Source of the DNA: Prevotella intermedia ATCC 25611 = DSM 20706 | GTDB lineage: Bacteria; Bacteroidota; Bacteroidia; Bacteroidales; Bacteroidaceae | Length of the DNA stretch: 64,000 bases | Direction of reading: 5' to 3' | Assembly: GCF_001953955.1 (NCBI RefSeq) | Contig: NZ_CP019300.1 | Coordinates: forward strand, 868,001 to 932,000 | In this document: positions 1 through 64,000 of the stretch, piece by piece | How the letters are laid out: the number at the start of each line of letters is the position of its first letter | How positions within the stretch are numbered: the stretch's first letter is position 1 | Made by a program: the position numbers and the translations under genes | The notes under the pieces: generated by a model | What the model was told of the DNA's origin: nothing | What the model saw: only the letters and a program-made list of their open reading frames with translations | Databases searched by the model: none

Positions 1-426
1 CGATAATATATTTCTGTATTTGCTCGAAGCAGTTTTATTTTGCTATGTATTGCTTGGCGAGAATGCTTGTAACTATTTGGCTTTCAGTTGAAAATCTGTT
101 AAAAAATAGTGCTTTTGTGCCCTTTGAACAACCTTTTTTACACCGCTTTTACGACAATAAAATAAAAACATAGGTACTTTCCAGAAAAAATGTCCGTACT
201 TTTTCGAGAAAACGTCCGTACTTTTTTATGAAAACGTCCGTACTTTTTTTATGGAATGTAGGTACTTTCCAATTCTTTACTTCTGACGTTTGAAAAACAA
301 GCAATAAACGAATGGTGGAGTCGGGGCTAAATTCTTCAGTTCAAAGCAGACTATATATAAGGTAAAAGTTGTACCTTTGTACTTCAAAAAAGAAATCCGA
401 CGGTTTGTCGGAACGCAATAATTGCG
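1..426. other. Intergenic region upstream of mfd
   Basis: No convincing gene is present. It holds the 22-bp repeat array described separately and a -7-like TACCTTTG box at 372-379, about 47 bases before the mfd start. No clear TTTG -33 box precedes it. The short open frames here show no recognisable protein and no consistent start signal. Confidence 0.6.
164..273. repeat. Five-unit 22-bp tandem array with GTAC core
   Basis: GTAC starts at 174, 196, 218, 240 and 262, exactly 22 bp apart each time. The three inner units share GTCCGTACTTTTT. The two outer units share TAGGTACTTTCC, so the array is symmetrical by unit type. The last unit is an imperfect dyad, GGAA-n-GTA-nn-TAC-n-TTCC. A 22-bp spacing puts every core on the same face of the helix, which suits a row of protein-binding sites. 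It lies about 100 bp upstream of the mfd promoter-like box. The function is unknown. Confidence 0.85.
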
Positions 427-3400
427 ATGAATATACAAGACATACAGAAACTATATGGAGTGTTGCCACAGGGCGATGCTTTGATGAAAACAATGGAAGA
501 AAAGTCGGTTCGCACGGTTTTTCTTCAAGGATTATTGGCTTCCGCCACACCAATGTTCTTTGCCTCGATAGTGAAACGATGGCAGAAAACAATGCTTTTC
601 GTACTGAACGACAACGACGAAGCGGGCTATTTCTATAACGATTTGAAAACAATTGCCATGCCCGAAAATGGGCAGGAGCAGACTGCTGAGGTGTTGTTTT
701 TACCCTCTTCGTATCGCAGGGCGGTGAAATATGGTCAGCGCGATGCAGGAAACGAGATACTGCGTACGGAGGTTCTGTCGCGTTTGTCGGTCATCAACGA
801 GGCAAAAGCTACCGCATCGTTGCCTCTTTGCATTGTTACCGAGCCTTCGGCGTTGGCAGAATTGGTGGTTGCCAAGCACAAGTTGGACGAGCATACCTTG
901 TCTGTGAGTGTCGGACAGACGATGGATTTAACCGAAACAGAGAAGACTTTGCGCTCGTATGGCTTCCAACAAGTAGACTATGTGTACGAGCCGGGGCAGT
1001 TTGCCGTGCGTGGCAGCATTCTCGATGTCTATTCCTTTTCGAGCGAACTGCCTTATCGTATCGACTTTTTCGGCAACGATGTAGATACGATTCGTACTTT
1101 TGAGGTGGAAACGCAGCTATCGAAAGACAAGAAAGAAAAGGTGGAGATTGTGCCGGAATTGGCTACATTGAGCGAAGAGAAAATACCTTTCTTGCAGTTT
1201 CTGCCGAAAGATTCTGTTCTCGTAATGAAGGATTTGCTGTATATTCACGATACTATCGAACGCATTTATAACGATGGTTTCACTGCACAAGCACTGACCG
1301 AGCAGCTCGAAGGCAAAACGGAAACAGAGCAAAACGAGTTGAGAAAGCAGCTACAAGCTAATCTTCAACTCACAACGGCGCAACAATTTACCGACGATGC
1401 CTTGAACTTCAAGCGCATAGAGTTTGGTGCGAACCGTGCAAAGAACGAGGAAAGCAAGGCGATTATACGTTTTAATATTTCGCCACAACCACTCTTTCAT
1501 AAGAACTTTGAGTTGCTTACGCAGTCATTGAAAGACTATCTGCTGCAAGGATACAAACTCTATATTCTTGCCGACAGCGAGAAACAAACAACGCGTTTGC
1601 GCGATATATTCGACAGTAAGGGGGCAGACAGCGAAGCCGAAACGACCTCTGTGGCAGACAATATCCCCTTTATGCCCGTGAACAGAACCATTCACGAGGG
1701 CTTCATCGACAACGATTTGAAAGTTTGTTTCTTCACCGACCACCAGATTTTCGACCGCTTCCACAAGTACAGCCTAAAGTCTGACAAGGCTCGACAGGGC
1801 AAGATGGCACTTACAATGAAAGAGTTGCAAGAGATGGAACCAGGCGATTTCCTTGTCCACGTAGACTTTGGCATTGGTAAGTTTGCTGGTTTGGTGCGTG
1901 TTCCGGCAGGCGAATCCTATCAGGAAATGATACGCTTGGTGTATCAGCACAACGATATTGTGGACGTTTCTATACATTCGCTCTACAAAATAAGCAAGTA
2001 TCGCCGTGCCGATAGTGGCGATGCTGCACCACGTCTTTCTGTTCTTGGCTCGGGAGCGTGGGACAGACTCAAGGAAAAGGCGAAGAAACGCATCAAGGAT
2101 ATTGCTCGCGACTTGATAAAGCTCTATGCGAAACGACGCCACGAAAAGGGCTTTTCCTTCTCGCCCGACTCGTTTATGCAGCACGAATTGGAGGCTTCGT
2201 TCCTCTACGAAGATACGCCCGACCAGCTGAAAGCGACGCAAGACCTGAAACACGATATGGAAAGCAGTCGCCCAATGGATAGGTTGGTGTGCGGCGACGT
2301 TGGCTTTGGCAAGACCGAAGTAGCGGTGCGGGCAGCTTTCAAGGCAGCTACCGACGGAAAACAGGTGGCTGTGCTCGTTCCAACTACGGTGCTTGCATTC
2401 CAGCATTACCAAACTTTCAGTAAGCGACTGAAGGATATGCCCGTTACGGTAGACTACCTTTCGCGAGCAAGAACAGCCAAACAAACCAAGCAAGTATTGG
2501 CAGACTTGGCCGAAGGAAAGATTGATATTCTCGTGGGAACGCATAAACTGATAGGCAAGAGCGTGAAATGGAAGGATATTGGCTTGCTGATTATCGACGA
2601 AGAACAGAAGTTTGGCGTATCGACTAAGGAGAAACTGCGCCAACTGAAAAACAATATCGACACGCTAACGATGTCGGCAACGCCCATACCCCGCACTTTG
2701 CAGTTCTCGTTGATGGGCGCAAGGGATATGAGCATTATGCGAACGCCACCGCCCAACCGCTATCCAATTCAGACGGAAATAGCTTCTTTCTCGTCAGAAG
2801 TAATCGCCGATGCGATAAACTTTGAGATGAGCCGCAACGGACAAGTATTTTTCGTGAACGACCGTATAGCAAACTTACCCGAATTGGCAAGTCTTATCAA
2901 GAAATACGTACCCGATTGCCGTATAGCGATTGGACACGGACAAATGAAACCCGAAGAGTTGGAAGAAACCATCATTGGTTTTATGAACCACGACTACGAT
3001 GTGCTGCTTTCAACAACCATCGTTGAAAACGGTATAGACATTTCCAACGCCAACACCATTATAATAAACGATGCGCATAAGTTCGGACTTTCCGACCTTC
3101 ACCAAATGCGTGGGCGTGTAGGACGTTCCAACAAGAAAGCTTTCTGCTACTTGCTTGCACCGCCATTGGCAGCCCTGAATCCCGATGCACGCCGTCGTTT
3201 GGAGGCTTTGGAAACATTCTCCGATCTCGGCAGTGGCTTCAGTTTGGCAATGCAAGACCTCGATATTCGTGGCGCAGGCAATCTTCTTGGGGCTGAACAA
3301 AGTGGGTTTATGGAAGATTTAGGCTACGAAACCTATCAGAAGATATTGAACCAAGCAGTTACCGAACTCAAGAACGACGAGTTCCAAGACCTTTATACGG

Positions 3401-3897
3401 AGGAAATGGCAGAGGGAAAAGAACTTACGGGCGATGATTTCATTGACGATTGTGCGGTGGAAAGCGACCTCGAAATGTATTTCCCCGACACGTATGTGCC
3501 TGGAAGTTCGGAGCGAATGTTGCTCTATCGCGAACTCGATAACATTGAAAACGATGCCGACCTCGATGCTTACCGCAAACGATTGGAAGACCGTTTCGGT
3601 CCTGTTCCACGTCAGGGAATCGAGCTGATGCAGGTAGTTGCACTCCGCCGAGTGGGCAAACGCCTTGGCTGCGAGAAGCTGATACTGAAGCAAAGCACCC
3701 TCCAGATGCAGTTTATATCAAATCCCGACAGTGCCTATTATAAGAGTCGGGCATTCGGAAAGTGCATCGACTACATCGGAAACAATCCCCGCCGTTGCAA
3801 CATCAAGGAGCGAAATGGCAAGCGTTCAATGGTAGTTACAGGCGTAAAGTCGGTTGGCGACGCCGTTTTCGTGCTGCGTGAGATTGATAAAGGGTAA
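427..3897 (+). CDS. mfd: Transcription-repair coupling factor Mfd
   Basis: This is the ATP-dependent translocase that removes RNA polymerase stalled at DNA lesions and recruits UvrA. At 1156 residues it is the usual full length. The UvrB-like N-terminal part occupies roughly residues 1-340. The polymerase-interaction (CarD-like) domain starts near 465 (PGDFLVHVDFGIGKFAGL). The RecG-like helicase core follows, with Walker A GDVGFGKT at 623-630, DEEQ at 724-727 and helicase motifs QMRGRVGR and DLDIRGAGNLLG further on. The C-terminal TRCF domain closes the protein. It is a monocistronic plus-strand gene, and its 3' end faces the convergent ATPase/nuclease operon 54 bp away. The start at 427 gives a complete N-terminus downstream of a TACCTTTG box. 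No lesion or frameshift is seen. Confidence 0.97.
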   Translation: MNIQDIQKLYGVLPQGDALMKTMEEKSVRTVFLQGLLASATPMFFASIVKRWQKTMLFVLNDNDEAGYFYNDLKTIAMPENGQEQTAEVLFLPSSYRRAVKYGQRDAGNEILRTEVLSRLSVINEAKATASLPLCIVTEPSALAELVVAKHKLDEHTLSVSVGQTMDLTETEKTLRSYGFQQVDYVYEPGQFAVRGSILDVYSFSSELPYRIDFFGNDVDTIRTFEVETQLSKDKKEKVEIVPELATLSEEKIPFLQFLPKDSVLVMKDLLYIHDTIERIYNDGFTAQALTEQLEGKTETEQNELRKQLQANLQLTTAQQFTDDALNFKRIEFGANRAKNEESKAIIRFNISPQPLFHKNFELLTQSLKDYLLQGYKLYILADSEKQTTRLRDIFDSKGADSEAETTSVADNIPFMPVNRTIHEGFIDNDLKVCFFTDHQIFDRFHKYSLKSDKARQGKMALTMKELQEMEPGDFLVHVDFGIGKFAGLVRVPAGESYQEMIRLVYQHNDIVDVSIHSLYKISKYRRADSGDAAPRLSVLGSGAWDRLKEKAKKRIKDIARDLIKLYAKRRHEKGFSFSPDSFMQHELEASFLYEDTPDQLKATQDLKHDMESSRPMDRLVCGDVGFGKTEVAVRAAFKAATDGKQVAVLVPTTVLAFQHYQTFSKRLKDMPVTVDYLSRARTAKQTKQVLADLAEGKIDILVGTHKLIGKSVKWKDIGLLIIDEEQKFGVSTKEKLRQLKNNIDTLTMSATPIPRTLQFSLMGARDMSIMRTPPPNRYPIQTEIASFSSEVIADAINFEMSRNGQVFFVNDRIANLPELASLIKKYVPDCRIAIGHGQMKPEELEETIIGFMNHDYDVLLSTTIVENGIDISNANTIIINDAHKFGLSDLHQMRGRVGRSNKKAFCYLLAPPLAALNPDARRRLEALETFSDLGSGFSLAMQDLDIRGAGNLLGAEQSGFMEDLGYETYQKILNQAVTELKNDEFQDLYTEEMAEGKELTGDDFIDDCAVESDLEMYFPDTYVPGSSERMLLYRELDNIENDADLDAYRKRLEDRFGPVPRQGIELMQVVALRRVGKRLGCEKLILKQSTLQMQFISNPDSAYYKSRAFGKCIDYIGNNPRRCNIKERNGKRSMVVTGVKSVGDAVFVLREIDKG

Positions 3898-3951
3898 ATA
3901 AAAGTATAAAGAGAGTTTTATTAATAGCAATGATTTTGTTAATTAGGCTTT

Positions 3952-4635
3952 TTATAAAAACTTGCTTGTGTCCATTGTAATACTTGTATTTGGTTCTTCT
4001 ACATCAATATGATATAACTCTAATTCATCAAATAAAGCATTATTTCCTAATCCAATGTCTTTTAATTTATGGCATTGAGAGAACTTTATAATAACTTTCT
4101 GTTGTTTATTATTATAGCATAGGTCTAAAATCAATTGAGATTCTGTCTTGTACTTATACTTTTTCCCCATACTTTCTCGATATAAATCGCGTAGATATTT
4201 TTTATTTGCAGGGCGTGAAAATATAAATCCTTTTACCTTAACATCTTGTTTCTGATAGTTGGGTAAAAGATTTAGTATCATATTAAGTTTTATGTAGGTG
4301 GATACGATTTGATTACTTGCATGGTATATATCTCCAGAATCAAAAGTAGATTTTAGTTCATTAAGAAATAAATATTTATGCTTATCTCCTTGTACTAAAA
4401 ACGCTCCATCGCAATCTAATGAAAAAATAGAAGCGTCCTCAGTACAACGGGCTTTTGAAAAGAATCCTGTTAAATCCTTGGCTATATTAGTATCAAAAAA
4501 CTGGAAATCAGAATTTATCCATATAACCTCTTTGACTTTGGAGTCGTCTGAAGTTTCATGAACTATATATGTATTTTCTGCATGTCCAGTATTTTGATAT
4601 AATGGTAATAACTTCTTTAGGTCGTCACAAAACAT
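3952..4635 (-). CDS. Putative PD-(D/E)xK nuclease-like partner of the upstream ATPase
   Basis: I recognise no named family for this 227-residue protein. It has no signal peptide or membrane segment and should be cytoplasmic. A candidate nuclease core is visible: D74 and D76 (SLDCDGAFL), then a beta-strand-like run ending in E93-L94-K95 (LFLNELKST), then a helix with Q109 (ASNQIVSTYIKLN). That D...ExK...Q order is typical of the PD-(D/E)xK superfamily, but this is inference from pattern only. The gene starts 2 bp after the stop of the AAA ATPase, so the two are almost certainly cotranscribed and translationally coupled. Base composition is visibly more AT-rich than mfd, suggesting recent acquisition. 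Alternatives are a non-catalytic specificity protein or a RecB-like accessory factor. Confidence 0.75.
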   Translation of the reverse strand: MFCDDLKKLLPLYQNTGHAENTYIVHETSDDSKVKEVIWINSDFQFFDTNIAKDLTGFFSKARCTEDASIFSLDCDGAFLVQGDKHKYLFLNELKSTFDSGDIYHASNQIVSTYIKLNMILNLLPNYQKQDVKVKGFIFSRPANKKYLRDLYRESMGKKYKYKTESQLILDLCYNNKQQKVIIKFSQCHKLKDIGLGNNALFDELELYHIDVEEPNTSITMDTSKFL

Positions 4636-4637
4636 AA

Positions 4638-5921
4638 TTATTGCTCTTTATATGTCTTAATATCTCTGGTTAATGCAATATCATCTTCAATGGCGGTGTA
4701 GAATGATTCAAATGGAATTTCTTCATCAGCTATAATGTCTTGTTCTACAATTTGAGATGTTCCGTCTTCATTCCGTTTTAGCAAGTATGCGCCAACATTT
4801 GCAGGATCCAATAGATATGTTTCTTTTATATTCCATTTAGATAACAACTCCTTAAATGAATATTCTTCCATCTTATCTTTTAATAGGAAAAGATTGATAA
4901 GGTTATTTAAACGTTTGATGAGAAAATCGCTGTGAGTAGTTATTTGCATGTGCCCCCCTTCATTGACGATACAAGAAATCATATCTGCAACTTTAATTTG
5001 TCTATTAGGGTGCAGATGTGCTTCAGGTTCTTCAAATAAAAAAGAAACTCCCTTAGTGGAATATTTGTTTAAGAATAGTGTTAAAGGAGCAAGCTCTTTG
5101 ATAGAAGATGCTGCTGCGGTTAAAGGCATATCTGCTCCATGAGTAGAGTATATAATTCTGCCTTCTTCACCTTTTAATTTTCCTTCGTTTACTATTGAGC
5201 TACATTCTATAATATCATTATTTGGCTCTTCTGGTCGTGGATTAGCTTCATTTAGTACTCTTTTAAAATCAAAAAACTCATTATACATACCAGAAAGGAA
5301 TACTGGGCGTTCATTTATGTCCATTAATGCCCCTCTTGAAGGAGGTAATAAATAGGTTGAAGACATATCACGGAAGTTTCCAAACAGTAGTTCTTTTAAT
5401 TCAGCTTTAAGTAATGCTATAAAAGGAGACTCTGTTTTCTCGAACTCTTTTGAAAGCATCATGTAGCTAAAATTTCTTAAGCTAAGTTTATAAATTATTT
5501 CCTCTTCTCCTTCTAATCCTCCTAATTCTTGTATATAAGTAAATTCAAAGTCTTTATAATCGCATGGGAATGAGATTTCGATATCACCATGAAAGTCTTT
5601 ATTTCCAATGAGGTATCCTATATAGGTTATAGCATCTTTGTTAATCCAATCAAAAACATCTTTCTTTGAAATTGTAAGAATCGTATCGCCAGATGTTGCG
5701 TTGGCAAAGATAGATTCAAAGTCATATTTTTTATAAAATACAAAGAAATCTTTTAGGCGGTTATTTGTATTTGAGAGCAAATAATAAATGTAATGAACCA
5801 AAAAAGCAGCATAACTCTTGCCCAATCCTGATTCACCAGATAACACCATTAAGGGCTTTATCTTTATAGAAGAGTTTCTTATTGCACCAAGTTGGTTTAT
5901 TTTAAATTCTAATTTTTTCAT
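4638..5921 (-). CDS. AAA family ATPase (ABC/SMC-like), first gene of a two-gene operon
   Basis: This 427-residue ATPase belongs to the AAA_15/AAA_21-like group, which is common in phage-defence operons. Seen directly: Walker A GESGLGKS at 29-36, a signature-like helix PLTAAASSIKEL at 266-277, Walker B with the family hallmark FLFEEPEAHLHP at 294-305, and a switch-histidine motif QITTHSDF at 326-333. The middle third (about 50-260) is the variable insertion typical of these proteins. No TOPRIM domain follows, so it is not a complete OLD nuclease; the nuclease-like domain seems to sit on the next gene. A strong promoter lies at 6019-6050, and a perfect inverted repeat begins about where transcription should start. 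The role in defence is inference from architecture. Confidence 0.85.
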   Translation of the reverse strand: MKKLEFKINQLGAIRNSSIKIKPLMVLSGESGLGKSYAAFLVHYIYYLLSNTNNRLKDFFVFYKKYDFESIFANATSGDTILTISKKDVFDWINKDAITYIGYLIGNKDFHGDIEISFPCDYKDFEFTYIQELGGLEGEEEIIYKLSLRNFSYMMLSKEFEKTESPFIALLKAELKELLFGNFRDMSSTYLLPPSRGALMDINERPVFLSGMYNEFFDFKRVLNEANPRPEEPNNDIIECSSIVNEGKLKGEEGRIIYSTHGADMPLTAAASSIKELAPLTLFLNKYSTKGVSFLFEEPEAHLHPNRQIKVADMISCIVNEGGHMQITTHSDFLIKRLNNLINLFLLKDKMEEYSFKELLSKWNIKETYLLDPANVGAYLLKRNEDGTSQIVEQDIIADEEIPFESFYTAIEDDIALTRDIKTYKEQ

Positions 5922-5966
5922 AATTGTATTATTTCTTGTCTGTTAAAAGACGTATAAATTATTAAG

Positions 5967-6010
5967 ATACATTACTTTATTTTGATAATCTATTTTTAAA
6001 AGTAATGTAT
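5967..6010 (-). promoter_or_regulatory. 12-bp inverted repeat at the start of the ATPase operon transcript
   Basis: ATACATTACTTT (5967-5978) and AAAGTAATGTAT (5999-6010) are perfect reverse complements separated by 20 bases. The promoter -7 box is at 6019-6026, so the predicted transcription start near 6012 sits at the outer edge of the repeat. It could be a 5' mRNA hairpin or an operator overlapping +1. Confidence 0.7.
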
Positions 6011-6018
6011 TATGAGTG

Positions 6019-6050
6019 CAAAGATAGATAAAAAGTATTTGAATAGCAAA
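6019..6050 (-). promoter_or_regulatory. Promoter of the ATPase/nuclease operon
   Basis: On the minus strand TTTG (6047-6050) is followed after 20 bp by TATCTTTG (6019-6026). This is a full match to the Bacteroidota -33/-7 consensus. The leader to the ATPase start codon is about 90 nt. Confidence 0.75.
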
Positions 6051-6263
6051 TAAAAAAGATACTAAAAAGACAACTATCTACAAATAATAATATAACAAAT
6101 AGTTAAATACTATTTTTCAAGAAGCAAAAAAGAACTGTATTTGTTGTTGGAAATATGGGCAAAAAAATGACGTCTTTGTACTCGTTAATACTATGAAAGT
6201 AAAGCTTCAGTGAATTAGAAAGATTGGCATGTTTCTTTGAAAATCGAACATTGACGATTTCTT

Positions 6264-6338
6264 TACGTGTAGAAAAATATTTATTTACACGTAAGTAATA
6301 ATTTCCATACACGTAAAGAAATATTTATTTACGTGTAA
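6264..6338. repeat. Four alternating TTACGTGTA/TACACGTAA sites, about 22 bp apart
   Basis: TTACGTGTA at 6264-6272, TACACGTAA at 6287-6295 and 6309-6317, and TTACGTGTA again at 6330-6338. Centres are 23, 22 and 21 bp apart and the orientation is forward, reverse, reverse, forward. Two of the copies are preceded by AAATATTTATTTAC. The cluster lies in the 5922-6635 intergenic region, about 100 bp upstream of the promoter for the LRR protein at 6636. The remainder of this intergenic region shows no gene; a 69-codon minus-strand frame across the sites is not credible. Confidence 0.7.
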
Positions 6339-6430
6339 ATAATTCCTGAGGCAAGCGTTGAAATGGGAAAGAGCAGGCAAAACAGCAGGCTGAAGAAAAG
6401 GATTGGCTATTTGGAAAAGTGTCAGATAAA

Positions 6431-6462
6431 TTTGGAACTATGGATTTTTATGTCTATATTTG
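6431..6462 (+). promoter_or_regulatory. Promoter of the LRR gene at 6636
   Basis: TTTG at 6431-6434 and TATATTTG at 6455-6462, spacing 20 bp. It predicts an unusually long leader of about 165 nt before the start codon at 6636. Confidence 0.75.
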
Positions 6463-6606
6463 CGAAAGACGCATAAATCTGTAATTACCAATTGGTTTCC
6501 AAATTGTGGCGGTATTCGGTTATCGCAAATGAGTTTGCCGAACTTCTCTATGCCGTTTGCAGTATTTATGAATGTTTGTATCAAAATCTATTGAAATATT
6601 AACCAA

Positions 6607-6620
6607 CGTACAGATGTACG
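6607..6620 (+). promoter_or_regulatory. Small hairpin just before the LRR start codon
   Basis: CGTAC-AGAT-GTACG is a perfect 5-bp stem with a 4-base loop, ending 15 nt before the ATG at 6636, in the place where ribosomes load. It may modulate translation. Further inverted pairs (for example GCAAA-tga-GTTTGC) occur earlier in the same leader. Confidence 0.45.
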
Positions 6621-6635
6621 ATAAACTATTTTATT

Positions 6636-7718
6636 ATGAAAAAGAATTTCTTATTAGCACTTGCTTGTTTGTTATTGGCAAGCGTACAAATGAATGTGAA
6701 AGCACAAGTTAAACCGTATGACTTTACCGATGGAAAGCTTTTCTACAAAATAACCAGTAAGGAAGCCAAGGAGGTTTATGTGGTATCGGAAAAGCCGAGA
6801 GGAGTATATACTGTAAAGCTAAAAGGCGCGCTTACGATACCCGAATCAGCCACTCACGAGGGAACTGCGTATGCCGTTACGGGAATTGGGAAGCAGGCTT
6901 TTTATATGTGCGAGGGTCTGACAGCCGTAACTTTGCCAAGTACACTGAAAGCTATTAGCGACAAATCCTTTTTGGGTTGCCACGGTTTGACGTCTATTAA
7001 AATCCCCAGTCTTGTTGAGAAAATCGGGAAATGGGCTTTTATGTCTTGTGCCCAGTTGGAACGAATAGACGTGGAAGAGAGCAATAAGAAGTATTGTAGC
7101 AAGGACGGTGTGTTGTTTAACAAAGATGTGTCGATAGTGATACAATGTCCCAGTGGGAAGAAGGGCGATTGCAATATCCCCGAAAGCGTAACGAAAATAT
7201 CAGCACAAGCCTTTTATGGGTGCGTTGGATTGACAGCAATGAGAATACCTCACAATGTTGTATACATTGGAAACGATGCTTTTTACGGTTGTGTGAAGTT
7301 GAGAACTATCAAATGCGAACTGAAGGAACCTCTGACGGGCATAGCAATGGGAACAGAAGTTTTCGAGCAAGTCAGCACGGGCGACATCGGTGGTTCTTGC
7401 AAGTTGTATGTTCCTGTCGGCAGCAAAAAAGCGTATGAAGAAGCTGACCAATGGAAGAAATTCGTTCCCAACATCGTGGAAGACGAAACGTTAGGAATCG
7501 GTGTTGTTTCAAGTTCGGACATCTCTGTCAGAAGCGAAAGCGGTAAAATACTCATAGCAACAAAAGGCAATGCTGCCAACATACATATATATAATGTGGC
7601 AGGAACGCTCGTTTACAGTTGCATTGTACCAGCTGCAACCAATGTTTCGTTGCCTGTGCAGAGCGGCGTATATGTAGTTAAAGCAGGCAATAAACAAGTA
7701 AAAGTAGGCGTGAAATAA
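6636..7718 (+). CDS. Secreted BspA-like leucine-rich repeat protein (LRR_5) with T9SS-type C-terminus
   Basis: The protein has 360 residues. A Sec signal peptide covers about residues 1-24 (hydrophobic LLALACLLLASVQ, cut after VKAQ). Residues about 75-230 are BspA-type repeats of the pattern G-x-x-AF-x-x-C-x-x-L-x-x-I-x-I-P, for example GIGKQAFYMCEGLTAVTLP. The last ~75 residues form a beta-rich domain ending IHIYNVAGTLVYS...SGVYVVKAGNKQVKVGVK, which matches the style of type IX secretion sorting domains. It should be exported across both membranes and placed on the cell surface or released. BspA relatives in oral Bacteroidales are adhesins; that role is inferred here. Transcription is from 6431-6462 with a long structured leader. 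No operon partner is seen. Confidence 0.9.
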   Translation: MKKNFLLALACLLLASVQMNVKAQVKPYDFTDGKLFYKITSKEAKEVYVVSEKPRGVYTVKLKGALTIPESATHEGTAYAVTGIGKQAFYMCEGLTAVTLPSTLKAISDKSFLGCHGLTSIKIPSLVEKIGKWAFMSCAQLERIDVEESNKKYCSKDGVLFNKDVSIVIQCPSGKKGDCNIPESVTKISAQAFYGCVGLTAMRIPHNVVYIGNDAFYGCVKLRTIKCELKEPLTGIAMGTEVFEQVSTGDIGGSCKLYVPVGSKKAYEEADQWKKFVPNIVEDETLGIGVVSSSDISVRSESGKILIATKGNAANIHIYNVAGTLVYSCIVPAATNVSLPVQSGVYVVKAGNKQVKVGVK

Positions 7719-7750
7719 GAACTTGTCTTAAAGATATTCTCTTTTTCCAC

Positions 7751-7779
7751 TTGCATTAGGAAAAAAAGTAGTATATTTG
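7751..7779 (+). promoter_or_regulatory. Promoter of the M20 dipeptidase gene
   Basis: TTG at 7751-7753 and TATATTTG at 7772-7779, spacing 18 bp. Transcription would begin near 7786, so a start codon at 7782 is ruled out in favour of one near 7842. Confidence 0.65.
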
Positions 7780-7841
7780 CGGTGCATTCGCTTTCGTGGC
7801 GTTGCAACTATGGAAAAAGAAATCTCAAAACATCAATGACT

Positions 7842-9203
7842 ATGATAAAGAAATATGTAGAAGAAAACGAGGCGAGAATGCTCGAAGAGCTTTTCAGCCT
7901 GATACGCATTCCAAGCGTAAGTGCACAACCAGACCATAAGGAAGATATGGTACGCTGTGCCGAAAGATGGAAGGAACTGCTTTTGGAAGCTGGTGTAGAC
8001 AAAGCAGAAGTGATGCCTTCAAAGGGCAATCCTATGGTTTATGCAGAAAGAATAGTAGACCCAAATGCCAAGACGGTTTTGGTTTACGGCCACTACGACG
8101 TGATGCCAGCTGAACCATTCGAGCTTTGGAAGACCGAGCCATTCGAGCCAGTTGTCAAAGACGGACACATCTGGGCGCGTGGTGCTGACGACGATAAAGG
8201 ACAGTCGTTCATTCAGGCTAAGGCATTTGAATACATCAACAAGCACGACTTGTTGAAACACAATATGAAGTTCATCTTCGAAGGCGAAGAGGAAATCGGC
8301 TCAAGCAGCCTCGGTCCGTTCATCGAAGAGCACAAAGAGCTATTGAAGTGCGACGTTATTCTCGTATCAGATACATCGCTTATTGGTGCTGACGTGCCTT
8401 CTATTACAACAGGTTTGCGCGGTTTGGCTTATTGGCAGATTGAAGTTACCGGTCCAAATCGCGACCTTCACTCTGGTACATTCGGCGGTGCAGTGGCTAA
8501 CCCTGCGAACGTTCTGTGCAAGTTGATAGGCGATGTAACAGGTCCTGACGGCAAAATACGCTTCCCAGGATTCTACGACGATGTTGAAGAGGCATCAAAA
8601 GAAGAGCGCGAACTTGTTGCTTCTATACCTTTCGATGAAGATGAATACAAGAAATCGCTCGGCATAAAGAATATATTTGGCGAAGAAGGCTACAGCACAA
8701 TCGAGCGTACAGGCTACCGTCCATCGTTCGACGTATGCGGACTTTGGAGTGGTTATCAGGGCGAAGGTGCAAAAACCGTAATTCCTTCAAAGGCATATGC
8801 AAAGATATCTTCACGCCTTGTGCCACATCAGGACTACAAGAAGATTGGTCAGCTGGTTGTAGACTACTTCAACAAGGTAGCTCCCGATACCGTTAGCGTG
8901 AAGATAGAAATGCTTCACGGTGGTTATGGCTACGTTTGTCCTATCGACTTCCCTGCTTATAAAGCTGCTGAACGTGGTTTTGAGGCTGTCTTTGGCAAGC
9001 GTCCATTGCCAGTTCGCATAGGTGGTAGTATTCCTATCATCTCTACATTCGAGAAGTTGCTCGGCACAAAGAGTGTGCTCATGGGCTTCGGTTTGGAGTC
9101 AAACGCAATCCACTCTCCAAACGAAAATATGCCAGTAGACCTTTGGAAGAAAGGCATAGAAGCTGTTGTCAATTTCCATTTGGAATACGATAAGGAAGCG
9201 TAA
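7842..9203 (+). CDS. M20 family metallo-dipeptidase
   Basis: This is a zinc-dependent peptidase of the M20/ArgE/DapE superfamily, most like cytosolic dipeptidases that split short peptides. The M20 landmarks are present: the first metal-binding motif VLVYGHYDVMPAEP, the ARGADDDKGQ segment with its bridging aspartate, the catalytic EGEEEIGSSS pair of glutamates, a DLHSGTFGG lid-domain motif, and a late histidine in AIHSPNENMP. It has about 453 residues from the chosen start MIKKYVEEN. The frame is open 20 codons further upstream, but the promoter at 7751-7779 makes that unlikely; the ATG at 7836 is an alternative. No signal peptide is visible, so it is cytoplasmic. It is followed by a strong terminator at 9229-9273, so it is monocistronic. 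Confidence 0.92.
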   Translation: MIKKYVEENEARMLEELFSLIRIPSVSAQPDHKEDMVRCAERWKELLLEAGVDKAEVMPSKGNPMVYAERIVDPNAKTVLVYGHYDVMPAEPFELWKTEPFEPVVKDGHIWARGADDDKGQSFIQAKAFEYINKHDLLKHNMKFIFEGEEEIGSSSLGPFIEEHKELLKCDVILVSDTSLIGADVPSITTGLRGLAYWQIEVTGPNRDLHSGTFGGAVANPANVLCKLIGDVTGPDGKIRFPGFYDDVEEASKEERELVASIPFDEDEYKKSLGIKNIFGEEGYSTIERTGYRPSFDVCGLWSGYQGEGAKTVIPSKAYAKISSRLVPHQDYKKIGQLVVDYFNKVAPDTVSVKIEMLHGGYGYVCPIDFPAYKAAERGFEAVFGKRPLPVRIGGSIPIISTFEKLLGTKSVLMGFGLESNAIHSPNENMPVDLWKKGIEAVVNFHLEYDKEA

Positions 9204-9228
9204 GTATACCGAAATTAGTTCTATCATA

Positions 9229-9273
9229 CAAATTCCCTGTTCCATTTAGCAAATATTTGGAACAGGGAATTTA
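9229..9273 (+). terminator. Rho-independent-like terminator after the M20 dipeptidase
   Basis: AAATTCCCTGTTCC and GGAACAGGGAATTT form a perfect 14-bp stem around a 15-17 base AT-rich loop. The hairpin lies 26 bp after the stop codon at 9203. Confidence 0.8.
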
Positions 9274-9291
9274 CATTATCAGGTGGCATTG

Positions 9292-9323
9292 TTTGCCTTA
9301 CTCACATTTTTTACTTATATTTG
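9292..9323 (+). promoter_or_regulatory. Promoter of the LRR gene at 9362
   Basis: TTTG at 9292-9295 and TATATTTG at 9316-9323, spacing 20 bp. It lies inside the longest open frame that starts at 9257, which shows that the real start is the downstream ATG at 9362. Confidence 0.78.
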
Positions 9324-9361
9324 TATCTGATATTATTATAACCATAACATTGACTATTCAA

Positions 9362-11710
9362 ATGAGAAAGACTTTACTATTTATCTTGATGGCTTTCTGT
9401 GCCATCGCCTCATCGTTTGCGCAGACACCCAAGGACGTGTTGGCATTCCAGTTTAAAACCTCTATTGCTTCGAGCGCGATGCTCTACTTCGAAGTAAATT
9501 CTCCCCAAGAAGAATTTTATGTGGATTGGGGAGATGGCTATAAGAAGAAGTACAGTGCAGGAAATTATGCTTTCCCGAACCCTGTTTATAGCACCAACCA
9601 TAAGGAAGAGGTCAAGATTTACGGTACGGGGATTAATGCAATTAAGTTTGATAAGGCAAAGCTGACGGAGCTTGCTATTCTTGATGGAACAGAACTTGTT
9701 TCTTTGGACTGCTCTGCTGGAGCATTGAAGAAGCTCGACCTTTCCGAAGCAACAAAGCTGATGAGTTTGAATGCTTCGTATAATGAGATTGCAGAAATCA
9801 ATCTTTCAAAGTCCAGAAAACTAATTTCGTTGACTTTGTCAAATAACAAATTGACGAATCTTAACCTTAAAGGACTCTCTAAGGTTGGTGTTTTGGAGTG
9901 TCAGTTCAACGAACTTGCAACCCTTGACCTTACAGACCTTGCTGAGTTGAAGGACTTGAAAGCTCACGACAATAAGCTTACTTCTCTTATTCTTCCTGAC
10001 AATTCCTCAAAGATGTATGCGTGCCATATTCAGCACAATCAGATTCCTGTATCTGTAATCAACACCATTATCGCGAAACTTCCGAATGTAACGGACGTAT
10101 ATATGTTGGATTTTGAAAAGTCTTGGAAGAAGAAATTCAAAGTAGAAGGTAATCCAAGTATAGAAACTGCCAACCTTAATGAAGCAATAGGAAAGGGTTG
10201 GATATTGGAGGTAGAGCCATCGAACGTGAAGGCACGCTTCGTTATGAAAGTTGACGGAGAAGCTGGTGCTGTACTATCTCTCAAAGTTGCTGGTGTAGAA
10301 GACAAGCTTTCTGTCATCGTTGGCGATGGAGAGGCAAAGGAATACACTGTATCTAAAGATATTACAAATCTTACTCCTATTACCGTAAAGACGACTGCCA
10401 AGGATCAGTTCGTAGTGATAGAGGGCGACCTTCTTGCTATCAACTGTAAGGGTAATAAGTTATCAACTATTGACTGCGCTTCTTCTGGCAAGTTGGTTAT
10501 GCTCGACTGCTCGGAAAATCAACTCGGACAGTTAGACCTCTCAGGTCTTAAGAGTGCAAAATACATCTATGTCTTGAACAACAAGATTACGAATCTTATC
10601 GTTGGAGAACTTCCTCTCCTTGAAGAATTGAATGCTTCTTTCAATGGATTGAATTCGATTAACTTGACGAAACTCCCAGCACTTAAGGCTTTGTCTGTAG
10701 ACAACAACAGCATTACCAATCTTTCAGTAGAACAGAATACGAAACTTGAGAAGCTTTATTGTAAGAAGAATAAGATTCAAACATTGAATGTTACAATGCT
10801 TCCTAAACTCGAGGAGCTCAGTGCTGCGCACAATAGATTGGGAAGCATCGACCTTTCAAAGAACATTGAACTTGAGGAGATAAACTTGAAAGACAACTCA
10901 TTAGACAAGATAGATTTCACTAACAACATCAATCTATCGGAAATTAATGTCAGCGAAAATAAACTGTCATCACTCAATCTTTCCAAGTGCACGAAGTTGA
11001 AAGAACTATATTGCAACACGAATGCATTGACCGCTCTTGATTTATCAGCGAACAAGAAACTCGAAGTGTTGAGTTGTGGCGACAACAAACTTAAAACACT
11101 CAATGTTGAGGGATTCCAAGAACTCTCAAGTTTGGCTGCAATGTTCAATGAACTGACATCTGTAAACGTTAAGAACTGTCCAGAGTTGGAGGGTATTTCT
11201 CTTAATCATAACAAGCTGAACAGCATTGATTTCACAGGCTGTAAAGATATTCGCTTGGTAGATATTGCTATCAATAAATTCACAGTTGATAATGCGCTAA
11301 AGATGATAGTTTCTCTTCCCGAAGCCAGTGCAGATAATAAAGGATACGTTATCTATTGGGACAAGGAAACATTCCCAGATGATGAGGAAGGCAATATATA
11401 CGATATTGCACTTAGCAATAAGGCTGATTTGAAGAATTGGGTCATTTCAAATGGTGAGAATACACCACTCGGTATTGATGAGCTTACTATTAATGGCGAC
11501 TCTAAGACATTCTTGACGATTGCTTCTGATAAGGTGCTTATAAATGGCGAATATACAGATGCTCAAATCTTCTCAACAAGTGGTCAGACCATAGCAAGGC
11601 TTTATGGTGAGAAAGAATTTAATGTAGCACAGCTTGCAGAAGGCGTTTATATCATTAAGGTAAATGCCAATGGCAAGAAAACAGTTGTAAAGTTTGTCGT
11701 TAAACGATGA
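9362..11710 (+). CDS. Large secreted leucine-rich repeat protein with internal duplication and T9SS-type C-terminus
   Basis: The chosen start (MRKTLLFILM) gives 782 residues with a clear signal peptide ending in SSFAQ. Two homologous halves follow. Module 1 (about 25-285) opens with a beta region containing VDWGDG and IYGTG, then LRRs. Module 2 (about 288-670) opens with the related ARFVMKVDG...VIVGDG...VVIEG and continues with a longer LRR array. The repeats are about 20-22 residues of the type LxxLxCxxNxLxxLDLS. The C-terminus (GVYIIKVNANGKKTVVKFVVKR) looks like a T9SS sorting domain. The N-terminal module resembles that of the protein at 16861, so the two are paralogues. It should be a surface or secreted protein, possibly adhesive; the ligand is unknown. 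A terminator follows at 11744. Confidence 0.9.
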   Translation: MRKTLLFILMAFCAIASSFAQTPKDVLAFQFKTSIASSAMLYFEVNSPQEEFYVDWGDGYKKKYSAGNYAFPNPVYSTNHKEEVKIYGTGINAIKFDKAKLTELAILDGTELVSLDCSAGALKKLDLSEATKLMSLNASYNEIAEINLSKSRKLISLTLSNNKLTNLNLKGLSKVGVLECQFNELATLDLTDLAELKDLKAHDNKLTSLILPDNSSKMYACHIQHNQIPVSVINTIIAKLPNVTDVYMLDFEKSWKKKFKVEGNPSIETANLNEAIGKGWILEVEPSNVKARFVMKVDGEAGAVLSLKVAGVEDKLSVIVGDGEAKEYTVSKDITNLTPITVKTTAKDQFVVIEGDLLAINCKGNKLSTIDCASSGKLVMLDCSENQLGQLDLSGLKSAKYIYVLNNKITNLIVGELPLLEELNASFNGLNSINLTKLPALKALSVDNNSITNLSVEQNTKLEKLYCKKNKIQTLNVTMLPKLEELSAAHNRLGSIDLSKNIELEEINLKDNSLDKIDFTNNINLSEINVSENKLSSLNLSKCTKLKELYCNTNALTALDLSANKKLEVLSCGDNKLKTLNVEGFQELSSLAAMFNELTSVNVKNCPELEGISLNHNKLNSIDFTGCKDIRLVDIAINKFTVDNALKMIVSLPEASADNKGYVIYWDKETFPDDEEGNIYDIALSNKADLKNWVISNGENTPLGIDELTINGDSKTFLTIASDKVLINGEYTDAQIFSTSGQTIARLYGEKEFNVAQLAEGVYIIKVNANGKKTVVKFVVKR

Positions 11711-11743
11711 TTTGAATCTGAAGAATTAAAGAATAACTATTAC

Positions 11744-11780
11744 AAAGGCTGGGACAGAGCAATCTAACCCAGCTTTTTTT
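11744..11780 (+). terminator. Terminator after the large LRR gene
   Basis: The stem is GGCTGGG (from 11748) with CCCAGC (ending 11773) around an 18-base loop, followed by TTTTTTT. It is a typical intrinsic terminator. Confidence 0.85.
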
Positions 11781-11989
11781 ATTTTGGAATCCTCATTCTT
11801 TCTTGCAAGGAATTGAAGTGAATAGTTTTATAAGACGTAATAGTGAAACCTCTGCAATGCTTCTCTATCATTCTATTTGTGCATTTCCAATATGAGGCAT
11901 TTATGGTTTGCCAGTGTCTAAATATCTTTAGTAGGACTGTCAAACTCTATGATAACTTTAGTTTATTGAACTTAAAAAGCGGTTAAAAA
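11781..11989. other. Intergenic region between the LRR gene and tmRNA
   Basis: No gene is visible. At 11845-11857 there is GAAACCTCTGCAA, which resembles the left end of the two ~101-bp hairpin repeats at 12484 and 14643. The matching right half is absent, so it may be a decayed fragment. Confidence 0.4.
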
Positions 11990-12021
11990 TTTGGCTATGT
12001 CAGAAACTTACAATATCTTTG
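11990..12021 (+). promoter_or_regulatory. Promoter of ssrA (tmRNA)
   Basis: TTTG at 11990-11993 and TATCTTTG at 12014-12021, spacing 20 bp. The predicted start near 12028 would give a short 5' leader of about 20 nt, to be removed by RNase P. Confidence 0.75.
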
Positions 12022-12049
12022 CAAATTATATATTGTGATACAATAATTC

Positions 12050-12446
12050 GGGCTTGTATGGATTTGACGGCAAGACGAAATGGTATGTAAGCATGCGGAG
12101 CATTGGTAGCTGGCTCCTAAATATCGGTTATCAAACAATTAATTGGCGAAAACAATTACGCTCTCGCTGCCTAATCGAAGTACAGTAGATTACTGGCTTT
12201 ATTCGACTATTAGATAGTTGAACGAGACACTGCTCCAAAGATGTTGTTCCGAATCGGAGGGTAAAGCGGTGCAGGTTAAATCGGAAATAGTTTGGGTATG
12301 CCTCGCTGCCCAAATGAAATTTAGAGGATAAGGCATTGGTTGGTGGTTCAGGTCTTGCCAATGCTCGAAAACCAAAGGCTGAAATAAGCATGTAGAAAGC
12401 GTATGGTTTCCTTGTGCGGACCGGAGTTCGACTCTCCGCAGGTCCA
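12050..12446 (+). ncRNA. ssrA: tmRNA (ssrA)
   Basis: Transfer-messenger RNA, which rescues stalled ribosomes and adds a degradation tag. The 5' GGGCTTG (12050-12056) pairs, with wobbles, with CAGGTCC (12439-12445) to form the acceptor stem. The T arm GGAG-TTCGACT-CTCC lies just before it. The tag reading frame runs GGC GAA AAC AAT TAC GCT CTC GCT GCC TAA at 12145-12174, giving GENNYALAA, as expected for this group. The 3' end after the discriminator A (12446) reads CTA rather than CCA, so CCA is probably added by the CCA-adding enzyme encoded at 52298-53722. Minus-strand open frames across this RNA are artefacts. Confidence 0.97.
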
Positions 12447-12483
12447 CTAAAAAGAATTGATGGTTGATGTAAAATCATCTATT

Positions 12484-12584
12484 GAGACCTCTGCAACACC
12501 CAATCAAAACAACGAAATAACAAATGCAATTTGTTGGTTATCAGTAACAGTGTTTTGGTAAAGAATGGGTTTTGCAGGGGTCTT
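12484..12584. repeat. ~101-bp hairpin repeat, copy A
   Basis: The outer arms AGACCTCTGCAACACCCA and its imperfect complement ending GCAGGGGTCT pair. An inner pair (ATAACAAAT / TTGTTGGTTAT) extends the structure. It matches copy B at 14643-14744 in length and in the segment CAGTAAyAGTGTTTTGG. The element starts 37 bp after tmRNA. It is probably a small MITE-like or structural repeat. Confidence 0.75.
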
Positions 12585-12715
12585 ACTGTATAGTTTTTTG
12601 TAATCACTTATTTTCTTCCTGTAATTCCAGTCTGCCATATAAAATGGTTTTTGTTTTTAGTGCTGATGATGTTTTTTATAAAAAAACTTGCGTATTTCAA
12701 CAAAAATCTTTAATA

Positions 12716-12748
12716 TTGCACTTGAACATAGAAGCATTGCTATATTTG
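12716..12748 (+). promoter_or_regulatory. Possible promoter upstream of the small ORF and the OmpA-family gene
   Basis: TATATTTG at 12741-12748 with TTG at 12716-12718 (22 bp spacing) or 12722-12724 (16 bp). Neither spacing is ideal. If it is used, the small ORF at 12855 would lie in the leader of the OmpA-family gene. Confidence 0.5.
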
Positions 12749-12854
12749 CAAAATAGCTGCACTGTGTGCAGGAATTAGGTATATACTAAACCCATTAAAT
12801 TATTTGACGAGCTATGTGATTGACAATATAATCAAAACTAAAAACTGAATGACT

Positions 12855-12965
12855 ATGGAATATTCAAAGATATCAAGAATGTTGTATATGTTATTGGTGT
12901 TATTCACAATGGCAGCAATGATATTATTGGATTTATCTAATGATTTCCTTTCTTCAGCAGCTTGA
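12855..12965 (+). CDS. Small hydrophobic ORF in the OmpA-gene leader
   Basis: A 36-codon frame (38 if the ATG at 12849 is used) begins MEYSKISRM and continues as one hydrophobic stretch (about residues 9-26) ending in a short polar tail DFLSSAA. It has an A-rich upstream sequence (CAAAACTAAAAACTGA) like other ribosome-binding regions of this genome. It could be a single-span membrane microprotein, a leader peptide controlling the OmpA-family gene 147 bp downstream, or a decayed signal-peptide fragment. I do not recognise a family. The rest of the 12585-13111 gap shows no other gene. Confidence 0.3.
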   Translation: MEYSKISRMLYMLLVLFTMAAMILLDLSNDFLSSAA

Positions 12966-13111
12966 AAGATTGATACGATTATTTTGAGGCTGTGAAAAGT
13001 ACAAGGGTATGAATCTCGCAAAGTATATCCAGCCAGATGAAAATAGACGCTTAAACACTATTGATATTAGTATTAAAATTTTATTCACTATCTAACAAAA
13101 TTATTACAAGT

Positions 13112-14557
13112 ATGAAAAAACTATTATTATCAGCAGTATTGTTCCTATTGGGAATGACTGCATCGTTTGCACAGGTGAGCCTAAGCACTGGGCCAGACTA
13201 TCTTAACCGACATTGGCAACTTTCCTTGCGCGGAGGATACGACTTCGGTCTTACCCATAATGATTCATATCGTTTTCTTGATTTTAATGGCGGACCTAAC
13301 TTTGGTCTTGGTATCGACCATTATTGGGAGTGGTTCGGTCTTGGCTTGGACGGTGATTATATTATGAACAAGCCCGAAATCGAATCAGGTAACCTACGTA
13401 AGAGATTTAAAGAAATTGAGACAAAGTACAAGAACGTAGAACGTATCTTCTTGGGTGTAGGTCCTTCGTTCCGTCTTCCTGCCACAATTCTTCCACCATT
13501 CATGGCAGAGTTAAACCTTCGTGCCGGTATGGTGAGTATCAGTGGCGGCGAGTCTTCATTGATAGCGAAAGGTGTTCCTGGGGCAGGGAACAAGGTTCTC
13601 TATAAAGCCGAAAACATAGACTCAAAGACTCGATTGGCAATGAAGGCACAGTTGCGTTTCTCATATTTCTTCAACGAACATGTGGGACTGAACCTTGGTG
13701 GATATTATATGCATTGCTTCAATGTTCCTTATGGCGATTATGTGTATGATGAACAAATCGTAAGAGCTCCTCGTATGGCACAAGGCGATAATTACGGCAA
13801 GAAGTTTGGCAAGACCGATATGTCTTCCTTTGGAGTGTTCTGTGGAGTTATATTCCGTTTCAATGCCAAGAAGGCTGCTCCCAAACCACAGGTGCCTGTA
13901 CCTGCACCAAAGCCTGTAGATTTTACCCTAAAGGGACGTGTTACTATCTGTGGAACGACAGAACCCGCAGTAGGGGCTACGGTAACGGTGAAATCTGGCA
14001 AGGGAAAGAAACTGTATGAACTCACTACAGACAGCCGTGGAGAGTATTCTGTATCACTCAGAGCGGACACACGCTATAGCATCTACATTACGATGAAGGA
14101 ATGTCTGCCAGCAGAGGAATTCATTATTGAAAAGGGACAATACGACCCTGTAAAGACGCCACTCGTAACTGTCGACCACTGTCTGACGAAGCCTAAGTTG
14201 AATGAGCCGATACGTCTCAACAACATACACTACGACTTCGACAAGGCTACGATACGTCCTGATGCACGTCCAGAGCTTAACCGCCTCGTTGCATACCTGC
14301 TTGACAATCCTAATATTCGCGTGGAGATGTCGTCACATACCGACTCACGCGGTTCCGACGCATACAACCTGCGTCTGTCGCAGCAGCGTGCAAACTCAGT
14401 GAAGGCATATCTTGTGGAACACGGCATTGCTCCATCACGCATTGTATCAGTAGGTTATGGCGAAACACGTCTACTCAACAGATGTGCCAACGGTGTGCCT
14501 TGCAGCGAAGAAGAGCACCAACTCAACCGCCGTACCGAGATGAAGGTGATTGAGTAA
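13112..14557 (+). CDS. OmpA-family outer membrane protein
   Basis: The 481-residue protein has a signal peptide of 21 residues (MKKLLLS...SFAQ). An N-terminal region of about 240 residues is rich in aromatic-glycine patterns of an eight-strand type beta-barrel (WQLSLRGGYDFGL, LRFSYFFNEHVGLNLGGYYMH). A proline-rich linker (KPQVPVPAPKPV) and a carboxypeptidase-regulatory-like beta-sandwich (about 270-350) follow. The C-terminal OmpA peptidoglycan-binding domain (about 368-481) carries HYDFDKATIRPDA, SHTDSRGSDAYN and LSQQRANSVKAYL. It would anchor the outer membrane to the cell wall. The frame opens upstream at 13061, but the signal peptide fixes the start at 13112. The gene is followed by a long hairpin and by repeat copy B. 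Confidence 0.93.
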   Translation: MKKLLLSAVLFLLGMTASFAQVSLSTGPDYLNRHWQLSLRGGYDFGLTHNDSYRFLDFNGGPNFGLGIDHYWEWFGLGLDGDYIMNKPEIESGNLRKRFKEIETKYKNVERIFLGVGPSFRLPATILPPFMAELNLRAGMVSISGGESSLIAKGVPGAGNKVLYKAENIDSKTRLAMKAQLRFSYFFNEHVGLNLGGYYMHCFNVPYGDYVYDEQIVRAPRMAQGDNYGKKFGKTDMSSFGVFCGVIFRFNAKKAAPKPQVPVPAPKPVDFTLKGRVTICGTTEPAVGATVTVKSGKGKKLYELTTDSRGEYSVSLRADTRYSIYITMKECLPAEEFIIEKGQYDPVKTPLVTVDHCLTKPKLNEPIRLNNIHYDFDKATIRPDARPELNRLVAYLLDNPNIRVEMSSHTDSRGSDAYNLRLSQQRANSVKAYLVEHGIAPSRIVSVGYGETRLLNRCANGVPCSEEEHQLNRRTEMKVIE

Positions 14558-14563
14558 GATTTA

Positions 14564-14621
14564 TCTGTGGAATTGCCAGCGCATTGTTTCTCTTGAAGCA
14601 ATAGCGTTGCAATGCCACAGA
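14564..14621 (+). terminator. Long hairpin after the OmpA-family gene
   Basis: TCTGTGG (14564-14570) pairs with CCACAGA (14615-14621), and inner segments such as CATTG/CAAT add further pairs. There is no good T-tract, so it may stabilise the 3' end rather than terminate. Confidence 0.5.
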
Positions 14622-14642
14622 CATTAAATTCTAATCTGTTAT

Positions 14643-14744
14643 GAGACCTCTGTAAAATCCTACCAAAACGGCAAACTGACAAATATAATGTTGTCAGTTG
14701 CCAGTAATAGTGTTTTGGCGGGAACGGATTTTACAGAGGTTTCT
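14643..14744. repeat. ~101-bp hairpin repeat, copy B
   Basis: The outer arms AGACCTCTGTAAAATCC and GGATTTTACAGAGGTTTCT pair almost perfectly, with inner arms ACTGACAA/TTGTCAGT. It shares length, outer arms and the internal CAGTAATAGTGTTTTGG with copy A at 12484-12584. It lies between convergent genes. Many arm differences between A and B are compensated on the other strand, so the fold seems to be kept. Confidence 0.8.
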
Positions 14745-14790
14745 TATTACTCCTTTTATAAATAGACAGTCTTTTATTATCACTTTTTTT

Positions 14791-14976
14791 TGTAAAGAAA
14801 ATAGCATTAAAAAGTGATAACTGTGCTTTGACGTTGCGAAAGCGGCTCTTTTGCGCTGCAAAACCTACGCTTTTACCGTGCAAAACAGCCGCTTTTGGAA
14901 TGCAAAACAATAGGTTTTGTAATGCATTGATAACAAGGTGGTTATATAAAAGATACCCTTTGAAAAAATATTTACA
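14791..14976 (+). repeat. 186-bp dispersed element, copy 1
   Basis: Bounded by TGTAAA (14791) and TTTACA (14976), exactly 186 bp. Contains four AAA(A)-heptad-TTTT modules: GCGGCTC, CCTACGC, CAGCCGC and CAATAGG. It lies in a convergent gap, ending 15 bp from the stop codon of the TPR gene. Confidence 0.9.
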
Positions 14977-14990
14977 CTTTTGTGGTATTT

Positions 14991-16568
14991 TTAATAAGCT
15001 GTTCTGCGCTTGTTAATCCTCGAACGAATGGAACGGATAGAGCCGTCTGCGAGTCCCATAATGTGCATAATGTCCTTGTCGGTCTTGCCCAAATGTTCCA
15101 TAACGAGGAAAAATTGATACTTCGGAGAGAGTGTATCGTATTCCGAATCCAACGAATCTACAAAACTCATATTTATCAAACGATAGTATTCTATGAAGTT
15201 CTCGAATTCTTTTTTCCGCCAAAGCACTGTCGTTTGCCCTTCCATAATATGGGTATAGAGCCTGTGCCCCTCGCTGAGTGTCTTTCGGTGCTTGTCGAGC
15301 AGTATCTCCTTTTTTCTGTATAGCGACTCTATTTCCTTTTCTTTTTCCTGCCCTTGTTTCTCAAATTCGGCTATTTGACCTTCAAAAACCTTGATGCGCC
15401 GTTGGTCAATGGCAAGTGCATTCTTGGCTTTATAGGTTCTGTATCGTAGGAAGAAAAAGACTACGACGAACGAGAGCGAGAGTAAGATAATGGCAAAGAT
15501 ACCCGTTTCTATCTTCCGCTCGTATTCCTGCTTTGCCTTTATGTTGTCGAAAGCTATTTGGTTGCTCCGTATGTCGTTCTCTCTCCAACTCGTATACAGG
15601 CTGTCTTTCGTTCTTATAAGTTGTCGTGCCGTTTTTATGGCTCCTTTATAGTCGGCTGTGGCACATTGGTGGTTGAACCTTGAGTTCATCACATCGGTCC
15701 TTACTTGCATGTCGTTCGTCTTCAACGCTTTGTCCCACAGTTCGTTTGCCTTGGCTGTGTCGCCCTCACCGACGTAGATTGTGGCAAGATTGTCGTATGC
15801 AGCCCCCATTGGCGCAATGCTAATTGCTTTCAGCAGTGTTGCCTTTGCCTTTTGTGGATTGGTGGCTATGAGCTGTGCGCCGATGTTGTTGAGTATGTAT
15901 ATTTGTTCTTGTCGGGGTATGTAGTGCAACATTTCCATACTTTTCTTTATATAAATGTTGGCACTGTCGGCTTTGTCCAACTTGTTGTAAGCCACTGCAA
16001 TGTTGTTGTAGGCACGGGCAAGCTGCACTTTGTCCTTTGCCGTCGTGGCAATTCGGAGAACTTTCTTGGCATATCCGAGGGCAAGTTGCCGTTCGCCTGC
16101 CTCTTCGTTCATAATGAAAAGGTTCTCGTAGATTTTAAGTTTAAGATTGTCAGAAGTCAGCTTTTCGGCAGTATATTCGGCTTTCTTCATACAGACAATG
16201 GCTTCTTTCACCTGTCCTTGGTCGTAGACAATTGCCCCTTTGTGAAAATAAGCATCTGCCAACTGCTCCACATTGCCTTTCTGTTTTTCGTAGTATTCGA
16301 TGCTGTAATCTATCATATCGGTAGACTCTATGGGCTTGTAGAGCTTGTAGAGAAGATGTGTTTTCTGAAGAAAAAAGTCGGCAGAATCAGCACTGCTCGT
16401 CAAGTTGGCAGCATCTACCATATCTATTATTCTAAAAGCAGAGTCGATTTGGTTGTGTCGAATCAGCGAGTCAATTTCAGTCAGACGGTTGCTTGTCTCT
16501 GACGGAGTATGCCGACAACCGCATAATATGACCGTAAGTAATAGTAAAATAGGGAAAGGTTTGTTCAT
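14991..16568 (-). CDS. TPR membrane-anchored regulator with C-terminal DNA-binding-like domain
   Basis: This 525-residue protein follows a layout common in Bacteroidales. There is a lipoprotein-type signal (LLTVILCGC, cysteine 18). A tetratricopeptide array spans about residues 25-340, with repeats such as AYNNIAVAYNKLDKADSANIYIKKS. One transmembrane segment lies at about 352-374 (IFAIILLSLSFVVVFFFL). A coiled coil of about 80 residues (FEGQIAEFEKQGQEKEKEIE) follows. The C-terminus, YQFFLVMEHLGKTDKDIMHIMGLADGSIRSIRSRINKR, resembles a LuxR/sigma-region-4 helix-turn-helix. It probably senses something in the periplasm and signals inside; the target is unknown. The gene is monocistronic, and its 3' end nearly abuts a 186-bp element. 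Confidence 0.85.
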   Translation of the reverse strand: MNKPFPILLLLTVILCGCRHTPSETSNRLTEIDSLIRHNQIDSAFRIIDMVDAANLTSSADSADFFLQKTHLLYKLYKPIESTDMIDYSIEYYEKQKGNVEQLADAYFHKGAIVYDQGQVKEAIVCMKKAEYTAEKLTSDNLKLKIYENLFIMNEEAGERQLALGYAKKVLRIATTAKDKVQLARAYNNIAVAYNKLDKADSANIYIKKSMEMLHYIPRQEQIYILNNIGAQLIATNPQKAKATLLKAISIAPMGAAYDNLATIYVGEGDTAKANELWDKALKTNDMQVRTDVMNSRFNHQCATADYKGAIKTARQLIRTKDSLYTSWRENDIRSNQIAFDNIKAKQEYERKIETGIFAIILLSLSFVVVFFFLRYRTYKAKNALAIDQRRIKVFEGQIAEFEKQGQEKEKEIESLYRKKEILLDKHRKTLSEGHRLYTHIMEGQTTVLWRKKEFENFIEYYRLINMSFVDSLDSEYDTLSPKYQFFLVMEHLGKTDKDIMHIMGLADGSIRSIRSRINKRRTAY

Positions 16569-16772
16569 CTTAGTTTAATTTCTATTGCTACAAAAATACA
16601 TTTTTTTTCTTAGAAATCGGCATATTTTAGGTATTGACATACTTTTTTTGTTGCATTTTTATATTGCATAGCCCTTTCAGTAAGCCTGAAAAGTATTGCA
16701 ATAGGCTTATAATCAGACGTTTTGTATTTATCTTATGTCGCAACAGAGTATTTTAATAAAGTGATAGAAAAC

Positions 16773-16803
16773 TTGCATTTTTGAATAATTAATTCTATTT
16801 TTG
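16773..16803 (+). promoter_or_regulatory. Promoter of the LRR gene at 16861
   Basis: TTG at 16773-16775 and TATTTTTG at 16796-16803, spacing 20 bp. Upstream, TAAGCCT...AGGCTTA (16681-16709) is a 7-bp inverted pair between the divergent genes. Confidence 0.7.
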
Positions 16804-16860
16804 TCTTAGAAACACAAATTAAGTGCACTGAAATAGATAACGACTTAAACAACTATCGGT

Positions 16861-18681
16861 ATGGAAAAGAACGTAAAGAAAACACTTTTGCTGCTTACAA
16901 TCTTCCTTGTAGGCTTTTTGAATGTTGCGTGGGCACAAGATAACCAGCCTGCTGAACCTTTTGTGAAAATGCACTTTGCAGGCGCAGTAAATAGCAAATA
17001 TGCGCTGTTGATAATGGGTGCGGAAGAAGGAGAGTACACCCTTGATTGGGGCAATGGAAAGACTTATAAAGGCAAACTCCACAAAACAGCCACGCGCATA
17101 CAGGGCAATACCGAAGGACAAGACCTGACTATCTACGGAAACATTGCAGTTTTAGAATGTTCCAACAACCAACTGACGACTCTCGACGTTACAAAATTGC
17201 CTGCACTTACGCATCTTATATCACGTAAAAACTTTGTCAGGGCTTTGGACGTATCAGCCAATACCGAACTGAAGTTTATCTATGTGCAGGATTCGCCGTT
17301 AGAACAACTCGACCTAACTCGCAATTCCAAGGTAGACAGCCTTATCCTTACCAACAACAGACTTAAGGAACTGACGCTCGCATCGCACCCAACGCTGGAA
17401 CTGCTTATGTGTACGTCGAATGCACAACTGAAGAAACTAAACCTTAAGGAATGTCCTAAGCTAAAGCATCTTGATGCCTTACAGACGCTTGTAGATGAAT
17501 ACGACTTGAGTGGGAATGGCGAGTTGAGGTATGTTGCAGTAGGAATGGGACGACCATTGCGTACACTTTCGTTGCCACAAAACAACAAGATTGATACGCT
17601 GATGGTGCCTGCCGCGGGACTGAAGAAGATAGATTTGTCGCAAACAAAGCAACTAAAGCTGTTGGGAATAGACAACAACTACGAGCTTTCGCAGCTTGAT
17701 TTGACAGGAATGAAGCAACTGCGGGATTTGTCGTGCGAGGGAAACAGCCTCACGAGTCTGAATCTATCGGATTGCCGAAACCTTGTTACGCTGGTGTGCA
17801 ACAATAACCAATTGTCAGATCTTGATGTCAGTGGATTGGACAAGTTAGAGATTTTAACCTGCTTTTCTAACGACCTTTCCTCGTTGAATCTAACAGGTTG
17901 TACAAGTCTAAAGAGCTTGGATTGCTCGGTAAACCCTAAATTGAGTACAGCTGACCTTCCTCGTTCGCTGACCTCTCTCAATTGTAGCAGCTGCAGTTTC
18001 TCGCAGATAGAAACAACAAAACTGCCATTGCTGACCAACCTTACTTGCGATGGCAACCAAATTGGCACGCTTGATTTGTCGGCACAAACGAAGCTTACAG
18101 CTGTCAATTGTAGCAATAACAAAATTAAACAACTTGATTTCAGCAACTGTGTTAATCTGCTTGATGTCGTCATTGCTGGAAATCCAATCAACGGTGGCAT
18201 CAGTTTCGCTAATTGCAACAACTTGCGTTATGTATCTGTGAACAATACAAAGTTAGACGCTTGTGCCTTGAACGATATGTATCGCTCTCTCAGAAAGAAG
18301 CGTCCCGAGGACGAACACAACGACTTGCACGGCATTCTTCTGTTCAACAATGTTCCTGGAGCAGCTGAAGTGAGCCGTACGCAGATTGCAACAGATAAGG
18401 GTTGGTTGGTTTCTAATGTCGGTGATGGCACGGGTTGTCAAGAGGACGGAATCGCCAAAGTTGGTTCCGAGAGTCAGTTGTACATCAATGCAACCGACGA
18501 TGGCTGGGTGATTGGCAATCTTCCTGCCGATGCACGTGAGGTTCTGCTCACCACTCTTGGCGGACAAGTAGTGGCTCGCTACCGCGTTACGGCACCATCG
18601 TTGCGTGTAAAAGCTCCACGGAAAGGAGTATATATCGTTTCGGTAGATGGTGGAAACAGCAAAGTTTGCATACAGAAGTAA
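16861..18681 (+). CDS. Secreted leucine-rich repeat protein with T9SS-type C-terminus
   Basis: The protein has 606 residues. The signal peptide ends at AWAQ (residue ~25). The N-terminal beta module (about 30-95), with LDWGNGKTYKG and TIYGNIAVL, is clearly related to the modules of the protein at 9362. About twenty LRRs of ~21 residues follow (LTSLNLSDCRNLVTLVCNNN type), rich in cysteine at the L-x-C position. The last ~80 residues end RVKAPRKGVYIVSVDGGNSKVCIQK, the shape of a T9SS sorting domain. It is probably a cell-surface protein; its ligand is unknown. It is separated by 64 bp from the next LRR gene, and the two may be transcribed together. The start at 16861 fits both the promoter and the signal peptide. 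Confidence 0.9.
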   Translation: MEKNVKKTLLLLTIFLVGFLNVAWAQDNQPAEPFVKMHFAGAVNSKYALLIMGAEEGEYTLDWGNGKTYKGKLHKTATRIQGNTEGQDLTIYGNIAVLECSNNQLTTLDVTKLPALTHLISRKNFVRALDVSANTELKFIYVQDSPLEQLDLTRNSKVDSLILTNNRLKELTLASHPTLELLMCTSNAQLKKLNLKECPKLKHLDALQTLVDEYDLSGNGELRYVAVGMGRPLRTLSLPQNNKIDTLMVPAAGLKKIDLSQTKQLKLLGIDNNYELSQLDLTGMKQLRDLSCEGNSLTSLNLSDCRNLVTLVCNNNQLSDLDVSGLDKLEILTCFSNDLSSLNLTGCTSLKSLDCSVNPKLSTADLPRSLTSLNCSSCSFSQIETTKLPLLTNLTCDGNQIGTLDLSAQTKLTAVNCSNNKIKQLDFSNCVNLLDVVIAGNPINGGISFANCNNLRYVSVNNTKLDACALNDMYRSLRKKRPEDEHNDLHGILLFNNVPGAAEVSRTQIATDKGWLVSNVGDGTGCQEDGIAKVGSESQLYINATDDGWVIGNLPADAREVLLTTLGGQVVARYRVTAPSLRVKAPRKGVYIVSVDGGNSKVCIQK

Positions 18682-18745
18682 TGACAGCGTGTGAACATTG
18701 CCAAGCGTTAATGTACTTGATTAGTAAATATAGATATTGTAGATT

Positions 18746-20686
18746 ATGAAAAAGTTGATGACATTGTTTCTCTTTCTGTGCGCTTTTGCACAAGCATCTT
18801 TCATCTCTGCTGCAGTTAAGGCTGCTCCCAAAGGAGAAGATGGTGAGAGAGTAAAGAAAGTTGTAGTCCATGTTAATAAAGCTGGCGAACTTGAAGACAA
18901 GGTTCCAGAGAATGTGTGGCTTGATGTTGTAGATACGCTGAAGATAGTTGGACCACTGAACAGCTACGACCTGCGCTGGGTGAGAAAGTTCTGTGGCTCC
19001 GACGAATATGGCGCACTGATTCCCAAAACGCTGAAAAGAATAGACCTTTCTGAGGCTACTTTCGTTTCTACTGGTGATACATCGGAGAGCTACTATATCT
19101 TTACTGATGATTTAGGAAAGGATAGAAAATACTTCGTTGATGGCACCAAGCCAACCCTTCTGCCCGAGAAACTCTTCTTCAAATGTTGCAGCATCGAGTC
19201 GATAGTACTTCCTAAGTATATCCGAGAATTAGGTATTGGCGCATTCTTCAGGTGCGTCAGTATGAAAGAAGTCATCATTCCCGACGAGGTAACCGATATT
19301 CAGCACACGGTATTCGGTGTCTGTGCCTCGTTGGAAACCATCAAGTTGCCGTCGCAACTCAAGACAATGGGAAATTATGTATTCACCTATTGCGAGAAAC
19401 TGCAGGAAGTTATTATCCCCGATGGTGTAACGAAAATCAACAAACGAACATTCGACCAGACACCTAATATGAAGAAGCTGACCCTTCCAAAGAATCTTCA
19501 AGAACTGTCGATTGAAGCATTTTTCGGTGCAAATGGGTTGGAAGAGATTCAAATCCCAGAAGGAATCACGATGCTACCCGAAGGTTCTTTTGGCTTTTGC
19601 GAGGCATTGAACAAGGTGGAATTGCCTGCGTCAATCACAAAGATAGACAAGAATGCTTTCCAAGATTGCCCTAATTTGGAAACGGTAGAAATGAAGGAAG
19701 GACTCAAACACATCGCCGTATATGCGTTTCAGAACTGTAAGAAGCTGCATGATGTGAAGCTTCCAAACTCGTTGGAAACCATAGAGAACGAAGTATTCCT
19801 CAATTGCACCGATATGTCGGGACTGAAATTGGGCAATGGATTAAAGACGATAGGCGAGAAAGCCTTCTTCCACAATCATGGTATAGAGTCGCTCAATTTA
19901 CCCGAAACGGTAGAGAAAATCGACTATGCAGCCTTTGCCGAGTGTCTTGGACTGAAGCGTGTGTCGTTGGGCAAGTCTGTTGCGGAAGTTGTTGACAATC
20001 CGTTCCTCGGCTGCACTGCACTTCAAGCGTTTGAAGTAGATACCGACAATAAGAAGTATGCGGTGGAAGACGGCACGCTCTATTCAAAGGATTACACCAC
20101 ACTTTATATTTATCCGAACGGAAAGGAAAGCAAGACTTTTGTGCTGAATACTGCTACAAAGAAGATAAACGACTTTGCTTTTTGGTATTGCAAGAACCTC
20201 GAGAAAGTAGAATTTTCGCCCGTTTTCAATGAGTTTGGTTACAGAGCATTCTGCGGTTGCAGTGGTTTGAACAATCTGATAGTCAAGACCAAAACACCAG
20301 TAGAGAACCCCTATACAGACGATGTGTTTGAAAATGTCAAAAAAGAGTCGTGCACGCTGACCGTACCAGCAGGCAGCAAGCAGGCTTATCTTGCATCGCG
20401 CACGTGGAAGGACTTCAAGATAGTAGAGGCTGTTTCCGATGCAGTGGAGAGTGTTTACAGTGAGAAGACAACCGTGAAGAACAACGGAAACAGTATCGTA
20501 GTATCGAACGTAGCGTCTGGTTTCCACACGGCTACACTGTACGACCTTATGGGACGTAAGATTTCGGAAGCTGCGGTGCAGTCAGGTAGAGCACAAATTG
20601 ATGCCACTGGTGTTCCTTCTGGAATCTATGTGGTTACGCTTCGCGGTACGCAGGGCAGTTGTTCAATGAAACTGACATGCGATTAA
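18746..20686 (+). CDS. Secreted BspA-like LRR_5 protein with T9SS-type C-terminus
   Basis: The protein has 646 residues. The signal peptide covers about residues 1-22 (MKKLMTLFLFLCAFAQASFISA). A region unlike the repeats (about 30-130) comes first. Around fifteen BspA repeats of ~23 residues follow, for example IEKIDYAAFAECLGLKRVSLGKS and LKTIGEKAFFHNHGIESLNLP. The last ~75 residues, including TATLYDLMGRKISE and PSGIYVVTLRG, resemble a T9SS sorting domain. BspA of Tannerella and its relatives bind fibronectin and other bacteria; the same role is only inferred here. It follows another LRR gene by 64 bp on the same strand. The TTG/TAGATATTG sequence between them is a poor promoter, so a bicistronic unit is plausible. 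Confidence 0.9.
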   Translation: MKKLMTLFLFLCAFAQASFISAAVKAAPKGEDGERVKKVVVHVNKAGELEDKVPENVWLDVVDTLKIVGPLNSYDLRWVRKFCGSDEYGALIPKTLKRIDLSEATFVSTGDTSESYYIFTDDLGKDRKYFVDGTKPTLLPEKLFFKCCSIESIVLPKYIRELGIGAFFRCVSMKEVIIPDEVTDIQHTVFGVCASLETIKLPSQLKTMGNYVFTYCEKLQEVIIPDGVTKINKRTFDQTPNMKKLTLPKNLQELSIEAFFGANGLEEIQIPEGITMLPEGSFGFCEALNKVELPASITKIDKNAFQDCPNLETVEMKEGLKHIAVYAFQNCKKLHDVKLPNSLETIENEVFLNCTDMSGLKLGNGLKTIGEKAFFHNHGIESLNLPETVEKIDYAAFAECLGLKRVSLGKSVAEVVDNPFLGCTALQAFEVDTDNKKYAVEDGTLYSKDYTTLYIYPNGKESKTFVLNTATKKINDFAFWYCKNLEKVEFSPVFNEFGYRAFCGCSGLNNLIVKTKTPVENPYTDDVFENVKKESCTLTVPAGSKQAYLASRTWKDFKIVEAVSDAVESVYSEKTTVKNNGNSIVVSNVASGFHTATLYDLMGRKISEAAVQSGRAQIDATGVPSGIYVVTLRGTQGSCSMKLTCD

Positions 20687-20889
20687 TCAATTACATTATT
20701 AATAATAAAGACGATATGAAATGGAAAGACGATGCCGCCTTGAATACTTCAAGACAGCATTGTTTTTGCGTATATGGACATCTGTAAAATGAGTATTAGA
20801 TGAAATCTGATAATGAACAATAGAGTTTTATTTAGGGAACAATTTCCTTTTTGTCGCTTAAGGCAAATATTGGAAATTACCTCTGACTT

Positions 20890-21075
20890 TGTAAAGATAA
20901 TTCTGATGGAAAATGATAATTTCGATTTGGCATTGCGAAAGCGGCTGTTTTGCGATGCAAAACCTACGCTTTTACCGTGCAAAACAGCCGCTTTTGGAAT
21001 GCAAAACAATAGGTTTTGTAAAGTATTGATACATAATAAGTTAGGTGATAGATGCGTGTATGAAAAATATTTACA
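20890..21075 (+). repeat. 186-bp dispersed element, copy 2
   Basis: TGTAAA at 20890 and TTTACA ending 21075, exactly 186 bp. Heptads GCGGCTG, CCTACGC, CAGCCGC, CAATAGG. It lies in the 20687-21398 gap between two same-strand genes. Apart from this element and the dsbD promoter, that gap shows nothing recognisable. Confidence 0.9.
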
Positions 21076-21284
21076 GTCCTATGATGCTCTTTTTATTCAT
21101 AAAGTAAGCTGTTTTTATAAAATTATCACCGCCTCTTTGTTATCAATATTCAACAGCTGCAAAGTTCTGTACTTTCATTACAATGAACCCGCAAGCTTGC
21201 TTTAGTCGGCATCAAATAATTCTATTATGGGCTTTATAAAACTGAAAAAAAACGTAATAATAAACCACAAATGTAGTGTAATGG

Positions 21285-21315
21285 TTTTGTTTTTAAAAAA
21301 ATAACATTATCTTTG
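21285..21315 (+). promoter_or_regulatory. Promoter of dsbD
   Basis: TTTTG at 21285-21289 and TATCTTTG at 21308-21315, spacing 18 bp. Confidence 0.7.
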
Positions 21316-21398
21316 CACGCAAGTAATATTTTTAAACGCTACAACTCATGAAAACAGAAGAACAAAAATATAGCAATAATTTAAATAAAAAGAAAACA

Positions 21399-23456
21399 AT
21401 GAAATCTAAGATTCTTTTAGCCTTATTTGCGCTATTCAATTTAACAGTGATGGCGCAAAATCCTGTACGTTTTAGTGTACAGCAAAAGAAAGTATCGCCA
21501 ACAGAAGTAGATGTTATCTTCACCGCTAAGATTGATGCTGGTTGGCACGTTTATTCTACTGGACTCCCTGCTGGAGGACCTACATCAGCTTCTATTAAAA
21601 CCGAAAAGGCTGAAGGTGCGCAACCTGTAGGCAAACTTACACCTCGTGGTAAGGAAATAAACGTGTTCGATAAGGTGTTCGAGATGAAACTCCGTTACTT
21701 TGAACACAATGTAAGCTTCGTACAGAAATATAAAATCACGGGCAAAACCTATAAGATTTCTGGTTATATGGAGTATGGTGCATGTAACGACGAAATGTGT
21801 ATGCCACCTTCTTCTATAGAATTTAGCTATACTGGCAATGGTCCTGCTGATGCTCCTGCAGCAGCAGAAGCACCCGATGCAAAGGAAGGCGAAACTGCAG
21901 AAGCTGATGGAGCTACGGCTTTGAGCGCAACTACGGATACAGCAAAGACAGCACAGGACGGTGCAACATTGCAAGGCGACTCTGCACAAGCTGCAGGAGT
22001 AGACGCTGCGAACCCATCAGACCTTTGGCGTCCTGTAATAAAGGAGTTGAGTGAGTTCAGTGCTGGGAAAGATAACAAGAACCATTCTTTGTGGTACATC
22101 TTTATAATGGGTGTTGTAGGTGGCTTTGTTGCCCTGCTTACACCTTGTGTATGGCCAATTATTCCAATGACCGTTAGCTTCTTCTTGAAGCGTGCAAAGG
22201 ACGATAAGCGCAAAGGTATTCGCGACGCTGTAACGTATGGTATCTCTATTATCGTAATTTATATGGGCTTGGCAGCTGTCATTACGGCTCTCTTTGGTCC
22301 ACAGAAGTTGAACGAATTGGCAACAAATGCACCATTCAACATCTTCTTCTTCCTTATGTTGGTAGTGTTTGCATTGAGTTTCTTCGGTTGGTTCGAACTT
22401 CGTTTGCCATCTTCATGGGGAAATGCAATCGACAATAAGGCAGCTGCAACGACAGGTTTGCTTTCTATTTTCTTGATGGCTTTCACCCTTTCTTTGGTGT
22501 CTTTCTCTTGTACAGCACCTGTTGTAGGTTTGCTTCTCGTACAGGCAGCCACCAGTGGCGACTGGGTTGCACCTACCATCGGTATGTTTGGCTTTGCTTT
22601 AGCATTGGCATTGCCTTTCACACTCTTCGCTTTGTTCCCAACATGGTTGAAGCAAGCACCTAAATCAGGCTCATGGATGAATATGATTAAGGTTGTATTG
22701 GGCTTCATAGAATTGGCATTTGCATTCAAGTTCTTGTCTGTTGCCGACCTTGCATACGGCTGGCATATCCTTGACAGAGAGACTTTCCTCGCTATATGGA
22801 TTGTTATTTTCGGACTAATGGGCTTGTATCTCATTGGCAGACTGAAGTTCCCACACGACGACCCAACCCAAATGGCAATGCCAGTGCCAGCTATTATGCT
22901 CGGTATGATTTCTTTAGCCTTCACCGTATATATGGTACCGGGCTTGTGGGGTGCGCCTTTGAAAGCCGTTAGTGCATTTGCACCACCTATTTACACACAG
23001 GATTTCAACCTGCATCATCAAGAAGTAGAACCTAAATACAAGGATTACGAAGAGGGAATGCGTGCCGCTGCACAGGCAGGAAAGCCAGTATTGCTCGACT
23101 TTACAGGCTTTGGCTGTGTGAACTGTCGTAAGATGGAAGGTGCGGTGTGGACAAATGCCGAAGTAGCAGAGAAGCTAAACAACGACTACATTTTGATTTC
23201 GCTCTACGTAGACGACAAAACACCGTTGAAAGAACCTATCAAGGTGAAGCGTTCTGATGGTACAACACGTACCTTGCGCACCATTGGCGACAAGTGGAGC
23301 TACTTGCAAGAGTCTAAGTTTGGCTACTTGGCACAACCTTTCTATGTAACGGTAGACAACCAAGGAAACCCACTTAGCGGTAGCTTTGTTTATAAAGAAG
23401 ACATTCCTGGCTATCTCAAATTCTTGGATAAGGGAGTGGAAAACTATAAGAAATAA
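21399..23456 (+). CDS. dsbD: Thiol:disulfide interchange protein DsbD (cytochrome c biogenesis transmembrane type)
   Basis: It carries electrons from cytoplasmic thioredoxin across the inner membrane to periplasmic reductases. From the chosen start MKSKILL it has 685 residues. A signal peptide (cut near TVMAQ) leads into an N-terminal immunoglobulin-like DsbD-alpha domain with the cysteine pair CNDEMC. An acidic, alanine-rich linker of about 55 residues follows. The membrane domain carries TPCVWPIIP and SFSCTAPVVG, the two hallmark cysteine sites of the CcdA/DsbD family. The C-terminal thioredoxin-like domain has the active site C573-V-N-C576. The frame opens 17 codons upstream, but that extension would hide the signal peptide. 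It has its own promoter and a terminator at 23528. The gene name is by family; a role for this homologue in cytochrome c maturation is possible. Confidence 0.93.
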   Translation: MKSKILLALFALFNLTVMAQNPVRFSVQQKKVSPTEVDVIFTAKIDAGWHVYSTGLPAGGPTSASIKTEKAEGAQPVGKLTPRGKEINVFDKVFEMKLRYFEHNVSFVQKYKITGKTYKISGYMEYGACNDEMCMPPSSIEFSYTGNGPADAPAAAEAPDAKEGETAEADGATALSATTDTAKTAQDGATLQGDSAQAAGVDAANPSDLWRPVIKELSEFSAGKDNKNHSLWYIFIMGVVGGFVALLTPCVWPIIPMTVSFFLKRAKDDKRKGIRDAVTYGISIIVIYMGLAAVITALFGPQKLNELATNAPFNIFFFLMLVVFALSFFGWFELRLPSSWGNAIDNKAAATTGLLSIFLMAFTLSLVSFSCTAPVVGLLLVQAATSGDWVAPTIGMFGFALALALPFTLFALFPTWLKQAPKSGSWMNMIKVVLGFIELAFAFKFLSVADLAYGWHILDRETFLAIWIVIFGLMGLYLIGRLKFPHDDPTQMAMPVPAIMLGMISLAFTVYMVPGLWGAPLKAVSAFAPPIYTQDFNLHHQEVEPKYKDYEEGMRAAAQAGKPVLLDFTGFGCVNCRKMEGAVWTNAEVAEKLNNDYILISLYVDDKTPLKEPIKVKRSDGTTRTLRTIGDKWSYLQESKFGYLAQPFYVTVDNQGNPLSGSFVYKEDIPGYLKFLDKGVENYKK

Positions 23457-23527
23457 TCGTTTGTAGGTTTATGGCTCGCAATTGTGGGGCTGTATAACCA
23501 GACTTGAAATTTATTTGTCAATAGGGT

Positions 23528-23576
23528 AAGACCAGCAAGTTATAGTTCTCAGAACAAATACTTGTTGGTCTTTTTC
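23528..23576 (+). terminator. Terminator after dsbD
   Basis: AGACCAGCAAGT pairs with ACTTGTTGGTCT (one G-T pair), followed by TTTTTCTG. The loop is about 20 bases. Confidence 0.8.
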
Positions 23577-23730
23577 TGTGTCTAATCTTTCCTATTATGC
23601 AAGAATTTTACTGCTATTCTATTTTTATTATAAAATATGGAGTATATAATAATAAAATGTTTAAATATAGGAAAATATGGATATGTTATGTGAATAGGGT
23701 TTAAAAACACATCTAAAAAATCCTAATTTG

Positions 23731-23762
23731 TTTTGGCGTTCAATACTTTTCGTTTACATTTG
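23731..23762 (+). promoter_or_regulatory. Promoter of rsmI
   Basis: TTTTG at 23731-23735 and TACATTTG at 23755-23762, spacing 19 bp. The transcript would begin about at the ATG (23771), so the message may be almost leaderless. Confidence 0.65.
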
Positions 23763-23770
23763 CAACGCTT

Positions 23771-24493
23771 ATGGGTATTTTATATCTTGTACCGACACCT
23801 GTGGGGAATATGGAAGACATGACATTTCGTGCCGTTCGAATTCTCAAGGAAGCAGACTTGATACTCTGCGAAGATACTCGCACGTCGGGTATTTTGCTGA
23901 AATATTTTGAAATAAAGAACCATTTGGTATCGCACCACAAGTATAATGAACACGGAACAGCAGCAGGAATCGTGAACCGACTAAAGGCTGGCGAAACCAT
24001 TGCGCTTATTTCCGATGCTGGCACACCCGGTATCAGCGACCCTGGTTTTTACTTAGCGAGGGAAGCTATTGCAGCTGGCATTACCGTTCAGACCCTTCCG
24101 GGGGCAACAGCTATGATTCCTGCCTTGGTGTCGAGTGGCTTTCCTTGCGACCGCTTCTGCTTCGAAGGCTTCTTGCCACAGAAGAAAGGACGCAAGACAC
24201 AGATAGAAAGCCTTGTCGAAGAGAGCAGAACAATGGTCTTTTACGAGTCGCCTTATCGCATCGTAAAAACATTGGAACAGTTCATAGAGGCGTTTGGCGA
24301 AGACCGTTTGGTGAGTTGTTGCCGCGAAATATCCAAGCTGCACGAGGAGAGCGTGCGCGGAACACTGGCAGAAGTGCTTGCCCATTTCAAGGAGACAGCA
24401 CCCCGAGGCGAGTTTGTTATCGTATTGGCAGGCAAGTCGAAAGGGAAAAAGAGTAAAAGCATCAGCGAAGAAGACGATTCTTCAAAATTATGA
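23771..24493 (+). CDS. rsmI: 16S rRNA (cytidine(1402)-2'-O)-methyltransferase RsmI
   Basis: It methylates the ribose of C1402 in 16S rRNA using S-adenosylmethionine, fine-tuning the ribosomal P site. The 240-residue protein shows the tetrapyrrole-methylase fold: LYLVPTPVGNMEDMTFRA at the N-terminus, CEDTRTSGILLKYF, ISDAGTPGISDPG (SAM-binding loop), LPGATAMIPALVSSG and FYESPYRIVKTL. All are diagnostic for RsmI. The length is slightly shorter than E. coli RsmI, and the tail is a lysine- and serine-rich stretch. It is followed after 18 bp by a lipoprotein gene on the same strand and probably shares a transcript with it. The start codon lies only 8 bases past the -7 box, so initiation is either leaderless or from a slightly earlier start. 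Confidence 0.95.
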   Translation: MGILYLVPTPVGNMEDMTFRAVRILKEADLILCEDTRTSGILLKYFEIKNHLVSHHKYNEHGTAAGIVNRLKAGETIALISDAGTPGISDPGFYLAREAIAAGITVQTLPGATAMIPALVSSGFPCDRFCFEGFLPQKKGRKTQIESLVEESRTMVFYESPYRIVKTLEQFIEAFGEDRLVSCCREISKLHEESVRGTLAEVLAHFKETAPRGEFVIVLAGKSKGKKSKSISEEDDSSKL

Positions 24494-24511
24494 ATGAAAA
24501 TAAAATAGATT

Positions 24512-25420
24512 ATGAAAAAGCTATTAATTTATGCAGCTTGCGGTGCCATGGCACTCGCTTCTTGCAACCAAAACAAATCAATTAATCCAGCAGAAATCCA
24601 AAACGATTCTTTGCGTGCAATCATTAATGCCCGTGATAACGAGGTAAACGACATGATGGCAACGATGAATCTGATACAGCAAGGCTTTGCAGAAATCAAT
24701 GCTGCTGAAAATCGTGTAACTTTAGCAAAGGAAGGTGAGAGAGCTGATAAAGCTACACAGATAAAAGAGAATATCCAGTTTATCACTCAACGTATGCAAG
24801 AAAACCGCGAGTTGATTAAGAAACTCCAACAGCAACTTCAAGAAACAGGCTTCAAGGGTGAGGAAATGAAGAAGACACTCGTTCAGATGACAGCCCAACT
24901 TGCTCAGAAAGACAACGAGTTGAAGGTGCTTCGTGCAGAATTGGCATCAAAGAACATTCACATTAAGGAACTCGACCAGACTATTTCAGGTTTGAATACA
25001 GACGTTTCTAATTTGAAGACTGATAAAGCAAACCTGACTGCTGCAAAGCAAACACTCGAAACCGAGAAGGCTAACTTGCAGACCGAGTCTAAGCAAAAGA
25101 GCGAAACCATTTCTACACAAGATATGCAGCTGAACACAGGCTGGTATGTATTTGGTACAAAGAGGGAACTTAGAGAACAGCGCATTCTTGCAGATGGCAA
25201 GGTATTGCAGGGCAGTTTCAACAAGAACTACTTTACAAAGATTGACATTCGCTCTACACGCGAGGTTAAGTTGTATAGCAAGAGCGCAAAACTTCTTACT
25301 GCTCACCCAAGCAGCAGCTACTCGCTTACGAAAGATGCAGCAGGTCAATACGTTCTTCGTATCAACGACCCACAGACATTCTGGAGCACAAGCAAGTATC
25401 TTGTAGTACAGGTAAGATAA
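24512..25420 (+). CDS. Coiled-coil lipoprotein of unknown function
   Basis: This 302-residue protein has a lipoprotein signal (MALASC, lipidated cysteine 18), so it is membrane-anchored on the periplasmic side or outer leaflet. Residues about 35-205 are an almost continuous coiled coil (for example ELIKKLQQQLQETGFKGEEMKK and LNTDVSNLKTDKANL). The last ~95 residues form a compact beta-rich domain starting LNTGWYVFGTKRELREQRIL. Similar coiled-coil lipoproteins with a GTKKEL-type tail occur across Bacteroidales without a defined role. It lies 18 bp after rsmI and is followed by a strong terminator at 25440. There is no enzyme motif, so the likely role is structural or in envelope scaffolding. 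That is inference. Confidence 0.85.
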   Translation: MKKLLIYAACGAMALASCNQNKSINPAEIQNDSLRAIINARDNEVNDMMATMNLIQQGFAEINAAENRVTLAKEGERADKATQIKENIQFITQRMQENRELIKKLQQQLQETGFKGEEMKKTLVQMTAQLAQKDNELKVLRAELASKNIHIKELDQTISGLNTDVSNLKTDKANLTAAKQTLETEKANLQTESKQKSETISTQDMQLNTGWYVFGTKRELREQRILADGKVLQGSFNKNYFTKIDIRSTREVKLYSKSAKLLTAHPSSSYSLTKDAAGQYVLRINDPQTFWSTSKYLVVQVR

Positions 25421-25439
25421 AACAATAAAGCATTCAAAT

Positions 25440-25481
25440 AAAAGCGAGCATCTTGTTTTCAAGGTGCTCGCTTTATTTTTC
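25440..25481 (+). terminator. Terminator after the coiled-coil lipoprotein gene
   Basis: AAAGCGAGCATCTTG pairs with CAAGGTGCTCGCTTT around TTTT, followed by ATTTTT. Long stem with one G-T pair. Confidence 0.88.
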
Positions 25482-25540
25482 GGGGCGTCTTCCCATCTGT
25501 TTTATTTTCCGTTTTATAGTTGGAAATAAAGCGATAAAAC

Positions 25541-25726
25541 TGTAAAGAAATTTTCAAATAGATAGTTTGGTTTAACTGCCTTATTATCAATGCTTTGTAA
25601 AACCTATTGTTTTGCATTGCAAAAGCGGCTGTTTTGCACGGTAAAAGCGTAGGTTTTGCATCGCAAAACAGCCGCTTTCGCAATGTCAAAATGTAGTTAT
25701 CACTTTTTAACAATATTTTCTTTACA
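25541..25726 (-). repeat. 186-bp dispersed element, copy 3 (inverted)
   Basis: TGTAAA at 25541 and TTTACA ending at 25726, exactly 186 bp, in minus orientation. Read along the element the heptads are GCGGCTG, CCTACGC, CAGCCGC, CAATAGG. It lies between the convergent lipoprotein and tadA genes. Open frames across it are artefacts of the repeat. Confidence 0.9.
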
Positions 25727-25788
25727 AAATGAAGGCGATTTTCTGCCAAACTTAATGCCTACGGTATGGCTTTTAAGTCGATTTCTTC

Positions 25789-26241
25789 TTATCTCCGTTC
25801 TTTGAAGAACTGCTGCATTAGCCTTTTGCATTCTTCTTCCCGAACACCCTTTGTTACGATTGTTTTGCTGTGAAGTGCCTGTGGAGCAAGGGCAGAAAAG
25901 CCCCTCTTCTCGTCGCTGCAACCATAGACAACCCGCTTAATTTGCGACCAGCCCAATGCACCTGCGCACATAATGCAAGGTTCTACCGTTACATAAAGGG
26001 TGCAGTCTTGCAGGTATTTTCCACCTAACTCGTTGGCTGACATCGTTATAGCCTGCATTTCCGCGTGGGCAGTAACATCAGTCAGTGCTTCCGTAAGGTT
26101 GTGCGCCCGCGCGATAATTCTGTCGCGACACACTATCACGGCACCGACGGGAACTTCGCCTTTTTTGAACGCTTCTTCAGCCAGTGCCAAGGCTCGCCCC
26201 ATATAATAGTCGTCTTTCTTTATTTGTTCTTCGCTGCTCAT
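25789..26241 (-). CDS. tadA: tRNA-specific adenosine deaminase TadA
   Basis: It deaminates adenosine 34 of tRNA-Arg(ACG) to inosine. The 150-residue protein has the zinc and catalytic signature H59-A-E61 (TAHAEMQA) and the second zinc motif P88-C89-I-M-C92 (VEPCIMCAGAL). GEVPVGAVIV precedes them. Length and order are standard for TadA. A -7-like TAATTTTG lies at 26262-26269 on the minus strand, without a clear -33 box. The gene is divergent from the YraN-family gene and convergent with the lipoprotein gene, with a 186-bp element in between. Guanine or cytidine deaminases share these motifs, but the HAEMQA and PCIMC context favours TadA. Confidence 0.93.
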   Translation of the reverse strand: MSSEEQIKKDDYYMGRALALAEEAFKKGEVPVGAVIVCRDRIIARAHNLTEALTDVTAHAEMQAITMSANELGGKYLQDCTLYVTVEPCIMCAGALGWSQIKRVVYGCSDEKRGFSALAPQALHSKTIVTKGVREEECKRLMQQFFKERR

Positions 26242-26372
26242 ACATTATTATATAATCTTCGCAAAATTACAATATTAATTCTATAATTCAGAAAAAAACT
26301 CTATCTTTGTAGTATGGTTAAGATAGGCTTGCGGTCTGGCAGTTGCTTTGGCAACCTATCATTCTGAATAAT

Positions 26373-26735
26373 ATGGCATTACACAACGAAACAGGTAAAT
26401 GGGGCGAGCAGTTGGCGTGCGAGTATCTTATGCGCGAGGGCTATAGAATCGTGGAAAGAGACTGGAAATGCGGTCAGCGTGATTTGGATATAGTCGCCAT
26501 AGAAAACGATGTTTATGTTTTCGTAGAGGTGAAAACACGTAGAAACGAGCGTTTTGCCAATGCCGATGAGGCTGTAACGACACAGAAAATCCGTTCTGTT
26601 TCCATTGCCGCAAATGCTTATGTGAAGGGGCACCGTATTGACAGAGTGTTGCGTTTCGATATAATAACGGTTGTTGGAACGCCCGACAAATACGAAATTC
26701 GCCATATTAAAGATGCTTTTCTTCCATTTGTATGA
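26373..26735 (+). CDS. YraN/UPF0102 family endonuclease-like protein
   Basis: The 120-residue protein is typical of UPF0102, with GKWGEQLACEYLMREGYRIVERDWKCGQRDLDIVAIENDVYVFVEVKTRR. This contains the E...D-L-D...E-V-K pattern of a PD-(D/E)xK nuclease fold resembling Holliday-junction resolvases. The biological role of the family is not settled. The frame opens at 26343, but the conserved N-terminus begins at MALHNETGKWGEQ, so 26373 is chosen. A -7 box TATCTTTG is at 26302-26309. It lies 37 bp before birA on the same strand, and the two are probably cotranscribed with pyrH. Confidence 0.9.
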   Translation: MALHNETGKWGEQLACEYLMREGYRIVERDWKCGQRDLDIVAIENDVYVFVEVKTRRNERFANADEAVTTQKIRSVSIAANAYVKGHRIDRVLRFDIITVVGTPDKYEIRHIKDAFLPFV

Positions 26736-26772
26736 CAGAAGAATGTGAAACAGTAACAATGTATTTACTTCG

Positions 26773-27561
26773 ATGAACATCATTCATAAAATACGAGCAG
26801 CTTTCCAAAAGGGAAATAAGTCTACCACTAACGTTGTGCGATTGGAAACCATCGGCAGCACCAACGACTTTCTGAAAACTTATACGCCCTCGGAGGGGGA
26901 GCAGATGACTGTGGCTGTAGCTGATTTTCAGACTGCAGGACGTGGGCAAGGAACGAACTGTTGGGAGAGCGAAGCAGGCAAGAACCTGTTGTTTTCAGTG
27001 CTTTTGCACCCAGTTGAAGTGCCTGTTGCCTGTCAGTTTCTGTTGTCGGAATATGGTGCGTTATCATTGAGAGAAGCATTGACAGACTATGTGGGCGAGG
27101 GTAGCATTACGCTGAAATGGCCGAACGACATATATTGGAACGACAAAAAGCTAAGCGGTACGCTGATAGAAACCAAGTTGAGCGGTGGCAGGATAAAAGA
27201 CTGCGTGTTTGGTGTGGGACTGAATGTGAACCAAACGGAATTTAAAAGCGATGCTCCCAATCCCGTTTCGCTTTGTCAGATTTTAGGCAAAGAGGTGAAT
27301 AGGGAAGACCTTTTGCAAAAGATTATAGCCTCGTTTGAACGAAACTACGAGTTGATTCGCAGTGCGAACTATGGCGCAATCTCGGCAATGTATCATGAAG
27401 CATTGTATCGTTCAATAGGTTTTTACCCTTACGAAGATGCAGACGGAGTGTTTGAAGGTGCTATTGTGGAAGTTGAGGACGACGGACACCTGATACTCCG
27501 CGACCGCGAAGGAATGATAAGAAGTTACGAATTTAAAGAAATAAAGTATGGCAAGATTTAA
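26773..27561 (+). CDS. birA: Biotin--[acetyl-CoA-carboxylase] ligase (BirA-type, no DNA-binding domain)
   Basis: It attaches biotin to carboxylase subunits via biotinyl-AMP. The 262-residue protein is the short type without the N-terminal winged helix, so it should be an enzyme only and not the biotin-operon repressor. Motifs seen: ETIGSTND (substrate loop), TAGRGQGTN at about 54-62 (the biotin-AMP loop, normally GRGRxGR, here with variant residues), LKWPNDIYW and KLSGTLIE. The C-terminal SH3-like domain ends with LRDREGMIRSYEFKEIKYG. Its stop codon lies 14 bp inside the start of pyrH, so the two genes overlap and are probably translationally coupled. That places cofactor attachment and UMP kinase in one unit with the YraN-family gene. 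Confidence 0.92.
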   Translation: MNIIHKIRAAFQKGNKSTTNVVRLETIGSTNDFLKTYTPSEGEQMTVAVADFQTAGRGQGTNCWESEAGKNLLFSVLLHPVEVPVACQFLLSEYGALSLREALTDYVGEGSITLKWPNDIYWNDKKLSGTLIETKLSGGRIKDCVFGVGLNVNQTEFKSDAPNPVSLCQILGKEVNREDLLQKIIASFERNYELIRSANYGAISAMYHEALYRSIGFYPYEDADGVFEGAIVEVEDDGHLILRDREGMIRSYEFKEIKYGKI

Positions 27562-28258
27562 AAGAATCCTCCTAAAGCTTTCAGGCGAGAGCTTAATGGG
27601 CAAGCAAGGATACGGCATTGATGCGGAACGCCTTGAAGACTATGCACGCCAAATAAAAGAAATACAGGAAATGGGCGTGCAAATCGGTATCGTTATAGGT
27701 GGCGGTAATATCTTCCGTGGACTGACAGGCAGCCAGAAAGGCTTCGACCGAGTAAAGGGCGACCAGATGGGTATGTGTGCAACTGTGATTAATTCGCTTG
27801 CATTGAGTTCTGCACTGGGTGCTTTTGGCGTGAAGTCGAAGGTGATGACGGCAATCCGTATGGAACCTATTGGCGAATTTTATAGCAAATGGAAAGCTGT
27901 TGAAGCACTCGAAGAGGGTTATGTTTGCATCTTCTCGGCAGGTACGGGCAATCCTTATTTCACTACCGATACGGGTTCGAGTTTGCGTGGCATCGAGATA
28001 GAAGCCGACGTAATGCTGAAGGGTACGCGTGTAGATGGTGTCTATACGGCAGACCCAGAGAAAGACCCTACGGCAACGAAGTTTACCGAAATAACTTACG
28101 ATGAGATATACAATAAGGGTTTGAAGGTAATGGACCTTACTGCCACAACAATGTGCAAGGAAAACAATCTTCCTATCTATGTGTTCAATATGGACATTGT
28201 TGGAAACTTAAAGAAAGTAATCGACGGCGAGGACATAGGTACCTTGGTGCACAATTAA
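27548..28258 (+). CDS. pyrH: Uridylate kinase PyrH
   Basis: It phosphorylates UMP to UDP in pyrimidine nucleotide synthesis, as a hexameric cytoplasmic enzyme of the amino-acid-kinase family. The 236-residue protein has the family sequence throughout: RILLKLSGESLMG, IGIVIGGGNIFRG, DQMGMCATVINSLAL, FSAGTGNPYFTTDT, EADVMLKGTRVDGVYTADP and GTLVHN at the end. Length is normal. The start at 27548 gives the standard MARFKRILLKLSGE N-terminus and overlaps birA by 14 bp. A strong terminator follows at 28268-28312. Confidence 0.97.
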   Translation: MARFKRILLKLSGESLMGKQGYGIDAERLEDYARQIKEIQEMGVQIGIVIGGGNIFRGLTGSQKGFDRVKGDQMGMCATVINSLALSSALGAFGVKSKVMTAIRMEPIGEFYSKWKAVEALEEGYVCIFSAGTGNPYFTTDTGSSLRGIEIEADVMLKGTRVDGVYTADPEKDPTATKFTEITYDEIYNKGLKVMDLTATTMCKENNLPIYVFNMDIVGNLKKVIDGEDIGTLVHN

Positions 28259-28267
28259 GGGAATAAA

Positions 28268-28312
28268 AAACTGCAAGGCTGTTGTTACGATTGAACAACA
28301 GCCTTGCAGTTT
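28268..28312. terminator. Terminator after pyrH, possibly bidirectional
   Basis: AAACTGCAAGGCTGTTGTT pairs perfectly with AACAACAGCCTTGCAGTTT around a 7-base loop, flanked by A- and T-runs on both sides. It can serve pyrH and perhaps the convergent tsaE operon. Confidence 0.88.
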
Positions 28313-28382
28313 ATATGAAAAAGTGGGGTAGTGAAAACACATTATAAAGTGTCTGCTCAATTCAATATTTAGGCGTTCAGAT

Positions 28383-28448
28383 AAATATGACGTCATTTTC
28401 GGTCAAATATGACGTCATATTTGCTTGAATATGACGTCATATTTTTTA
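28383..28448. repeat. Three-unit 22-bp array of the palindrome ATGACGTCAT
   Basis: ATGACGTCAT occurs at 28387-28396, 28409-28418 and 28431-28440, exactly 22 bp apart. Units 2 and 3 extend to the longer palindrome AATATGACGTCATATT. The array lies between the convergent pyrH and tsaE genes, away from any promoter. Phase and symmetry suit cooperative binding of a dimeric protein. The function is unknown. Confidence 0.85.
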
Positions 28449-28504
28449 TTCCTACCTATGATGTTGAATTTTCATATAGGTTTTGTTGCCTCTGGGAAGT
28501 TAGG

Positions 28505-28915
28505 TTAGAACGACACCAAACGTGTTCCGTCGGCTTGTTCTTCTATTTTTACCTTGACCGCATTTTCGGGTAAAATGTCCTCAATCAGCTCGGGCCACTC
28601 CAATAAACAAAGGTTTCCGCTGTAAAAATAGTCTTCATAGCCCATATCATAGACTTCTTCCAACTTCTTGATGCGATAGAAGTCGAAATGGTAAATAGGG
28701 CTGCCCTTGCCGTCGGTATATTCGTTTACGATGGCGAAAGTAGGCGAAGTAATAACGTCTTCCACACCTAAGACTTCGCAAATGGCTTTGGTGAAGGTCG
28801 TTTTTCCAGCTCCCATTTTACCGTAAAAGGCAAATACTTTGTTGTTGCCGATGTTGTCTATAAACTTTTTTGCAGCCTCGTGAATGGTTGCAAGACTTTC
28901 TATTTTGATTTCCAT
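28505..28915 (-). CDS. tsaE: tRNA threonylcarbamoyladenosine biosynthesis ATPase TsaE
   Basis: It is the ATPase partner of TsaD/TsaB in making the t6A37 modification of ANN-decoding tRNAs. The 136-residue protein has Walker A GKMGAGKTT at 32-40, followed by DVITSPTFAIVNEY and YHFDFYRIKKLEEVYDMGYEDYF, and LCLLEWPELIEDILP. All are diagnostic for TsaE (YjeE). It starts 6 bp after porX, so it is the last gene of the aroA-porW-porX unit. Downstream is the ATGACGTCAT array. Confidence 0.95.
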   Translation of the reverse strand: MEIKIESLATIHEAAKKFIDNIGNNKVFAFYGKMGAGKTTFTKAICEVLGVEDVITSPTFAIVNEYTDGKGSPIYHFDFYRIKKLEEVYDMGYEDYFYSGNLCLLEWPELIEDILPENAVKVKIEEQADGTRLVSF

Positions 28916-28921
28916 TGTTCG

Positions 28922-30517
28922 TTATCTTTTTGTGTTCTGTGTAAGTTTGACGCTTTTGGGTGTCAGCGTAATGATTGGAACTATCATCTCCTCGATGGAA
29001 ATTCCACCATGTTGGAATGTGTCTTTGTAGTACGACACATAGTAGTTGTAGTTGTTCGGATAGGCAAAGAAGTTGTTGCCCGTTGCAAAAACATAGCTTG
29101 TGCTGAGGTTTGGAGCAGGAAGTTGCGCCTGCTGTGGGGCTTTTATGGTGAACACTTCTTTTGAATTATAGTTCAGGTTCTTGCCCAATTTGTATCGTAG
29201 ATTGGTGTTTGTGTTTCTGTCGCCAATGATTTTTACTGGCTTGGTTGTACGGATAGAACCGTGGTCGGTGGTCAGAATGATTTTATAATCAGATTTTGCC
29301 AACTCTCGGAATACATCGGACAGGACGTTGTGTCTGAACCAACTGAGCGTTAAAGAACGGTAGGCACTTTCGTCGCTCGCCAATTCGCGAATCATTTTCA
29401 TCTCTGTGCGAGCGTGAGAAAGCATGTCAATGAAGTTTACAACCAATACATTCAAGTCGTTTTGTTGCAGATTATTAAGTTGCTGCATAAACTTTTCTGC
29501 ACCGTTTGAGTCGAAAATCTTGTGGTAAGAGAACTTATCGTGGCGACGATAGCGGTCTATTTGCGTTTGAATGAGTGGCTTCTCGTTCAGGTTTTTGCCT
29601 TCTTCTTCGTCCTCGTCTACCCATAAGTCGGGAAACATTTGGGCAATCTGAAGTGGCATAAGCCCGCTGAATATCGCATTGCGGGCGTATTGGGTTGCCG
29701 TCGGAAGTATCGTCATATAAAAGTCTTCGTCTATATCGAACAACTCTGCGAGCTCTTCCGACAAGATGCGCCACTGGTCTACGCGAAGATTATCTATTAC
29801 GATTAAAAAGACTTTCTCGCCTTTGTCTATCATCGGAAATACACGACTTTTGAAAATATCGGGACTCATAAGGGGGCGAGATGCTTTCTCCTTGCTCTTT
29901 CCATCGTTCGGTGCCACCCAGTCGAGATAGTTCTTGGCAATGTATTTAGCAAAACCGTTGTTGGCATCTTCTTTCTGCATAGTGAGCATTTCGGTCATAT
30001 TGCTGTCTGCACTGCTAAGTTCCAATTCCCATTTCACCAATCGTTTGTAGACCTCTACCCAATCGTTGAAGTCTCGGCAGTCGCTTATTTGCATTGCAAG
30101 CTGTTGGTATTCCTGCTGATAACCTGTTTGTGTAACTTCGGTAACAATCTCTCTGCGGTGGATATTCTTTTTTAATGTCAGCAATATCTGACTGGGATTG
30201 ACGGGCTTAATCAAGTAATCGGCTATCTTTGCGCCGATGGCTTGGTTCATTATATCTTCCTCCTCGCTCTTTGTTACCATGACAATGGGCGTGGCAGGCT
30301 GTATTTCTTTCATCTTCTGCAGGGTTTCAAGTCCTGACAGACCGGGCATTTGCTCATCAAGAAGTACAAGGTCGAACGTTTGTGTGCGACATTGTTCTAT
30401 CGCATCGGCACCGTTGCTGACAGTTACAACCTCGTATCCTTTCTTCTCGAGAAATATGATGTGGGCTTTGAGAAGTTCTATTTCGTCGTCTACCCATAAT
30501 AAAAGTCCGTTGCTCAT
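28922..30517 (-). CDS. porX: PorX: response regulator with PglZ phosphodiesterase domain
   Basis: PorX is the two-component response regulator that controls type IX secretion genes in Porphyromonas and relatives. In this 531-residue protein, residues 1-120 are a receiver domain (LLWVDDE at the N-terminus, phospho-acceptor D54 in LVLLDEQMPGLSG, and K103 in YLIKPVNP). After a helical linker, residues about 210-500 are a PglZ/alkaline-phosphatase-like domain with VIDNLRVDQW, TATQYARNAIFSG and LTTDHGS, whose aspartates and histidine would bind zinc. In P. gingivalis this domain hydrolyses phosphodiesters such as cyclic oligonucleotides (family knowledge). It lies 72 bp after porW and 6 bp before tsaE. 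The porX-porW adjacency supports the call strongly. Confidence 0.93.
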   Translation of the reverse strand: MSNGLLLWVDDEIELLKAHIIFLEKKGYEVVTVSNGADAIEQCRTQTFDLVLLDEQMPGLSGLETLQKMKEIQPATPIVMVTKSEEEDIMNQAIGAKIADYLIKPVNPSQILLTLKKNIHRREIVTEVTQTGYQQEYQQLAMQISDCRDFNDWVEVYKRLVKWELELSSADSNMTEMLTMQKEDANNGFAKYIAKNYLDWVAPNDGKSKEKASRPLMSPDIFKSRVFPMIDKGEKVFLIVIDNLRVDQWRILSEELAELFDIDEDFYMTILPTATQYARNAIFSGLMPLQIAQMFPDLWVDEDEEEGKNLNEKPLIQTQIDRYRRHDKFSYHKIFDSNGAEKFMQQLNNLQQNDLNVLVVNFIDMLSHARTEMKMIRELASDESAYRSLTLSWFRHNVLSDVFRELAKSDYKIILTTDHGSIRTTKPVKIIGDRNTNTNLRYKLGKNLNYNSKEVFTIKAPQQAQLPAPNLSTSYVFATGNNFFAYPNNYNYYVSYYKDTFQHGGISIEEMIVPIITLTPKSVKLTQNTKR

Positions 30518-30589
30518 ATCTTGTTTGTATCCTTTCTTTGTTTATTTAAATGCTGCCTGAACACCTTTTTATTTATCTTTTAGCTTTCA

Positions 30590-33500
30590 CTAAAAACCAC
30601 CTAAATCGTAGTATTCATCGTCGAAATCGTAATCGAGCGGCTGTTGCTTCTGTGGTTCTTTCTTTTTCTTTTCCACAGGTTTAACATCATCGTCGAAGTA
30701 TATTACAGGGCCATCTGTATTTTTTTTCTTCAGTTGCTCTTTCTTTTCGGTAGGTTTTTGAGCCTTTTGAGTGTTCTCGGCAGGCTGTTGTTTCTTCTTT
30801 TCCGATGGTTTCTCGCTGTCCTTTGCCTTTGCAGTCTTCGGCTTATTGGTAGGAGTACCGACTGTATCTTTAGGCAAAATGGTATCAGAGTCCAATGGAA
30901 TTTCCATGACATTATCGTCTATTGGCGCAACCTTTTGGTTGTCCTTATTGGCTGGTTTCTCCTCTTTCTTAGGTTCAACTGGCTTTGGTTGCGGCTTCTG
31001 AGTTGGAGTTTCCTCTATTGGAATAACCATCTCCGTATTGTCAATAGTGTTCTTTTGTTCTTTTTTCTTTGCAGTTTCCTCTGTCGGAATTACCATTTCC
31101 GTATTGTCTATGGTGTTCTTTGGTTCCTCCTTCTTTTCGGTTTCTTCAATAGGAACAACCATTTCGGTCGGAGTAACATCTTTATTTTCGGTTGTTTTTT
31201 CCTCCTCGAGAGGTATCGTCATACCATTATCTACGGGCTCTAATGCTTGTTTGCGCGCATTGAGGTCGGTTTCTGTCGGGTTTCTGCTTTCTATTTCTTC
31301 TTGCAAATCGCGCTCTTTCTCACGTGGTGTTGCCACTTCGGCAGGTTCAGAAAGCAGGTAACGCTTCGTTACTTGTAATGGTGCGAAGTGCTTTGCATAG
31401 AAGTCTTCGTAATCCTTATAGCTGAACGACGCTCCAATTAGCTGCAAGTTCTTGTCGCTAATGATAATGGCTTTCGTGTCTTTGCTTAGCTGCGCCGTTA
31501 CATTCTTATTATTCAAGAGCTGTCGTGCATATTGGAAAGCCTCGTCGAAACTTCTGAATCCAGACAGCTTCATTTGGTGCAGACCTTCAATATCTTCTAT
31601 TTCTATATCGAAATTGCGTACATAGAAACTTGTGAAATTGAATCTTGCCATTTCAAACAACAGCTTGTTTTCCGATAAAGAGTCGGGGTTGTACACCAAA
31701 AGGAACTTGAAATCGATATCTCTGTCTGGCGAGAACTTCACTTGTTTAATGCTGTCGCTATCGTTCAAGACATTGGTGCGATAGTTCCAAACATCGCCAA
31801 GGTCGAATTTACTGTTGCGTATTTTCTTTCCAGCCTCTACGCCATTGACTATCATTCCTGCCATTTCGCTGATGCGACTTTGTGGAAACTTCTCAACAAC
31901 AGTCTTCATTTCGTTTATGCAACCATTCACATCGCCTTGGTTAAGTTTGCTCAATCCGCCGATAAACAAGAACTTGTCGCGGTTTGCTCCCATAGGGAAA
32001 CGCTCGTCGGAAATGCGTTTATTGGCAGTAACTTCGCCAAAACGATTGTTCTTGAATGCTTCGTAGGTAGACGCATAAAGCGAATCTTCAATGTGTTCGC
32101 CAAACTTTGCGTTCTCTTTAAAGTATGGGTCGGTAAGCACAGCCGTCCATTGACTCTTCGGGAATTTTGCTTTTAATTTGTCTATGTAACTGTTTGCAAT
32201 GGCAGATTGGCTCTTGCGCATGTACAATAAGTAGAGATGGTAGTACACATCGTCCATCTGTTCGTAGTCAGGATAGTTGTCGCTGACACGGCGCAGAGCC
32301 TTTTCGGCTAAGCGAAGATTGTCTAAACGGTCTTTGAAAATCACGCCAGAATGGTGCAAACCAGCCTCAAGTATTTTGTTGCTTGCTGCCAATTGCTCAG
32401 CTGTAAATGGTATTTGTGCCAAATAGTATGCCCGTTGATGCGGGTCGTTCTGCGCCGAATCCTTTTTACTGCTTATCGAATCCAACCTTGCTTCTTCCTT
32501 TGCGATAGAATCTCGTTGAACATCGGTAAGTTCAAGATTATTGTTTATTTTACCAACTACAGTTTGATTGATACGCTGCCAGTTGTCTATGTTCTCGCGT
32601 TTGCCCCACAATTGTTGGAAAGTAGCCTTACCTTGTTGCACCGCCATAGGGTTATAGAAGTACCATGTGGCATCTTGCCCTTGCTTGTTAGGGGCGGCAG
32701 AACGTCTAAGAGGGTTATCGTTGTCGGCGTTAATGCCTCCATTCTGTGCCATTTGTTGAGCTGCTTCTTGCTCGGCTAACCTGTTTCGTTCTTCTTTTTC
32801 TTTCTTTTTAAGTTCGTTTATTACTCTGTCGATAGCTGCAAAGCGTTCTGCTTCGGGGCATTTCGCAAGGTATTGCAGCGAATCTTGCAAGTGCACCGCT
32901 TCTGTATGCGGTGTAAGTTCGTCGAGAACCTTTGTACGCTCCGACAATAGTTCATAGTCTTTGCGGTCTTTGTCCAACAAACCAAGGGCTTCGTTGTAGC
33001 AACGGCGGGCATCGCTGAACTTTTCCTTTGCCCAATACAAGTCGCCAAGACGCAAAAGCAGCACACCTTTCTCTATTCCGCTGCGTGTGGATTTCTTGTT
33101 GCCTTGCTCATAGGCTGCAATGGCGTTTGTTGTATCTTTGTTGGTAAGATAAATATTGCCCATTGCATAATATACTTGGTCGAGATACTCCTTGTTCTTG
33201 TCGGAAGCAACCATACGTTTCAGACGGCTTACCATTTGTTTGGCTTGTCCTGCTGCCATTACCTCGGTTGCTGCAACACGTGCATTAAACTCCAACTCGT
33301 AGGGTGGATTGGAATGAATGACGTGCTGGAAAGCGTTGTAAGCTGCGTCTTTATTGCCGAGAACAGCCTGAATTTGCCCCATAAGATACCATTCGCGTGC
33401 TTTTTGCTTGCGTCGCATCTCCTGTTTAATTACTCTGCGCAGGTAGGGAACAGCTTTTTCGAGTTCGCCCGTGTGTATGTAATAGTCGGCAAAGGTATAA

Positions 33501-34141
33501 TCCCATTCGCGAACAGCACGCCAATCTATTGAATCGCGCTGCATATTGCGGATTACATCTTCTGCATCGTAAAGCCAACCTGCCTCTATGTACGACTTTG
33601 CGAGCCACGCACGCGCCTTGCCATAAATGGCTGGCTGTGTTCGGTAGAGCCTACTCATATACGCAAAAGTAGTGGCAGCCTCTTCAAAAGCCCCTTTATA
33701 GAACTGCGAACGCCCCATTAGCATCCACGCTTTCCAAAGAAATGGATTGTATTCTCTGCGCGACAGCCATTCAATGTCTTTTTCCGTCTTGCGCCTTGAT
33801 TTGTTCCATTCAGGCTTTTTCTTTATGCTGTGGCGTGCAATGGCTTTTTCTGCTTTTTCAATGGCACGCTCAAAGTTGCTTTTCCCTAATTCCCTGCTCG
33901 CCTTGTTGCCTACGGTGTAAAGCGGAATCATCTCCGTGAAGTTGTCTTTATTGCCATTCTCTTTCTCCAACGATGCGTCTATATAGGCTTGCGCACCATT
34001 ATAATATGTGTTGTATTTGGCGTGGAAAGAGTGCCACCATCGTGTTTGCGAGGTGTTATTCTTTGTAGAGCAACTTGCTATAACAATGGCAAGCACTGCT
34101 ACGAATGCGATATAAATATATTTTGCGTATCTAAACTTCAC
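30590..34141 (-). CDS. porW: PorW/SprE-like TPR lipoprotein of the type IX secretion system
   Basis: This 1183-residue lipoprotein has a signal peptide ending VIASC (lipidated cysteine 24). Just after it comes TRWWHSFHAKYNTYYNGAQ, the hallmark start of the PorW/SprE family. Residues about 50-420 and 590-720 are TPR repeats (AREWYLMGQIQAVLGNKDAAYNAFQHV and similar). Residues about 720-930 form the conserved C-terminal globular part. The last ~240 residues are a low-complexity, lysine-glutamate-proline-rich tail containing repeats of TEMVIPxEET. PorW is needed for T9SS function, linking outer-membrane translocon parts to the inner-membrane motor (family knowledge). The tail repeats look recent and may vary between strains. 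The gene lies in an apparent operon with aroA and a small membrane protein upstream, and porX and tsaE downstream. Confidence 0.88.
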   Translation of the reverse strand: MKFRYAKYIYIAFVAVLAIVIASCSTKNNTSQTRWWHSFHAKYNTYYNGAQAYIDASLEKENGNKDNFTEMIPLYTVGNKASRELGKSNFERAIEKAEKAIARHSIKKKPEWNKSRRKTEKDIEWLSRREYNPFLWKAWMLMGRSQFYKGAFEEAATTFAYMSRLYRTQPAIYGKARAWLAKSYIEAGWLYDAEDVIRNMQRDSIDWRAVREWDYTFADYYIHTGELEKAVPYLRRVIKQEMRRKQKAREWYLMGQIQAVLGNKDAAYNAFQHVIHSNPPYELEFNARVAATEVMAAGQAKQMVSRLKRMVASDKNKEYLDQVYYAMGNIYLTNKDTTNAIAAYEQGNKKSTRSGIEKGVLLLRLGDLYWAKEKFSDARRCYNEALGLLDKDRKDYELLSERTKVLDELTPHTEAVHLQDSLQYLAKCPEAERFAAIDRVINELKKKEKEERNRLAEQEAAQQMAQNGGINADNDNPLRRSAAPNKQGQDATWYFYNPMAVQQGKATFQQLWGKRENIDNWQRINQTVVGKINNNLELTDVQRDSIAKEEARLDSISSKKDSAQNDPHQRAYYLAQIPFTAEQLAASNKILEAGLHHSGVIFKDRLDNLRLAEKALRRVSDNYPDYEQMDDVYYHLYLLYMRKSQSAIANSYIDKLKAKFPKSQWTAVLTDPYFKENAKFGEHIEDSLYASTYEAFKNNRFGEVTANKRISDERFPMGANRDKFLFIGGLSKLNQGDVNGCINEMKTVVEKFPQSRISEMAGMIVNGVEAGKKIRNSKFDLGDVWNYRTNVLNDSDSIKQVKFSPDRDIDFKFLLVYNPDSLSENKLLFEMARFNFTSFYVRNFDIEIEDIEGLHQMKLSGFRSFDEAFQYARQLLNNKNVTAQLSKDTKAIIISDKNLQLIGASFSYKDYEDFYAKHFAPLQVTKRYLLSEPAEVATPREKERDLQEEIESRNPTETDLNARKQALEPVDNGMTIPLEEEKTTENKDVTPTEMVVPIEETEKKEEPKNTIDNTEMVIPTEETAKKKEQKNTIDNTEMVIPIEETPTQKPQPKPVEPKKEEKPANKDNQKVAPIDDNVMEIPLDSDTILPKDTVGTPTNKPKTAKAKDSEKPSEKKKQQPAENTQKAQKPTEKKEQLKKKNTDGPVIYFDDDVKPVEKKKKEPQKQQPLDYDFDDEYYDLGGF

Positions 34142-34212
34142 GTATTAATAAACTCTTGAAAGTTTGTTTTTATTGTCTTTTAAGCCGATTACTTATTGTA
34201 TTTTCTTGTTTG

Positions 34213-34611
34213 TCAGCCTTCAATCATCGCTATTAACTCGTCTTTTATTTGGTTGGGAACATTGATTCCACGGAGAATCAGACTTCTGTTCCAGCCTTTA
34301 GCCTCATCGGGGCGCATGGTGTAGAGTACTTCCGAAAACTCTTCGGCTTCGTCGTCGGTGTATTCGTTTGACTCTTTTCCTTTAAAACGGTCGAGTTCTT
34401 CGTCATCGTAATATTCCACTTCCTTCGTGGCAGCTTCCATCATACACGTCTGTTCGCAGCTTTCGTCGATGCCGCTGCAAGTAGCACAGTCGCCCGATGC
34501 AGGTACAATAATATCGGGCTCGTTGCTGTTGCGTCGGCTAATCCACGTTGAAATGCCTACAAGCACGCCCATTCCGACAATCGCCAAGATGCCTATTATA
34601 ATGATGTCCAT
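34213..34611 (-). CDS. Small membrane-anchored protein with cysteine cluster, unknown function
   Basis: The 132-residue protein has one N-terminal transmembrane segment (about 3-23, IIIIGILAIVGMGVLVGIS) followed by RR, so the rest is cytoplasmic by the positive-inside rule. Residues 41-56 contain four cysteines in C-x-x-C-x6-C-x3-C (CATCSGIDESCEQTC), a possible metal or iron-sulfur site. An acidic stretch follows (YYDDEELDR, EYTDDEAEEF), then a folded C-terminus with GWNRSLILRGINVPNQIKDELI. Conserved proteins of this shape occur next to aroA or porW in Bacteroidales, but I know no function. It lies 18 bp after aroA and 71 bp before porW. Confidence 0.8.
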   Translation of the reverse strand: MDIIIIGILAIVGMGVLVGISTWISRRNSNEPDIIVPASGDCATCSGIDESCEQTCMMEAATKEVEYYDDEELDRFKGKESNEYTDDEAEEFSEVLYTMRPDEAKGWNRSLILRGINVPNQIKDELIAMIEG

Positions 34612-34629
34612 ATACAGTTTGCCTCGTTT

Positions 34630-35883
34630 TTATTTTATCTCCTCGATGGAGAACCCTGCTTTTCGCAAGTCGTTCCAGAAGTGTGGATACGATTTTGAAA
34701 CCACTTCAGGATTGTTGATGGTCAGTTCGCCCAACTTAATGCTTAATGGAGCGAAAGCCATTGCCATACGGTGGTCTTTGTAAGTGTCTATTATTATCGG
34801 ATTTGCCACTTCGCAACGTTCGCCATTCCATATAATTTCCGAATCGTTCGAGTCGTGCAATACATAGCCTAATTTTGCCATTTCGGTCTTCATAGCCTCT
34901 ATACGGTCGGTCTCTTTCAGCTTCAAACTGCTTAGCCCCATAAACTTAAAAGGAATGTTCATAATAGGACAAAGAGCTATCAAGGTTTGCGCCAAGTCGG
35001 GCTGATTTTTGAAATCGTACTCCAAGCGAGGCAACATTTGAGGCTTACGTGTAATAGTTACGTCTGTAAGCTCGTCCATTTCCTTGTCTGCAAAAGTGGT
35101 TTTCACTCCCAATAGCGAGAATATATACTTCGCTGCAGAGTCGCCTTGACGCGAGCCGTTTTTCAATCCCGGAAAGCGAATGTACGACTTGCGGTCGTTC
35201 AGCAAGGTGCGTATGGCATACCAATAGCTGGCTGCCGTCCAGTCGTTCTCTATCGTGTAGCTGCGTTCCTCGTAGCGTTTGGGGCGAATGGTAATCGTAT
35301 CTACATCTGTCCATTCTGCGTCGGCTCCATATTCGTGCATCAAATTCAGCGTGAGGTCGATGTAGGGACGCGAGATAACATTGCCCAACAGTTTCAGTTC
35401 GAGCCCTTTTTCTAATGTCGGACCAATCATCAGCAATGCCGAAACATATTGAGAACTAACGTTACCGGCTACCTCTACGCTGCCTCCTTTTAGCTTTTTA
35501 CCCTTGATGAGCAATGGCGGAAACCCCTCTTCGCCTGTATATTGAATGTCTGCTCCAAGGAAACGTAACGCATCGACCAATATTTTTATAGGGCGTTGCT
35601 TCATTCGTTCGGTTCCCGTAAGCACGTGTTCGCCTTCCGTAACAGCCAGATAGGCAGTCATAAAGCGCATTGCCGTGCCTGCCGCCATAATGTCTATTTC
35701 GTATGGATTATCTTTAAAAGCGCGTGCTATAACAGCTGTGTCGTCGCAAGTAGAAAGATTTTCGGGCATAATGTTTCCGCCTGCGAGTGCGTGGATAATC
35801 AGTGCGCGATTGCTGATGCTTTTCGATGCGGGAAGCTGTATGGTATCTTCAATATGCGTTGGAGGTGTTATTTTGTATTGCAT
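34630..35883 (-). CDS. aroA: 3-phosphoshikimate 1-carboxyvinyltransferase (EPSP synthase)
   Basis: It makes 5-enolpyruvyl-shikimate-3-phosphate from shikimate-3-phosphate and PEP, the sixth step of the aromatic amino acid pathway. At 417 residues it is slightly shorter than the E. coli enzyme, as usual in Bacteroidales. Motifs: LPASKSISNRALIIHALAGG, MAAGTAMRFMTAYLA, TERMKQRPI, NVSSQYVSALLM and LKETDRIEAMKTEMAKLG; the last is the hallmark KETDR segment. The DHRMAMAFAPL motif follows. It heads the minus-strand unit leading to porW and porX. A -7-like TATTTTTG is at 35948-35955 without a clear -33 box. The typical N-terminal LAGT motif region appears shortened. Confidence 0.95.
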   Translation of the reverse strand: MQYKITPPTHIEDTIQLPASKSISNRALIIHALAGGNIMPENLSTCDDTAVIARAFKDNPYEIDIMAAGTAMRFMTAYLAVTEGEHVLTGTERMKQRPIKILVDALRFLGADIQYTGEEGFPPLLIKGKKLKGGSVEVAGNVSSQYVSALLMIGPTLEKGLELKLLGNVISRPYIDLTLNLMHEYGADAEWTDVDTITIRPKRYEERSYTIENDWTAASYWYAIRTLLNDRKSYIRFPGLKNGSRQGDSAAKYIFSLLGVKTTFADKEMDELTDVTITRKPQMLPRLEYDFKNQPDLAQTLIALCPIMNIPFKFMGLSSLKLKETDRIEAMKTEMAKLGYVLHDSNDSEIIWNGERCEVANPIIIDTYKDHRMAMAFAPLSIKLGELTINNPEVVSKSYPHFWNDLRKAGFSIEEIK

Positions 35884-35994
35884 TTTATCTATTCGTTAAA
35901 TATTCCTGCCGTTTTTTATGGCTAACAGAAGCTCTTTTTTTGCTATACAAAAATACAAATAAAACTCGGTAACATAGAAAAATAACTCTAAAAG

Positions 35995-36026
35995 TTTGCT
36001 AATCTCTTAAAAAGTAACTAATTTTG
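35995..36026 (+). promoter_or_regulatory. Promoter of tRNA-Pro
   Basis: TTTG at 35995-35998 and TAATTTTG at 36019-36026, spacing 20 bp, just upstream of the tRNA. Confidence 0.75.
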
Positions 36027-36041
36027 CACCATCAAACAGAA

Positions 36042-36116
36042 CGGGATGTAGTTCAGTAGGTTTAGAATGCTGGTCTGGGGGACCAGTGGTCGCTGGTTCG
36101 AGTCCAGTCATCCCGA
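36042..36116 (+). tRNA. tRNA-Pro (anticodon GGG)
   Basis: The acceptor stem CGGGATG pairs with CATCCCG. The anticodon stem CTGGT/ACCAG encloses the loop CTGGGGG, with anticodon GGG at 36077-36079. The T arm is CTGG-TTCGAGT-CCAG. The 3' sequence after the discriminator A is CAA, so CCA is not encoded. A terminator follows at once. Confidence 0.97.
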
Positions 36117-36121
36117 CAAAG

Positions 36122-36166
36122 AAAAGTGCAAAGATTCGTTTGGAAATCCTTGCACTTTTTTCTTTT
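36122..36166 (+). terminator. Terminator after tRNA-Pro
   Basis: AAAAGTGCAA-a-GATT pairs with AATC-CTTGCACTTTT, then TTTCTTTT. Typical intrinsic terminator. Confidence 0.85.
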
Positions 36167-36227
36167 AATAGGAATTTCTCTTTCCTTATTATTTTATCCA
36201 AGTTTAGTGTATTCTTTTCTTCAATTT

Positions 36228-36413
36228 TGTAAAGATAATTCTCTTAAAAAGTGATAATTGCGTTTTGGCATTGCGAAAGCGGCTGTTTTGCGTTGCAAAA
36301 CCTACGCTTTTACCGTGCAAAACAGCCGCTTTTGGAACGCAAAACAATAGGTTTTGCAAAGTGTTGATAGTTAGGTAGTTAAAAGAGAAATATGTTTGCG
36401 AAAAATATTTACA
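36228..36413 (+). repeat. 186-bp dispersed element, copy 4
   Basis: TGTAAA at 36228 and TTTACA ending 36413, exactly 186 bp. Heptads GCGGCTG, CCTACGC, CAGCCGC, CAATAGG. It lies between the tRNA and the convergent gene at 36606. Confidence 0.9.
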
Positions 36414-36434
36414 ACAGTATGAGGGTTTGTAATA

Positions 36435-36462
36435 TAAAAAAGCCCCTCGCATTGCGAGAGGC
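36435..36462 (-). terminator. Terminator downstream of the 36606 gene and candidate RNA
   Basis: On the minus strand GCCTCTCGC-AAT-GCGAGGGGC forms a 9-bp stem (one T-G pair), followed by TTTTTT. Confidence 0.88.
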
Positions 36463-36590
36463 TATGGGTGCGCCACAAGCCTAATGGCGGCTGTTGTTTG
36501 GCGGTATGATACAACCGAGGCTTGCTCTATATACTCGGCAATATGCCGAATGCGAAACGCTTTTGGCGATGTTTGTGTATCCTAATTATA
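36463..36590 (-). ncRNA. Candidate structured RNA or structured 3' UTR
   Basis: On the minus strand, in order: CGGCA-tat-TGCCG hairpin; CAAGCC...GGCTTG pairing across ~45 bases; nested inside it CGGTTGT...ACAAC-ag-CCG; then the terminator at 36435-36462. The region is GC-richer than other gaps and sits between the stop codon of the 36606 gene and a strong terminator. No promoter of its own is clear, so it may be a processed 3' UTR. It does not look like SRP RNA, RNase P RNA or a known riboswitch. Confidence 0.35.
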
Positions 36591-36605
36591 TAAGATGGGA
36601 TAGCA

Positions 36606-37787
36606 TTATAACACCACCTTTGCGCTCATCTTCTGTCCTTTTGCGCCTTGAGCAACAACGATGAATACGCCATTGCCGAGTGCCTCAGCAGGAATATCGA
36701 TTCTGTCGGCTTGAGCATCTACCCTTGCCACGACCTTTCCGTCTGGGCTGTAAACGGCAGTTTTTGAGATTTGGCTTCCTTCAATGGTAAGTACGCTTCC
36801 GTTCTTGTAAGCCTTCAGTTCGCTTGCACCTTCTACCTTTTCTACAGACGTTGGGTCGTTATAGAGGTATGCGAAAGTCATTTTATTATTTCCTTCCTCT
36901 AAATCAGGGTCTATGACAATCATCTTGGTTCTTAGACGAGCATTGGCAAGTGCATCTTCCACTATTGAATTATGAAACATCGGTCCGTCCAAAGTAAATG
37001 GATAAGAAGGATAGTACGCATCTTTGCCAAGATGCTGCTTGTCGTATTCGAACTGCATACTCAGATAGAGCTTTTCTTTTCCAGTCTCTTCATCGACGTC
37101 TGTGATCAACATATCGGTTAGTTCCATACCGTCATAATTGTACTGAATATATCCGTTGAGCTTGGAGTTCGGCTCGTCAGTGAATGAGTTCTCCTTAATT
37201 CTGTTGCCATTTTCGTCATATTCGTACGTTTTGATGTTGGTTACAATCTTTTCAGGGTCGTTATCTGACGGATACCCAGACTTGATGAGCTGGTTCTTCT
37301 CGTTATAGATGTACTTCATATCAACGGTAGTACCGATTGAAAGCAGGTAGGTGCGGATAATCGTGTTGTTGCCATGCGTATCATAGATAAACTCTTTCTT
37401 GCCGGCTGGATTATCAAGAGCATACCCGTAGTATAGAAATCTTTCGTGTAACTTGCCCTTTTCGTCATAAGTATATTGGAGGCGAGTATCCAATGGGAGC
37501 TTTTCTGGGATTTCTCCGGAAAGAATCATATACTGGTCAACGCGGTTGATTCTACCCTTCTCGTCATAATAGAGAGAGTCTACGTGAGGGGACTTTCCTT
37601 GAGCATCATAATAAACAGAAGCCTTTAGCTTGTTCTGATTGTCATAAAAATAGCGGAAACCAGCTTTGGAATTTAATCTTTCAACACCTTGGAAGATGAA
37701 CTTAGATGTTTGTTCCTGTGCTTTCATACCCATTGAGAATGAGAAAAGCATAATAGAAACGATGAGAAGTTGTGATGACTTTTTCAT
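36606..37787 (-). CDS. Secreted YD-repeat-like protein with T9SS-type C-terminus
   Basis: From the chosen start MKKSSQLLIV the protein has 393 residues; the frame opens 24 codons upstream, but the signal peptide (cut near GMKAQ) fixes the start. Residues about 30-250 contain degenerate repeats of YxYDExGxxxxxxxY (YYDEKGRINRVDQ, YTYDEKGKLHERF, YEYDENGNRIKEN), like short Rhs/YD repeats that form beta-strands. The C-terminal ~70 residues (TAVYSPDGKVVARV...LGNGVFIVVAQGAKGQKMSAKVVL) resemble a T9SS sorting domain. It should be exported by the system that includes PorW and PorX in this window. Its role is unknown. A MITE-like element lies 164 bp upstream of the start and a candidate structured RNA downstream. 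Confidence 0.85.
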   Translation of the reverse strand: MKKSSQLLIVSIMLFSFSMGMKAQEQTSKFIFQGVERLNSKAGFRYFYDNQNKLKASVYYDAQGKSPHVDSLYYDEKGRINRVDQYMILSGEIPEKLPLDTRLQYTYDEKGKLHERFLYYGYALDNPAGKKEFIYDTHGNNTIIRTYLLSIGTTVDMKYIYNEKNQLIKSGYPSDNDPEKIVTNIKTYEYDENGNRIKENSFTDEPNSKLNGYIQYNYDGMELTDMLITDVDEETGKEKLYLSMQFEYDKQHLGKDAYYPSYPFTLDGPMFHNSIVEDALANARLRTKMIVIDPDLEEGNNKMTFAYLYNDPTSVEKVEGASELKAYKNGSVLTIEGSQISKTAVYSPDGKVVARVDAQADRIDIPAEALGNGVFIVVAQGAKGQKMSAKVVL

Positions 37788-37950
37788 TTCATTAATTGTT
37801 TGATTAGTACGACTTTGCCCGCTGACGGAATTAATTGAGTGCATACTTAATTCTAACAATGGGCTTTTAATTGATGTAATTTACATTTTGCAGAACGGTT
37901 AGTGCACTAATTTGCCAATGATACTGACAAACAAACCGCTTGTTAGTTTA

Positions 37951-38189
37951 ACGTGAGTTCGATATAAGAATTTTCTCCAATATATTATCTATAAGGCACT
38001 TAGAGATTTAATAAACTCCAAAATAAAGAAATAATCTTGTAATTCGAGTATTTATTACCACTTAAAAGGGTTATAGTGAGCTATTTTATCTAATCAAGTC
38101 CATTTTAAAAAGAATTAATAACAACCTAATATACTTATAATCAATAAGAAACGGAATATTTTCATTTAATTCTTATATCGAACTCACGT
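37951..38189. mobile_element. MITE-like element with 22-bp terminal inverted repeats
   Basis: The ends begin ACGTGAGTTCGATATAAG and are perfect inverted copies for about 22 bp. The element is 239 bp long and has no open frame of note. It is flanked by the direct repeat TAGTTTA (37944-37950 and 38190-38196), which looks like a 7-bp target duplication. It may be a non-autonomous derivative of an insertion sequence not present here. A related end (GTGAGTTCGGCATAAG) is at 61402. Confidence 0.7.
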
Positions 38190-38333
38190 TAGTTTAGTAT
38201 AGTTTATGTGATTGGAGCCATACACACTTGCCTTGGCACATACCATAGGGGGCGTACGACAATACTTAATCCACACGGAGCGTGGAGTTTATACTCAAAA
38301 TAGTAAGTGTTTTGTGAAGTACAGAAAACGAAG

Positions 38334-38420
38334 TTAGGAACTTACGAAACTTATTCTGTAATTTCTTACTGTTTCGATGAGGTCGTGTTCTGTCTTTGTT
38401 AATGTAACTATTCTTTTCAT
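38334..38420 (-). CDS. Small ORF (28 codons) with its own promoter-like sequence
   Basis: Reads MKRIVTLTKTEHDLIETV followed by RNYRISFVSS. A TATATTTG -7 box (minus strand, 38452-38459) lies about 31 bp before the ATG, and the leader is A-rich (AACACAAAACACAAGACACAAAT), like ribosome-binding regions in this genome. The sequence is amphipathic and helical in character. It may be a true microprotein or the N-terminal stump of a longer gene cut by a stop. No family is recognised. Confidence 0.4.
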   Translation of the reverse strand: MKRIVTLTKTEHDLIETVRNYRISFVSS

Positions 38421-38562
38421 ATTTGTGTCTTGTGTTTTGTGTTGATTTTCGCAAATATAATATTTTTATTCGTACTATGAAAAAGTTTTAGTGCTTTTTA
38501 ATAGCTTTTTAAATACTATTTTTCGTATTTAACATTCGATGGGTACAAAGGAAGGAATATAG

Positions 38563-38612
38563 AAAAAACGCCCAATAGGTTTATAAAAACTTATTGAGCG
38601 TTTCTGTATGGA
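38563..38612 (-). terminator. Terminator after the psd-pssA-DUF4834 operon
   Basis: On the minus strand AACGCTCAATAAGTTT pairs with AAACCTATTGGGCGTT (two G-T or mismatch pairs) around TTAT, followed by TTTT. Confidence 0.8.
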
Positions 38613-38676
38613 GCTAACAAGGTACTATAAATAATCTATCTTGTCAGTGTCCTTTTATAGAATGTAGAATGTTATT

Positions 38677-38943
38677 TTAGAGTTTCGTGTCTTCAGAAAT
38701 ATTATTGCTGTCTACGAAATCAACATATTCGCCTTCATCATCGCCTATAACTTGCTGGTTGCGTTTGTAGTCTGGGCGATGGTCTACAATGGTGTTTCCA
38801 TTTATATTCACTCCTTCTTCCATATCCTCGGGACGAAATCTGCGTCGTGTGCGTGTTATTACCTTATAAAATTTATAGGCAATAAATAACAGCATAACGA
38901 AAACCGCAATGAATATAAAGAGTATAAATTTTAATAGAACCAT
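38677..38943 (-). CDS. DUF4834 family small membrane protein
   Basis: The 88-residue protein has one N-terminal transmembrane segment (about 4-26, LKFILFIFIAVFVMLLFIAYKFY), a basic stretch TRTRRRFRPED and an acidic tail ending YVDFVDSNNISEDTKL. This matches the small Bacteroidales proteins grouped as DUF4834, which have no known function. It lies 45 bp after pssA on the same strand and is probably the last gene of the phospholipid operon, followed by the terminator at 38563. Confidence 0.82.
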   Translation of the reverse strand: MVLLKFILFIFIAVFVMLLFIAYKFYKVITRTRRRFRPEDMEEGVNINGNTIVDHRPDYKRNQQVIGDDEGEYVDFVDSNNISEDTKL

Positions 38944-38988
38944 AGTCTTTTATTTATAAAATCTATATGGAGTAAGGGAATAGAGCTT

Positions 38989-39684
38989 TTACTTTTTTAT
39001 GATATACGATATTATGACATACCATGCAATAATGATTGCCAATCCTGTGAGGCCGAATATTGCAAGCAAAGGAATACAAGTGAGCAGGAAAATGTATTTT
39101 ACTTGATTGCCTTTCCAACCCCATTCCTTGAATTTAAGTGCAAACATTGGTATTTCTGAAACCATCAGCCAAGAGCTGATAAGAATGCCGCCTAAGAGGA
39201 AGAATACCATAAACGGGGTAGCTTCCAACCATTTTCCTGCGCCAATAATGAGCGAACCCCAGAAAAGAGCATTGGCTGGGGTTGGCAATCCAATAAACCC
39301 AAGTGCTTGTCGTTCATCAAGATTGAACTTTGCTAACCGTAGTGCAGAGAACGCTGCCATAATGTATGCCGTGAAAGGAAGTATGGGGCGTAGCGGTTCA
39401 AGTATAGCCGGATAACTCATAACGCTCAACTCGCTAAACAAAATAGTTGATGGTGCTACGCCAAAAGTAACGACGTCGGCAAGCGAGTCAAGCTCTTTTC
39501 CAATAGGAGAGCTGACGTTTAACAATCGTGCGGACATACCATCAAAGAAGTCGAACACAGCTCCTATGATAATCCAAGTGAATGATAGTTCAACATTGCC
39601 GCTGAAAGCGTATGCAATAGCCACGCAGCCAGAAACGAGGTTGCAGCAGGTTATGGTGTTAGGTATGTGCTTCTTAATTGCCAT
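38989..39684 (-). CDS. pssA: CDP-diacylglycerol--serine O-phosphatidyltransferase
   Basis: It makes phosphatidylserine from CDP-diacylglycerol and serine in the inner membrane. The 231-residue protein has the CDP-alcohol phosphotransferase motif in perfect register: D45-x2-D48-G49-x2-A52-R53-x8-G62-x3-D66-x3-D70. Six to seven hydrophobic segments run through the rest. This is the membrane-integral (Bacillus-type) enzyme and not the E. coli phospholipase-D-like type. It lies 29 bp after psd, which uses its product, so the two form a phosphatidylethanolamine pathway unit. Confidence 0.95.
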   Translation of the reverse strand: MAIKKHIPNTITCCNLVSGCVAIAYAFSGNVELSFTWIIIGAVFDFFDGMSARLLNVSSPIGKELDSLADVVTFGVAPSTILFSELSVMSYPAILEPLRPILPFTAYIMAAFSALRLAKFNLDERQALGFIGLPTPANALFWGSLIIGAGKWLEATPFMVFFLLGGILISSWLMVSEIPMFALKFKEWGWKGNQVKYIFLLTCIPLLAIFGLTGLAIIIAWYVIISYIIKK

Positions 39685-39713
39685 ATTCCACCTTTCTTTA
39701 TGCTTAAATAGGC

Positions 39714-40406
39714 TTAGCTGAGTTTTGCAATTACAGTTTGGTCGCCTGTTGTAGATTGTCCCATCTTTACACAGATTTCAGAATCTATCGGCAAGAATAC
39801 GTCTACGCGGCTACCCAACTTAATAAAGCCCATATGTTCGTCGATGAAACATTCTTCTCCTTCTTTTGCATAGGTTACAATGCGACGTGCAACCGCACCT
39901 GCAATCTGTCGGCAGAGAATGTCTTTACCGTCAGGAGTTGTGATGATAATGTCAGAATGTTCGTTCTCTTCGCTTGCTTTTGGCAGCCATGCTTTGTGGT
40001 AGTTGCCATCAAAGTGTTTCACGAACTTTACAGTTCCGTCTACTGGAAACCAATTGGCATGCACATTCCAAAGGCTCATAAAGATAGAAACCATAATACG
40101 GCGTTCATGGAAATACTTGTTTTCTTCCACTTCTTCTATCACAACGACATGTCCGTCGGCTGGAGCAACAACAATCTTTTCGGTATCTTCTCCACCAAAA
40201 TAGCGAATCGGACAGCGATAGAAGTTCAGAACAATGCAATAAACTGTTCCAAAAATCGCAACGAATATCCAAAAAGGTATTTTATTCTCTATGCCAAACC
40301 ACAGCGACAGAGCTATCAGCCCTATTGCAATGCCTCCATATAGAAGCTGGTCTGTGCCTTCGTGATGCAATCTTATTTTCTTGAGTTTCCTCTTAATTTT
40401 TCCCAT
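39714..40406 (-). CDS. psd: Phosphatidylserine decarboxylase proenzyme
   Basis: It converts phosphatidylserine to phosphatidylethanolamine, using a pyruvoyl group made by self-cleavage. The 230-residue protein is the short type. The cleavage site is L197-G198-S199 ([14 protein letters not shown]); G198-S199 is where the alpha and beta chains separate. Two hydrophobic segments at about 23-62 anchor the protein. The conserved [29 protein letters not shown] and [17 protein letters not shown] motifs are intact. It is the first gene of the psd-pssA-DUF4834 operon, driven by a strong promoter at 40435-40466, divergent from dnaE. Confidence 0.95.
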
Positions 40407-40434
40407 TCTGTGAGAGTACAGTTTTTAACGAATG

Positions 40435-40466
40435 CAAAGATAATTATTTTTTATTACTCTCACAAA
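40435..40466 (-). promoter_or_regulatory. Promoter of the psd-pssA operon
   Basis: On the minus strand TTTG (40463-40466) and TATCTTTG (40435-40442), spacing 20 bp. Confidence 0.8.
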
Positions 40467-40481
40467 TTTTTATTCTTATTC

Positions 40482-40514
40482 TTTTGGCTATGTCGTCTAT
40501 AAGTCGTATCTTTG
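40482..40514 (+). promoter_or_regulatory. Promoter of dnaE
   Basis: TTTTG at 40482-40486 and TATCTTTG at 40507-40514, spacing 20 bp. Predicted transcription start near 40521, so the ATG at 40484 cannot be used and 40541 is the start. It is back-to-back with the psd promoter. Confidence 0.82.
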
Positions 40515-40540
40515 AAACTCGAAAACAGCAATCATATAGA

Positions 40541-43500
40541 ATGGAAGATTTCGTACATTTACACGTGCACACGCATTATTCAATCCTTGACGGTCAGTCG
40601 AAGGTGTCGTATCTCGTTGATAAGGCAGTGAATAATGGAATGAAAGGAATGGCTATTACCGACCACGGTGTAATGTTCGGAATAAAAGAGTTTTCTGATT
40701 ATTGTGCCAATATAAACAAAGCACGTAAAAAGAACGGTGAAGAGCCTTTTAAGCCTATCTTTGGTTGCGAGATGTATGTAGCTCGGCGACGCAAAGAAGA
40801 CAAGGTGAAAGAGATGCACGACAATTCTGGCTACCACCTTATAGTATTGGCAAAGAACTACCAAGGTTACAAGAACCTTATTAAGTTGGTATCACATGCG
40901 TGGGTAGATGGCTATTATTACCGACCGCGTACCGACCGTGCCGATTTGGAGAAGTATCATGAAGGCTTAATCGTATGTACAGCTTGCTTGGCGGGAGAAG
41001 TTCCACGTAATATATTGAAGGGAGATATAAATGCTGCCCGTGAAGCAGTAGAGTGGTATCAGAGAGCTTTCGGCGATGATTTCTATCTTGAGCTGCAGCG
41101 TCACGAAGTGAAAGACCCAACGCTGTTGGCCAATCGTGAAGCTTTCCCTTTGCAACAGAAGGTAAACCGTGTGCTTTTGCAGTTTGCAAAGGAATACGGA
41201 ATTAAGTATGTGTGTACCAACGACTGCCATTTTGAAGACAAAGAAACAGCAGAAGCGCACGACCACCTACTCTGTCTTTCCACACAAGAAGACCTAAACT
41301 CTCCTACACGAATGCGCTACTCAAAGCAAGAGTGGTTCAAGACCCGTGAAGAGATGAACGAAGTGTTTGCCGATTTGCCAGAAGCAATGAGCAATACATT
41401 GGAAATACTCGATAAGGTAGAGTTGTATAGCATAGACAATGGCCCTATTATGCCTTTCTTCCCCATTCCAGAAAGTTTCGGTACAGAAGAAAAATGGAGA
41501 AAGAAGTTCAGCGAACAGCAACTTTACGATGAGTTTACCACCGATGAGAATGGCGAAAACCAGCTCTCTCCCGAGGACGGACAGGCAGTAATCGACCGCT
41601 TAGGAGGCTATGAAAAGATTTATCGCATTAAGTTCGAGGCTGACTATTTGGCGAAGTTGGCACACGATGGTGCAAAGCAACTCTATGGCGACCCTATTCC
41701 CGAAGAAGTTCAAAAGGCGATAACGTTTGAGTTACACGTTATGAAAACAATGGGTTTTCCAGGCTACTTCCTTATCGTGCAAGACTTTATAAATGCTGCC
41801 CGAACCGAGCTTGATGTAATGGTGGGACCTGGACGTGGGTCGGCAGCAGGTTCAGTGGTGGCTTATTGCTTGGGAATAACGCGCATAGACCCCTTGAAGT
41901 ATGACTTGCTGTTTGAGCGTTTCCTTAATCCTGACCGTGTCAATCTTCCCGATATTGATACCGACTTCGATGATGACGGACGTGGAAGGGTGCTGCAATG
42001 GGTAATGGACAAGTATGGCGAGGAAAACTGTGCCCACATCATTACCTATTCTACTATGGCAACCAAGAACTCGCTCAAAGACGTTGCGCGTGTGGAAGGC
42101 TTGCCGTTGGAGATTTCAAACCGACTTTGTAAAGCCATTCCCGAGCGTCTGCCCGATGGTATGAAGATGAATTTAAAGAACGCCATCGCCTGTACACCGA
42201 TGTTGCAAGAGGCAGAAGTGAGCGAAGATGCACGGGAACGCAACACGATTAAGTATGCAAAGATGTTGGAAGGAACGGTGCGTGGAACAGGTATTCACGC
42301 TTGCGGATTCATTATTTGCCGTAATCCTATCAGCGAATGGGTGCCAATATCTACTGCAACCGACCCCGATTATCCCGACCAGAAAGTACCTGTTACCCAA
42401 TATGATGGGCACGTTATTGAAACAACAGGACTTATAAAGATGGATTTCCTCGGACTGAAAACACTGTCTGAGATAAAGGAAGCGTGCAAGGTAATCAAGC
42501 AAACCACTGGCGATATAATAGACATCGAAAACATACCAATTGATGACGAACTCACTTATCAGCTTTACCAAAGGGGACAAACCGTAGGAACATTCCAGTT
42601 TGAATCGGCGGGTATGCAGAAATATCTGCGCGAACTGCACCCAACGGTGTTTGAAGACCTTATTGCGATGAATGCCCTTTACCGTCCGGGACCAATGGAT
42701 TATATCCCCGACTTCATCAAGCGCAAGAACAACCCTGCGTTGGTGAAGTACGATATTCCTTGTATGGAAAAATACTTGAAGGACACGTACGGCATTACGG
42801 TCTATCAAGAGCAAGTGATGTTGTTAAGTCGTCAGCTTGCAAATTTCACTCGTGGTGAGAGCGACGCCTTGCGTAAGGCAATGGGTAAAAAGAAGAAAGC
42901 CATTGTAGACCAGATGAAACCTAAGTTTCTTGCGCAGGGAAAGGCAAACGGACACGACCCCGAAGTGTTGGAAAAGATATGGGGCGACTGGGAAAAATTT
43001 GCCAGCTATGCCTTCAATAAGTCGCATGCTACTTGCTATTCGTGGGTAGCCTACCAGACTGCTTACTTGAAAGCACACTACCCAGCAGAGTTTATGGCTG
43101 CCTTGATGACGCGCCGTTTCAGCCAAATCACCGAAATTACGAAGTTGATGGAAGAGTGCAAGGCTCTCAAAATATCAACCTTGGGCCCTGATGTGAACGA
43201 AAGCCAGATGGGCTTTGGTGTAAATAAGAAAGGTGAAATTCGTTTCGGACTTTCTGCCATTAAAGGAATGGGAACAGGCGCAGCGATGGCGATTGTGAAC
43301 GAACGCGAGAAGAACGGTACTTATAAGAGCATTTTCGACTTCGCCGAGCGTATTGACCTAAGCAATGTAAACCGCAAAGCCTTCGAAAGTTTGGCTTATA
43401 GTGGTGGCTTCGATAGCTTCGGATTGCAACGAGAAGAATATTTCGGTGTTAATTCAAAGGGTGTAACGTTCCTCGATTCATTGGTTCGCTATGCGCAGTT

Positions 43501-44257
43501 GTTCCAGCAAGAGAAGGCGCAAATGCAAAATTCGCTCTTCGGTGGCGACGATGCTGTCGAGATAGCGCAACCTGTTGTGCCTAAAACCGACCGCTGGCCA
43601 AGCATAGAAAAACTGAATAAAGAGCGTGAACTCGTGGGTATTTACCTTTCTGCACACCCATTGGACGAGTATAGCGTGATATTGAACAATCTGTGCAACA
43701 CGCATATCGAAGAAATCGGGCGAGGTGCAGATATGGAGCAGCTCTCGAAGCGCGAGGAAATAACTTTCGGCGGAATCATTACCGCAGTGAACGAGCGTTT
43801 CTCGCAAAAAACAGGTAAACCTTTCGGCTTTGTTACGATAGAAGACTTTGAAGGCTCGGGCGAGTTGGCGTTGTTTGGCGACGACTGGGCACGATGGAAC
43901 GGACTGATGAAGGAAAACTATACAATTTTTGTAACGGCAAAGTGTCAGCCTCGCTATCGCAACAGCAATCTTTACGAACTGAAAGTGCAGAATGTGGAAC
44001 AGCTTTACGATGTGAAGGCGCACAGGTTAGAGCGTTTTACGATTTCGGTAGACGCCTCGTCAGTGAACGACCAAACGGTTTCCGACCTTGTTACACTCGT
44101 AGAACAAAACGAGGGAAGTACGCAACTTTACATAGAACTGCATACTGCCGAACAGTCGTCGGTAACCCTGCATTGTCGCAATAAGGGCGTGAATGTAGAC
44201 CGTGCGTTGCTCGACTTTATTGCCAACGAAGAAAATATGAGTTATAAGATAAACTGA
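40541..44257 (+). CDS. dnaE: DNA polymerase III subunit alpha
   Basis: This is the replicative DNA polymerase of the chromosome. From MEDFVHLHVHTHYS it has 1238 residues. The N-terminal PHP domain is intact (HLHVHTHYSILDGQ, MAITDHGVMFG, CLAGEVPR). The polymerase palm carries GPGRGSAAGSVVAYCLGIT and LPDIDTDFDDDGR (catalytic aspartates near 470-475). The fingers include FEFESAGM-type QFESAGMQKYL and MNALYRPGPMDYIP. A helix-hairpin-helix region and an OB-fold (ITFGGIITAVNERFSQKTGKPFGFVTIED) lie near the C-terminus, ending with the clamp/tau-binding part. The metal-binding histidines of the PHP domain are present, so it may have proofreading or pyrophosphatase activity (family knowledge). It is divergent from psd and 79 bp from trxA. 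Confidence 0.97.
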   Translation: MEDFVHLHVHTHYSILDGQSKVSYLVDKAVNNGMKGMAITDHGVMFGIKEFSDYCANINKARKKNGEEPFKPIFGCEMYVARRRKEDKVKEMHDNSGYHLIVLAKNYQGYKNLIKLVSHAWVDGYYYRPRTDRADLEKYHEGLIVCTACLAGEVPRNILKGDINAAREAVEWYQRAFGDDFYLELQRHEVKDPTLLANREAFPLQQKVNRVLLQFAKEYGIKYVCTNDCHFEDKETAEAHDHLLCLSTQEDLNSPTRMRYSKQEWFKTREEMNEVFADLPEAMSNTLEILDKVELYSIDNGPIMPFFPIPESFGTEEKWRKKFSEQQLYDEFTTDENGENQLSPEDGQAVIDRLGGYEKIYRIKFEADYLAKLAHDGAKQLYGDPIPEEVQKAITFELHVMKTMGFPGYFLIVQDFINAARTELDVMVGPGRGSAAGSVVAYCLGITRIDPLKYDLLFERFLNPDRVNLPDIDTDFDDDGRGRVLQWVMDKYGEENCAHIITYSTMATKNSLKDVARVEGLPLEISNRLCKAIPERLPDGMKMNLKNAIACTPMLQEAEVSEDARERNTIKYAKMLEGTVRGTGIHACGFIICRNPISEWVPISTATDPDYPDQKVPVTQYDGHVIETTGLIKMDFLGLKTLSEIKEACKVIKQTTGDIIDIENIPIDDELTYQLYQRGQTVGTFQFESAGMQKYLRELHPTVFEDLIAMNALYRPGPMDYIPDFIKRKNNPALVKYDIPCMEKYLKDTYGITVYQEQVMLLSRQLANFTRGESDALRKAMGKKKKAIVDQMKPKFLAQGKANGHDPEVLEKIWGDWEKFASYAFNKSHATCYSWVAYQTAYLKAHYPAEFMAALMTRRFSQITEITKLMEECKALKISTLGPDVNESQMGFGVNKKGEIRFGLSAIKGMGTGAAMAIVNEREKNGTYKSIFDFAERIDLSNVNRKAFESLAYSGGFDSFGLQREEYFGVNSKGVTFLDSLVRYAQLFQQEKAQMQNSLFGGDDAVEIAQPVVPKTDRWPSIEKLNKERELVGIYLSAHPLDEYSVILNNLCNTHIEEIGRGADMEQLSKREEITFGGIITAVNERFSQKTGKPFGFVTIEDFEGSGELALFGDDWARWNGLMKENYTIFVTAKCQPRYRNSNLYELKVQNVEQLYDVKAHRLERFTISVDASSVNDQTVSDLVTLVEQNEGSTQLYIELHTAEQSSVTLHCRNKGVNVDRALLDFIANEENMSYKIN

Positions 44258-44336
44258 CATATCCGAAAAGTTGGCACAGTGTTTGGAAGAACATAATAGT
44301 ATAGAAATAATTGTTTAACAAAAAAATCTAAAAAAC

Positions 44337-44651
44337 ATGGAAGTAGAAATTACAACCGCAAACTTTGAGAGTTATAAGAATGGCGAATTGCCATTGGTAG
44401 TAGACTTGTGGGCAACTTGGTGTGGCCCTTGCAAGATGATTGGCCCAATCATTTCAGAATTGGCAAACGATTACGACGGCAAGATTGTTGTTGGTAAATG
44501 CAACATTGAAGACAACGACGACATCGCTATCGACTATGGTGTGCGCAACATTCCTACAATTCTCTTCTTCAAGAATGGCGAGTTGGTAGACAAGTTTGTT
44601 GGTGCTGCATCAAAAGACAAGCTCGACGAGAAGTTCAAGACTTTGCTTTAA
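44337..44651 (+). CDS. trxA: Thioredoxin
   Basis: A 104-residue cytoplasmic disulfide reductase with the full active site WCGPCK (residues about 29-34, in LWATWCGPCKMIGP) and the cis-proline motif RNIPTILFF. The length is standard, and there is no signal peptide. It probably supplies electrons to DsbD (21399) and ribonucleotide reductase. It follows dnaE by 79 bp and may have its own promoter in that gap (no convincing box seen). A terminator follows at 44676. Confidence 0.95.
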   Translation: MEVEITTANFESYKNGELPLVVDLWATWCGPCKMIGPIISELANDYDGKIVVGKCNIEDNDDIAIDYGVRNIPTILFFKNGELVDKFVGAASKDKLDEKFKTLL

Positions 44652-44675
44652 TCGGGCAAATCAACAACAGATACA

Positions 44676-44708
44676 AAGGCATTAAGCGGTAACGCTTAAT
44701 GCCTTTTG
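44676..44708 (+). terminator. Terminator after trxA
   Basis: AAAGGCATTAAGCG-GTAA-CGCTTAATGCCTTTT, a perfect stem with a T-run. Confidence 0.92.
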
Positions 44709-44819
44709 TTGTTTTGCTTCAGTGCAACTACTCCGTACCTTTTGTATAAGGTGTATTGCGGAACTGTAAGGAATGGGTGTGGACTACTTGATTCACAGAC
44801 GAAAACAGGGTAATAAATC

Positions 44820-45005
44820 TGTAAATATTTTTCACAAGTATAACTATTGTTTAACTTGTTTATTATCAACGTATTACAAAACCTATTGTTTTGCGTTCCA
44901 AAAGCGTAGGTTTTGCACGGTAAAAGCGGCTCTTTTGTAATGCAAAACAGCCGCTTTCGCAACGCCAAATCGAAAGTATCGTTTTTCGTCAGAATTATCT
45001 TTACA
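44820..45005 (-). repeat. 186-bp dispersed element, copy 5 (inverted, shuffled heptads)
   Basis: TGTAAA at 44820 and TTTACA ending at 45005, exactly 186 bp, minus orientation. Read along the element the heptads are GCGGCTG, GAGCCGC, CCTACGC, CAATAGG: modules 2 and 3 have changed places relative to copies 1-4. It lies between the convergent trxA and LpxA-like genes; the rest of that gap holds only two terminators. Confidence 0.9.
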
Positions 45006-45114
45006 AAACTAATGCAGTTTTGGCATTTATCTTGGGTAGCAAAAAAGAAAATCGTTCTTGAAATGAAGTTTTACTGAATTGGTTTTTAATGGCTTTGTTT
45101 GCTTGTATATGAAA

Positions 45115-45161
45115 CAAAAAAATCCCAACAAACGCTTGTTGAAAGCAGTTTGTCAGGATTA
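45115..45161 (-). terminator. Terminator after the efflux/LpxA-like operon
   Basis: On the minus strand AATCC-tg-ACAAAC pairs with GTTTGT-tg-GGATT, then TTTTTTT. Confidence 0.78.
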
Positions 45162-45183
45162 GATATATAATGTTTTTGTAATG

Positions 45184-45966
45184 TTACAGTTTACCGATAA
45201 TGCCCTCGTTGGTGTTGCGGATAAACTCAACAATGTTGCGAATCTCGGGCGAATCGGGCACTTGTTCGTCTACTTGTATGCAGGCATCGAACACGGAAGT
45301 TTGTCCGTGGAACACAAGTCGATAGGCGTTTGCGATGTGCTTGATAACCTTTTCGTCTATTTTCATCTCTCTGCAAATCGTGGTATTTACACCTTCGTAA
45401 GCCACAGGACTGCCACCTGCTATAATGTAAGGTGGAATATCGCGCGCAAACGTTGTGCCAGCTTGTACCACGGCTGCTGTTCCGACACGTGTCTTTGCCT
45501 TCTGAATGACGCCAGACGAGAAAATGGCGTGGTCGGCTATCTCGCAATCGCCTGCTATCTTCGTACCATAGCTGAATATGCAGCGGTCGCCCACCTTCGT
45601 GTCGTGGCTGATGTGCACGCCTTCCATAAGGAAGTTGTTCGACCCGATGACGGTTTGGCAACCACGGTGGGTAGCACGGTTGATAACAACATTCTCTCTG
45701 ATAATGTTGTTGTCGCCGATAACACACTCGCTTTTTTCGCCAACGAAGTTGAAATCTTGTGGCAATGCACCAATAACGCTGCATTGGTGTATCTTGTTTC
45801 CATTGCCTATTCGGCTGCCATTCAGTATGCTGACGAATGGAAACACTATACAGTTGTCGCCAATTACTACATCGTCTTCGATGTAAACGAATGGAAATAT
45901 TTTGCAGCCGTCGCCTATCTTCGCTTTCGGAGAAACCTCGGCTTTTGGACTAATCTCACTACTCAT
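45184..45966 (-). CDS. lpxA: LpxA-family acyltransferase (diverged; last gene of an efflux operon)
   Basis: The 260-residue protein is built of left-handed beta-helix hexapeptide repeats (IGDGCKIFPFVYIEDDVVIG...) and has the LpxA C-terminal helical part (HIANAYRLVFHGQT...IVEFIRNTNEGIIG). LpxA makes UDP-3-O-acyl-GlcNAc, the first lipid A step. The catalytic-region motif VHISHD keeps both histidines (H118, H121, matching E. coli H122/H125). However, the positions that align with E. coli H144 and H160 are D140 and K156 here. It also sits alone, outside an lpxC-fabZ context, 25 bp after a TolC-type gene. It may be a paralogue with a different acyl donor or sugar substrate, or a weakly active LpxA. 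The fold assignment is secure; the exact reaction is not. Confidence 0.85.
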   Translation of the reverse strand: MSSEISPKAEVSPKAKIGDGCKIFPFVYIEDDVVIGDNCIVFPFVSILNGSRIGNGNKIHQCSVIGALPQDFNFVGEKSECVIGDNNIIRENVVINRATHRGCQTVIGSNNFLMEGVHISHDTKVGDRCIFSYGTKIAGDCEIADHAIFSSGVIQKAKTRVGTAAVVQAGTTFARDIPPYIIAGGSPVAYEGVNTTICREMKIDEKVIKHIANAYRLVFHGQTSVFDACIQVDEQVPDSPEIRNIVEFIRNTNEGIIGKL

Positions 45967-45991
45967 ACTTATAAATGTGTTTTAAGAAAAC

Positions 45992-47371
45992 TTATTTTGA
46001 CCCACCACCAAGCGCATAGTAAAGGTTTACGATGGCTTGTAACTTAGAGAACTGGTCTTGAACCTGAGATATTTCTGCATTCAGCAAGTTCTGTTGTGCA
46101 GTTATGACTTCAAGGTAAGAACTTGAACTTTGGTTGTACAGCATCTGTGTTTGCTCTACATTCTTCTTCAATATTTCTATCTGCTTTGTGTAAAGTACGT
46201 CTTTCTCTTCGGCAGCATTGTATGCCACCAATGCGTTACTTACCTCCGAACCAGCAGTCAAGACACTGTTTTGCCATTTGTTGTATGCTATCTTGTATTG
46301 GTCTTCAGCCACACGAAGTCCTGCTCTCAGCTTTCCTTGCATGAAAATAGGCTGCGTTAGTTTGCCGATGGCATTGAAAAGCAACTTCGCAGGGTTTACC
46401 ATTCCGTTGCCGTTGCTCCAACCGCCCGAAGCTGTAATGCTTAGAGAAGGGTAGAAGCGGGCACGCGCTTGATTGATATTATAGAAGCATTTAGCCAACG
46501 CCATCTCGTTTGCGTGCACGTCGGCACGGTTGCTTAGAATTTCAACACCTATGCCGCCAGAGAAGTTTGAAGGCAGTTTCTGGTTGTCTAACGTGCCTCG
46601 TGCAATGCTATGTACGGGCTCGCCCATAAGCAGACTCAGCGAGTTTTCAACCTCGCGCGTCTGTTTCTTTATGTCGGTAGCACGTGCTTGAACGCCGTAA
46701 TAAGCCGACTGCGCACTCTGTACGCTTGTTGCACGTGCTCTGCCATAGTCCATCTGCAGTTGCATTATATCCCACGTGTTCTTTGTAAGGGCTGCCATAT
46801 CGGTTATGATTTGTTTCTGACGGTCGAGCATCAGCAAAGTGTAATACAGGTTGGCAACGTTGCAGATAAGTTTTGTTTGTACTGCTACCTTGTAGTCCTG
46901 CATCTGAATCATAGCCATCTGAGCCGCTTTCTTCGCATTGCGGAGGTTGCCAAAGAGGTCTATTTCCCAGCTCGAAGCTATGGGCAACGTATAGAACTTG
47001 GTGGCTTCGACGTGCGAACCGAAGTGTGTGATTGTACCTTGCGGTGCAAGAGCTAACGATGGGAGGAATGCCAACTTGGCAGCACCGAGTTGCTGTTCGG
47101 CTATGTCAATGTTGAGTGCGGCATTGAGCAGGTCGGGATTATTGGTCAATGCCTTCTCTATAATAGCTTGCAAATTAGGGTCGGTGAACACATCGCGCCA
47201 AGGAAGTTGCCCAAAATCGTTTGCTCCCTCCAACGTTGTTTGGTCGTTGATGGGGTCGCGTACAAGACCATCGGTTTTCACTTCAGGACGTTTGTATGTT
47301 CCATATAGGCTCTTGCAACCCGTCAGAGACAGTGTTGCAAGTCCTAAAATGATTATATTTCTTATTTTCAT
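45992..47371 (-). CDS. Outer membrane efflux lipoprotein (TolC/OprM family)
   Basis: This is the outer-membrane channel of a tripartite RND pump. The 459-residue protein has a lipoprotein signal (LSLTGC, cysteine 19). It shows the OprM/NodT-type double repeat of long helices and barrel strands: LPWRDVFTDPNLQAIIEKALTNNPDLLNAALNI, then AAKLAFLPSLALAPQGT. In the second half are ARARFYPSLSITASGGWSNGNG and SSYLEVITAQQNLLNAE. It lies 25 bp after the inner-membrane pump gene and 25 bp before the LpxA-like gene, so the order is acrA-acrB-tolC-lpxA-like on one transcript. Substrates cannot be read from the sequence. Confidence 0.92.
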   Translation of the reverse strand: MKIRNIIILGLATLSLTGCKSLYGTYKRPEVKTDGLVRDPINDQTTLEGANDFGQLPWRDVFTDPNLQAIIEKALTNNPDLLNAALNIDIAEQQLGAAKLAFLPSLALAPQGTITHFGSHVEATKFYTLPIASSWEIDLFGNLRNAKKAAQMAMIQMQDYKVAVQTKLICNVANLYYTLLMLDRQKQIITDMAALTKNTWDIMQLQMDYGRARATSVQSAQSAYYGVQARATDIKKQTREVENSLSLLMGEPVHSIARGTLDNQKLPSNFSGGIGVEILSNRADVHANEMALAKCFYNINQARARFYPSLSITASGGWSNGNGMVNPAKLLFNAIGKLTQPIFMQGKLRAGLRVAEDQYKIAYNKWQNSVLTAGSEVSNALVAYNAAEEKDVLYTKQIEILKKNVEQTQMLYNQSSSSYLEVITAQQNLLNAEISQVQDQFSKLQAIVNLYYALGGGSK

Positions 47372-47396
47372 AACTTTCTTACTTCGTTAGTAATCT

Positions 47397-50300
47397 TTAC
47401 TCTTCTACCTCGTAGCTCTCTGCGGGACCACCAAGAAATGGTTTCAATTCCTTTGCCACTTGTTTGTTTTCCTCATCTTCGAACGACATAGGCTTAAACT
47501 TTTCCTGTAAGTATTCAAAGATAACGAAGAGCGAAGGAACGATAAACACCTGACAAAGCGTACCTATAAGCATACCACCTACGGCGGCAGCACCCAGTGT
47601 TTGGTTACCATTCTTGCCCACACCGCTTGCAAACATCAATGGCAACAGACCGATAACCATTGCAAGAGAGGTCATAAGGATAGGGCGCAGACGCGCACCG
47701 GCACCGAGAATGGCAGCATATTTAATCGCCATACCTGTACGGCGGCGTTCCAATGCGAACTCTACAATCAAGATGGCGTTCTTTGCCAGCAGACCAATCA
47801 GCATAATAAGCGAAATCTGCATATAGATGTCGTTGTTGTGTCCGAATAGCATTGTGAAGAGGAAAGCACCCGCCAAACCGAATGGGATAGACAGAATAAC
47901 CGCCAATGGAAGGATATAGCTTTCGTATTGCGCACTTAGAATAAGGTACACAAAGACAAGACATAGAACGAAAATAATAGCTGTTGAGTTGGAAGATTCT
48001 TGCTCTGAACGTGTCAGACCAGAGAATTCGTAAGTATATCCTGCAGGAAGTTTCTCGGCAGCAACCTCTTCTACAGCTTTAATGGCATCACCCGATGAGT
48101 ATCCGTCAGCAGCTTGCACGTTCACATTAATGGCTGTAAACAGGTTAAAACGAGCAATGTTAGAAGGGCCGTACACACGTTTCAGTGTGCAGAACTCGCC
48201 CACGGGTGCCATACCGCCTTTGGTTCTGACATACACATTGTTCAGTCCGCTTTCGCTGAAGCGGCTTTCCACTGTTCCTTGAATTACTACACGGTACAGT
48301 TTACCGTAAGCATTGAAGTTCGATGAGTACATACCGCCGTAGTAACCTTGCAATACAGAGAGGATAGCAGCAGGTGAAGTACCAGCCTGTTTAGCCTTTG
48401 CCACGTCTATGTCTACCAAATACTGAGGGTATTTAGGGTTGTACGAGGTCATAGCCTTGCCGATTTCAGGACGTTCGCCCAGTGCTTTCAGATAGTCTTG
48501 AGTAATGTTGAAGAACTTGTTCAAATCGCCACCAGTACGGTCTTCCATTGAAATGGACAGACCGTTTGCCATCGTAAAGCCAGGCACCATAGGTGGTCCG
48601 AATGCCAATATACGTGCTCCCTTGATACTTGATGTCTGCTTGTAAATCATACCCAATATCATATTAGAAGATGTTGGATCGATGAATAAGCCTGCAATAC
48701 CAGCACCGTCGAATACCGCTTTAATGCGGTCGAACAAGCCATACTTTCTTTCTTCAAATGGTTTTAGCTTGAGAATGAAGGTCGCTTGGTCTGAACCTTG
48801 ACCAGCAATGAAGTTGAAACCAATGATTTGGGCACGGGTTTCAATGTATGGATTGCTTTTAAACATCTTATCAATCTGCTCCGTTACCTTACGCGTTTCA
48901 GTCTGCGACATACCCGGTTCCAAAGAAACGGTAGCAAAAAGTACACCTGTGTCTTCGTCAGGGACAAGTCCTGTCTTTGTGGTTGCCATTGTAATAACCA
49001 ATGCCACGATACCTAAAACAACTGAAACACCTGTTACTAGGCGGTTGTTGATAATCTTCTCAACCGACTTTTTGTACTTCGTATTAATCTTTTCGTACTG
49101 TGTATTGAATGCAAGATGGAAACGGTCGATGCGGCTTAACTTCTTTTTTTCTTCCTCGTTGTGGGGTTTCAAGAAGACAGCACACAAGGCTGGAGAAAGT
49201 GTCAAGGCATTTACTGCAGATATAATGATAGACACTGCCATCGTAACACCAAATTCACGATAGAACGTACCTGATGTTCCGCTCATGAAAGACACAGGAA
49301 CGAACACGGCTGCCATTACCAATGTAATGGAAATAATGGCTCCTGAGATTTCGTTCATCGCATCAATAGCTGCCGTTAGCGAACTCTTATAGCCCAAATC
49401 GAGCTTCGCATGGACAGCTTCGACCACCACAATGGCGTCGTCCACCACAATTGCAATCGCCAGCAAGAGGGCTGAAAGCGTCAGCAAGTTGATAGAGAAA
49501 CCGAACATCCATAGGAAGAAGAAAGAACCAATCAACGCCACTGGCACGGCAATCATCGGTATTAATGTAGAACGGAAGTCTTGCAAGAAGACATAAACTA
49601 CAAGGAACACCAATGCCAAAGTAAGGAAGAGCGTGAAGATAACTTCTTCCATAGAGGCAAACAAGAAGTCTGTTACATCTTGCTGTATTACTACTTTCAT
49701 TCCTGGAGGCATTGTTTTCTGTGCTTCTGCAAGTGCTGCCTTCACGTCTTTTGCTATCTGTGTGGCATTCGAACCTGCAATTTGCTGAACCATTCCGACT
49801 ACTGCTGGCTTTTCATTGTTCAGCATTGATACAGAATACATCAATCCACCGAGTTTCACATCGGCTACATCACGAAGATGAAGGGTCTGTCCATTGTTGT
49901 TTGCTGATATGATAATGTCGCCATATTCCTTTTCGGTCTTGAGGCGTCCCTTATATCGCATCGTGTATTCGTACTTCGTATTGCTCTGCTCACCGAACGA
50001 ACCCGGAGCCGCTTCGATGTTCTGTTCAGCCAATGCACCTGAAATATCGCTTGGTACAAGACCATATTGCTTCATCTTTTCGGGCTTCAACCATATACGC
50101 ATAGAATAGGTTTTCATACCCGGATTCTGCACATCGCCTACACCATTGACACGTTTCAGCAATGGTATAATGTTGATAGCGTTGTAGTTTGTGAGGAATT
50201 CGTCGTCGTAACGACCATCGTCGGTTGTCAATGTATACATCACAACGTTCGAGTTCTGGCGTTTCGACACGGTTACACCTGCACGCGTAACTTCCGCTGG

Positions 50301-50657
50301 TAGCAAGGCTTGTGCCTGCGACACACGGTTCTGTACGTTCACTGACGCCATATTAGGGTCGGAACCTTGCTTGAAGTAAACCGTAATCATTGCAAGACCA
50401 GCATTGGTAGCCGTTGATTGTATATAAGTCATATTCTCAACACCGTTTATACTCTCTTCCAATGGAGTAACAACGGAGTTCAATACGGTTTGTGCGTCAG
50501 CTCCTTGATAGTTTGCCATTACCGAAATGGTTGGTGGCGCAATATCTGGATACTGTTCAATTGGCAGCGAAATCAATCCAATCGTACCCAATAGCACGAA
50601 GAAAACCGACACCACCGTTGAAAGTACAGGACGCTTTATAAAATTAGTAAATGTCAT
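47397..50657 (-). CDS. RND family efflux pump permease (AcrB/HAE1 type)
   Basis: This is the inner-membrane proton-driven drug exporter. The 1086-residue protein has the full HAE1 layout: the N-terminal helix (FIKRPVLSTVVSVFFVLLGTIGLISLPIEQYPDIAPP), two large periplasmic loops and twelve transmembrane helices. The proton-relay aspartates lie in the fourth helix (LLAIAIVVDDAIVVVEAV). It also has GLTRSEQESSNSTAIIF and the C-terminal GARLRPILMTSLAMVIGLLPL motif. HAE1 members export hydrophobic drugs and bile salts; the actual substrates are unknown. The gene lies between acrA (20 bp upstream) and the TolC-like gene (25 bp downstream). Confidence 0.96.
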   Translation of the reverse strand: MTFTNFIKRPVLSTVVSVFFVLLGTIGLISLPIEQYPDIAPPTISVMANYQGADAQTVLNSVVTPLEESINGVENMTYIQSTATNAGLAMITVYFKQGSDPNMASVNVQNRVSQAQALLPAEVTRAGVTVSKRQNSNVVMYTLTTDDGRYDDEFLTNYNAINIIPLLKRVNGVGDVQNPGMKTYSMRIWLKPEKMKQYGLVPSDISGALAEQNIEAAPGSFGEQSNTKYEYTMRYKGRLKTEKEYGDIIISANNNGQTLHLRDVADVKLGGLMYSVSMLNNEKPAVVGMVQQIAGSNATQIAKDVKAALAEAQKTMPPGMKVVIQQDVTDFLFASMEEVIFTLFLTLALVFLVVYVFLQDFRSTLIPMIAVPVALIGSFFFLWMFGFSINLLTLSALLLAIAIVVDDAIVVVEAVHAKLDLGYKSSLTAAIDAMNEISGAIISITLVMAAVFVPVSFMSGTSGTFYREFGVTMAVSIIISAVNALTLSPALCAVFLKPHNEEEKKKLSRIDRFHLAFNTQYEKINTKYKKSVEKIINNRLVTGVSVVLGIVALVITMATTKTGLVPDEDTGVLFATVSLEPGMSQTETRKVTEQIDKMFKSNPYIETRAQIIGFNFIAGQGSDQATFILKLKPFEERKYGLFDRIKAVFDGAGIAGLFIDPTSSNMILGMIYKQTSSIKGARILAFGPPMVPGFTMANGLSISMEDRTGGDLNKFFNITQDYLKALGERPEIGKAMTSYNPKYPQYLVDIDVAKAKQAGTSPAAILSVLQGYYGGMYSSNFNAYGKLYRVVIQGTVESRFSESGLNNVYVRTKGGMAPVGEFCTLKRVYGPSNIARFNLFTAINVNVQAADGYSSGDAIKAVEEVAAEKLPAGYTYEFSGLTRSEQESSNSTAIIFVLCLVFVYLILSAQYESYILPLAVILSIPFGLAGAFLFTMLFGHNNDIYMQISLIMLIGLLAKNAILIVEFALERRRTGMAIKYAAILGAGARLRPILMTSLAMVIGLLPLMFASGVGKNGNQTLGAAAVGGMLIGTLCQVFIVPSLFVIFEYLQEKFKPMSFEDEENKQVAKELKPFLGGPAESYEVEE

Positions 50658-50676
50658 AATTCTTTTGTTTTACGGT

Positions 50677-52014
50677 CTATTTCTTATCGTCGTTGCCCTT
50701 CATTGCCTTCAAGAAACCACTTGCCGAACTTTGATTTTCGCCAAGTTGGGCAGCTTTCTTCAATGCTTCTTCGTATTGAGCAGGGGTTAAAGGCTTTATT
50801 TCCATACCGTCTTCCAATGTTGCTAAACCTTTGGAAACGATTCTTTCGCCAATCTTCAAACCTGAAGTAACTACGTAGTTCACACCGTCGTTCTGTGGAT
50901 CGACCTTGATTTCAGAGTAGTGTATCTTGCCGTTGGCATCTACCTTGTAAACAAAAATCTTATCTTGAACCTGAACAGTGGCATCTTGAGGAATCATCAA
51001 AGCGTTGTTGTCGTTCTTCGCAATCACAACTTTTCCGCTGCCGCCACTCTTCAACAAGTGTTCTGGATTAGGGAAACGAGCGATAACGCTTATGGTTCCA
51101 GTTGTCGCATCAATCATTCCGCTGGTCTTGACAATTGTTCCCTCGTGGTTGTAAATAGAACCATCAACCAACTGGAGACTTACTTTCGGGAACTTATTGA
51201 TAGCGTTGCCCAAGCCACGGTTGTTGCGCGAGAGGGCAAGAACGTCAGCTTCGGTCATCGAGAAGTAAACTTCCATTGTCGAAATATTACTGATAGTTGT
51301 TACAGGCATTGGCGAAGATGGGCTTACCAATGCACCTTCTTTATAAGGAAGGTTACCTACAAAACCGTTGGCAGGACTCTTTACATAGCAGAAACTTAGA
51401 TTTTCTTTTGCCGTTGCCAAGCCTGCTTGTGCTTGTTTCAACGCTGCTTCGGCTTGTTTTATACCTGAATTTGCTGCCTGAACGCCGCTTCGCGCCTGAC
51501 TTACAGCTGCCTGTGCAGTTTCGTAAGTATTCTTTGCAGCTTGCATCTCGTAGTCGCCAATCACCTTATTACTATATAGGTTCTTGCTGTTGTTGTAGGT
51601 CAGCTGTGCCGTAGCAGCTTGTGCCTGTGCCGAATTTAAAGCAGCTGCAGCTTGCACTACGCTTGCTTGCGCACGACTAATGCCACTTTGCGCTGATGCC
51701 ACTGTAGCCTCAGCTTGGCGAACTGCCGACTGATACACGGCATTGTCAACAACAAACAAAACCTGTCCTGCACGAACAGCCTCGCCTTCGTGTACATAAA
51801 GTTTTGTAATGAAACCGCTTACCTTTGGGCGAACTTCCACGTCCTGAATACCTTTAATAGTGGCTGGATAGGTGGTTTTCATCTGTGCATTCGCTGCACT
51901 AATCGTAATCACGGGATACTCGTTGTTCTTGGGCAACTCGCGTTTGCCTCCTCCACAACTTGAAAGCACTGTAGTGGCTAATGCTGCCAACAGTAAAAAC
52001 TTGCTTTTAATCAT
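50677..52014 (-). CDS. RND efflux periplasmic adaptor (AcrA type)
   Basis: This is the membrane-fusion subunit that bridges the pump and the outer-membrane channel. The 445-residue protein has a lipoprotein signal (VLSSC, cysteine 20). The lipoyl domain halves GIQDVEVRPKVSGFITKLYVHEGEAVRAGQVLFVVD and NLSFCYVKSPANGFVGNLPYKEG bracket a long alanine- and glutamine-rich coiled-coil hairpin of about 120 residues (AQSGISRAQASVVQAAAALNSAQAQ). Beta-barrel and membrane-proximal domains follow. It is the first gene of the operon. A -7-like TACCTTTG is at 52125-52132 (minus) without a good -33 match, so regulation by an activator is possible. No regulator gene lies next to it. Confidence 0.94.
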   Translation of the reverse strand: MIKSKFLLLAALATTVLSSCGGGKRELPKNNEYPVITISAANAQMKTTYPATIKGIQDVEVRPKVSGFITKLYVHEGEAVRAGQVLFVVDNAVYQSAVRQAEATVASAQSGISRAQASVVQAAAALNSAQAQAATAQLTYNNSKNLYSNKVIGDYEMQAAKNTYETAQAAVSQARSGVQAANSGIKQAEAALKQAQAGLATAKENLSFCYVKSPANGFVGNLPYKEGALVSPSSPMPVTTISNISTMEVYFSMTEADVLALSRNNRGLGNAINKFPKVSLQLVDGSIYNHEGTIVKTSGMIDATTGTISVIARFPNPEHLLKSGGSGKVVIAKNDNNALMIPQDATVQVQDKIFVYKVDANGKIHYSEIKVDPQNDGVNYVVTSGLKIGERIVSKGLATLEDGMEIKPLTPAQYEEALKKAAQLGENQSSASGFLKAMKGNDDKK

Positions 52015-52267
52015 ACTTCTGTCTGTATTTTATAATCTTTTTTACTTATTCTTTAGCTTGTTGGTATTTCTCTTTAAATACTATTTCTTTAAAAACCCAA
52101 GCAAAAAAATGAGTTTTCTCTTCGCAAAGGTAACGCTTTTTATTCAATTGTAACCTTATATGGCTGTAATATTTAACAATAATTACAAACATTTTAAAAG
52201 GTCAAGAACGTCCTGTATGCTCATACTCTATATTTAAAGCTTATAAAATACTGATATACAGCGTTAT

Positions 52268-52297
52268 TAAAACATTTTGCATTACAGGCAAAATGCT
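52268..52297 (-). terminator. Terminator after the CCA-adding enzyme gene
   Basis: On the minus strand CATTTTGC-CTGTAAT-GCAAAATG followed by TTTTAATA, directly after the stop codon. Confidence 0.72.
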
Positions 52298-53722
52298 TTA
52301 CATCAACCCCATTTCTGCTGCTTTTTCCTTCAGCAATGCCATAAGCGGCTCACGTTCGTTGGGTACACGATTGTCTAAGACAGCTTCTTTCAAAGCTTTC
52401 TTTAATTCGCCTACTTCGCGACTGGGCTTTAGGTTGAACAGTGCCATAATTTCGTCGCCGTCGATGCACGGTTGCAGCAACCGTTTGTAATCGCGTTCTT
52501 TAAGGTCGTCCAACTTTTCACGAACGGTCTTGAAATTCTCTAAGAAACGTTGTTTGCGTGCAGCATTCTTGCTCGTTATGTCAGCTTCGCAAAGCGTCAT
52601 CAGGTCGTCAATGTCGTCGCCGGCATCGTTCATCAGGCGACGAACAGCAGAGTCTGTAACTTCCTCGTCGGCTATGATGATAGGGCGCATATGCAGGTCT
52701 ACCAACTTGCGCACGTATTTCATCTTGGCGTCCATTGGGAATTTCAGACGTTTAAAGATTGACGCAATCATCTTTGCACCTATTATATTATGGCTGTGGA
52801 AGGTCCAACCTGCAACAGGGTCCCAACGCTTGCTCTTCGGTTTACCTATATCGTGGAACAGTGCAGCCCACCGCAACCAAATGTTGTCGGTTGCCTTTGA
52901 TATGTTGTCGAGTACCTCTAACGTGTGGAAAAAGTTGTTCTTATGCGCCCTGCCGTTGCGTGTTTCCACCACGTCCATTGCTACAAGCTCGGGCAAGATA
53001 ATCTGGAGCAGCCCGCAACGATACAAGTCTATAAAGCCTTTGCTCGGTGTACGTGTTGCCATTATCTTGTTCAGTTCGTCGGCAATACGCTCTCCGCTCA
53101 CAATTTTTATGCGGTCGGCATTGCGTTCCAATGCCTCGAAGGTTTCGTCTTCGATGAAAAAGTTCAGCTGCGTGGCAAATCTTACACAACGCATCATACG
53201 CAGAGGGTCGTCCGAAAAAGTAATGTCGGGGTCTAACGGAGTACGGATAATGCCGTCCCAAAGGTCGTCTACACCGCCGAATGGGTCTACCAATTCGCCA
53301 AAACGGCTCTTGTTCAAGCACACTGCCATTGCATTTATGGTAAAGTCGCGTCGGTTTTGGTCGTCTTCCAGCGTGCCGTCTTCCACGATAGGCTTACGGC
53401 TGTCGTGGCTGTAGCTCTCCTTGCGTGCGCCGACAAACTCCACTTCCATACCGCCAAATTTCACTTGTGCTGTGCCAAAGTTGTGGAAAACCGATATGTG
53501 CGCCCGCTTTCCAATTGTCTTTTTCAGTTCGTTGGCAACGCTGATACCGCTCCCCACTACAACGACATCAATGTCGTTAGAGGGTCGTTCAAGGAATAAG
53601 TCGCGGACATAACCGCCCACAACGTAACATTCCAAGCCGAGTTTGTCGGCTGCATCAGAGATTTTATGAAATATATCCTTGTCTATCAGCTTTGCCAATT
53701 CGGCATCAGTCAAGTCTCGCAT
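52298..53722 (-). CDS. CCA tRNA nucleotidyltransferase / polyA-polymerase-type protein with HD domain
   Basis: It probably adds or repairs the 3' CCA of tRNAs. This fits the window, because neither the tRNA-Pro nor the tmRNA encodes CCA. From MRDLTDAELA the protein has 474 residues. The nucleotidyltransferase motif GGYVRDLFLERPSNDIDVVVVGSG carries the catalytic aspartates, followed by RRDFTINAMAV and the RMMRCVRFA motif. A C-terminal HD-type metal-phosphohydrolase domain has HDIGKPKSKRW and DLHMRPI. The frame extends to 53749, but a -7-like TAACTTTG on the minus strand (53747-53754) overlaps that extension, favouring 53722. In this class, A-adding and CCA-adding enzymes cannot be told apart by eye. 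Confidence 0.9.
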   Translation of the reverse strand: MRDLTDAELAKLIDKDIFHKISDAADKLGLECYVVGGYVRDLFLERPSNDIDVVVVGSGISVANELKKTIGKRAHISVFHNFGTAQVKFGGMEVEFVGARKESYSHDSRKPIVEDGTLEDDQNRRDFTINAMAVCLNKSRFGELVDPFGGVDDLWDGIIRTPLDPDITFSDDPLRMMRCVRFATQLNFFIEDETFEALERNADRIKIVSGERIADELNKIMATRTPSKGFIDLYRCGLLQIILPELVAMDVVETRNGRAHKNNFFHTLEVLDNISKATDNIWLRWAALFHDIGKPKSKRWDPVAGWTFHSHNIIGAKMIASIFKRLKFPMDAKMKYVRKLVDLHMRPIIIADEEVTDSAVRRLMNDAGDDIDDLMTLCEADITSKNAARKQRFLENFKTVREKLDDLKERDYKRLLQPCIDGDEIMALFNLKPSREVGELKKALKEAVLDNRVPNEREPLMALLKEKAAEMGLM

Positions 53723-53795
53723 ACTGTATTTAACTATTTGATAATGCAAAGTTACACATTTTTAGCTTAGTATTTGCACAAACCAAAGCATATTT

Positions 53796-53825
53796 AATTC
53801 CAAAAGAAACATTTCTTTCGGAATT
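53796..53825 (-). terminator. Palindromic hairpin downstream of the TonB-receptor-like gene
   Basis: On the minus strand AATTCCGAAAGAAA-tg-TTTCTTTTGGAATT is a 14-bp, nearly perfect stem followed by AAAT. There is no T-tract, so it may protect the 3' end or serve as a weak terminator. Confidence 0.45.
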
Positions 53826-53867
53826 GCATAGAACTGCCAATACAGTGGTTTTCTTTCCTTTTTATTC

Positions 53868-56174
53868 CTACAAACGGTTGATTTCGCTATTGCCTGCACC
53901 CTTTCCTTTATACTTGCTACGTGCTGTATTGAAGCTGTAACGAAGGGTTAGGGTGAAAGATTGTGTATCGCCTTTCAACCATTTGGTAGCTTCAATATCT
54001 GGTGTTTTCACTGTCCAACGTTCTCGCGAGGTGTGGAATATGTCCTCTATACTTAATGCCACCATCAAGCCGAAAGGGAAACTCTTGATTAATGATGCTG
54101 ATGTCGTGAAGTTCTGTTTATAGTAAAGCAGTCCGTCGTTGCCTGCTGTATATCCCGAAAAGTTCAATGTGGCAGTGTAAGACTTTGGAAATGAAAATAA
54201 ATTCTTGAAAGAATACTTTGCTATTGGTTTTGTATACTTCATACTATTGTATTCAAGCTGTTGGAAATAAGCCTGTAATGTTACCGACGGTTTCCATATT
54301 CCGAATGTTGGAGCATAAGATGCCATAAGATTGAAACTTTGGTAATCAATGTTTATAAATGAATTTAATCGAATCGGTTTGTCTTCTAATACTTCTTCGT
54401 AAAACGATATTGCGTTTTTATAAATAATGTAATTTGAACTCAAGACCAAGTCTTTATAGCGCAGAAGTAACCCCAAGTCGTAGATATTTGCAGGCTGCAA
54501 GGACGGATTTCCACCCTCATAGGCATAGCGATTGTTATAAGCTCGGCTGGCTCTTAACTGCATATACGACGGACGTGCAATGATGGAGCGGAGCGATAAA
54601 GTAGTTCCGAAACTGCTCTTAGAATAGTTTAAAGAAAGCGTTGGCAATAAGTTGCCGTACTTTTTCGATTGTGCATCTTGTTTAACGCCATTCAATCTAT
54701 AATCGAAAGCTACCCACTCGTACCGTAAGCCAACATTGGTACTCCAATGTTTCCACGCTTTACTGTACTCACTGAATAGTGCCAACGAGTTTTGTTTTGC
54801 CTGATTACCATTCGATGTCAAGGAAGAAGTGTGGTCAGGGTCGGCTAATTCAAAGGCTTGCGTATTGTTGGTGTAAGTGTATTCCTCGCCAAATGTAAAC
54901 TTACCGATAGGCATTGACTTTGAAAACATTACATTTTCGGCAAACATATCTGTCTTTCGATAGCTCTTGCTACCAACTGTTATTGTTTTGTTGTGTTCTA
55001 TTTCGGTGGTATTCAAATCGGTTGTAAAGTCGATACGAGCATAAGTGGTATTCATTTCCACCTCCCATTTGTTCTTGAAAGTCTTCAAAAGATAGGCTGT
55101 TGCATTATGTCTTCCACCATAATAGTTTTGAAAATAATAGCTGTTAAATGTATGGTTGCCTTCCAAGTCGGAAGATGTTAGCGTAGAATAAAGGTTGAAC
55201 GGGATTTTTATGGTTCGAGAATATATATACTTCAGTCCTGCATAAAAGCTGTTATCGAGTGATACATAGTTTGTACCAGCCTGCGAAACAAGATACCTAC
55301 CCTTGCTATTTTGTTTGTTTGAATTATGCGATACAATCGTTGTCCCTTTATAATTAAACGCTACATCGTTGGTTTGCTCCTCGTCTGATTTGTTTTCTTG
55401 GTAATAAACAGAGCCGAAAATATCAAATGCCCCCTTGCGGTAGTTGAGTTTAAGAAAGTCGTTTTGACCAAAATTATGGTTTACTTTTCCGTTCCATTGT
55501 ATTGTCCCCGACCAACCATCGCCTTGTGTACGAATTGTTGTAATGCGTATCACTGCTCCCACATTTGACGGGTAACGGCTACTAGGGTTCATTATTACCT
55601 GCACATTTCTTATTTGATTGCCTTTCAACCCTACGAGTTCTGTGTTACTTGTTATTTTTCTTCCGTCAAGATAAACAAGCGGTTTACCTTTCCCTAATAC
55701 GGTGATTGCATTGTCCGAAGCACTAAGGAAAGGCAGCTGGTTGAGTACGTCGGAGAGTGAAGGCAGTTTCGCTAACGCACTGCCTTGTATGGTAGACGTA
55801 AGTCCTCCTGCATTCATTGTATAAAGACTCCTGTTGCCTTTCACCACAACTTCAGCCATTTCGTTACTGCTTGGCATTAATATAATGGTGCCTGCATCAG
55901 CAGAATGGCAGTCTGAGTATTTTGTTTCGTAGCCCATACACGAAACTCTCAAAATGCCATCAATACTTTTTGTTTCAATGGTAAATACTCCATTAGCTTT
56001 GCTTGCTGCACCGCTAATAAACGAAGAGTCGGCTTTTGAGAGCAGACAAACGTTCGCCAATTCAAGGGGCGCACCTTGTGCGTCTACAACTTTTCCTTTA
56101 ATACTTTGCGCCATCATATCTAATGATGTAAAGAAAAACAATAGTAGTAGAGTTGTTTGGATATTTTTCCTCAT
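53868..56174 (-). CDS. TonB-dependent-receptor-like outer membrane beta-barrel protein
   Basis: The 768-residue protein (from MRKNIQTTLLLL) has a signal peptide ending MMAQ. An N-terminal CarboxypepD_reg-like domain (about 25-105) starts SIKGKVVDAQGAPLELANV. A plug-like region follows with LPSLSDVLNQLPFLSASDNAITVLGKGKPLVYLDGRKI and IRNVQVIMNPSSRYPSNVGAVIRITT. The outer-membrane beta-barrel (about 230-768) resembles the OMP_b-brl_3 group. The usual TonB box is not evident. Such proteins may import peptides, metals or small ligands; the substrate is unknown. No SusD partner or regulator is adjacent. It has a good promoter at 56202-56233. Confidence 0.88.
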   Translation of the reverse strand: MRKNIQTTLLLLFFFTSLDMMAQSIKGKVVDAQGAPLELANVCLLSKADSSFISGAASKANGVFTIETKSIDGILRVSCMGYETKYSDCHSADAGTIILMPSSNEMAEVVVKGNRSLYTMNAGGLTSTIQGSALAKLPSLSDVLNQLPFLSASDNAITVLGKGKPLVYLDGRKITSNTELVGLKGNQIRNVQVIMNPSSRYPSNVGAVIRITTIRTQGDGWSGTIQWNGKVNHNFGQNDFLKLNYRKGAFDIFGSVYYQENKSDEEQTNDVAFNYKGTTIVSHNSNKQNSKGRYLVSQAGTNYVSLDNSFYAGLKYIYSRTIKIPFNLYSTLTSSDLEGNHTFNSYYFQNYYGGRHNATAYLLKTFKNKWEVEMNTTYARIDFTTDLNTTEIEHNKTITVGSKSYRKTDMFAENVMFSKSMPIGKFTFGEEYTYTNNTQAFELADPDHTSSLTSNGNQAKQNSLALFSEYSKAWKHWSTNVGLRYEWVAFDYRLNGVKQDAQSKKYGNLLPTLSLNYSKSSFGTTLSLRSIIARPSYMQLRASRAYNNRYAYEGGNPSLQPANIYDLGLLLRYKDLVLSSNYIIYKNAISFYEEVLEDKPIRLNSFINIDYQSFNLMASYAPTFGIWKPSVTLQAYFQQLEYNSMKYTKPIAKYSFKNLFSFPKSYTATLNFSGYTAGNDGLLYYKQNFTTSASLIKSFPFGLMVALSIEDIFHTSRERWTVKTPDIEATKWLKGDTQSFTLTLRYSFNTARSKYKGKGAGNSEINRL

Positions 56175-56201
56175 CTTATAAGTTGCGTTAGTTGTTAGTT
56201 G

Positions 56202-56233
56202 CAAAAGTAATTATATTTCATTAAAATGCCAAA
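56202..56233 (-). promoter_or_regulatory. Promoter of the TonB-receptor-like gene
   Basis: On the minus strand TTTG (56230-56233) and TACTTTTG (56202-56209), spacing 20 bp. The start codon is at 56174. Confidence 0.78.
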
Positions 56234-56458
56234 TAAACAACAAATAATTTACTATTAAACCGTAATGTATTTAAAAAAAGCACTTTACAATGTTTCTTAA
56301 CATCGCAGAATAGATAGTTTCTGGATTCAAAAGCGGAGTATTTGCATTTTTGGCACTTCGTATTTATTGTTCTGAAATCCAGTAAATGGCGCAATAAATT
56401 TAACACAACTGAAAAGGGTGAAATAGAGAAAAAGAAAGCGATAAAAAAGGAATGAATT

Positions 56459-56614
56459 TGTAAAATAGCTTATTTTACTTTGCGAAAGTGTAGCTCTTAC
56501 CGACCAAAAGCGGCACTTTTGCAATGCAAAACAGCCGCTTTTGCAAGCTATTTGAGCTATATTTATGCTGAAATTGTGTGCAAAATAGGGCGAAAAACCC
56601 TTGTTTTGCCACAC
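56459..56614 (+). repeat. Degenerate relative of the 186-bp element
   Basis: It starts with TGTAAA at 56459 and has GCGAAAGTG, AAAAGCGGCACTTTT and AAAACAGCCGCTTTT at the expected spacing. The fourth module is lost. A separate hairpin GTGTGCAAAATAGGG...CCCTTGTTTTGCCACAC (56576-56614) follows. No TTTACA end is found. The rest of the 56234-57005 gap shows no gene. Confidence 0.6.
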
Positions 56615-56936
56615 AAACAAGCTGTATTTGTTGCACAGTACTACCCAATAAGCGTGCAACAGCTTGCTTTTCAGCGGCTTAAAGTAGCACGTGAAAAGAG
56701 CGAGAATTTGCAAAAACTTTTGCCGTGGTGCAGAAAAGTGCCCGTAATTTCGGAGTTGAGGCTCTGAAAATTAACAATTCGGGAGCTGATTTAAGGTTTG
56801 TTTGCAAATAAAGAATATGCGCTAAAGGAGCCGTTTGGTTTCGTCTTGTTCAGTCGGTAAGGTTGTGTCTTTCTGCTTGGAAAGCGAAGGGGCAATATCG
56901 GAATTTTTGTTACGTGTGTAAATAAAATATAAATTC

Positions 56937-56968
56937 TTTTGCCATTACCTTATTTTACAGTATCTTTG
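56937..56968 (+). promoter_or_regulatory. Promoter of the ftsX operon
   Basis: TTTTG at 56937-56941 and TATCTTTG at 56961-56968, spacing 19 bp. Confidence 0.8.
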
Positions 56969-57005
56969 CATCAACTTTGGCGTATTATCCCCAAATTTAT
57001 AACAG

Positions 57006-57884
57006 ATGGCGAAAAGACATAAAAAGATAGAGAAGCCTCACAGCTTGCAAGTAGTAACGCTCTGCATAAGCACGGCAATGGTGCTTATCCTTATCGGAAT
57101 GGTGGTTTTAACGGTGTTTACGAGCCGCAACCTCAGCCAATTCGTGAAAGAGAATTTGACGGTAACGATGATTCTTCAACCCGATATGAGCAACGAAGAA
57201 TGTGCAACGCTGTGTGCGCAAGTAGACCAATTGCACTATATCAGTAATCTGAACTTCGTTTCCAAGGAAGAAGCCTTGAAGGAAGGCACTCGCGAATTGG
57301 GAGCCAATCCTGCCGAATTTGCAGGCGAAAACCCGTTTACGGCAGAAATTGAGGTGAAGTTAAAGGCAAATTATGCCAACAACGACTCTATTAAAGCCAT
57401 TGCAGGACAGCTGAAGAAGTTCAAGGGTGTCAGCGATATTACCTACCGACAAGACTTGGTGGAAAGCGTGAACCGAACGTTGGGCAAGATTAGTATTGTG
57501 CTGCTGATTATCGCAGCCTTGCTTACGGTGGTGTCGTTCTCGCTCATTAACAATACGATACGTTTGAGTATGTATGCCCGCCGCTTCACCATTCACACGA
57601 TGAAGCTCGTTGGTGCATCGTGGAACTTCATACGAATGCCATTCCTGCGCACAGCCGTTTTGCAGGGTTTCGTATCTGCCTTGATAGCGATTGCCGTGCT
57701 TGGCTTGGGTATGTACCTATTATATACTTACGACCCAGAGATAGCTGTGGTGCTGGATTTGAATGTTATGGTGGTTACTGCCGTTATTATGTTGGCATTT
57801 GGCATTCTCATCACTTTCTTCTGCTCGTGGCTTTCGGTGAACAAGTTCTTGCGAATGAAAGCAAGTTCGCTGTATAAAATCTAA
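57006..57884 (+). CDS. ftsX: Cell division protein FtsX
   Basis: It is the membrane subunit of the FtsEX complex, which controls peptidoglycan hydrolysis at the division septum. The 292-residue protein has an N-terminal cytoplasmic tail and a first transmembrane helix (about 17-38). The extracytoplasmic domain (about 40-160) contains VTMILQPDMSNEECATL and ENPFTAEIEVKLK. Three C-terminal helices belong to the FtsX/MacB permease fold (SIVLLIIAALLTVVSFSLINNTIRLSMYARRFTIHTMKLVGAS). Length and topology match. ftsE is not next to it here. It heads the operon ftsX-DUF3098-uppP-truB-queA-folK from the promoter at 56937. Confidence 0.93.
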   Translation: MAKRHKKIEKPHSLQVVTLCISTAMVLILIGMVVLTVFTSRNLSQFVKENLTVTMILQPDMSNEECATLCAQVDQLHYISNLNFVSKEEALKEGTRELGANPAEFAGENPFTAEIEVKLKANYANNDSIKAIAGQLKKFKGVSDITYRQDLVESVNRTLGKISIVLLIIAALLTVVSFSLINNTIRLSMYARRFTIHTMKLVGASWNFIRMPFLRTAVLQGFVSALIAIAVLGLGMYLLYTYDPEIAVVLDLNVMVVTAVIMLAFGILITFFCSWLSVNKFLRMKASSLYKI

Positions 57885-57950
57885 AACAAAGGATATTCTT
57901 GGAAATGTTGCCGACAAGCAGGTGGGTGGCATTTCATAATTTATAATGAA

Positions 57951-58193
57951 ATGGATAAGAAGAATTTAGCATTTAGCAAAATCAATTTCATCTTGTTGGC
58001 TATCAGTGTTGCCATTGTAGTGTTGGGCTTCATATTGATGAGCGGTGGCAGTTCTACCGAGACGCAGTATAATCCTGAAATCTTCAGTGCTATGAAGATA
58101 AAGGTTGCTCCTGTAGTTACATTCATTGGTTTCATCTCTATTATTGGTGCCATTATGTACCAGCCGAAACATAAAGACGACGCCGAAGCATAA
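57951..58193 (+). CDS. DUF3098 family small membrane protein
   Basis: The 80-residue protein has two transmembrane segments (about 11-31, INFILLAISVAIVVLGFILMS; about 53-70) and a charged tail KHKDDAEA. The pattern matches the small Bacteroidota proteins known as DUF3098, of unknown function and typically found beside ftsX and uppP. Its stop codon overlaps the uppP start by one base (TAATG), so the two are translationally coupled. A role in envelope or division is suggested by context only. Confidence 0.85.
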   Translation: MDKKNLAFSKINFILLAISVAIVVLGFILMSGGSSTETQYNPEIFSAMKIKVAPVVTFIGFISIIGAIMYQPKHKDDAEA

Positions 58194-59008
58194 TGGACTT
58201 AATTCAAACCATTATTATTGCCATTGTTGAAGGCTTGACAGAGTTCCTGCCTGTGTCTTCGACAGGTCATATGATAATAACCCAACACCTGTTGGGCGTG
58301 CAGCAGGGCAATCCGTTTGTTCACGCTTTTACGTTCATCATACAGTTTGGAGCTATTCTTTCGGTTGTTTGTCTGTATTGGAAGAAGTTTTTTTCCTTCA
58401 AGCCTGAAATGTGGAAACTGTACGGACTGCTTATCATTGGTGTGTTGCCAGCTGTTGTTGTAGGCTTGGCAGCCAAGAAAAGCGGCTTGCTCGATTGGTT
58501 GTTGGACTCTATTTGGGTGGTAGCCATAACGCTTGTGCTGGGTGGTATCTTTATGCTTTTCTGCGATAACATCTTCAATAAGGGCAGAGAAGAGAACGAA
58601 GTAACGCCTAAGCGTGCGTTTCTCATAGGTTTGTTCCAATGTCTTTCGGTCATTCCCGGTATGAGCCGCTCTATGTCTACCATTGTTGGTGGTATGGCAA
58701 ACAAACTTACACGCAAGAAAGCAGCAGAGTTTTCGTTCTTCCTTGCCGTACCGACGATGGCGGGCGCAACTATTCTTGACGTGTACGATATGATGAAGGA
58801 AGATGTAAAATGGGCTACAAGCGACAACTTTTTCTTATTAGGTGTAGGCTGTGTGGTTTCTTTTGCAGTTGCCATATTTGCTATGAAGTGGTTTGTAAGC
58901 TTCCTTACGAAGTATGGTTTTAAAGCCTTTGGTTGGTATCGTATCATCGTTGGTGTTATCCTTTTGGCGATGTTGCTTTCTGGAATGTCGCTGAATATGG
59001 TCGATTAA
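58193..59008 (+). CDS. uppP: Undecaprenyl-diphosphatase UppP (BacA)
   Basis: It dephosphorylates undecaprenyl pyrophosphate to recycle the lipid carrier for cell-wall and surface polymers, and can confer bacitracin tolerance. The 271-residue integral membrane protein has the two hallmark motifs VEGLTEFLPVSSTGHM near the N-terminus and SVIPGMSRSMSTIVGG near residue 155. Eight hydrophobic segments follow the family topology. The start overlaps the DUF3098 stop by one base, and truB follows after 26 bp. Confidence 0.96.
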   Translation: MDLIQTIIIAIVEGLTEFLPVSSTGHMIITQHLLGVQQGNPFVHAFTFIIQFGAILSVVCLYWKKFFSFKPEMWKLYGLLIIGVLPAVVVGLAAKKSGLLDWLLDSIWVVAITLVLGGIFMLFCDNIFNKGREENEVTPKRAFLIGLFQCLSVIPGMSRSMSTIVGGMANKLTRKKAAEFSFFLAVPTMAGATILDVYDMMKEDVKWATSDNFFLLGVGCVVSFAVAIFAMKWFVSFLTKYGFKAFGWYRIIVGVILLAMLLSGMSLNMVD

Positions 59009-59034
59009 CGTTTAAACGCTTCAGTCAGAAACGT

Positions 59035-59742
59035 ATGAATTTCAAGGAAGGTGTTATCATACCCATCGACAAACCGTATGGAATAACGAGTTTCAAGGCG
59101 TTGGCGCACGTGCGTTATCTTTGCTCGAAGGCGCAGGGAGGACGTGTAAAGATAGGTCATGCAGGTACGCTCGACCCATTGGCAACAGGTGTTCTCATTC
59201 TTGCAACAGGCAAAATGACCAAGCAGATAGAAACTTTGCAGACGCATACAAAGGAGTATGTTGCCACAATGCAGTTGGGAGCGACCACACCAAGCTATGA
59301 TATGGAGCACGAGGAAAACGAAACTTTCCCCACAGAACATATCACGAGAGAGCTGATAGAAACGGAATTGCAGCAGTTTATCGGCGACATTGAGCAGATA
59401 CCGCCTACTTACAGTGCTGTAAAAGTGAATGGACAACGTGCTTTCGACTATCGTAGAAACGGCGAGGACGTAGTTCTGAAACCTAAGAAAATAAGGATAG
59501 ACGAAATAGAAATTACCAGTTTCGATGCCGAGAAGATGCAACTTACACTCCGAGTTGTTTGCGGCAAGGGAACCTACATACGCGCATTGGCACGCGATTT
59601 AGGGCGTGCTATCAATAGCGGTGCCTATCTTGTTGCGCTCCGACGCACCCAAGTAGGCGATATAAGAGTAGAAAAATGTATAAATTACGACCATTTCCAA
59701 GAATGGTTGAACGAACAGAACATAGAAATTACAGATAAATGA
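59035..59742 (+). CDS. truB: tRNA pseudouridine(55) synthase TruB
   Basis: It makes pseudouridine 55 in the T loop of tRNAs. From [16 protein letters not shown] the protein has 235 residues. The catalytic aspartate is D47 in [15 protein letters not shown]. Other family motifs are [23 protein letters not shown] and [13 protein letters not shown]. The frame opens inside uppP at 58933, but the conserved N-terminus starts at 59035. The queA start overlaps the end of truB by 4 bp (ATGA). Confidence 0.95.
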
Positions 59743-60926
59743 AGCTTTCGCAATTTAAATTCAACTTGCCCAACGAGCAGGTAGCTTTGTATCCACATTC
59801 GTCAGAACGTGTGTTGAACCGTGCCGACGGAACAAGTCAAGTATTCAAAGTAACGCGTAGAGACGAAGCCCGTTTGATGGTTGTGCATAAGAAATCGGGA
59901 ACGATTGATATGTATAACAACAAGAAAATAAAGGGTGAACCTACGGAAGAAGACTATATCCGCTTTAAAGATGTAGTGAATTATTTTGATGAAGGCGACA
60001 CCTTTATATTCAACGACACAAAGGTTTTCCCCGCTCGTCTTTATGGTACGAAGGAAAAGACCGATGCTAAAATCGAGGTATTCTTGCTGCGAGAGCTGAA
60101 TCAAGAAATGCGTTTGTGGGACGTTTTGGTAGAACCTGCCCGCAAAATACGTATTGGCAACAAGCTCTTCTTCGACGAATCGGGCTCTATGGTTGCCGAA
60201 GTGATTGACAATACCACGTCGCGTGGACGCACACTTCGCTTCCTTTACGATTGTTCGCACGAAGAATTCAAGCGCGAACTCTATGCTTTGGGCGAGGCAC
60301 CGCTGCCCCGCTACATCATAGACAACCGTCCGAAAGGTGCCGACGAGGATTTTGCGCATGCCGACGCTGACGATTTGGAGAACTTCCAGACGGTGTTTGC
60401 AAAGCACGAAGGAGCGGTTACTGCACCTGGAACAAACCTCCACTTCTCCGAACATCTTATGAAGATGATGGAGATAAAAGGCATTCAGACTGCTTATATC
60501 ACCTTGCATTGCGGTTTGGGCAACTTCCACGACATTGAAGTGGAAGACCTTACGAAGCACAAAATGGATTCAGAGGAAATGCATATCTCTGCGGAGGCTT
60601 GCAAAATCGTGAACGAAACGAAAGCTGCAAACCATCGTGTGTGTGCCGTTGGTGCAAGTGTTGTGAAGGCAACCGAAACTGCTGTAGGCACAGACGGTAT
60701 GTTGAAAGAATACGATGGTTGGACAAACAAGTTCATCTTCCCACCTTACGACTTCGGTTTGGCAGACTCTATGCTCGTTAATTTCTATCACCCGTATTCT
60801 ACTTTGTTGATGGAAACAGCGGCATTTGGTGGATACGACCTTATAATGGAGGCTTACGACAAGGCTGTCAAGGCGGGTTATAAGTTCGGTTGCTTCGGTG
60901 ATGCACTGCTCATCTTGAACGATTAA
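59739..60926 (+). CDS. queA: S-adenosylmethionine:tRNA ribosyltransferase-isomerase QueA
   Basis: It converts preQ1 in tRNA to epoxyqueuosine with SAM as ribosyl donor, part of queuosine synthesis for GUN-anticodon tRNAs. The 395-residue protein has [38 protein letters not shown], and the C-terminal [18 protein letters not shown] and [29 protein letters not shown] motifs. It is somewhat longer than the E. coli enzyme, with an insertion near residues 195-225. The start overlaps truB by 4 bp, and folK follows after 37 bp. Confidence 0.95.
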
Positions 60927-60963
60927 TTCCGTATTTAAAGGATTTTAAAGCAGACAAACAAAG

Positions 60964-61374
60964 ATGCAGCACACAGTGTATCTTGGGTTAGGCTCTAACC
61001 TTGGCAACCGCAAGGCAATCTTAAACGAAGCTATTTCTCTTATTCAGAATAGAGTAGGAGAGGTCGTTCGGCAGTCGTCGTTCCTCGAAACCGAGCCTTG
61101 GGGATTCGAAAGTCCTAACAATTTCCTCAATGTTTGCCTATGTGTAGATACGCAGCACGCACCCCGTCAGCTGTTAGAAACCACGCAAGCCATTGAGAAA
61201 GAAATGGGACGTAGCCATAAAACCGTTAATCGCAAGTATCAAGACCGCATCATTGATATTGACATTCTGATGATAGACGACCTTAAAATCAGTGAACCCG
61301 ACCTCAAGGTGCCACACCCTTTAATGGAAGAACGCGACTTTGTGATGATTCCTTTAAAGGAAATTATACCGTAA
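60964..61374 (+). CDS. folK: 2-amino-4-hydroxy-6-hydroxymethyldihydropteridine diphosphokinase FolK
   Basis: It transfers pyrophosphate to 6-hydroxymethyl-dihydropterin in folate synthesis. The 136-residue protein has the HPPK motifs YLGLGSNLGNR, the substrate-loop region SSFLETEPWGFESPNNFLNVCL and DRIIDIDILMID (the two metal-binding aspartates), plus a PHPLMEERDFVMIPL end. The length is at the short end of the family, as is usual for Bacteroidales stand-alone enzymes. It is the last gene of the ftsX operon. Confidence 0.95.
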   Translation: MQHTVYLGLGSNLGNRKAILNEAISLIQNRVGEVVRQSSFLETEPWGFESPNNFLNVCLCVDTQHAPRQLLETTQAIEKEMGRSHKTVNRKYQDRIIDIDILMIDDLKISEPDLKVPHPLMEERDFVMIPLKEIIP

Positions 61375-61499
61375 ACGATTATTTTTTCACATTAATATAA
61401 TGTGAGTTCGGCATAAGAAAGCAGGTTAAGCAAGCTATCTCACAGATGTTTTCTAAGCAAGTTCTCTAATGAAACAGTGAGCGTTCTTTCGTTTAACTT

Positions 61500-61685
61500 T
61501 GTAAAGATAATTCTCTTAAAAAGTGATAACTGCACTTTGGCATTGCGAAAGCGTAGGTTTTGCAATGTAAAACCTACGCTTTTACCGTGCAAAACCTACG
61601 CTTTTGGAACGCAAAACAATAGGTTTTGTAATGCGTTGATAACAAGCAAATTAGTCAATAGATGTACTTTTGAAGAATGTTTACA
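61500..61685 (+). repeat. 186-bp dispersed element, copy 6 (all-CCTACGC type)
   Basis: TGTAAA at 61500 and TTTACA ending 61685, exactly 186 bp. Heptads GCGTAGG, CCTACGC, CCTACGC, CAATAGG: heptads 1 and 3 have both switched from the GCGGCTG/CAGCCGC type to the GCGTAGG/CCTACGC type. It lies 125 bp after folK. Confidence 0.9.
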
Positions 61686-62112
61686 TTTTTGTTGTCTGTT
61701 TTCTCTCTATAAAACGAGGAATAGAGAGGCAACAGTGTGAGAGTATAAAGGGTATTTATTGTTTCTTTAACAACTTTGCAACAAATTTGATAGCTTATAA
61801 ACTATTGCCCAAGAAACCGTCTATGAACATTGAAATCATTGCCAAAAGCAGGCTCATTGCACAGGGAGTATATCGAATTCATGTTATGGGAGATTGCAAA
61901 ATCGAACTCTTTATCTTGTTTTTATAAAATATAGCCCCCATTTAAAGCATGTTTTTGTGTTAAATAAACAAATACTAAAGTTAATAAACGTTAATTAGGG
62001 GAGGGTAAAAATAAATAGTATTACCTTTGTAAAAAAATTAAAAGGGATGGCTTGTTTTGATATTTTACTTACTGAATTATAATTAAATAAGATAGACAGA
62101 AACAATTTATAT
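61686..62112. other. Intergenic region before the final LRR gene
   Basis: No clear gene. A 34-codon frame at 61823-61927 (MNIEIIAKSRLIAQGVYRIH...) is noted without support. TACCTTTG at 62022-62029 is a -7-like box for the LRR gene, with no clear -33 box. A lone end-like sequence GTGAGTTCGGCATAAG at 61402 resembles the MITE end at 37951. Confidence 0.4.
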
Positions 62113-64000
62113 ATGAAGAAAATTTTATTTTTATGTATTAGCTTGCTAATACTCGGTAATGCTAAGGCAGAGCTTAAGCATTCTACAGCTGCTGATGGCA
62201 CTGTTACACTTACATTACAGCGAACAGGAGATTTAAAAGATGGCTACAATGGATTGCCGGAAACAGTTAAAAATGCTACCAAAATGGTGGTTGTTACGCA
62301 GAATGGAGCACAGATAAGTTCTGAAGATGCGTATTTCTTGTTTGGTAGTTGGAATTACCAAAATCAATTTCCTAACATTCTAAAACTTGATTTGGAAAAT
62401 GCTAAATTAATGAATGATGCTGATTTGCAATGGTTGGGAATGATGTCAAAGTTAGAATATCTTACTTTTCCAAAGACTACAAAAGAAGTACCTACTCAAT
62501 GTTTGGTTAGTAAACGAAATAATTGTATCAAGGAAGTTATTTTCCCTGATAACTTAGAAAATCCTGATGAAGTTGTGAATATAGGGGTTCAAGCATTTCA
62601 ACAATCAAAGACATTAGAAAAGATAATCTTTAAAAAAGGTGTTGGCACAATAGGTCGTCAATGCTTTGCACAATGTACAGCTTTAAAAAATGTAGAGTTT
62701 TATAATGGAACAAAAACGATAGATGCACAGGCATTTAAAGATTGTTCTAAGTTGGAAGATATAGTATTACCCGAAGGATTGGAAGAAATTAAAAAAGGTG
62801 CTTTTCATGGTTCGGCAATAAAGACTATTCGTTTGCCAAATTCACTTAGGTATATTCGTGAACAAGCATTTGGGTTATGTTATGAATTAAAAACAATAAC
62901 AATTCCTGCTAATGTTGAACTTATAGAGAAAACTGCTTTCCAACAGAATTACAATCTTTCAGATGTATATGTTCTTGGTACAGAAACAAAATGTGCCGAA
63001 CAAGGATTTGAGCCTATTAATACTCAATGGTACACGTACAATGGTGCAGGAACTGGAGAAAAAGTAACAAGAAAAGATTACCACCCTTACGATGAAACGA
63101 AAATGAAAACACGTACTGTATTTCATTATCCAAAAGCCGCTTATGAAAAATATGTGAATGAAGACGCAAGAACATTAGGAACTTCTTCTAATACCCGAGC
63201 ATACACGACAGGTGAATATGGACACAAATGGGCAAAAATAGAAGACGGAAGATACAACAATGGTAACAATTCAAATACCTATCCCGAGTATAAAGGCTGG
63301 CAAGACTTTATGCTTATTGGGGGCGAAGTAAAAGAAGAAAGCTGGGAAGATATGAAAGGCGATAAGTGGTATACGATGTGTTTTCCATTCGAAATGACTC
63401 GTGAGCAATTGGAAAGTGCATACGGTGCTACTGTTGAAGTTGTTGAGTTCTCTGGTGTTAAAGTTGCCAAAGACAAGAAGAATAATAAAACCATTAAGTT
63501 AGAATTTAAAAAAGTGGTAGAAGGAAGTACGAAAGCTCACCACCCTTATATGATTCACCCAGGATTTCATACTGGTGATAGGAAAGGCGTACTGTGCACT
63601 ATTACAGGTGTTGATATAAAGAAAGCAAAAGAAAACGAAAAGGCAGACTTATTAAAGAAGGTTTCCTTTGAAGCTGATGGTGTTACTTATACGTTCGTAG
63701 GCAATTATGATGATAATAAGCAACTGGTAGAACACTCTTATTATTATTACTCTGGCGACGATGAAAGTAAGTATAAAAACAACTTTTATAAAACAAAAAC
63801 AACTGCTGGTACGAAGTGGTCGAAGTATGCAGCTTGCATTCTTCTTACCAAAGACGATGGAGTAAAGGCTAAGGTTGCTATTGAATATGCTGACAACGAA
63901 GCAGATACTCCTACCAAAATAGGTACAATATCAGTGGTTGCCGATGTGCTTAAGGACAATAGGATATATAATATCAATGGACAATTGATAAATTACAACG
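62113..64000 (+). CDS. Secreted BspA-like LRR_5 protein (3' end cut by the window)
   Basis: The frame is open from ATG at 62113 to the last base, giving 629 codons so far. The signal peptide MKKILFLCISLLILGNAKA is followed by a non-repeat region (about 20-140). BspA repeats come next (about 150-310; for example IGRQCFAQCTALKNVEFYNG and IEKTAFQQNYNLSDVYVLG). Then comes a domain of about 300 residues with YPEYKGWQDFMLIGG and DKWYTMCFPFEM that is not an LRR. The visible end, DNRIYNINGQLINYN, looks like the start of a T9SS-type sorting domain, so only some tens of residues are probably missing. It is another likely surface protein exported by T9SS; its partner is unknown. Confidence 0.85.
   Translation, partial: MKKILFLCISLLILGNAKAELKHSTAADGTVTLTLQRTGDLKDGYNGLPETVKNATKMVVVTQNGAQISSEDAYFLFGSWNYQNQFPNILKLDLENAKLMNDADLQWLGMMSKLEYLTFPKTTKEVPTQCLVSKRNNCIKEVIFPDNLENPDEVVNIGVQAFQQSKTLEKIIFKKGVGTIGRQCFAQCTALKNVEFYNGTKTIDAQAFKDCSKLEDIVLPEGLEEIKKGAFHGSAIKTIRLPNSLRYIREQAFGLCYELKTITIPANVELIEKTAFQQNYNLSDVYVLGTETKCAEQGFEPINTQWYTYNGAGTGEKVTRKDYHPYDETKMKTRTVFHYPKAAYEKYVNEDARTLGTSSNTRAYTTGEYGHKWAKIEDGRYNNGNNSNTYPEYKGWQDFMLIGGEVKEESWEDMKGDKWYTMCFPFEMTREQLESAYGATVEVVEFSGVKVAKDKKNNKTIKLEFKKVVEGSTKAHHPYMIHPGFHTGDRKGVLCTITGVDIKKAKENEKADLLKKVSFEADGVTYTFVGNYDDNKQLVEHSYYYYSGDDESKYKNNFYKTKTTAGTKWSKYAACILLTKDDGVKAKVAIEYADNEADTPTKIGTISVVADVLKDNRIYNINGQLINYN

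Follow-up and report, generated by a model that had tools for sequence, protein, structure and literature searches.

What holds a dispersed intergenic element to one exact length while its inner bases differ? This question is raised by a stretch of 64,000 nucleotides from Prevotella intermedia ATCC 25611 (positions 868,001 to 932,000 of contig NZ_CP019300.1), referred to here as the window, in which a sequence-only reading had recognized six such elements. All six were verified at their coordinates and strands, and each of them measures exactly 186 bp from TGTAAA to TTTACA:

14791..14976, plus strand: copy 1, 186 bp, with four 22-bp units at about 14838-14918
20890..21075, plus strand: copy 2, 186 bp, with units at about 20937-21017
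25441..25474, plus strand: intrinsic terminator, a hairpin and T run directly before copy 3, aligned in the own genome, P. falsenii (G017) and G630
25541..25726, minus strand: copy 3, 186 bp, with convergent genes on either side, beyond the intrinsic terminator
36228..36413, plus strand: copy 4, 186 bp, with tRNA-Pro (plus strand) on one side and a minus-strand gene on the other
44820..45005, minus strand: copy 5, 186 bp
61500..61685, plus strand: copy 6, 186 bp, with an IS982-type inverted end in its left flank

The fixed length does not imply sharp borders, as weaker conservation continues for about 25-30 bp leftward and 33 bp rightward of the 186 bp. Once the small open reading frames (ORFs) inside the elements are masked, none of the six lies within an ORF of at least 100 amino acids, as had been claimed, and the same is true of the first 74 copies collected. 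The further claim that four of the six lie between convergent genes holds only if tRNA-Pro (36042-36117) is taken as the left neighbor of copy 4; by the ORF caller alone, three are convergent and three tandem.

The six elements are copies of a known repeat, PINSR (Naito et al. 2015, PMC4755523), matched by length, location, abundance, presence in P. falsenii and the copy at tnaA; the prospect that they belonged to an already named family was thus borne out. In that paper PINSR is an intergenic repeat of 188 bp with 177-184 copies per genome, one of them downstream of tnaA; it is confined to the P. intermedia/nigrescens group, P. falsenii carries it, and P. disiens is PCR-positive. Section 3.4 of the paper gives it no inverted ends and an unknown function, and does not mention an internal period. 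The published length equals the 186 bp plus a conserved TT, and the intergenic location and overlapping small ORFs also agree. In the present genome a copy lies 231 bp past the ORF of a tnaA-like gene (L357), which scores 527 bits, below its family's curated cut-off of 825.8. Full-length matches are present in P. falsenii loci, while none was found in the 4 P. disiens loci examined.

A profile built from the six copies, which scores those six at E 1.2e-53 or better, recovered 74 full copies in 864 kb, and 123 full copies in 1.264 Mb of the 2.674-Mb genome, a sample made up of the window, 40 evenly spaced stretches and 20 stretches partly chosen at known copies. Across the genus, hits at E<=1e-20 occur in 5 of 398 genomes, including this one. 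The length is 186 bp in 121 of the 123 copies, 187 bp in one and 164 bp in one, the last being 186 bp minus one 22-bp unit. A core pattern that fits all 123 full copies with at most 3 mismatches is found genome-wide at 247 places (126 on the plus and 121 on the minus strand; 0 in the control), compared to the 177-184 copies published (PMC4755523). Beyond that description, PINSR itself being known, the features that are new here are a four-unit 22-bp core, the retention of its tracts and length across species, an IS982-type composite around a subset of copies, and the presence of unrelated 22-bp intergenic arrays.

The core of PINSR consists of four 22-bp units, each of the form AAAA-7 nt-TTTT-7 nt, so that AAAA and TTTT recur every 11 bp. 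This spacing is strict: the 7/7 pattern gives 525 hits versus 15 for a 6/8 control in the own genome, 508 versus 13 in P. falsenii (G017), and 157 versus 3 in G010. The reversed pattern cannot serve as a control because it also fits inside arrays. Between species, as 13 orthologous pairs show, the inner words change but the core keeps its length and its A/T tracts. The A/T tracts are 98.8% identical, followed by spacers (87.2%), left arm (87.1%), words (79.9%), right arm (76.8%) and outer flanks (73.8%), and there are no indels in 13 x 186 element bases, compared to 60 gap columns in 2050 aligned flank bases. The indel-free elements and the contrast between tracts and outer flanks lend support to the earlier suggestion of selection on spacing; gene conversion or template switching could, without selection, likewise keep length and tracts. 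Word changes between orthologs come mostly in blocks, with 0, 1 or 3-5 mismatches and a single case of 2.

PINSR is one of several unrelated types of intergenic array that share the exact 22-bp period. Four other arrays lie in the window:

187..253, no strand assigned: non-PINSR array of period 22, found with Tandem Repeats Finder (TRF)
6257..6339, no strand assigned: non-PINSR array of period 22, TTTACACGTAAA type
28383..28444, no strand assigned: non-PINSR array of period 22, TGACGTCA type
56462..56542, no strand assigned: short AAAA-7-TTTT array without the PINSR arms

With PINSR masked, the dominant period of intergenic gaps is still 22, in unrelated sequences: 36 gaps respond at lag 22, whereas no other lag from 15 to 35 has more than 1 gap. 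With PINSR removed, TRF assigns period 22 to 41 of the 91 arrays that lie outside genes and to none of the 71 that lie within them. Three more species (G010, G016 and G024), sampled at even spacing, give 15/51, 6/24 and 3/20 outside genes and 0/51 inside; the strict lag test finds no more than 2 gaps in G016 and 3 in G024. The E. coli control for lag 22 gave 0 in a small sample of 30 kb of intergenic DNA, and there lag 22 tied for the top at z 1.6 in the first 50 kb and fell to z 0.0 in 200 kb. Phase was followed in 98 non-PINSR arrays of other species, 22 of 120 loci having been dropped for PINSR words or as P. falsenii or P. disiens. Among the matches listed, and counting the best offset only, the offset of the next unit is exactly +22 in 56 arrays and a different one in 3, with no unit in 35 (ties 4); upstream, it is -22 in 18 and different in 7, with none in 68 (ties 5). 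Those arrays (L101-L220) were fetched by the AAAA-7-TTTT pattern itself. Since clustering by 7-mers joined 44 of 47 arrays, sequence types were assigned by visual inspection of the consensus units.

PINSR and another 22-bp array are rarely found in the same gap between genes. Among gaps of at least 300 bp, 1 contains both, 113 only PINSR, 31 only another 22-bp array and 92 neither (OR 0.026, p 3.6e-9), where TRF arrays overlapping PINSR by >10 bp were dropped beforehand. For gaps of at least 100 bp the numbers are 1, 115, 38 and 275 (p 8.5e-5), and for gaps of 250-400 bp they are 0, 17, 11 and 63, which is not significant (p 0.12). The occupied sites also tend to be shared between species. Where a P. 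intermedia gap holds an array, so does the P. falsenii gap in 21 of 22 cases, compared to 3 of 18 where it holds none, a rate inflated because the P. falsenii stretches were partly chosen at known PINSR copies. Copies 2 and 3 have orthologous copies in G017 and G630, and the 28383..28444 array has the same type in the orthologous P. falsenii gap, while no array was found in the corresponding gap of G630.

At some orthologous gaps the 22-bp arrays of different genomes are unrelated. In G677, the two mapped PINSR gaps, those of copies 2 and 5, carry an unrelated 22-bp array instead, and the sequence type differs in 2 of 6 gaps with 22-bp arrays in both P. intermedia and P. falsenii. The array at L266, where the TRF filter listed none, was found by lag matching (39/44 at lag 22, at most 23 at eight other lags tried). 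There are counter-examples: G630 lacks an array in 1 of 3 mapped PINSR gaps, and one PINSR gap of this genome has no array in P. falsenii. With respect to gene orientation, PINSR is enriched in convergent gaps (OR 2.9, p 7e-6) and depleted from divergent ones (OR 0.30). Other-species arrays, among the matches listed, are also enriched in convergent gaps (OR 3.2, p 6e-4), while for non-PINSR arrays the excess is weak or absent (own genome p 0.03; G010 p 0.18; G024 p 0.10; G016 none).

TGTAAA and TTTACA are not mobile ends, and a minority of copies lie beside or within IS982-type inverted ends, of which the window provides two instances:

61400..61419, plus strand: IS982-type inverted end, 1 mismatch to ACGTGARTTCGRYATAAGAA
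37951..38189, no strand assigned: miniature inverted-repeat element (MITE) of 239 bp without PINSR, with the same IS982-type inverted ends and a 7-bp target duplication

The end at 61400..61419 has no convincing right-hand partner, the nearest (at 62847) having 4 mismatches. The genome contains a resident IS982-family element of 1025 bp in 5 copies, and IS982-type ends number 36 in 1.264 Mb versus 6 in 400 kb of shuffled sequence. Allowing up to 4 mismatches of 20, such an end lies within 400 bp of 13 of 123 copies and of none of the other 110. One end pair enclosing PINSR is convincing (L033) and one, in the window, is doubtful. Of sixteen P. falsenii copies with both flanks placed, this genome shares 13; the 3 absent here all lie within an IS982-type composite, so that recent spread, raised by the sequence-only reading, applies to a subset. 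These three insertions measure about 450 bp or more, not 186 bp. One has a clean 7-bp target duplication; the third has no clean empty site, as other sequence stands there in P. intermedia. The insertion size, the conservation past the ends and the lack of excess target duplication at the 186-bp ends of 72 copies all argue against TGTAAA and TTTACA as transposition ends. The earlier statement that no target duplication or transposase is present therefore stands for the 186-bp ends and fails for the larger composite, given the related 1025-bp element and the 7-bp duplication.

The explanation preferred here, held tentatively and at somewhat less than an even chance, is that these arrays, present at about one per gap, are interchangeable and helically phased, that their geometry is selected, and that PINSR is their commonest form. 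Selection would see palindromic or tract-paired units repeating every two turns of DNA; at 11 bp per turn, 22-bp units would fall on one face of the helix. Such an array might act as a docking or nucleation site for a putative architectural protein, or as a sink for supercoil stress. Arrays would settle at about one per intergenic gap, preferring convergent genes and not replacing terminators, and PINSR may be the commonest form because its core is carried by MITEs using the resident IS982-family ends and because copies exchange words. A more specific proposal, advanced with slightly greater reserve, is a Prevotella intergenic class defined by its period instead of its sequence: units with dyads, spaced at exactly 22 bp, roughly one array in each gap, the site retained as species diverge and the type swappable, with PINSR as its most successful cassette and the phase read by a sequence-tolerant architectural factor.

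An unlikely but weighty alternative holds that the arrays are selfish DNA without host function. PINSR would be a passenger of IS982-driven MITEs homogenized by gene conversion, and the other arrays would be minisatellites tolerated in intergenic DNA, lying mainly at convergent genes because promoters cannot tolerate them. The three composite insertions with their one clean duplication, the resident IS982-family element, the blockwise word changes and the depletion from divergent gaps agree with this, but few copies have an IS982-type end nearby. Selfish DNA also leaves unexplained one exact period in unrelated sequences, even in genomes without AAAA-7-TTTT hits, as well as the mutual avoidance of arrays and the unrelated arrays in orthologous gaps. 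It is less probable still, and rather improbable overall, that the arrays act as RNA, read-through transcripts whose palindromic units, in register, form a long hairpin that either stabilizes 3′ ends or serves as an RNase III substrate. Twenty-two base pairs make two turns of an A-form duplex, and on each strand the folding of one copy beats all 200 shuffles (z -4.2 and -5.75). Of 121 own copies, 114 contain a complementary pair of words within slots 1-3 (shuffle mean 90, maximum 102), and slots 1:3 are complementary in 86 (shuffle 68.9, maximum 82). Dyads, which support the geometric reading as well, exceed all 200 shuffles in 36 units of other 22-bp arrays (7.17 versus 5.74 pairs per unit), and a single orientation switch is seen in 22 of 32 P. 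histicola-type arrays versus 8.6 expected (22 such loci are so named and 9 were assigned by vocabulary). Against this, P. falsenii copies show any complementary pair in 34/39 and slots 1:3 in 26/39, exact complementary words are depleted in P. histicola-type arrays (17 versus 26.1 shuffled), and strand relative to tandem genes shows no clear preference (31:21, p 0.21; 23:8 in the first 74 copies). An Rfam search of the window at the gathering score gave tmRNA and tRNA only, with no family over PINSR. Strict compensatory word pairing was therefore set aside, being supported in the own genome, weaker in P. falsenii and contrary in the P. histicola-type arrays.

Copy 3 sits past a strong, conserved terminator, which speaks against an RNA role and also against PINSR as a bidirectional intrinsic terminator between convergent genes. 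The latter is highly improbable: the convergent enrichment and hairpin potential favor it, but PINSR scores terminator-like in only 3 (plus strand) and 2 (minus strand) of 123 copies versus 66 of 406 intergenic control strands, and the reading was rejected. Of 127 gene ends that precede PINSR, 49 carry a separate terminator-like site, compared to 65 of 227 without PINSR. Intrinsic curvature from phased A-tracts, the simplest geometric reading, is very unlikely as the function itself. In a wedge model, the PINSR core, with AAAA or TTTT every 11 bp, reaches the 99.86th percentile of genome windows, and predicted curvature puts this core and the TGACGTCA type at the 97-100th. The TTTACACGTAAA arrays are predicted mostly at the 27th-56th, other 22-bp arrays (n=47) have a median at the 55th percentile of column-permuted arrays, and the model peaks at 20-21 bp rather than 22. 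On the TTTACACGTAAA and permuted-array predictions, static curvature was rejected as the common factor.

If interchangeable, phased arrays are indeed the explanation, geometry-selected elements would largely escape homology searches, and the intergenic "junk" repeats of a major genus associated with humans would amount to a common feature of its chromosomes. The role of PINSR would become directly testable, and the arrays would give a naturally occurring example of how sequence turns over where sites are conserved. The literature search found nothing joining Prevotella or Bacteroidetes with A-tracts, 22-bp repeats, or palindromic repeats at convergent genes.

Several known systems offer partial parallels. 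The REP/BIME elements of E. coli are palindromic intergenic repeats near 3′ ends, for which docking of gyrase or IHF has been proposed; what defines them is their sequence together with a REP-associated Y1 transposase (RAYT), whereas in the present arrays it is the period that stays constant. Spread of a REP-like sequence by RAYT is scarcely credible and was ruled out: the arrays are likewise palindromic and intergenic, and 87 of 150 genomes of the genus carry Y1_Tnp, including array-rich G010 and G006, but it was not found in this genome or in array-rich G012, G017, G039 and G027, and does not match array richness. BrickBuilt MITEs of Porphyromonas gingivalis (Klein et al. 2015, PMC4596501) resemble PINSR as intergenic short direct repeats in a related oral member of the Bacteroidales. 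They have a leader, a tail and small inverted ends, occupy 19 loci, and range over 84-991 nt with 1 to 22.8 bricks; the same paper refers to an earlier report of 22-nt tandem repeats in strain W83. PINSR was not classed with them, as their bricks are 23 nt long and variable in number, whereas PINSR has a period of 22 and four units in 121 of 123 copies. Finally, the 11-bp periodicity of bacterial genomes has been linked to negatively supercoiled DNA (PMC4132750). Its pitch is shared by the present arrays, in which 22 bp make two turns; the periodicity described there is diffuse and genome-wide, whereas here it is concentrated in discrete arrays, about one per gap.

The six dispersed elements that the sequence-only reading had placed in the window are present at those positions, each exactly 186 bp long from TGTAAA to TTTACA, and they are copies of PINSR, an already named family to which they were matched by its published description. 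The interior consists of four 22-bp units, each with a 7-nt word between AAAA and TTTT and a 7-nt spacer after the TTTT, and within this core A/T tracts recur every 11 bp (the start of slot 1, the first word position, is mostly GAAA). The words are drawn from a small set: slot 1 mostly has GCGGCTG, GCGGCTC or GCGTAGG, slots 2 and 3 mostly have CCTACGC, CAGCCGC or GAGCCGC, and slot 4 has CAATAGG in 66 of 72 copies. A complementary pair of words (at least 6 of 7 nt) occurs among slots 1–3 in 114 of 121 copies, compared to a mean of 90 and a maximum of 102 in shuffles, and one copy folds better on either strand than 200 of 200 shuffles. TGTAAA and TTTACA were rejected as the element boundary, because weak flank conservation continues outside them on both sides.

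A profile built from the six elements recovers 74 full copies in 864 kb, and a wider profile with more stretches added recovers 123 in a 1.264-Mb sample of the genome, which totals 2.674 Mb in two contigs; the core pattern is found at 247 places across the whole genome. The length is 186 bp in 121 of the 123 copies, 187 bp in one and 164 bp in one, the last being 186 bp minus one 22-bp unit. Of 44 full P. falsenii copies, 39 have the 186-bp length, three are 187 bp, one is 185 bp and one is 164 bp. Among 13 ortholog pairs, identity is 98.8% in the A/T tracts, 87.2% in the spacers, 87.1% in the left arm, 79.9% in the words, 76.8% in the right arm and 73.8% in the outer 80-bp flanks, and there are no indels within the paired elements compared to 60 gap columns in 2050 flank bases. 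Words in slots 1–3 differ between orthologs by 0, 1 or 3–5 letters, and by 2 in one case. Two orthologous copies in a more distant relative (G630) are 187 and 186 bp long and carry other words.

The AAAA-7-TTTT-7 design also exists outside PINSR. Arrays without PINSR arms occur elsewhere in the P. intermedia genome, including window positions 56462–56542, and many Prevotellaceae carry such arrays with quite different words. With up to 2 mismatches, the 7/7 spacing pattern has matches in 71 of 150 genomes of the genus, some of these matches being AT-rich. Altering the spacing to 6/8 as a control lowers the matches in array-rich genomes from 525 to 15 in P. intermedia, from 508 to 13 in P. falsenii and from 157 to 3 in a further Prevotella species (G010), with a weaker drop in some others (245 to 79 in G006, 42 to 18 in G027). 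A stricter pattern is found in 2 of 295 genomes sampled across the order, namely P. intermedia and G332. The latter belongs to another family, and its 22-bp design (L222, L225) uses unrelated words, GTCTAAC/GTTAGAC; these arrays are perhaps of independent origin. For 98 non-PINSR arrays, the offset to the next unit downstream is exactly +22 in 56 and another value in 3, and the offset to the upstream unit is −22 in 18 and another value in 7. Word orientation in P. histicola-type arrays switches once in 22 of 32, where 8.6 are expected, and exact complements number 17, below the shuffled 26.1.

The 22-bp period is shared by sequences unrelated to PINSR. Tandem Repeats Finder (TRF) reports further period-22 arrays of unrelated sequence in the window, and in the 1.264 Mb with PINSR removed, period 22 accounts for 41 of 91 arrays outside genes (period 44 for 6 more) compared to 0 of 71 inside. 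The unit types, named by eye, include TTTACACGTAAA, TGACGTCA, CGGTATCTTTT, TTGGAC...GTCCAA and AAGCTT. Dyad symmetry in 36 units is 7.17, compared to 5.74 in shuffles (maximum 6.11). In a lag test, 36 P. intermedia gaps (intergenic spaces) respond at lag 22 and at most one at every other lag from 15 to 35. Evenly spaced stretches of three further Prevotella species give 16 gaps at lag 22 in G010 (at most 2 at other lags), 2 in G016 and 3 in G024 (0 at others), and 200 kb of E. coli gives 0 at any lag. Neither G016 nor G024 has AAAA-7-TTTT matches; among their intergenic arrays, period 22 is the commonest in G016 (6/24) and second to 10 in G024 (3/20). In each of the seven Prevotella intergenic sets tested, autocorrelation is highest at lag 22, which holds for none of four coding sets; for E. 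coli, z is 1.6 with 50 kb, sharing the top place, and 0.0 with 200 kb. In other species' pattern-fetched loci, away from the seed array and with genes not separated, TRF periods 22 and 21 are about equal (11 and 12 of 150). Four arrays outside genes in G010 (L322, L325, L320, L331) have 66-bp units, or 3 x 22, with 86–98% matches.

PINSR and the other 22-bp arrays avoid one another. When TRF arrays overlapping PINSR are left out, gaps of at least 300 bp contain both in 1 case, PINSR alone in 113, another array alone in 31 and neither in 92 (odds ratio 0.026, p 3.6e-9), with similar residual gap lengths of 385 and 367 bp. In gaps of 250–400 bp the corresponding counts are 0, 17, 11 and 63, a trend that is not significant. 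The sites are also conserved: P. falsenii has an array of either kind in 21 of 22 gaps that bear one in P. intermedia, a figure inflated by the choice of P. falsenii stretches around PINSR copies, compared to 3 of 18 array-less gaps. Non-PINSR 22-bp arrays occupy six gaps in P. intermedia and P. falsenii alike; the sequence type agrees in four of these and differs in two. In another relative (G677), both mappable PINSR gaps contain an unrelated 22-bp array. Of three mapped PINSR gaps in G630, two contain PINSR and one nothing, and no array was found in its gap orthologous to the period-22 array at 28383–28444. The G677 gap orthologous to the PINSR copy at 20890–21075 (L266:8036–9140) has an extra reading frame adjoining a AAGCTTATAAGCTT array, and by eye its product looks like an HU-type DNA-binding protein. 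Elsewhere, window positions 53753–56276, which encode a 778-aa outer-membrane beta-barrel protein (OMP_b-brl_3), are 97.6% identical to G677 between blocks of about 80–86%, which suggests a recent horizontal exchange.

Because an exact period is shared, arrays avoid one another, sites are conserved and sequence is swapped, the simplest account is that array geometry is under selection. What is selected would be dyads or tracts spaced two helical turns apart, with 11 bp to the turn, and this geometry may be read by a protein or a supercoil-dependent structure. Published work connects an 11-bp pitch with negatively supercoiled DNA (PMC4132750). Gene conversion and selfish spread are serious alternatives for PINSR itself, and less serious ones for the unrelated 22-bp arrays. 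As to movement, 13 of the 44 P. falsenii copies pair with an orthologous P. intermedia copy, 28 are not placeable in the sampled part, and 3 sit between flanks that have no full copy in P. intermedia. All three insertions, of roughly 450 bp or longer, carry the inverted ends ACGTGA.TTCG..ATAAG. A clean 7-bp duplication accompanies one of them, and P. intermedia does not have a cleanly empty site for the third. Ends of this type also delimit a 1025-bp element, of which the sampled stretches contain five copies, four at 97–100% identity to the first. It encodes a 320-aa IS982-family transposase (NF033520, 281.7 bits). Such ends also bound one feature of the window:

37951–38189: MITE without PINSR, 239 bp, with ends as in the IS982-family element

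The earlier statement that no obvious transposase or target duplication is present stands at the 186-bp ends, where 72 copies show no excess of duplications; one larger composite does have a duplication, and the related 1025-bp element encodes a transposase. Carriage by an IS982-type element would explain a subset of PINSR copies, since 110 of 123 P. intermedia copies lack an end of this kind within 400 bp, the search at 4 mismatches finds chance ends too (6 in 400 kb of shuffled sequence), and PINSR flanks form several mutually unrelated groups. Other repeats lie next to PINSR in a linked group of 31 of the 123 left flanks, among them TTCTAGAAATTCTAG runs and a hairpin of the form GGGGCGT...ACGCCC. 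No Y1 transposase was found in the P. intermedia genome.

PINSR copies lie in convergent gaps in 49 cases, in tandem gaps in 52 and in divergent gaps in 12, with 10 at stretch edges, compared to 67, 163 and 92 for gaps of at least 100 bp without PINSR (odds ratios 2.9 for convergent, p 7e-6, and 0.30 for divergent, p 6e-5). Strand in tandem gaps is 31:21, which is not significant (23:8 among the first 74 copies). Arrays of other species lie in 27 convergent, 40 tandem, 22 divergent and 16 edge positions compared to 20, 94 and 51 gaps without, giving a convergent odds ratio of 3.2 and no divergent depletion (p 0.31); for non-PINSR arrays of P. intermedia the convergent odds ratio is 2.35 (p 0.03), and smaller samples of G010, G016 and G024 show no significant convergent excess. 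A terminator role was rejected: 3 and 2 of 123 copies on the two strands are terminator-like compared to 66 of 406 controls. Gene ends beside PINSR keep their own terminator-like site in 49 of 127 cases, compared to 65 of 227 without PINSR, and the copy at 25541–25726 (minus strand) follows a conserved hairpin terminator. Curvature was rejected as the common factor of 22-bp arrays, because its predicted value is extreme in PINSR (99.86th percentile) and ordinary in TTTACACGTAAA arrays (mostly 27th–56th). The window also holds a tmRNA gene (12050–12449; tag GENNYALAA).

PINSR was named by Naito et al. in 2015 as a 188-bp intergenic repeat, without inverted ends, most likely without coding capacity and of unknown function, with 177 copies in P. 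intermedia OMA14 and 184 in P. intermedia 17, and present also in P. falsenii, P. disiens and P. nigrescens (PMC4755523). No Rfam family fits it, and no full-length copy was found among 4 P. disiens loci. The published copy downstream of a tnaA-like gene recurs here, 231 bp beyond the reading frame, the gene scoring below its family's curated cut-off. The elements agree with the published description in length, intergenic position, copy number and presence in P. falsenii.
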